Below are positions 1 to 20,820 of a stretch of 20,820 nucleotides of DNA, piece after piece. The translations under genes and the position numbers were made by a program. The stretch is from a virus: positions 1-20,820 of IMG/VR virus record IMGVR_UViG_3300042397_002866; one strand, given 5' to 3'. Position 1 is the first letter of the stretch, and the number at the start of each line of letters is the position of its first letter. The notes under the pieces are model-generated. The model saw nothing but the letters and a program-made list of their open reading frames with translations, did not search any database and was not told the DNA's origin.

Positions 1-845
1 ACCGGCTTAGCTGCCTTAGTTCCTGCTTTAAAGAATCCTTTAATAATATCTCCACCTAATGGAATTATTGCAGCAATTACACAGATTATAGCAAGCATCC
101 ATTTTCCTCTAACCATATAGATGATAGCGTTGATTGCATCAGCAACCATTCCAATAGGTTCAAAAAAGCTACCTACTAGGCCAACTATATCTAATATAAA
201 TTGGAATACTCCAATAGCACTTCCACCTTCTGTTAATGCATTCCATAAATTTTTTAAAATAGATAATATAGGTCTCTCTCCAGGTTGAACTTGAGCAGCA
301 AAGTCGTGATTTGATTCAATGCCTTTCATGACGTCTTGGAAATCTTTTTCGAATTCAGATGAAACATCATCGGCATCAGTTGGGATATCCATTCCGGATA
401 CATTTAATGCCGCGTCTTTTCCTTTAAAATCAGTTGGGATATCCATGCCTGATGCATTTAATTTAGCCTCAGCCTCTTCAAATATTTTATTTACCTGACT
501 TTTATTTAGTTTTTTAAATTCTCTTTGTAATTTATTAAAGGCTTCTTTTATCTCTTTCGGAATAGAATTAGCCAGGCTTTCAACTAATACGTTTTTGCCA
601 ATCGCTAGATTTTTATGATAATTAGTAACTGCAGCTGATCCTTCATGAAGAAGCATATTTAATTCAGCTTCAAGTAGAATATCTTCTGGAATAACGGATT
701 CAATATGATTTAAATTTCTACCCTCTTCTAATATTATATCAACATTGGACGCTCTATATAATAGAGCAGGTAAGCCCGGAAAATATTTATCTAAATTATT
801 TGATTCGAATATAAAATCATTTGCATAAGGCTGTATATGACGCAT
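1..845 (-). CDS. Probable virion protein with pretoxin-like hydrophobic segment (3' end cut by window edge)
   Basis: The reading frame opens at an ATG at 845 and runs through 281 complete codons off the left edge, so the C-terminus is missing. Residues 1-125 look mainly helical. Residues 129-157 hold two copies of LNxSGMDIPTD, 18 residues apart. Residues 160-200 are charged and probably flexible. Residues 215-280 form a Gly-rich hydrophobic stretch (LDIVGLVGSFFEPIGMVADA, then IYMVRGKW, then a hydrophobic helix and IPLGGDIIKG). This pattern closely resembles the pretoxin segments that precede the toxin tip in bacterial polymorphic toxins. A GATAAATA late-promoter-like box sits 22 bases upstream and an intrinsic terminator lies just before that, so this gene probably starts its own transcript. 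What follows residue 281, enzyme or structural tail, cannot be seen. Virion membership is inferred from context only. Confidence 0.75.
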   Translation of the reverse strand, partial: MRHIQPYANDFIFESNNLDKYFPGLPALLYRASNVDIILEEGRNLNHIESVIPEDILLEAELNMLLHEGSAAVTNYHKNLAIGKNVLVESLANSIPKEIKEAFNKLQREFKKLNKSQVNKIFEEAEAKLNASGMDIPTDFKGKDAALNVSGMDIPTDADDVSSEFEKDFQDVMKGIESNHDFAAQVQPGERPILSILKNLWNALTEGGSAIGVFQFILDIVGLVGSFFEPIGMVADAINAIIYMVRGKWMLAIICVIAAIIPLGGDIIKGFFKAGTKAAKP

Positions 846-866
846 TTGAACAAACAGTATTTTTAT

Positions 867-874
867 TATTTATC
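867..874 (-). promoter_or_regulatory. Late-promoter-like box GATAAATA
   Basis: GATAAATA on the minus strand, 22 bases before the ATG at 845, is one base from the T4 late promoter TATAAATA. The spacing to the start codon matches the boxes at 4598, 10225, 20079 and 20160 (22-23 bases). It lies immediately downstream of the terminator of the preceding gene. Confidence 0.6.
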
Positions 875-879
875 TAAAA

Positions 880-902
880 AAAGGGGACTATTCGTCCCCT
901 TT
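880..902 (-). terminator. Intrinsic terminator after the 64-aa gene
   Basis: The arms GGGGAC and GTCCCC (883-888 and 894-899) have a 5-base loop. Three A:T pairs extend the stem to 9 bp. On the minus strand the hairpin is followed by a run of T residues. The TAG stop of the 64-aa gene (888-890) lies inside the hairpin. Confidence 0.8.
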
Positions 903-1082
903 CCATAGTTTAGTTAGGATGAATCTCCAGCTCTTCGGAAAATCCGCAAGTCTAGAAGATTCTTTAGCAAGTTTCATTGCTTCCTTTCTGGTTTTAGCCT
1001 CAACCGTCCTAGTTGGGGCTTGGTATCCATTAAGATGGACCCAGTTGACTCTCCAAAGCCAACGATGCTCTCGCATTTTCAT
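888..1082 (-). CDS. Small basic protein of unknown function (64 aa)
   Basis: I do not recognise this 64-residue protein. It is rich in Trp, Arg and Lys. The N-terminal half (RWLWRVNWVHLNG, then TRTVEAKTRKEAMKLAKE) looks like a short beta hairpin followed by an amphipathic helix, a layout common in small phage proteins. The ATG at 1082 is preceded by a leader of about 60 bases carrying an AATAAATA box at 1144-1151. A second in-frame ATG two codons later is possible. The stop codon lies within a terminator hairpin, which supports this being a genuine transcribed gene ending a transcription unit that also contains the glycosyltransferase gene upstream. Confidence 0.65.
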   Translation of the reverse strand: MKMREHRWLWRVNWVHLNGYQAPTRTVEAKTRKEAMKLAKESSRLADFPKSWRFILTKLWKGDE

Positions 1083-1143
1083 AACTTAACAAGAAGCTAT
1101 GTGGCGGAGAACCAGATGGATTAATTTTTATCTTCATCTCAGT

Positions 1144-1151
1144 TATTTATT
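1144..1151 (-). promoter_or_regulatory. Possible late-promoter-like box AATAAATA
   Basis: AATAAATA on the minus strand lies just past the glycosyltransferase stop codon, one base from TATAAATA. It is about 62 bases from the next start codon at 1082, much farther than the 22-23 base spacing seen elsewhere, so it is a weaker call. Confidence 0.3.
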
Positions 1152-1155
1152 ATTG

Positions 1156-2166
1156 TTATATATTAAAAATTCTTCTAAGTTCTGCTTTTTGTCTATTAAT
1201 TAATTCAGGAGACCATGCATCAATTAGTTTCTTAATGTCTTTTTGATTCTTAACATATAATAGATCTCTTAAAACTGGGTCTTGAATTAGTCTTTTTTCT
1301 GGATCATATTCAATTTGAATCGCAGCCAGACAATTAGAGGCAAGGGTCTCATAAAATCTATAAGTAGTGACATTATTAAGATGTTCCTCATCGCCAGTTA
1401 TTAGGGATACTTTTACTTTGTCTAATTCTTTCATTAGGTCGGAGTGTTGCAGCTTCTTCATGAATGTAGCCGGAACTTTATCTGATTTATATCCAATTAA
1501 TAAATTATTGGTATCAGATGGAAAATATTTTCTAATTTGATTTTCTCTAAAGGATCCTCTTTTATCTCCATAATAGACAAGATCCCATTCTTTATCTGAA
1601 TCTTGATTAGAAGATTCCCAGAGATCAATAGAATCATCCTGAGTGAATCGATGCTTGAATATATAAGTAAACCAATCCAATTGCTTCCAATTCTTAGGAT
1701 TCCACCCTAGATACTTAGATACATCTTTACCTGAAAAAAGATAGGTTGCATTTTCGATAATTTTATCCCATGCCTCAACTGAATCATTGCATAGATTAAA
1801 TCTTTCGCTAATCACTTTAGCATAATTCATAGGAGGAATTCTAGGATCATTTACTAGCATATAAATCTTTCCGGTATATTTAGCAAGATCATTACATATC
1901 TTTTCGCAATGTTCTCCCATCTGTCCACCGAAAAAATTAGCAGTACTTAATTGAAGTATAACTGCTCCGTATTCAGAAAAATCAGTATCATTATAATCAA
2001 TGTAAAAGTCAAGGTCTTGAACATTACGGTTTTTATATCCAACACAATCAACATGGGCCCCATTCTCCTCCATCATTTTTTTAAAAAACATTGCCTCGAG
2101 CCCTCTATGATTTTTATCATTATAGGTAAGATTGGCAAATACTGAGGTTATAGCTACTCTCTTCAT
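1156..2166 (-). CDS. GT-B-type glycosyltransferase, possibly a phage DNA glucosyltransferase
   Basis: This 336-residue protein has a two-domain Rossmann layout. The N-terminal half starts with a strand and turn (MKRVAITSVF) and has further hydrophobic strands near 66-73 (YGAVILQL) and 100-106 (KIYMLVN). The C-terminal half begins with WDLVYYGDKRGSFR (195-207). It later contains RFYETLASNCLAAIQ (270-284), which matches the donor-sugar-binding part of GT-B enzymes, where a helix carrying Glu is followed by a small-residue loop. The YYG-x-R-x-x-x-R pattern resembles phage alpha-glucosyltransferase-like proteins that transfer glucose to hydroxymethylated DNA bases. Sugar, acceptor and DNA modification are inference. 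A surface or protein glycosyltransferase is the alternative. Its ATG directly abuts the stop of the DUF6378-like gene (TAAATG), so the two are co-transcribed and probably translationally coupled. Confidence 0.6.
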   Translation of the reverse strand: MKRVAITSVFANLTYNDKNHRGLEAMFFKKMMEENGAHVDCVGYKNRNVQDLDFYIDYNDTDFSEYGAVILQLSTANFFGGQMGEHCEKICNDLAKYTGKIYMLVNDPRIPPMNYAKVISERFNLCNDSVEAWDKIIENATYLFSGKDVSKYLGWNPKNWKQLDWFTYIFKHRFTQDDSIDLWESSNQDSDKEWDLVYYGDKRGSFRENQIRKYFPSDTNNLLIGYKSDKVPATFMKKLQHSDLMKELDKVKVSLITGDEEHLNNVTTYRFYETLASNCLAAIQIEYDPEKRLIQDPVLRDLLYVKNQKDIKKLIDAWSPELINRQKAELRRIFNI

Positions 2167-2451
2167 TTATTTTTTATTTTCATAATTTTCTAATCCTTGT
2201 AAATATGCTATTGCGTCTAATAAATTATCAGATTTGTGATTATAGCTTTCTCTAGATAATTTAAGGGCAACCATTGCTAAATACATGTGTCTACCTTCTA
2301 TTTTAATTCCGGTACTTGCGGTGAATATTGCAGCAGCTCTATCCATTCCTTCTGAGAAAGGGCCATACATTCGATCTGTTTCTTCTGTTCGGTCAAATAC
2401 GATGCGATGTGCTCTTTGACATAGACTCTCCTCTTGTTCTTTTTCTGACAT
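2167..2451 (-). CDS. DUF6378-like small protein
   Basis: This is a 94-residue helical protein. The pattern AHRIVFDRTEETDRMYGPF (14-32), then an AAAIFTASTG segment, then MVALKLSRE (60-68) and a final SDNLLDAIAYLQGL (74-87) matches what I recall of DUF6378. That is a family of about 80-100 residues common in phages: Arg-x-x-x-Tyr-Gly near the start, a central LK(L)xR helix and a C-terminal D-x-x-x-D-x-x-x-Y-x helix. The biochemical function of the family is not known to me. It is the first gene after the terminator at 2509-2535 and is directly joined to the glycosyltransferase gene, which hints at a nucleotide or DNA-modification setting, but that is only context. Confidence 0.65.
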   Translation of the reverse strand: MSEKEQEESLCQRAHRIVFDRTEETDRMYGPFSEGMDRAAAIFTASTGIKIEGRHMYLAMVALKLSRESYNHKSDNLLDAIAYLQGLENYENKK

Positions 2452-2466
2452 ATCTAATTTTATTCT

Positions 2467-2472
2467 ATTATA
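2467..2472 (-). promoter_or_regulatory. Possible sigma70-type -10 box TATAAT
   Basis: A perfect TATAAT on the minus strand ends 16 bases upstream of the ATG at 2451, within the AT-rich gap after a strong terminator where a new promoter is expected. No convincing -35 hexamer lies 17 bases upstream, and in DNA this AT-rich a chance match is quite possible. Confidence 0.3.
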
Positions 2473-2508
2473 CTAAATTAAATATACTAAGATTTAAATT
2501 AAAATAAA

Positions 2509-2535
2509 AAAGGGCAAATAAAATATTTGCCCTTT
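2509..2535 (-). terminator. Strong intrinsic terminator after the 672-aa gene
   Basis: A perfect 12-bp stem (AAAGGGCAAATA at 2509-2520 with its complement at 2524-2535) closes on an AAA loop. On the minus strand it is followed by a T-rich tail. It starts 22 bases past the stop codon of the 672-aa gene. It separates the structural genes from the DUF6378/glycosyltransferase unit. Confidence 0.88.
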
Positions 2536-2556
2536 AGTAATGTATGTGAATGTTAA

Positions 2557-4575
2557 TTATTCTCCAGCTCCTTCGCTGCTCGTTAAATACCATTTGTTGT
2601 CTCCGTCTACCTTCTTTGCCTGGTGGATCCATGCTTCTCCAGGTCCAAATGGAAATTCAGGTAGTGCTTCTATAATTTCAACTACATAAACGCCTTCGCT
2701 GTGCATCATAGGTGAGCCAGATCCGTCTTTAGATAATTTAAGTTTAGCTTTATCTCCCATAGGAACTTCGGTTCCTGATAGATAGTACACTTGAGTTGAG
2801 CCAGTTACTTGACCTTCGCTAGATAGGCCAAATCCCTCAGCTTCTTCATTTAACTTTTTTTCCTTTTTTTTTTTAGACTTAGCAGCCTCTGCTGATGCTT
2901 TCATTCTAGCAATCTTAACGTCATCCCAGTCATTATCTCCGTCTCCGTCTTGATCTATCTTCTTTTTTTCGTTTACTCTTCTTTTTAATAGATCAGTATC
3001 AATATATTCTAATTTTAAGGATTCAATAGTACCTTCAATAGATTCTTTTAATTCTTCTAATCTAGAAATATCAGAGATGTCAACATCATCAGAATTAATG
3101 GTAACGTCTAATTTTTTAACAGTTGCTTCTAATTTTTCAACGCTTTCTAATATTTCTCTTTTTCTAAATTCAATTGCCTCTTTATTTTTAAAAGATTCAT
3201 TAACTTTAGTTTTAAATATTGAGCTGATGTCATAATTAAAGTTAGTAGCAAAATGTTCATATAATTTAGCCTCATCAACTGGATCCCAAATTCTTTCAGC
3301 TACATTTGGCTTTTGGCACAAGAAATAGTTTTTACCTAAATTAAATACGGTAGATTCAGCTAAGGTAATGTCATTCTTGATATTCTTGATAAATTCAAAA
3401 TTAAATACTGATCTGATATTTTCAAATACTGTTTTAACTGCTCTCTTAGTTCGATCATCAACTAGGGCAAGAGCCTCAGTTAAATTAATATTATGAACGT
3501 TTTGAACCTTTGATTCATTTAAATATAAATCCAATTCTTTATTTTGATTTGGAACAAGGCCTAATTTAAATCCTCTAATAGAAGAAGTTTCAATACCTTC
3601 ATATAGACCCATTTCTTTGAATCCTAAATATGCAAAAGATTCGCAAAAAGAATAGAAATCTGAATGATTTTCTTTAACCCAATTAGGATCAATTTCAGAA
3701 ATACTATATCCTCCTTTTTTAACGAATACTTCAACTTCACTACCATCTAAATTGTTTGATTCAGTAACTCTAATGAATCTATTGTCCATATAAGTTAAAA
3801 CCGATGTCTTACTACTTTTAATAGCAGGAGCAATTGCATTTCTAACAGTAGTAGTAGAATCGCCAATTCCCAAATTAAAAGTATCATCTAATTTAGACTC
3901 TATCAACTTAAGAGAATTAACTAGACCCGTTATCATAGGTAATCCAGTTTGCCCATACTTAAAGTTAATAATATCTGATGTGTAAGTATTCTCCAACAAC
4001 ATATCAGTAAGGTCTGGAATAATGTTAGCATACATACCTGATGAATTGTAAGATTCCATTAATTGGATCGTGTTTAGCATCTCAAAATCTGCTAAGTTTG
4101 ATTCTACTATTTTACTTACTGATTTAACTGCATTGGCAACAGAAGATTCAACAGAATGCTGTTTAAAATCTTGAATGAAAGAAGGATATAGAGTAAATTC
4201 CGGAGTTCCAGAATTAATTCGACTTAAATATTCATCTACTTTATATGCAATCATTGGATGAGAATACGCGGTAGATTCCTTAATCCCTTTTAATTTTCCT
4301 CCTAAGTTAGCTATTTTAGCAAATTCTTTTAATTTAGATTCTGGTTTAAAATCTATTTTTCTAAATTGATCTAATATATTTTTAACTGAGTTACTCTTAA
4401 CATGTTTATTAACTTCAATTAGTCCTCTTTTTACCTGTTCATATATCACTTCATATCTTTCTCCGGTTTGGATAGATTTATTTGCAGATTCTATAACAAG
4501 TCCGATTAATTGATTTGAGTTAACTTCCGGATTAGTTTGCAATTCGTGTAACACACTATTTACGAAATCTTTCAT
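2557..4575 (-). CDS. Large probable virion protein with an EF-hand-like loop (672 aa)
   Basis: I do not recognise the family. Residues 1-260 are helical. Residues 265-350 look mixed, and 470-530 form a Glu/Lys-rich probable coiled coil. Residues 541-552 read DQDGDGDNDWDD, a textbook EF-hand-type calcium loop (Asp at 1, 3, 5, Gly at 6, Asp at 12), followed by a Lys-rich stretch (566-575, KSKKKKEKKL). A C-terminal beta-rich piece (590-665) carries the motif GEAWIHQAKK. Acidic EF-like loops beside Lys-rich stretches are familiar to me from head or scaffold proteins of marine T4-like phages, so an internal head or core role is one option, though unproven. It has its own late-type promoter box 23 bases upstream of the ATG and a strong terminator downstream, so it can be expressed as a single-gene unit. 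Confidence 0.7.
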   Translation of the reverse strand: MKDFVNSVLHELQTNPEVNSNQLIGLVIESANKSIQTGERYEVIYEQVKRGLIEVNKHVKSNSVKNILDQFRKIDFKPESKLKEFAKIANLGGKLKGIKESTAYSHPMIAYKVDEYLSRINSGTPEFTLYPSFIQDFKQHSVESSVANAVKSVSKIVESNLADFEMLNTIQLMESYNSSGMYANIIPDLTDMLLENTYTSDIINFKYGQTGLPMITGLVNSLKLIESKLDDTFNLGIGDSTTTVRNAIAPAIKSSKTSVLTYMDNRFIRVTESNNLDGSEVEVFVKKGGYSISEIDPNWVKENHSDFYSFCESFAYLGFKEMGLYEGIETSSIRGFKLGLVPNQNKELDLYLNESKVQNVHNINLTEALALVDDRTKRAVKTVFENIRSVFNFEFIKNIKNDITLAESTVFNLGKNYFLCQKPNVAERIWDPVDEAKLYEHFATNFNYDISSIFKTKVNESFKNKEAIEFRKREILESVEKLEATVKKLDVTINSDDVDISDISRLEELKESIEGTIESLKLEYIDTDLLKRRVNEKKKIDQDGDGDNDWDDVKIARMKASAEAAKSKKKKEKKLNEEAEGFGLSSEGQVTGSTQVYYLSGTEVPMGDKAKLKLSKDGSGSPMMHSEGVYVVEIIEALPEFPFGPGEAWIHQAKKVDGDNKWYLTSSEGAGE

Positions 4576-4597
4576 TTCTATGCTAATTATTTTAATT

Positions 4598-4605
4598 TAT
4601 TTATC
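4598..4605 (-). promoter_or_regulatory. Late-promoter-like box GATAAATA
   Basis: GATAAATA on the minus strand ends 23 bases before the ATG at 4575, in the gap between the 677-aa and 672-aa genes. Motif and spacing match the other boxes in this window. Confidence 0.6.
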
Positions 4606-4627
4606 TTCATTTAAATTGAAAAAGTAA

Positions 4628-6661
4628 TTATTTTCTTCTATCGAATGGATCGAATTTTCTTCTATTGGATCCTAAATCATCTAAATTCCCAGCGTTTGTT
4701 TTTATTGCGGTTGGATTTTTAGTAAATACTCTATTTACAGTTGGAGCAACTGCTTTTAGTTTAATCGATCCCCTGATCGCATCTCTAGCTCCTTTTACGG
4801 CGGAGTTAAGTATCTGTTTCCTCAATTCTTCTACTTCTTCTTCTAATTCTATAATTCGCTCAGCATCACTAATTCGTTTAGTCACTTCTCCTCTTATAGA
4901 CTTCACAAGGTCATCTATTTCAGACTGCTCAGATGATAATCTCCATTCTCCAGAATACATTAAGCTTTCAGTTCCGTTTTGAGCAATTGAAGTTATATAA
5001 ACTGATCTATTTGATGATTCTACAATCTTTTGGCTATCAGCCTTAGAGATTTTAAACATTATTTCACCAGTTGATAGGTTCTCCTCAGTTGCACTGTTTG
5101 TATTAGAAATTGGTACCTTGCCAGTATCTAAATCAAAGACTAATTGAAATCTAGAATTATTTAAATTTAAATCTAATGGAATCGCAACCTCATTGATTAC
5201 GTTGTATAGTTTAATTTTGATTGCGTTATCAAATGGAGAAACAATAAATCTTAATTGTCCTGGTCCAAATATAACCTCATCTGCAGTATCTGAAGTCTGT
5301 AAAAGTCCATTAGAATTAGATGCAGATATGTTATTATTGCTAAAGAATATTGGAATATACTCTACTGATTTTTGAGCAGGGGCCTCTTCTTGAGTTGGAG
5401 TAACTCCAAATCCAGGGGCAAATGAAGGCTCAATAAATAAGTTACTAGCTTCAAAATTAGCTTTTATTATTTTGTTGTATATTTTTTGACTTTGCGGCTC
5501 GTCTGTTAATGGAATGACCGTTAGATTTCTTCCGTATTTTTTAGGAGAAAGCAGAGTAAATGAGGCCTCTCTAATTATCTGCTCCCCATTTAATCTATTA
5601 GTTAATCTACATACTAGATCGATTGCCATACTCACTGCATGGCCTGCATTTCTCAATACTGGTCTAATAACAAGTGGTTCATCAAATTTATCCTCTTGGA
5701 ATATTACCTGTCTGCCTGTATTTACAAATGAGCTTCCTAATTGCTCAAAAATACTAAGTTGGTGAATTACAATCCAATCATTAGACGGATTTCTTCGGTT
5801 TAAAATAGCAATTAGATCCTCTGGAAATCCTCCTTCGTATGTTAAATAATACTCAATAAAATCTCCATTTGTAGATTCTCCAACATATGCTCCCACTGAG
5901 TCAAATTCATTACTTTGAGATAATGAAGCATCAAAGCTATCACTAACTTCAAATATATCGTATGTTGTTCCGACATTAGTGTTTATAACAGACCTTCTAC
6001 GACATTCAGACAGGTTTACAGTAATCTGATTATTGTAAACAAATCCACTATATCCTCCACTAGGCGATGGCGTTATTTTAGCTGCAAACGTATTAGCCTG
6101 ATTAAGAGCCGTTTTATAATCTTCATTAATATTTTTAATTGAAGGTATTTTAATATCCACATACCTATCGTATGTTGAATTTGCTAAAAATAGAGGCTTA
6201 GGATTAAATGTTATTAGATCGTCAAATGTTTCTCTAGTTAAAATTATATTTGCAAAAACATTAGTCTTTGCATTGTTTTGAAGGTGTCGGATACTTAAGA
6301 TCAGTCCCTCGAATTGAGTTGGAGTAAATCCAGATATGAAGTGAAATCTTACCTTATCATATGGAATAGAATATCCATTTACATTAGTTTGAACAATATT
6401 AGTATCATATGATAAATAGTCAGGTATCTTTTCAGAATCTAAGTATGCAAACTTATTATTTCCTATCGGTACCACTGATAAATCCTTTACGTTTCTAGTA
6501 GTATTTAAGGCAGCATCGGTGTTTATAATTTGATTAATATCTAGAGTTTCGTTTTCTAATAATATAAAATCTTCGCTTAGAAAATTAGTTGAGCTTAAGG
6601 GCTCAAACATATATTCTGCAATACAATATGTCGATATATTTACAAATCTACTTTGAGTCAT
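4628..6661 (-). CDS. Large probable structural protein (677 aa)
   Basis: I do not recognise the family. The protein begins MTQSRFVNISTYCIAEYMFE without a signal peptide. Residues 50-500 are dominated by alternating hydrophobic beta-strand patterns with many Asn, Ser and Thr, typical of a virion beta-sandwich protein. A low-complexity linker lies near 405-425 (TPTQEEAPAQK). Near the C-terminus a heptad-like coiled coil (ERIIELEEEVEELRKQIL) suggests oligomerisation, followed by a basic tail ending in KFDPFDRRK. The gene sits two bases after the stop of the spanin-like gene and ahead of the 672-aa gene, within a block of virion genes. A tail, neck or baseplate component is plausible. No enzymatic motif is visible. 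Confidence 0.65.
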   Translation of the reverse strand: MTQSRFVNISTYCIAEYMFEPLSSTNFLSEDFILLENETLDINQIINTDAALNTTRNVKDLSVVPIGNNKFAYLDSEKIPDYLSYDTNIVQTNVNGYSIPYDKVRFHFISGFTPTQFEGLILSIRHLQNNAKTNVFANIILTRETFDDLITFNPKPLFLANSTYDRYVDIKIPSIKNINEDYKTALNQANTFAAKITPSPSGGYSGFVYNNQITVNLSECRRRSVINTNVGTTYDIFEVSDSFDASLSQSNEFDSVGAYVGESTNGDFIEYYLTYEGGFPEDLIAILNRRNPSNDWIVIHQLSIFEQLGSSFVNTGRQVIFQEDKFDEPLVIRPVLRNAGHAVSMAIDLVCRLTNRLNGEQIIREASFTLLSPKKYGRNLTVIPLTDEPQSQKIYNKIIKANFEASNLFIEPSFAPGFGVTPTQEEAPAQKSVEYIPIFFSNNNISASNSNGLLQTSDTADEVIFGPGQLRFIVSPFDNAIKIKLYNVINEVAIPLDLNLNNSRFQLVFDLDTGKVPISNTNSATEENLSTGEIMFKISKADSQKIVESSNRSVYITSIAQNGTESLMYSGEWRLSSEQSEIDDLVKSIRGEVTKRISDAERIIELEEEVEELRKQILNSAVKGARDAIRGSIKLKAVAPTVNRVFTKNPTAIKTNAGNLDDLGSNRRKFDPFDRRK

Positions 6662-6663
6662 TT

Positions 6664-7455
6664 TTATTTTTTCTTTTTAGCATTAAATCTATATACATAG
6701 CTTACTCCAACTTGACCTATGCTAGTTAAATTCACTAATAGATTATGATTTTTAATATAAGCCCCGCCAGTAATAGAGAAAGCATCGGTTTGAGATTGAG
6801 AGAACGACTTAAAATATCCTCCTCCTAATAGGAATCCTACTTTTTGATATTCAACGGAAACTATTTTATCAGGTGGTAGACTGTTAATTTGCATACTATC
6901 TACCTTCAACCAACTAGGTCCAATTAATCTAGAATTCCATAATCCTCTGCTAGTTTCAGTTAATATGATTTGTAAAGGTAATTTACCGAATGACCATTCT
7001 CCAAGATAAGATTTGGTTTTTGAAAATATCTTACCATTCCAATTTATAAATGCCTCTTCCGAGCTCGGATATTTTAGGGAAAGATTGATAATTGAAGTAT
7101 CTTTAGGATCAACTGTGACTCCACCTTCAGATACTGCTCCTTCTAATGAAATAATAGATTTGTTAATCATTAGTAGTCTTTCATCCTGCTTTTTTAATAA
7201 TTTACTAAGATCTTTATTATCTTCAGCTAGCTGTTGATTTAATTCTCGTTGAGAACTAAAATAATTAACCAGTTTTGCATATTGCCCGTCTGATTCTTTT
7301 TTTAGCTTATCTAATTTTACCAGTTCTCGATTCGCTGAATTGACTTCTTCCATTAGCTTCTTTTGAGCTAATTGATTTTCCCATCTCATCCATAGAATCA
7401 CAGCGACTAGGACTAGGATAATAATGAAAGTTAAGTTTTCTCTAAGATTTTTCAT
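6664..7455 (-). CDS. Membrane-anchored coiled-coil protein with beta-rich C-terminus (spanin-like architecture)
   Basis: This 263-residue protein starts with a short basic N-terminus and one transmembrane helix (residues 8-23, TFIIILVLVAVILWMR), with no signal-peptidase or lipobox Cys. A long coiled coil (26-105) follows. A beta-rich domain (115-200) comes next, then Gly-rich alternating strands (205-256) ending VSYVYRF before a Lys tail. The layout, inner-membrane anchor, periplasm-spanning coil and C-terminal beta hairpins with an aromatic end reminiscent of outer-membrane strands, would suit a unimolecular spanin bridging the two membranes at lysis. That role is inferred from architecture only. 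A membrane-bound tail or host-envelope factor is also possible. It overlaps the upstream 82-aa gene by 14 bases, indicating co-translation. Confidence 0.6.
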   Translation of the reverse strand: MKNLRENLTFIIILVLVAVILWMRWENQLAQKKLMEEVNSANRELVKLDKLKKESDGQYAKLVNYFSSQRELNQQLAEDNKDLSKLLKKQDERLLMINKSIISLEGAVSEGGVTVDPKDTSIINLSLKYPSSEEAFINWNGKIFSKTKSYLGEWSFGKLPLQIILTETSRGLWNSRLIGPSWLKVDSMQINSLPPDKIVSVEYQKVGFLLGGGYFKSFSQSQTDAFSITGGAYIKNHNLLVNLTSIGQVGVSYVYRFNAKKKK

Positions 7456-7690
7456 TTAATAATATATTATTTAAAAGATCAGCGGTTACCGTTTGCTTGG
7501 TATCCTTCTCAATCTTATTTATCAATACTTTTTCAAGGGATCGACAATCATTTAACTTAGAACTTAAAATTTCTCTCTTATTAGATAAATTTATAAGTTC
7601 TGTTTCTAATTCCATCATTTGAGAATGAAGGTGATTATATTCATTACTTAAACGGATCATCTCGCTAATTAGCTCGGGTTTTATATTCAT
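7442..7690 (-). CDS. Small coiled-coil protein (82 aa)
   Basis: The protein is almost entirely a predicted coiled coil. Residues 5-65 carry regular Leu/Ile/Met spacing with alternating charges (EMIRLSNEYNHLHSQMMELE, then ELINLSNKREILSSKLND). A short variable tail ends LLNNILLNEKS. There is no membrane segment. The ATG at 7690 is one base from the stop of the 836-aa gene and the 3' end overlaps the next gene by 14 bases, so the three form a tightly packed set. It could be an assembly factor or minor virion component. No family is recognised. Confidence 0.65.
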   Translation of the reverse strand: MNIKPELISEMIRLSNEYNHLHSQMMELETELINLSNKREILSSKLNDCRSLEKVLINKIEKDTKQTVTADLLNNILLNEKS

Positions 7691-7691
7691 A

Positions 7692-10202
7692 TTATGCGTC
7701 TATTATTTTAACTTCTAGTGGACTCAATAGGGCCTCCTCAATTCTTTTAAGTCGACTAATCATCTCAGACATATCGATATTGTTTTGAATAATTGGAGTC
7801 TTTGACATTGAATTATCTGTATTATTAGTCACATTACCCGCAGTCTGATCTCCTTCATTTTGACTAGTGATATTATTTACTGTTGAAGAATTAGCGTCCC
7901 CTCTGCTTATCATTGGAGGATTTTGAGAAGATGCAGTTAATGATTCAGAATTAACGCTATTGGATTTTAAGTTAGATACATTAACCTGACTTCGGTCTAC
8001 TTTAACGTCTGATCCCTTAGACTCATTTTTAATATTATTAGCAATATTTGAGGAATTAATATTAGATTCATTTTGATTATTAATGGATGAACTTGAAATC
8101 ACAGGATTTGAGTTCGTAACTGATGTATTCAGTGATTGATTTGAACCTGCAGATCCTCCTACATTTGAATTATTAATTGACTTTGATAATTCATTTTGGG
8201 TATTCGATATAGATGGATTTGTTTGTGACATATCCACTGATTTATCTGAACCTGAGACAGTGCTAGCATTATTAATATTTGCAACTGATTTAGTTTCGTT
8301 TGCCGTATTAACATTAACCTGAGAGGATCCACTTCCACCTGACCCAGAAGAATCTGGGCTCTCATTTTTAACCATTACATTTGTGTTGTCCTTTGAATTT
8401 AATACATTAGATCCTTCATTAATAGTCTTATTTTGATCATTAGCTGTTATTTCTTGATTATTAATATTAGTAATATTTGTAGCTCCACCTACTACAGAAG
8501 ATGATTCAGGCTCAGGGGATCCTGCCTTGGCTTCAAATACACCAACTGAATTAGATCCAGACCCTACACTAGCTCCGTCTTTTTTATTTTCTCTTTCTTC
8601 TCTTTTCTCTACTCTCGCCTGTTTTCTCTCCTCTTTCAATTCTTTTCTTTGTTCTGGAGTCAAAAGAAATCCACCTGAAGTAGACACGCTTGGTTCTCCA
8701 GATTTAAAGCCTACTTTTTCTCCAAATATTTTTCTAATTACTCCACCTTCAGATTTAGGTGCATCTACATCAGCAAGAGGAGTCTTTGGATATATAATAC
8801 TGTTGATTTTATCTGGATCACCAGCATATGCTTTAAGAATAAATATTCCTCTTAAAATTTCAGGATCTGGTTCCCATACAAATAGCACAGCAGGTAGACC
8901 CCCAGGGTCAGTTCTCCATGCTCTATATTTAGGTGATATTTTTATACTATTAAGAGCAGCAATAAAAGATTCACTGCTTCCAGATAGAATTTGTTCTATA
9001 TATTGGGCAGGGGTAAAGTCAATTAGTATTAATGCGCCAGTGTCTTTGTCCCGCTCAAATTCTCCGTTTTTATCTTTTTTATATCCCTTTATACTTCCTT
9101 TTTCAGAGTGTTCAATAAATTTACGGTATGATGCTTCAATTTGAGCCTCCCATACCTTTTTTTCAAATAAATCTGGATCAAGCTCACCATTCTTTAATAG
9201 AGAATCTAGTGCTCTTTTTCTTCGAAGTATTTTATCCCCTTCTACTAACTCTTCAAATAGATTTCCGCTATATTCAGGGTTAATCTTTTTTAATTCAAGC
9301 TCAGTGCTATATAGAATGTCTTGTAGAATGGTGAATATCTTTCTACTATATCTAGCTTCAAATTTTGAATCTACTGTGGGAATTTGCCCAGATGCATCTA
9401 CTTTACCGTATGCGTTCGCATCAGTTGAACTGATTATATTAACATCATCTTTATATGCAGCTATTCGATCTTTATTATTCGCATCGTCACTCTTCTTTAA
9501 TTTATCTGGCTTTTTATAAGGAAACCATCTATAACTATCAATGAATGCCATGATCTTCTTTGAATTTTGCCAATGCCACAGGGCCTGAGCTACTTTTCTA
9601 ATCTGCTCTTTTCTCGTTTCAATAGGAACTGCTTTACCTTTAGGGGTTATTGCCCCGTCTCCATACTGAGATGGAGCAGTCAACCATCCATTATCAATAA
9701 GTTCCTGCACGACGGCCTGGCCATAATTGGGACTCGACTTAAGATCTTCTACATATTGCTTATACTCATCCAGACTCATTATATAGTTAGATAGTCCAAT
9801 TGAGAGAAATATAGCTTCGTATCCAAACTGTCTGGCCATTGACAATGAATCAAAATACTGCTTCCATCCTGGTTGTTCGTATACGTATGCAGTGGTTGGA
9901 GTTCCTTTTACGCCATCTCTTAAATTTTTAAGAGACTTATCATGCGCCAACGCGAACATATTTGGGTCGGCAGGTTTAGGAAAGATCTTATCTAATACAG
10001 GGGAGCTAGCTCCCGTGTTTGGATCCGAGTCAGATGCGTCGATTTTAGGATAAAGAAACTTAATGTTCTTTCGGGCTTGAGGGTCCGGGTCTTCTATGTT
10101 TTTAGCCGATCCTGAAATAGTTCCAAAGTTAGCAATATATTTTTGAACATACTCGTTAAAATCACCTGCTAATAATTTCTTTAACTCAGCCTCTGTACTC
10201 AT
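7692..10202 (-). CDS. 836-aa structural protein with long Ser/Asn-rich linker (possible tail-length or hub protein)
   Basis: Residues 1-510 form a folded-looking region without recognised catalytic motifs (Trp/Tyr-rich segments near 105-140 and 205-232, and a segment at 425-460 with PAVLFVWEPDPEILRGIFIL). Residues 515-542 are a highly charged Lys/Arg/Glu helix. Residues 543-800 are low complexity, dominated by Ser, Asn, Thr and Gly. The end (801-836) returns to ordered sequence: hydrophobic residues, then the amphipathic helix MISRLKRIEEALLSPLEVKI. It lies directly after the gp26-like gene and a small overlapping gene, the place where many tailed phages carry a tape-measure protein. The sequence itself does not show the long uninterrupted helix expected of one, so a hub or connector role is equally open. 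A late-type promoter box lies 23 bases before the ATG. Confidence 0.65.
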   Translation of the reverse strand: MSTEAELKKLLAGDFNEYVQKYIANFGTISGSAKNIEDPDPQARKNIKFLYPKIDASDSDPNTGASSPVLDKIFPKPADPNMFALAHDKSLKNLRDGVKGTPTTAYVYEQPGWKQYFDSLSMARQFGYEAIFLSIGLSNYIMSLDEYKQYVEDLKSSPNYGQAVVQELIDNGWLTAPSQYGDGAITPKGKAVPIETRKEQIRKVAQALWHWQNSKKIMAFIDSYRWFPYKKPDKLKKSDDANNKDRIAAYKDDVNIISSTDANAYGKVDASGQIPTVDSKFEARYSRKIFTILQDILYSTELELKKINPEYSGNLFEELVEGDKILRRKRALDSLLKNGELDPDLFEKKVWEAQIEASYRKFIEHSEKGSIKGYKKDKNGEFERDKDTGALILIDFTPAQYIEQILSGSSESFIAALNSIKISPKYRAWRTDPGGLPAVLFVWEPDPEILRGIFILKAYAGDPDKINSIIYPKTPLADVDAPKSEGGVIRKIFGEKVGFKSGEPSVSTSGGFLLTPEQRKELKEERKQARVEKREERENKKDGASVGSGSNSVGVFEAKAGSPEPESSSVVGGATNITNINNQEITANDQNKTINEGSNVLNSKDNTNVMVKNESPDSSGSGGSGSSQVNVNTANETKSVANINNASTVSGSDKSVDMSQTNPSISNTQNELSKSINNSNVGGSAGSNQSLNTSVTNSNPVISSSSINNQNESNINSSNIANNIKNESKGSDVKVDRSQVNVSNLKSNSVNSESLTASSQNPPMISRGDANSSTVNNITSQNEGDQTAGNVTNNTDNSMSKTPIIQNNIDMSEMISRLKRIEEALLSPLEVKIIDA

Positions 10203-10212
10203 CTTAATTAAA

Positions 10213-10233
10213 AGTTCTTTTTATTATTTATTT
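10213..10233 (-). promoter_or_regulatory. Late-promoter-like region with AATAAATA box
   Basis: The AATAAATA box on the minus strand is at 10225-10232, ending 23 bases before the ATG at 10202. The surrounding 21 bases are repeated exactly at 13932-13952. The box overlaps the stop codon of the preceding 71-aa gene. Confidence 0.6.
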
Positions 10234-10443
10234 AGGTTTCAAATGAGAAGGCAGTCCGACCTGATAACTGCCGCCCTGTGAATTAATTTGATTCTGCATA
10301 TCTATTTCTTTATTTTGTTCCTCTGTCTCCTCGTTAATTATATTAACTAAGAGAGAATATTCCATATATTCTAAATTATAAAGAGTATCTAAGGATTGAT
10401 TAAGCTTCACCGCCAAGTCTTTATTAAGCTTAAATAAGTTCAT
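10228..10443 (-). CDS. Small protein after the gp26-like gene (71 aa)
   Basis: The chosen start is the ATG at 10443 (MNLFKLNKDL), which overlaps the end of the gp26-like gene by 14 bases. The frame stays open upstream to a GTG at 10533, which would add 30 residues but would require a 104-base overlap. The product is acidic and Gln/Asn-rich: a helical N-terminal part (LAVKLNQSLDTLYNLEYMEY) and a flexible C-terminus (QINSQGGSYQVGLPSHLKPK). The position between a gp26-like gene and a large structural gene recalls small tail-assembly proteins made alone or by frameshifting. A U7 run at 10494-10500 lies in the long overlap. No family is recognised. Confidence 0.55.
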   Translation of the reverse strand: MNLFKLNKDLAVKLNQSLDTLYNLEYMEYSLLVNIINEETEEQNKEIDMQNQINSQGGSYQVGLPSHLKPK

Positions 10444-11467
10444 CAAATCTAGCTGAAATAATGAAAATATCTTTGACAGTGAAGCTTCCTCCCAAAAAAA
10501 TCGAGCTCTCCGTTCTTTCTTTACATTTTTCACATGTACATAGAACTTTATTTGTAGACGTATCCTTCATGTCTTTTACAAATCTATAGATTGCGCTAAA
10601 TTTAGCGCTTGACCAGCCTTCCATGCTAATTTTAAATTCTCCTAGGTTTTGAGTATTTGCTGCTTTCCAATTTACAATTAAATAGGGAGCAATATCATAA
10701 AATGAAGGATCTTTCTCCTGTCCAGAATTAATTTCAAACTCTCTACGCTGTCTGATTTTGGTATTTACTCCGATTGTCGGCATATAGAATTTAAGAGTCT
10801 CTTGTAGTTTTTCAGAAGGTATAACAAAACATCTTTCATCTTCATTATACCATTTAAAGTATTCTCCAGGTAATTCAAATCCTTTTAAATTTCTACTCAA
10901 TACTTGAACCTTATTTACAAATCCACATTTATTATCTTGGCATTTAATATTTGCCATTAATTTATTTTCTTGATTTGGAAAAGTCAATTCATATATCCTA
11001 AATAGGATGTGATATCTATCAATTAGTAAAATATCGTTATATGTAAATTGAGCTGGATCTCCTGGGATTTTAATTCGGGTGCACGAATTTAGGATAAAAT
11101 TTATCTTTTCATCTATATCAACCGGATCATAGTCATCCATAGTAGACCAGTGTCTGATTTCTTTGGTTTTAGCAGATCTAATCAATATCTCTACCCTAGC
11201 TGGATAAAACATTCCATTAGATGGTAAAGTTTCAAGATTTAATATTTTCCAAGGAGATTCTTCGCTTGCACTTAAGCTAATTTCCTCAAATCCTCTTGCT
11301 TTTCCAAGAGAAGTCTGCTTTGGTAATGGTGTTTCAACTTGAGTACTATCTTCAGAAACGGGCTCAATCGTTTGTAATTTTTCCTTATAATTGTTTACTC
11401 CACTCGCTTTATCAATCTCATCTAAATATTGTTGAGCTTCTGATTCGTCAATTTCATTTATTTCCAT
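10430..11467 (-). CDS. T4 gp26-type baseplate/tail assembly protein
   Basis: This 345-residue protein carries an acidic, low-complexity N-terminus (1-70), then a core that matches the T4 baseplate gp26-like family (PF12322) as I know it: LPSNGMFYP (81-89), an IRSAKTKEIRHWS segment (96-108), INFILNSCTRIKI (122-134), then DILLIDRYHILFRIYELTF (145-163), followed by a Cys-containing beta part (CQDNKC at 176-181). A second Cys cluster, CTCEKC (310-315), may complete a metal site. T4 gp26 acts in assembly of the baseplate hub. Family members elsewhere behave like tail-assembly factors. It is longer than T4 gp26 (about 200 residues) by the N-terminal extension and the C-terminal third. The TATAAAAT at 11483-11490 is a weak upstream promoter candidate. 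Confidence 0.72.
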   Translation of the reverse strand: MEINEIDESEAQQYLDEIDKASGVNNYKEKLQTIEPVSEDSTQVETPLPKQTSLGKARGFEEISLSASEESPWKILNLETLPSNGMFYPARVEILIRSAKTKEIRHWSTMDDYDPVDIDEKINFILNSCTRIKIPGDPAQFTYNDILLIDRYHILFRIYELTFPNQENKLMANIKCQDNKCGFVNKVQVLSRNLKGFELPGEYFKWYNEDERCFVIPSEKLQETLKFYMPTIGVNTKIRQRREFEINSGQEKDPSFYDIAPYLIVNWKAANTQNLGEFKISMEGWSSAKFSAIYRFVKDMKDTSTNKVLCTCEKCKERTESSIFLGGSFTVKDIFIISARFDELI

Positions 11468-11534
11468 AGGATGATCTTTTTTATTTTATATAAAAAAAAA
11501 TAAAAAGGTTTTGCAATTAATATATTTTGCTAGA

Positions 11535-12005
11535 TTAAGATCCGATAAACTGAGCGAACGTCATTGCTTTAAATGAATTAGATTCATATAAGCGCTCCAT
11601 CGTATCGATATAGATTTCTTTCTTTTGTAGAGTCTTAGGATCTTTTATAAAGGCTTTGATTGTGTTATTTCTACGGTCTACCTTTACTTCTAATAGTCTA
11701 CCGACTACCATTTTTCCTCCTTTATTTTTAATTTGAGAATTCACTAGAATTCCCCTGACCCTGTCTCCTGGTTTATAATTGTATCTTATGATATTTACAT
11801 TTCGATCAAACTCGCTCACTCCAGGATCACCGCTCCTAGACATATCGCTTAATGGAACTTGCTTAATTGATACTCCTGGGGTAAATTGGCTTCGACCGGT
11901 AACGAAATTAAAATCTCCCTTTTGACCATAGAACGGCAGGCCTCTCATGTAGTCCCTACTTTGGAACCCAGTTACAGTGCTGCTCTGTTCATTTAGTCTC
12001 TTCAT
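11535..12005 (-). CDS. Unknown beta-rich protein (156 aa)
   Basis: I do not recognise it. The first 75 residues are Gly/Ser/Arg-rich and look extended (SRDYMRGLPFYGQKGDFNFV). Residues 76-145 have short strands around Gly and basic residues (YKPGDRVRGILVN, then KMVVGRLLEVKVDRRNNTIK), an SH3- or KOW-like small barrel pattern. The end is an amphipathic peptide (SFKAMTFAQFIGS). The ATG overlaps the stop of the 142-aa gene by one base (TAATG), indicating coupled translation. It lies in a run of small genes leading to the gp26-like gene, so a minor structural or assembly role is likely but unproven. Confidence 0.6.
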   Translation of the reverse strand: MKRLNEQSSTVTGFQSRDYMRGLPFYGQKGDFNFVTGRSQFTPGVSIKQVPLSDMSRSGDPGVSEFDRNVNIIRYNYKPGDRVRGILVNSQIKNKGGKMVVGRLLEVKVDRRNNTIKAFIKDPKTLQKKEIYIDTMERLYESNSFKAMTFAQFIGS

Positions 12006-12433
12006 TAGAATACTGCAGGATAGTTTCTTTTTCTATGACCAATTACTTTATAAGTTCCAGGAGAAACCGGATCACCTGCGGAATTAGTGAATTCAAATTT
12101 CTTAAGCCATATATCTAGATATGGACTGGCTCCTGCTGCTGTAAATCTAGTAATTGGATATACCGGAGCATTAATATCGTCATTGTCTAATCCCCAAACC
12201 TTGATATAGGAAGCAGTTGCGCTTAATACCTCTATTCTAAAAATAGGTCCATGTGCATTTCCGATCTTATCGGATGCCTTAGGTCCTCCTATTTGAGAGT
12301 ACTTGAGGGTAGTTTTGTTAGGATCCTGCTCTCTGCGATCAGTGCTAATCCAAACTGGACCATATGACAATTCTGGACTGGCAGATGATGCTGGGTGTAT
12401 TTCAAAAATTTCTGTAGGGATATTAGTGTTCAT
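12005..12433 (-). CDS. Unknown beta-rich protein (142 aa)
   Basis: I do not recognise this 142-residue protein. Pro/Gly-rich loops alternate with short hydrophobic strands (YGPVWIST, PIFRIEVLSATASYIKVWGL, PYLDIWLKKFEF, GTYKVIGHRKR), which suggests a small beta sandwich such as a decoration, fibre-associated or neck protein. No signal peptide, membrane helix or catalytic motif is visible. Its stop overlaps the next ATG by one base, and the upstream 176-aa gene ends 12 bases before its start, so it belongs to the same transcript. Confidence 0.6.
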   Translation of the reverse strand: MNTNIPTEIFEIHPASSASPELSYGPVWISTDRREQDPNKTTLKYSQIGGPKASDKIGNAHGPIFRIEVLSATASYIKVWGLDNDDINAPVYPITRFTAAGASPYLDIWLKKFEFTNSAGDPVSPGTYKVIGHRKRNYPAVF

Positions 12434-12445
12434 ATATCTATTAAT

Positions 12446-12976
12446 TTATTGGGCTTTTCCATAAGTAATTAATCCAATTAATTTAATCTTATAATCAGCA
12501 TTCGGATTAATTACTTTTATTTTATTTATTAAAGTCTTTGGATCATTTGATTTAGGATTCGTAAACATAGTAAATAGATTGTATAAATAATATCTTTTAT
12601 ATTCTAAAGTTTCGGCATCTTCGATCCATAATTCAACATTCTTATCCACGATAGAAATTTCTTCACCATTATCATCGTTAGTAGGATAGACAATTTTAAT
12701 CATTATTCCTCTAACATATAGATTTCCAGATATTAAATCTAGTGATGGAGATCCTGTCGTTAATATTCCATTGTCAAACATAGTATATTCTTCTCCTGAA
12801 CTTAGGTTATAATTTATACAAGAATGACTATCTACTGGAAACGCAAAATCGTTAATACAGAACGACCCGACAATATTTGCCCCTTCTACTATTTTGAGAC
12901 ATTTATCTTCAAATAATTGTAGGATTGATTGATTATTATCACAGCAATCGCATATATTGTTTATTAAGGGTAGCAT
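12446..12976 (-). CDS. Unknown protein with N-terminal Cys cluster (176 aa)
   Basis: I do not recognise it. The N-terminus holds clustered cysteines (Cys9, Cys11, Cys12 in NNICDCCDNN), with further Cys near 26, 41 and 53, which could bind a metal or form disulfides. The rest is beta-rich (LYVRGIMIKIVYPTND, EYKRYYLYNLFTMF, YKIKLIGLITYG), as expected for a virion component. An AATAAATA octamer ends only seven bases before its ATG, too close for normal use as its promoter. The gene follows the four-helix membrane protein with a 12-base gap. Confidence 0.58.
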   Translation of the reverse strand: MLPLINNICDCCDNNQSILQLFEDKCLKIVEGANIVGSFCINDFAFPVDSHSCINYNLSSGEEYTMFDNGILTTGSPSLDLISGNLYVRGIMIKIVYPTNDDNGEEISIVDKNVELWIEDAETLEYKRYYLYNLFTMFTNPKSNDPKTLINKIKVINPNADYKIKLIGLITYGKAQ

Positions 12977-12988
12977 CTGTATTATTTA

Positions 12989-13624
12989 TTATTTTTTAAG
13001 CCTAGCAAATTTAGGATTTACTCTTCCGGCCTTAAATATAGGCTCGGGTTGAATATTTTTTTCAATTTTATCTTCATCATTTGAATAATCTTCAGGTTCT
13101 ATATCTGTAGGTGTATCTACCTGTGCTAAATCCTCTTCTGTATCATCTGGATCCTTACTATTTGATTCTAAAATCTGATCGGTAAATTTAATGTAATAGT
13201 GAAGGGCAGTAAGCGACATCATCGGAAGAGTACCTCCTTGAATTATTGCCAATAGTCTTCGATGATCAGTATTATCCCAGTCTTCAAAAAATGGCTTTAT
13301 TAATTCAACCCAGGATAGGAAATCTTGACCGTTTACATTTATATCTTTGTATTCAAAGAAGATGTTTCCTATGATTTGAATGCAAGTCACTAGGCCAAAT
13401 AGAAACCAAATTGAGGCGCGATTTATCTTTATAGTTGCTGCTGAAACTGAAGCTAATGCAAAAATTTCTATTGCAATAGAGAGATAGATTGCCCAGCTTA
13501 TAGGATTACCTAAATCATACCAGCTAACTACATGGCTAATTGACATAATTACTACCAACAATATTGGAAGCAAAAATGAATTTTGAATTATTAGATTCTT
13601 ATTTCTTTTTAACCAATTAATCAT
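12989..13624 (-). CDS. Four-helix membrane protein with acidic tail (211 aa)
   Basis: Four hydrophobic segments are visible at about 16-34, 42-64, 70-90 and 126-145. Basic residues before the first helix (NWLKRNKN) place the N-terminus inside. Residues 153-190 form a strongly acidic, probably disordered tail (DDTEEDLAQVD and onward) that ends in a basic peptide (VNPKFARLKK). No holin family is recognised and the size is larger than usual for holins. It overlaps the upstream 103-aa membrane gene by 8 bases, so the two are probably made together. A lysis, membrane-remodelling or superinfection-exclusion role is possible. None is shown by the sequence. Confidence 0.65.
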   Translation of the reverse strand: MINWLKRNKNLIIQNSFLLPILLVVIMSISHVVSWYDLGNPISWAIYLSIAIEIFALASVSAATIKINRASIWFLFGLVTCIQIIGNIFFEYKDINVNGQDFLSWVELIKPFFEDWDNTDHRRLLAIIQGGTLPMMSLTALHYYIKFTDQILESNSKDPDDTEEDLAQVDTPTDIEPEDYSNDEDKIEKNIQPEPIFKAGRVNPKFARLKK

Positions 13625-13928
13625 TTGATTCTATTTTATCTTTTATTTTAGATAGACTAGTTTTTCCTTTATCTAAATCATCTTCATATATCAGGTAGTC
13701 TAGCATTACCAATTCAAGTGCGTCTTTTATTTCCTTTTGAGAGGAAGTTTTCTTATCTAAGTTAGAAACAACAGTAGATAGGGAATCAATCTTTGCTTCT
13801 AATCTATCTGATTTGTCTTCTATTTTAGATACTTTGCTACTGGTGCACCCTTTTCCTAAATATAATAGAAAAAATAGGGCAGCTAAGATCTGCCATACCC
13901 ATTTATTAATAAATTCTTTGATGTTCAT
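13617..13928 (-). CDS. Single-pass membrane coiled-coil protein (103 aa)
   Basis: An N-terminal transmembrane helix (about 10-26, KWVWQILAALFFLLYLG) is followed directly by a Cys (KGCTSS) and then a coiled-coil region (32-62, SKIEDKSDRLEAKIDSLSTV) and a charged helical end. The Cys context (G-K-G-C) is not a standard lipobox because of the Lys, so lipidation is doubtful. The shape resembles an i-spanin (Rz-type) or a small membrane adaptor. It overlaps the four-helix membrane gene by 8 bases. A late-type promoter element lies immediately upstream, 16 bases from the ATG. Confidence 0.65.
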   Translation of the reverse strand: MNIKEFINKWVWQILAALFFLLYLGKGCTSSKVSKIEDKSDRLEAKIDSLSTVVSNLDKKTSSQKEIKDALELVMLDYLIYEDDLDKGKTSLSKIKDKIESND

Positions 13929-13931
13929 ATG

Positions 13932-13952
13932 AGTTCTTTTTATTATTTATTT
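13932..13952 (-). promoter_or_regulatory. Late-promoter-like region with AATAAATA box
   Basis: This is the same 21 bases as at 10213-10233, with the AATAAATA box at 13944-13951 on the minus strand. The box ends 16 bases before the ATG at 13928, slightly closer than the 22-23 base spacing of most other boxes. Confidence 0.55.
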
Positions 13953-13969
13953 TAAAAAAATAAAAGAAG

Positions 13970-14434
13970 TTAAATAAAAATGAGAGCTAAAGAACCTATT
14001 ATTAAGGTTGGAATTCCAAAAAGATATGATACGCTATAGATATAATCTCTCTGGTTATATTTTCTATCTTCAAATTTTATTTGAATGATATATCCATAGT
14101 AATCTTCAGTTTTGACTCTTTCATAATCTACAAAAATTGAATCCAATATGCCTTCTTTTTGCAAAAAATCAGTATACTTTTTAAGCTTATCTCCCACATA
14201 TCTTAATTCTGCAGGTTCAATTGTAAGTTCATCATAAGTTAAAATCTGCTCGTTTAAATTAATTCCTAAAAGAAGAAATTTATTTTGGCGAGTAATTCCC
14301 ATTTCTTGGAGTTTACCTGTGCTTTCAAGATTATCTACAATCTTGATATAGATCTTTCTATATTTTCTGATTTTAGAATATTCTCGATATCTATTTAAAA
14401 CTCGAGAAGGATAAATGTAGTCTTTAATTTTCAT
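13970..14434 (-). CDS. C-terminally anchored membrane protein (154 aa)
   Basis: The N-terminal 35 residues are very basic and Tyr-rich (SRVLNRYREYSKIRKYRKIY). A mixed alpha/beta middle region follows, and one transmembrane helix forms the extreme C-terminus (135-154, SYLFGIPTLIIGSLALIFI). This tail-anchored topology leaves almost the whole protein in the cytoplasm. The ATG overlaps the sigma-factor stop as ATGA, so translation is probably coupled to it. One speculative role is a membrane-bound anti-sigma factor, since such genes commonly follow sigma genes, but no anti-sigma fold is recognised. It could equally be the first gene of the membrane-protein group that follows. Confidence 0.62.
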   Translation of the reverse strand: MKIKDYIYPSRVLNRYREYSKIRKYRKIYIKIVDNLESTGKLQEMGITRQNKFLLLGINLNEQILTYDELTIEPAELRYVGDKLKKYTDFLQKEGILDSIFVDYERVKTEDYYGYIIQIKFEDRKYNQRDYIYSVSYLFGIPTLIIGSLALIFI

Positions 14435-15060
14435 ATGTCAAATATATGGTTTAGTGTTTCTTTAAATTCAGGATTCTTTAAAAGTACGTTATCCCTTACG
14501 TCAATTCTAATTTTCCTAAGCTTGGTTTTAACTGTATTTTCGTTTATATCGTATTTTACAGATATCTCCTTAATCTTTTCATTCTTTATCATCTTATCAA
14601 TTGCTATATTTCTAAGAGTAGAGTCTTCGATTTGATTTATTGCCGATACTGTCTCAGAATACAGATGGTCTATTTCGGACTGAACTCCGTCTGAGTCATA
14701 TTCAATTGAAATATCTCCACCGCTGCCCATATATTCTAGGCTCACAGTAGGATGCTGATTCTTTTTGTAGAGATAAAAAAGGGTCTCGTTACGAGTAATT
14801 GTATAAATCCAAGTTGTAAACTTGGCCTTATTAAAATCAAATTTATCTATATTTTTAAATATTTTTTTTAAAGACCACTGAAGAGCCTCTACTGTATCAT
14901 CATCATTTCTACAAAAGGTCCACACAAAATACTTTAATTTTGGATAAATTAATTCGACAAGCTCATTCTTTTGTCTTTCAGTTATCGAACAATCTTGAAA
15001 TTTCGATGCAATGTAATTAATTCTTTCATTTGCTTGTTGGTTAGTTGTTTCAAATCCCAT
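14431..15060 (-). CDS. Phage sigma factor (sigma70 family, ECF-like), candidate late sigma
   Basis: This 209-residue protein has both hallmarks of a compact sigma factor. Region 2 (about 36-102) contains DDDTVEALQWSLKKIFKNID, DKFDFNKAKFTTWIYTITRN and a basic end, matching the core-RNA-polymerase and -10-box binding helices. Region 4 (about 135-192) contains the helix-turn-helix KIKEISVKYDINENTVKTKL. Regions 1 and 3 are absent, as in ECF sigmas. Unlike T4 gp55, a region 4 seems to be present. It most likely directs host RNA polymerase to phage promoters. The repeated TATAAATA-type boxes in this window are the obvious candidates. A perfect copy of the box lies 28 bases upstream of its own ATG, inside the preceding gene. 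The gene sits between terminase and structural genes, and its stop overlaps the next ATG. Confidence 0.8.
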   Translation of the reverse strand: MGFETTNQQANERINYIASKFQDCSITERQKNELVELIYPKLKYFVWTFCRNDDDTVEALQWSLKKIFKNIDKFDFNKAKFTTWIYTITRNETLFYLYKKNQHPTVSLEYMGSGGDISIEYDSDGVQSEIDHLYSETVSAINQIEDSTLRNIAIDKMIKNEKIKEISVKYDINENTVKTKLRKIRIDVRDNVLLKNPEFKETLNHIFDI

Positions 15061-15064
15061 GTTT

Positions 15065-15373
15065 TTAGTTAGCTTTTACATTATTTTTATTTATATCACG
15101 AATGATATTTATACAAGTTTGACACTTTTCATACTCCTCTAACTCTTCGAAGAATTCAATGCACCGATTTAGCCATTCTACGAATTTATCTCTAGATAAA
15201 ATTATGGGATATTTAGTATCACCTGTACTAATTTCAACAATTTCAATTTTTTCAATCTTAGAATCGTTATAATTATTTTCTATAGATTTTATAATGTTAT
15301 CATAAATTTGCCATCGATATTGAACAAATAATTGTTCTACCGTTAGCTTTCCGTGAAATTGTAATTTACTCAT
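15065..15373 (-). CDS. Unknown small protein upstream of the sigma gene (102 aa)
   Basis: I do not recognise it. It appears alpha/beta: a helical N-terminal part (TVEQLFVQYRWQIYDNIIKS), a hairpin (EKIEIVEISTGDTKYPIILS), then helices with three Cys (71, 84, 87), the last two as CQTC. The stop lies four bases before the sigma-factor ATG, so the two genes are co-transcribed. Its last codons contain the TATAAATA box at 15088-15095. A TATAAT on the minus strand at 15399-15404 may start this transcript. A sigma partner, such as a small co-activator or anti-sigma protein, is conceivable from position only. Confidence 0.6.
   Translation of the reverse strand: MSKLQFHGKLTVEQLFVQYRWQIYDNIIKSIENNYNDSKIEKIEIVEISTGDTKYPIILSRDKFVEWLNRCIEFFEELEEYEKCQTCINIIRDINKNNVKAN
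15088..15095 (-). promoter_or_regulatory. Perfect TATAAATA box before the sigma gene
   Basis: TATAAATA on the minus strand is identical to the T4 late consensus and ends 28 bases before the sigma-factor ATG. It lies within the coding end of the 102-aa gene (codons for D-I-N-K), so it could be partly coincidental. Confidence 0.5.
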
Positions 15374-15398
15374 GTTGAACAGTATTAATCGTAAATTA

Positions 15399-15404
15399 AT
15401 TATA
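15399..15404 (-). promoter_or_regulatory. Possible sigma70-type -10 box before the 102-aa/sigma pair
   Basis: TATAAT on the minus strand (context TGTGGTATAAT) ends 26 bases before the ATG at 15373. The 43-base gap after the terminase gene contains no late-type box. The -35 position (TTAAAT) is poor, so recognition by the host sigma is uncertain. Confidence 0.35.
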
Positions 15405-15416
15405 CCACAATCCTAA

Positions 15417-17393
15417 TTAAGATTTAAAGAATCTGTTTTTTATTTTTTCTATCTGATCTTGGGTCTCAATATCAAATACGTTTCTTTTAATAGTTTTACC
15501 ACTTGCTGCTGTATACGTATCAGTGTTCATTCTTCTAATCTCATCATAATCATATAGAGAAGACTTTCCATTATTTCTATGAACGTTAAATATTTTTTCC
15601 TCTACTTCTTTAAGATATTCAGATGGTGCTCTCTCAAAGGTTTCAACGGCAATTTCCCAAAATTGACTCGATTCAAATATTGAGGACATGTTAACTGACG
15701 TCATTGCCATATCATCTGTTCCGTTTTGTCCTCTATATAAACCACCTTTAGATTTTCCAAAAGATCCAAGCTCAGAAACCGTTATCCAATCATTTGGAAT
15801 AATTCGGTCAATTGCAACTAGATATTTAAACTTCTCACAATATTTAATTTTGTTAGTTGGACCTAATCTTAGACCAGGTTTAAATGAGAGTGCTGCCTGA
15901 GTATGCTTAGTATGTACCATCTGTCCGGGCCAATATTTATCATTTTCCTTAAATCGGTTTAATAAGATGTCCCCCTTGTGATTTAATTCCAGTACAATTC
16001 TAGTTTGATCAGTATTGAATATTTCATATATAATATGTTCGCACACTACTGAAAATTCGTTAATATCAACTTGATTAGATCTAAAATATCCAATTTGAAC
16101 TAGCGAAACTGCATCGACCTCATTTTTTACAATGTTTATCTTTTTACTCAATTCCCTAACTGGCAAAGGAACTGCTTTATAGATATTAAGAACCGAGTAG
16201 TCTCCTCCGATTCCATCTGCAGTATCAATGCTAAATACATAATTAGTTAGATCCTGTTTAAAATCTGAGACTGTTCTATTTAGATAATTTCGATGGAAGA
16301 AAATATATTGATTGTAATCAAATAGATCCTCCTGTAATATTAAATTTACATTCTCGTATCCTTGTTTAATAATATCTAATTTTCTTAGATCCTTTGAATT
16401 TAGAAGTAATTTGTCTGAAGAATAGAACTGTAGGCCATATTCCTGATTGAAATCTTCTTCTGATCCAAGATCTGCAATTTTCCTTTTTTTCCATTCTTCA
16501 TCACGACCTGCAATCTGCCACCAGTCAACTCTTAAAGGATAAAAGCTTGATTTTTTGCCTATTGCATCTGTCCATATTTCCCAGAATTTATTTTTACCAT
16601 TAGGGGTAGACGTTATGATTATTCTACCGTTAGGGTCAGCTGTTACTGTTGGAAAAATTGCTCGATAAAATTCATCTAAGTTAGCTTCGTTAATGTGAGC
16701 AAACTCATCTATATATAATAAGTTAACTGATAGACCAATACCTGATTTTTTAGTTGTTGTTCGTCCTACTAATCTACTATTTGAATCGAATTTTACATTA
16801 CTTGCATTAACAACATCAATCCCAGGCTTCATAAAGAACGGAAGACCTTCTAAACTGATTTTAAATTTATCTATTAATTCTTTAGTGGTTGTAAAATTAT
16901 CTGCTACGCATAGAGCAGTTTTATCGGGATGAAATAGTAGAAACCATAGAATAAAAATGGCAGAGGTTACTGTTTTACCAGTTTGACGACTTGCCATTAA
17001 TATATTGAGATTGTTATCTTTATACGCTTTTAAAATCTGATTTTGAAAGTCTCTAAGACCTCCTGCGTCCTTTACTATCATTCTACCGTTGTTGGTTTGA
17101 ATGACGCAATAATTTAACGCAAAATAGATTAAGGAAGATTTACACTTTGACATCTCTTCGATTTCTTCTGGAGTATATTCAAATGGTAAATTTTCTCTTC
17201 TTAAGTTTATATCATTATCTTTAAATGGAGACATTCCTAATTTTCGAACGTCCTTTACCCCGCTATTGATGTCATCAATTAATTGATTTATCTTCTCAGT
17301 TGTCCAGATATAATTATTGTCCTTAGAGTCTCCGCCTATAGCAGATACCCGAGTTGTGGAATATCCTCCACTATTGGACATTATATCTTTCAT
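15417..17393 (-). CDS. terL: Terminase large subunit (T4 gp17-like packaging ATPase/nuclease)
   Basis: This 658-residue motor protein translocates DNA into the prohead and cuts it. The N-terminal ATPase carries Walker A SRQTGKT (135-141, cf. SRQLGKT in T4 gp17), Walker B LLYIDE (225-230) with the catalytic Glu, and the coupling motif TSTPNG (261-266) followed by KNKFWEIW. The C-terminal RNase-H-like nuclease shows Asp390 in VFSIDTADGIGGDYS, Glu469 in IVLELNHKGD and Asp560/Asp561 in NGTDDMAM, the expected acidic triad. Length is near the T4 protein (610). No intein or frameshift is present. The ATG at 17393 follows the TerS stop by three bases. An alternative start at Met5 is possible. The resemblance to gp17 suggests headful packaging. 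Confidence 0.97.
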   Translation of the reverse strand: MKDIMSNSGGYSTTRVSAIGGDSKDNNYIWTTEKINQLIDDINSGVKDVRKLGMSPFKDNDINLRRENLPFEYTPEEIEEMSKCKSSLIYFALNYCVIQTNNGRMIVKDAGGLRDFQNQILKAYKDNNLNILMASRQTGKTVTSAIFILWFLLFHPDKTALCVADNFTTTKELIDKFKISLEGLPFFMKPGIDVVNASNVKFDSNSRLVGRTTTKKSGIGLSVNLLYIDEFAHINEANLDEFYRAIFPTVTADPNGRIIITSTPNGKNKFWEIWTDAIGKKSSFYPLRVDWWQIAGRDEEWKKRKIADLGSEEDFNQEYGLQFYSSDKLLLNSKDLRKLDIIKQGYENVNLILQEDLFDYNQYIFFHRNYLNRTVSDFKQDLTNYVFSIDTADGIGGDYSVLNIYKAVPLPVRELSKKINIVKNEVDAVSLVQIGYFRSNQVDINEFSVVCEHIIYEIFNTDQTRIVLELNHKGDILLNRFKENDKYWPGQMVHTKHTQAALSFKPGLRLGPTNKIKYCEKFKYLVAIDRIIPNDWITVSELGSFGKSKGGLYRGQNGTDDMAMTSVNMSSIFESSQFWEIAVETFERAPSEYLKEVEEKIFNVHRNNGKSSLYDYDEIRRMNTDTYTAASGKTIKRNVFDIETQDQIEKIKNRFFKS

Positions 17394-17396
17394 ATC

Positions 17397-18119
17397 TTAA
17401 ATTATTTCAGTAATATCAATGAAATCTTCGCCTGACTTATTCTCTTCTTCATTAATCACTATATCTGATTTACGAAGCAAATTTAATTTATTATTTGGAT
17501 CTATTAAATTAGCATCTCCATCATCTGAAATATCTGAATCAGGTAGATTTTGTATTACATTTTTAGTTCCAACCGAGATAAAGTATTTTCCTTCAATATC
17601 GCTGGATTCTACGCGGGCAGAATCTGGATTTGCAGGGGCATCATTGTTTAATTTTTTATAAGTATCCTCTAAGAAAAGAATGTAGTTAGCCTGCATTTTA
17701 GTTATGTTTGCCATCTTATCCTGCAATTGACCCATCACCTCCAATAATCTAGGTTGAACATTTCCAGTTGCTATTTCTTCCATAATCTTCATTATGGATA
17801 TTTTAAGAGTTTTTAATTGAAAGAATAAATTTGAAATATTAATAGTGTCTAATTCTTTCTTATGTCGAGCATAGTCATTTTTTTCAAATATTCCAATATC
17901 TACAAAATTCTTAAAAAGAGAATCTGTTATTTCTCTTGCCTTTTGAGTAAATTGATCGCTCATTTGATCAAAGTCGTATTGGCTTTCCGATCTAATCTCA
18001 TTAGATAATTCATTATCTAGAACCATATCCTCATTGTCAGAACTGATGCTACTTAATAGATTTTCTATTTCGTTTTTAAGGATTTTTCTGTTATCCTTAC
18101 TTATTTTTCCGTTTGCCAT
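17397..18119 (-). CDS. terS: Terminase small subunit (T4 gp16-like)
   Basis: This 240-residue protein lies directly upstream of terL. The core, residues 80-157, follows the gp16 pattern: DYARHKKELDTI, a helix, KIMEEIATGNVQPRLLEVMG (111-130, with the characteristic Pro-Arg-x-x-Glu-Val), then a second long helix of the central coiled-coil hairpin (QLQDKMANITKMQANYILFL). Gp16 oligomers recognise the packaging start and stimulate the large subunit. The protein is longer than T4 gp16 (164), with an acidic N-terminal extension (20-60) and a long acidic, probably disordered C-terminal tail (160-240) rich in Asp and Asn that may contact TerL. Its ATG overlaps the preceding stop by one base (TAATG). 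Confidence 0.78.
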   Translation of the reverse strand: MANGKISKDNRKILKNEIENLLSSISSDNEDMVLDNELSNEIRSESQYDFDQMSDQFTQKAREITDSLFKNFVDIGIFEKNDYARHKKELDTINISNLFFQLKTLKISIMKIMEEIATGNVQPRLLEVMGQLQDKMANITKMQANYILFLEDTYKKLNNDAPANPDSARVESSDIEGKYFISVGTKNVIQNLPDSDISDDGDANLIDPNNKLNLLRKSDIVINEEENKSGEDFIDITEII

Positions 18120-18364
18120 TAATTGATTTTATTGTCGTTCTTATCTACTGCCGGATTCGCATATGCTTTAATGGTCTTAACTGCTTCAATCCATTCATAT
18201 ACACAATCATTAGCCGACTTAATGAACCTATCTAATGTTTCGTTTATTCCAAACATTTGAGAAGATAGAGTATTTTTCATTATATTATCTTTATAATCGT
18301 ATCCTAAATTTATTCTTCTATCCTTTCTACTTAAAGTTTCTCTATATATGCTATCTTTTAACAT
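18119..18364 (-). CDS. Unknown small helical protein (81 aa)
   Basis: I do not recognise it. The N-terminus is very basic (DSIYRETLSRKDRRINLGYD). A helical centre with Trp and Cys follows (ETLDRFIKSANDCVYEWIEA), then a polar end (NPAVDKNDNKIN). It lies between the baseplate wedge gene (13-base gap) and terS (one-base TAATG overlap), so it is translated with terS. In T4-like phages small head- or tail-completion proteins can sit near the terminase genes, but nothing in this sequence identifies it as one of them. Confidence 0.6.
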   Translation of the reverse strand: MLKDSIYRETLSRKDRRINLGYDYKDNIMKNTLSSQMFGINETLDRFIKSANDCVYEWIEAVKTIKAYANPAVDKNDNKIN

Positions 18365-18377
18365 GGTACAAATTTAT

Positions 18378-20057
18378 TTAATTTAATTGTCTTGGTACAA
18401 TATCAGTTATTCTAATATTAACTGCTCCTAGCGGATTTAATACACCAGTAGGATCAACAGGTCCTATTCCAGAAGCATATTGGTTTCCAAATCGGTCACT
18501 AAATCCTCCTCTAATTATTGGAAGCTGACCGTCTGTAATTATAATATCATTATAATCATCTAATCCAATTAAAGCAGCTCCCGGATTTGCAGACTTAGCT
18601 GCCTCATTTAATTCCCCTACAATTGTAACTGCAACTGAGTCAACTCCTTTTACTTCTTCGATTATTTTAATTAAATCACTTTTTGGAATTCTATTTCTTC
18701 GAGTATTATTAATGAAATATAAACCTAAAGAAGAATAGATATCGGATTTAATTAATTCTACGGGAACATCATCGAATACGATTATACTAAGATTAATTAC
18801 ATATTTAATTATTACAGGATCAATTATTTTAATGTCAGTTGAAACTAATTTACTTCCTGATTTTTCAAGATATTTCAACAATTCAGACTTTTGAAATTGA
18901 CTCATTCTAAATATATCTAAATCTGCGCCAAAATAGGATTGCGGAGTATTGAATGATCTAGTTATATCAGGTATTAAAAATAAATTTAACATTCTATCAT
19001 CAACCGGATCTAAATATATTGAAATCAAAGAAAAAAGTCCTAATCGTCTAAGAACAATTTCATAATGATCTGGATTAACTAAAGCAAAGCTTTTAGAGTT
19101 TTTTGGAGCAATTAATCTAGTTAAATCTGCGCTTTCAGGATTGGTTCCAAAATAAGGAGGATTTTCAGTTTTAATTTTAATAAATTTATTTAGATCTACT
19201 TCTTCTCCAGTAATAGTAAATCCAGTATCATCAAAAGAAAAATTGACTGACGAAGTATTGGTAGTCTTAATATTTCCGCCAGGTCCTTCTGTTACTATAT
19301 ATTCAACAGTTATCTTTGATCCAGGAGGAGGAATTAATCCGTAAGATCCGTTTCCAAAATATAAATCTAATCCAGATGTTATACCTGTTTTAATAATAAA
19401 TCCAGGGGCACTTAATGGAATATCTAACATCGATTCATATCTTTTCCATTTTTGATCATTAACATATACATTTACATAAAAATTATCTATAAAATAACTT
19501 TGAGGGCTGGCAACTGAAAAGCTAGTCAATGGCTTCCCAGACCCTGTGAACGTTTGAGATTCTATAATCCCTTGTCTTATTTGTAATTTAAGACCATTAT
19601 CTTCTCCTCTAAGAGAAAATTTTATTTGATCTTGGGGTAAATCTAATAAATATATTAATCCGTTGTTTTCGCTTGTTAATCTGGTTAGATTTGAAATAAT
19701 TACATAATCTGCCGGAAGATCGGTTTCATCCGTTTCTAATGATAGGGATATTTCTCCAATGGCTGAAGTTGCTCTACTTGGATTATGCCCGGCGAGCGAA
19801 GCTAATGAATATATTGATGTCAATCGAGTTGCCTCATTTATATTCAATTCAGTTATAGAATCTTCTATATAATAGAATATTAATTGAGTTAGATTCTCTA
19901 TTACAATTAAAATTTGTCCAAATGGAGAAGCTGCCGTAAATACAGCCTTGCTTTGATTAAATCTGGCAGTTAGATAATTAATTGTATCTAGAGTAATATC
20001 CTCCACTGTTGCCTTAAACGAGCTTAGTATCTTATATGGCGAAAATTGACTTGGCAT
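18378..20057 (-). CDS. Baseplate wedge protein, gp6 / baseplate-J type
   Basis: This 559-residue protein has the order expected of gp6/gp47/J-type wedge proteins. There is a helical N-terminus (20-95) with an LTSIYSLASLAGHNPSRATS segment, where early helices lead into a beta domain. The family signature is at 234-262: FGNGSYGLIPPPGSKITVEY, then a Thr-x-Gly-x-x-Gly-Asn turn. A region of short strands and helices (300-480) includes HYEIVLRRLGLFSLISIYLD and IEEVKGVDSVAVTIVG. The protein forms the ring of wedges around the tail hub that opens on contraction. T4 gp6 is about 660 residues. Here the C-terminus is shorter but complete. Two TATAAATA boxes precede it (20079-20086 and 20114-20121), so it heads the leftward late transcript containing terS and terL. 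Confidence 0.82.
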   Translation of the reverse strand: MPSQFSPYKILSSFKATVEDITLDTINYLTARFNQSKAVFTAASPFGQILIVIENLTQLIFYYIEDSITELNINEATRLTSIYSLASLAGHNPSRATSAIGEISLSLETDETDLPADYVIISNLTRLTSENNGLIYLLDLPQDQIKFSLRGEDNGLKLQIRQGIIESQTFTGSGKPLTSFSVASPQSYFIDNFYVNVYVNDQKWKRYESMLDIPLSAPGFIIKTGITSGLDLYFGNGSYGLIPPPGSKITVEYIVTEGPGGNIKTTNTSSVNFSFDDTGFTITGEEVDLNKFIKIKTENPPYFGTNPESADLTRLIAPKNSKSFALVNPDHYEIVLRRLGLFSLISIYLDPVDDRMLNLFLIPDITRSFNTPQSYFGADLDIFRMSQFQKSELLKYLEKSGSKLVSTDIKIIDPVIIKYVINLSIIVFDDVPVELIKSDIYSSLGLYFINNTRRNRIPKSDLIKIIEEVKGVDSVAVTIVGELNEAAKSANPGAALIGLDDYNDIIITDGQLPIIRGGFSDRFGNQYASGIGPVDPTGVLNPLGAVNIRITDIVPRQLN

Positions 20058-20078
20058 TATATTAGATGTAATTTATAT

Positions 20079-20086
20079 TATTTATA
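20079..20086 (-). promoter_or_regulatory. Perfect late-promoter box TATAAATA for the leftward operon
   Basis: TATAAATA on the minus strand ends 22 bases before the ATG of the baseplate wedge gene (20057). It is identical to the T4 late promoter core and lies in a non-coding divergent region, making it the best promoter call in the window. Confidence 0.75.
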
Positions 20087-20113
20087 CCGAAATTATTAAA
20101 TTGGATCGCGAAT

Positions 20114-20121
20114 TATTTATA
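20114..20121 (-). promoter_or_regulatory. Second upstream TATAAATA box (tandem)
   Basis: A second perfect TATAAATA on the minus strand lies 35 bases farther from the wedge gene than the first. It may be a tandem late promoter giving a longer leader. Confidence 0.5.
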
Positions 20122-20159
20122 CTGATTTTAATACTGTTTATCAAATACAATTAATCTTA

Positions 20160-20167
20160 GATAAATA
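20160..20167 (+). promoter_or_regulatory. Late-promoter-like box GATAAATA for the rightward gene
   Basis: GATAAATA on the plus strand ends 23 bases before the ATG at 20190, the same spacing as the leftward boxes. It is embedded in a 6-base inverted repeat, TTAGAT and ATCTAA (20157-20162 and 20168-20173). Confidence 0.6.
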
Positions 20168-20189
20168 ATCTAAAGATATTGACTAATAA

Positions 20190-20820
20190 ATGGAATTTGG
20201 ATTAGATCGAAGCGACCTTTATTTAAATTCAAGCCTATCATTTAAGTTTGAATTTAAGTCTCCTCTCAGAAGAAGAGACATGGCATCAAAGATTGCAAAC
20301 AATACTGGCAAAAAAGTAAAGTGGTTTAAAGGAGTAGATGAATCTTTTAAACCTAACACCGATGTGTTTAAGCTTTCCAACAAATATTCTCATTCATCTA
20401 AGACCTTTATTTTTGAAACGGGTCTTTTGCCATATCATGACGCGATAAGATTAATGCTGCAAAGTATGAATATAATTGATCATTTTGGTCAAACTGATGA
20501 TCGATGTCAGCTCACGGTAGGCATCTCAATGAATGAACATAAACTAAATTTACCATTTGGAATATCAAAATTAAATAAATTTAAGTATTTAATTGGACTG
20601 GACGAAGATCAAATCTTAGAATCATGGAACACCGATGATACTGAAAGAAAGAAAATACCTCAGGGTAATTACTTCTACTTTCATTCTAAGCATCCGTATA
20701 CTTCGTATATTTCAAATTCAATAATTGAAAAGGCAGATTCGAGCCAATTCAATTTTCCAGAGTCGGATTTCTTTGGACATCAGTTTAATAAAATAAATGA
20801 AGGTATAATTGAAATAACCT
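20190..20820 (+). CDS. Putative amidoligase-superfamily protein (3' end cut by window edge)
   Basis: This is the only plus-strand gene. It opens at ATG 20190 and stays open for 210 codons to the right edge. Several traits recall phage and bacterial members of the amidoligase (PF12224-like, ATP-dependent carboxylate-amine ligase) superfamily: an early FKFEFKSP motif, an FIFETGLLPYHDAI segment where this family has Glu-Thr-Gly/Pro, then GQTDDRCQLTVGISMNEH in the place of the usual Cys-Gly-x-His-Val-x-Ile strand, and FFGHQFNKINEGIIEIT near the edge, which resembles the family's Gly-x-Asp-Phe-x-Lys-Leu-x-x-Gly-Tyr-x-Glu-Phe stretch. The substrate is unknown. The canonical His appears replaced, so the protein may be inactive or divergent. 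An unrelated structural protein remains possible. It is driven by the plus-strand late-type box at 20160. Confidence 0.6.
   Translation, partial: MEFGLDRSDLYLNSSLSFKFEFKSPLRRRDMASKIANNTGKKVKWFKGVDESFKPNTDVFKLSNKYSHSSKTFIFETGLLPYHDAIRLMLQSMNIIDHFGQTDDRCQLTVGISMNEHKLNLPFGISKLNKFKYLIGLDEDQILESWNTDDTERKKIPQGNYFYFHSKHPYTSYISNSIIEKADSSQFNFPESDFFGHQFNKINEGIIEIT

What the first reader, a model, noticed from the sequence alone, without database searches (positions are those of the whole stretch)
867..20167. A T4-late-like promoter octamer recurs at fixed distance before genes
TATAAATA or a one-base variant (GATAAATA, AATAAATA) ends 22-23 bases before five starts: 845, 4575, 10202, 20057 on the minus strand and 20190 on the plus strand. 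Further copies lie before 13928 (16 bases), 15060 (28 bases) and 1082 (62 bases). The constant spacing and the absence of a -35 partner match the T4 late class, here in a phage that appears to use a non-Shine-Dalgarno host. It defines a late regulon that can be read from sequence alone.
Basis: partly seen in the sequence, partly recalled or inferred. Interest (0 to 1): 0.7.

Follow-up and report, generated by a model that had tools for sequence, protein, structure and literature searches.

The report
Extended late promoter of T4-like phages
The repeated short sequence is very probably a real on-switch for late virus genes, related to that of phage T4 but longer and different in detail, in an uncultured phage family that probably infects Bacteroidetes.

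Summary
The boxes are real T4-late-type promoters, but the element is longer than the T4 octamer.

The window is 99.995% identical to part of a 136.7-kb contig, G001. There [TGA]ATAAATA lies 15-35 bases before 34 of 151 called starts (shuffle mean 4.8); nine related contigs also exceed their shuffle means. Seedless motif search on two related sets gives a 15-mer, RATAAATAAWAAAAA. T at position 1 is the minority, and an AAA block sits at fixed distance behind the octamer, over the expected RNA start. Octamers near starts carry the extension in 141 of 178 cases, elsewhere 30 of 328; T4 near starts, 0 of 20.

The boxes before 845, 4575, 10202, 13928, 20057 and 20190 are kept in 34 of 37 orthologues; those before 15060 and 1082 lack comparative support. 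Spacing varies.

G001 encodes a gp55-family sigma. Boxed genes include sheath, baseplate and tail-fibre genes. No gp33 or gp45 was found. RNA starts and timing are untested.

Also found: an early class (TATATTTAC) and an ECF-like class (AAAC-N16/17-GTATAAT) that may belong to the ECF-like sigma encoded in the window. The three classes coincide at 1 of 881 genes.

The parts
860..874 (-). late element GATAAATAATAAAAA, 21 bases between octamer and start 845 (tape-measure-like gene, weak PHROG match)
   Evidence: score 16.6; kept in 7 of 7 orthologues; gene: phrog_167 E 2e-4
4591..4605 (-). late element GATAAATAAATTAAA before start 4575
   Evidence: score 15.3; kept in 9 of 9 orthologues at 20-22 bases
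10218..10232 (-). late element AATAAATAATAAAAA before start 10202
   Evidence: score 16.1; 1 of 1 orthologue
13937..13951 (-). late element AATAAATAATAAAAA, 15 bases before start 13928
   Evidence: score 16.1; 3 of 4 orthologues, one of them at 9 bases
20072..20086 (-). late element TATAAATAATATAAA before start 20057 (gp6-like baseplate wedge gene)
   Evidence: score 13.7; 6 of 8 orthologues, a ninth is cut by its contig end; gene: phrog_219 E 5e-29
20160..20174 (+). late element GATAAATAATCTAAA before start 20190, divergent to the previous one
   Evidence: score 15.2; 8 of 8 orthologues
20114..20121 (-). second octamer TATAAATA, 56 bases before start 20057, without the downstream A block
   Evidence: role not tested
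15088..15095 (-). octamer TATAAATA 27 bases before start 15060 (a further copy at 15106-15113); probably not a conserved promoter
   Evidence: none of 9 orthologues has it at this place, one (G009) has an octamer at 36 bases
1144..1151 (-). octamer AATAAATA 61 bases before start 1082, without the A block; unsupported
   Evidence: no orthologue of the (shortened) ORF
14431..15060 (-). ECF-like sigma factor, 209 aa; candidate reader of the AAAC-N16/17-GTATAAT class (inferred)
   Evidence: Pfam Sigma70_r2 E 4e-9 above cut-off, region 4 below it; SigW 5wuq E 1.4e-7; relatives in all ten contigs; NENT[VI]KTKLRK kept in 10 of 10 aligned; fold matches are ECF sigmas, best E 0.003
15399..15405 (-). 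GTATAAT, 25 bases before start 15373 (102-aa ORF upstream of the sigma gene); possible -10 of the ECF-like class, no AAAC at 16-17 bases
   Evidence: GTATAAT before the orthologous ORF also in G003, G004, G005, G007, G008

Best explanation
RATAAATAAWAAAAA is the late promoter of this phage family. By inference, host RNA polymerase carrying the phage's gp55-family sigma reads the ATAAATA core at -13 to -6, opens the AT-only segment behind it and starts RNA within the A block (-1 to +2), giving a leader of about 8-21 bases before a non-SD start codon. Shown: the motif, its position and orientation, its conservation before the same genes, the kinds of genes, and the sigma gene in the same phage. 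Inferred: that this sigma reads it, where RNA starts, and that expression is late.
For: Enrichment before starts. Seedless recovery in two separate sets. Matrix trained on G002 and G004-G010: in G001 26 of 27 sites with score 15 or more end 10-28 bases before a called start (13 of 19 in G003). Element kept in 34 of 37 orthologues of six window genes. Divergent gene heads 54 of 105, genes less than 25 bases behind a same-strand gene 22 of 420. Extension in 141 of 178 near-start octamers against 30 of 328 elsewhere and fixed to the octamer, not to the ATG. RATAAATAANNNAAA: 166 matches against 12 reversed controls in 14 further records. gp55-family sigma in G001 and G002. T4 precedent for the octamer at -13 to -6 with no -35 (PMC2988020, passages and part 1 of section 3).
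Against: No RNA data. No gp33 or gp45 relative found. The gp55 relative covers only positions 3-116 of the 181-position profile, and 9 of 11 records searched, fragments included, show none. In G001 and G003 the seedless search ranked another motif first. Bare TATAAATA is not more frequent than its reversed control over whole contigs. Only 6 of 22 boxed G001 genes scanned gave a structural-type PHROG hit; 11 gave none. G002 sites have a C eleven bases upstream in 61%, unexplained. Contigs are not all independent: box positions in G003 and G007 run in parallel.
Confidence: 0.82

Rival explanations
1. The sites are promoters, but read by a host sigma or by the phage's ECF-like sigma instead of the gp55 relative.
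For: Two phage sigma genes exist; none of the reading is tested; 9 of 11 records show no gp55 relative.
Against: The box is the T4/cyanophage type that gp55 reads. The ECF-like sigma has a separate, bipartite candidate class. The known flavobacterial main-sigma box TAnnTTTG differs (PMC6847099 and PMC9723704, passages). Records without a gp55 hit are fragments.
Confidence: 0.1
2. The motif, or at least its A block, is a translation signal of a non-SD host and not part of a promoter.
For: It lies close to start codons; F. johnsoniae is reported to use A-rich sequence upstream of starts, perhaps through bS1 (PMC6847099, passages); A is raised at -11 to -13 in G001.
Against: The block keeps its distance to the octamer while the distance to the ATG varies: A at least 0.92 at positions 12-14 for 17-26 bases, weaker (0.61-0.90) at 13-16. 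Only 22 of 420 closely following same-strand genes have the element, though they need translation too.
Confidence: 0.05
3. Chance in AT-rich intergenic DNA (32% G+C in the window).
For: Bare TATAAATA is no commoner than its reversed control over whole contigs; the 15060 and 1082 sites are probably of this kind.
Against: Shuffles, antisense and reversed controls, cross-contig matrix test and orthologue conservation.
Confidence: 0.02

Closest known systems
T4 late promoter (TATAAATA, gp55/gp33/gp45)
   Same: ATAAATA core before genes, no clear -35 element, both strands, gp55-family sigma in the phage
   Different: R instead of T first (T in 18 of 178 here, 18 of 23 in T4); A instead of C/T/G at position 8; AAA at 12-14 (0 of 20 in T4); gp33 and gp45 not found
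Cyanophage late promoter NATAAATA (S-PM2, PMC2984593, passages; S-SCSM1 analysed here)
   Same: First base relaxed (A in 16 of 27 in S-SCSM1)
   Different: Extension in only 3 of 14 near-start octamers
Flavobacterium phage MaF61 boxes (found here)
   Same: Few SD-like starts (12 of 167); ATAAATA before genes, purine first, G in 15 of 20
   Different: No extension (0 of 13 near starts); modest enrichment, 20 boxes against 7 antisense
Prevotella phage Lak-A1 octamers (found here)
   Same: Octamers peak about 20-33 bases before called starts in the 14 tiles read
   Different: Extension in 3 of 34 near-start and 22 of 298 other octamers; tiles were chosen partly because they hold matches

Membership tests
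T4-type late promoter | ATAAATA core of the TATAAATA octamer, enriched before genes | tested here: met
T4-type late promoter | T at the first octamer position (A(-13) at nine of fifty T4 sites) | tested here: not met
   A 92, G 67, T 18, C 1 of 178; relaxed in cyanophages too, so not fatal to the class
T4-type late promoter | No conserved -35 element | tested here: met
   no strong upstream position in G001 or G003-G010 (at most 0.35 bit beyond the base next to the box); one position of 0.64 bit at -11 in G002
T4-type late promoter | RNA start about six bases behind the octamer | not testable with these tools
   no RNA data
T4-type late promoter | gp55-family sigma in the same phage | tested here: met
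   phrog_234, G001 22104-22418, E 2.6e-18; G002 E 2.1e-16; 2 of 11 records
T4-type late promoter | gp33 coactivator | tested here: inconclusive
   PF16805: 0 of 11 records; records are fragments or of unknown completeness
T4-type late promoter | gp45 sliding clamp bound by C-terminal ends of the sigma | tested here: inconclusive
   phrog_223 rang nowhere; PF02916 found T4 gp45 but nothing in G001-G003; gp55 relatives end in hydrophobic [IV]Y[ST]I or close to it, binding unknown
T4-type late promoter | Late (structural) genes are its targets | tested here: met
   sheath, fibres, collar, head closure, minor tail in G001 (6 of 22 scanned), gp6-like and tape-measure-like in the window; RNR, GroEL lack it; timing itself not tested
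ECF sigma factor (window 14431-15060) | Regions 2 and 4 only | tested here: inconclusive
   region 2 above, region 4 below the Pfam cut-off; fold matches to ECF sigmas at E 0.003 or worse, model pLDDT 72
ECF sigma factor (window 14431-15060) | Own bipartite promoter with AAC-type -35 | tested here: inconclusive
   such a class exists in the phages; its link to this sigma is inferred

The most novel reading that the evidence does not exclude
The A block is an initiation element that ties transcription to SD-free translation: late RNAs start inside a run of A, perhaps with extra A added by slippage as in poxvirus late RNAs (recalled), so that each late mRNA carries a 5' oligo(A) leader that the host ribosome (bS1) can use in place of a Shine-Dalgarno sequence. 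In the same phages a second, ECF-like phage sigma reads its own AAAC-N16/17-GTATAAT class, so that three promoter alphabets (host-like early, ECF-like, extended late) divide the genome.
Probability: 0.15. Interest if true: 0.75.

Novelty: new variant of a known kind. Interest (0 to 1): 0.5.

Why it matters
It gives a sequence-only rule for the late regulon of a family of uncultured T4-like phages with a non-SD, probably Bacteroidetes, host. It shows that a T4-type late promoter can carry a fixed downstream A block that T4, one cyanophage and one Flavobacterium phage do not show. It also suggests a testable pairing of two phage sigma factors with two promoter classes. My searches of the held library (listings only, some capped: 20 of 31, 12 of 32 and 25 of 412 papers shown) turned up no paper on late promoters of such phages; most subscription journals are not in that library.

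Tried and rejected
Rejected: the 1082 and 15060 sites as conserved late promoters; constant spacing; chance from AT content; a translation signal fixed to the start codon.

Led nowhere: gp33 and gp45 by profile. T4 gp55 by phmmer hit only G002. The gp55 relative had no phmmer match in the PDB. Structure models are of middling quality (pLDDT 72) and Foldseek gave no match at E 0.001 or better. The terminase found nothing in genome contigs. DNA polymerase C-termini as a test of a shared clamp-binding end were not decisive: the G001 gene is cut by the contig end, and the two G002 pieces do not end that way. PTm1 shows no peak. PAU, pT24, Moby and two uncultured phages were only counted, with matches near or below their controls. 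Among leftover genes, no motif above shuffled level in G001 and a small excess in G002 (79 against 65), not followed. The first gene caller was too weak and was replaced.
Full report
What the window is. It encodes a T4-type terminase large subunit, a gp6-like baseplate wedge protein and other phage genes, nearly all on the minus strand. It is 99.995% identical over its whole length to positions 59854-80673 of an IMG/VR contig of 136,739 bases, called G001, so G001 is not independent of it. Thirty-four loci with the terminase were found in viral contigs. I read ten contigs from this set (G001-G010, 19-207 kb) and called genes with a simple hexamer-based caller of my own (151 genes in G001). That caller shortens some starts in the window, so there I also used the ORF list. 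Nucleotide identity of G002-G010 to the window is about 65-78% over aligned pieces longer than 400 bases. The contigs are not all independent of each other: octamer positions in G003 and G007 run in parallel.

The observation. All eight boxes exist as described. [TGA]ATAAATA at 15-35 bases before starts: window 7 of 24 genes (shuffle mean 0.7, max 4), G001 34 of 151 (4.8, max 15), G002 32 of 222 (1.9, max 7), G003 17 of 197 (5.0, max 12; antisense 10). Nine of ten contigs exceed every shuffle; G010 has 3 of 21 (mean 0.5, max 4). Over whole contigs the bare octamer TATAAATA is not more frequent than its reversed pattern; the signal lies in position and in the longer element.

The element. A seedless motif search recovered the same element, R-ATAAATA-A-W-A-rich-AAA, in G004-G010 (311 genes) and in G002 (222 genes) separately. 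In G001 and G003 the same search ranked other, GTATAT-containing motifs first; in G001 that is the early class below. Logos around octamers 13-25 bases before starts (37 sites in G001, 98 distinct in G003-G010, 33 in G002) show A at position 8 in 97%, and A at positions 12, 13, 14 in 81, 92, 97% (G001), 90, 93, 94% (G003-G010) and 91, 100, 100% (G002), falling to 42-52% at position 15. Over G001-G010, 141 of 178 octamers near a start have A8 and AAA12-14 against 30 of 328 elsewhere; the first base near starts is A 92, G 67, T 18, C 1. When sites are grouped by distance to the start codon the block stays at 12-14: A is at least 0.92 at all three positions for 17 to 26 bases, but weaker at 13-16 bases (0.61, 0.87, 0.90). 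It therefore goes with the octamer and not with the start codon.

Tests on other data. A matrix from 41 distinct sites of G002 and G004-G010 was applied to G001 and G003. At score 15 or more, 26 of 27 G001 hits and 13 of 19 G003 hits end 10-28 bases before a called start; at 11 or more, 37 of 42 and 18 of 33; in the window 7 of 9. For 14 of the 32 loci found through the gp55 relative I searched the whole records: RATAAATAANNNAAA has 166 matches and the reversed control 12; 13 of 14 records have a match. One of them (G011) comes from the same sample as G003 and may be part of the same genome; two belong to a more distant gp55 lineage.

Conservation gene by gene. Reciprocal best orthologues with the element: 845: 7 of 7; 4575: 9 of 9; 10202: 1 of 1; 13928: 3 of 4 (one at 9 bases); 20057: 6 of 8, with one more cut by its contig end and not counted; 20190: 8 of 8. 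Together 34 of 37. For contigs in the training set the matrix score is not independent, but the octamer itself can be read there. For 15060, none of 9 orthologues has the octamer at that place; one (G009) has one at 36 bases. For the ORF 888-1082 no orthologue was found, though only the shortened was tested.

Promoter, not translation signal. The element precedes 54 of 105 genes with a divergent upstream neighbour, 22 of 420 genes less than 25 bases behind a same-strand neighbour, 43 of 102 at 25-59 bases and 42 of 208 at 60 or more; early-class genes were left out of these counts.

Gene class. In G001 36 genes carry the element by matrix score. I scanned 22 of them, all outside the window, against PHROGs (first two). 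Structural-type hits: tail sheath, two tail fibres, a tail collar protein, head closure Hc2 and a minor tail protein with lysin-like match (6 of 22). The rest: a UDP-glucose dehydrogenase (first base C), an ATPase, an HNH endonuclease, two families without stated function, and 11 without a hit. In the window the gp6-like protein and a weak tape-measure match add two. Genes without the element include RNR large and small subunits, GroEL and a 5'-3' exonuclease. An endolysin gene also lacks its own box; it is the second gene behind a boxed start at G001 83338.

The sigma factors. G001 encodes at 22083-22493 a 136-aa protein of the T4 gp55 family (phrog_234, E 2.6e-18), and G002 a relative (E 2.1e-16); the window and G003-G010 gave none. 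It matches profile positions 3-116 of 181. Its model, from 13 sequences, is of moderate confidence (pLDDT 72) and its best fold matches are region 2 of sigma factors, none below E 0.05. The window encodes a second, ECF-like sigma at 14431-15060 with relatives in all ten contigs. gp33 (PF16805) was not found in 11 records. phrog_223 (gp45) rang nowhere, controls included, so that search says little; PF02916 found T4 gp45 but nothing in G001, G002 or G003.

Comparison. T4 octamers within 60 bases of starts begin with T in 18 of 23 and are followed by C, T or G in all but 4%; the extension is in 0 of 20 near-start octamers. MaF61: G first in 15 of 20, extension 0 of 13. S-SCSM1: A first in 16 of 27, extension 3 of 14. 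PTm1: no clear peak, 26 boxes against 11 antisense, extension 0 of 9. Whole-record counts of RATAAATAANNNAAA, with reversed controls: G001 27 (2), G002 32 (0), G003 19 (0), S-SCSM1 4 (0), Lak-A1 25 (7), T4 0 (0), MaF61 1 (1), PTm1 1 (3), pT24 2 (1), PAU 1 (1), Moby 0 (0), two uncultured phages 10 (11) and 16 (13). In the Lak-A1 tiles the extension is not tied to starts. The T4 review gives the octamer, no -35 conservation, AT-richness behind the box and A(-13) at nine of fifty sites (PMC2988020, passages and part 1 of section 3). NATAAATA in cyanophages is from PMC2984593 (passages).

Other promoter classes. In G001, 25 of 47 TATATTTA[CA] lie within 60 bases of starts, most of them at 113-136 kb before small genes; the 23 TATATTTAC there share ATTTTCA upstream. 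This resembles the Bacteroidetes element TAnnTTTG (PMC6847099 and PMC9723704, passages) but has A in place of G. The class was also seen in G003 and G006, hardly or not in G002, G004, G005 and G008, the others of the seven contigs looked at. A third class, AAAC-N16/17-GTATAAT, has 28 copies in the ten contigs: 18 at spacing 16 and 10 at 17, against 0-3 at each other spacing from 8 to 30; 21 of 28 end within 40 bases before a start. In 13 other family records it has 30 matches against 8 controls; T4 has 1 (3) and MaF61 1 (1). Of 881 genes, 160 have only the late element, 45 only the early one, 35 only the ECF-like one (looser form, AAAC-N15-17-GTATA), 1 has late and ECF-like, 640 none. The link to the window's sigma is inference; SigW's TGAAAC-N16-CGTA is recalled.

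A shared protein end. In G001 3 of 151 proteins end in [ILVM][YF]x[ILVM] (about 0.6 expected from inner positions): the gp55 relative, the ECF-like sigma and the glucosyltransferase at window 1156-2166. In the terminase and sigma loci 34 of 37 complete ECF-like sigma ends keep it and 3 do not (some loci are from the same contig); the G002 sigma does not. In T4, gp55 and alpha-glucosyltransferase bind the clamp gp45, beta-glucosyltransferase does not (PMC2988020 and PMC13216743, passages). The window's gene matches a family named beta-glucosyltransferase. A clamp-binding role is a guess.

Host. Starts have an SD-like motif in 9 of 151 (G001), 16 of 222 (G002), 12 of 167 (MaF61), 10 of 308 (PTm1), 78 of 259 (S-SCSM1) and 148 of 242 (T4). 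Named phages with related terminases include those of Tenacibaculum and Flavobacterium at about 30% identity, but also phages of other hosts. A Bacteroidetes host is likely, not proven.

Mechanism. With the octamer at -13 to -6, as in T4, the AAA block falls at -1 to +2, so RNA would begin in the A run and reach the start codon after about 8-21 bases. Whether the block serves opening, start choice, slippage or ribosome binding cannot be told from sequence.

Noticed in passing
window 14431-15060 (-) and G001:C1:22083-22493: Two phage sigma genes in one phage: an ECF-like one beside the terminase and a gp55-family one.
   Followed up: partly
G001-G010, e.g. before GroEL at G001:C1:13925-15550: Bipartite class AAAC-N16/17-GTATAAT, sharply spaced and before starts.
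   Followed up: partly
G001:C1:113000-136000: Early-type region of small genes with ATTTTCA ... TATATTTAC upstream.
   Followed up: partly
window 1156-2166, 14431-15060; G001:C1:22083-22493: Only three of 151 G001 proteins end in [ILVM][YF]x[ILVM]: both sigmas and the glucosyltransferase; possibly a clamp-binding end.
   Followed up: partly
G002 late sites, 11 bases upstream of the octamer: C in 61% of 33 sites (0.64 bit), not seen in the other contigs.
   Followed up: no
Flavobacterium phage MaF61 (PQ858689): GATAAATA before genes, G first in 15 of 20, without the A block.
   Followed up: partly
Prevotella phage Lak-A1 tiles (L135-L148): Octamers about 20-33 bases before called starts, without the A block.
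   Followed up: partly
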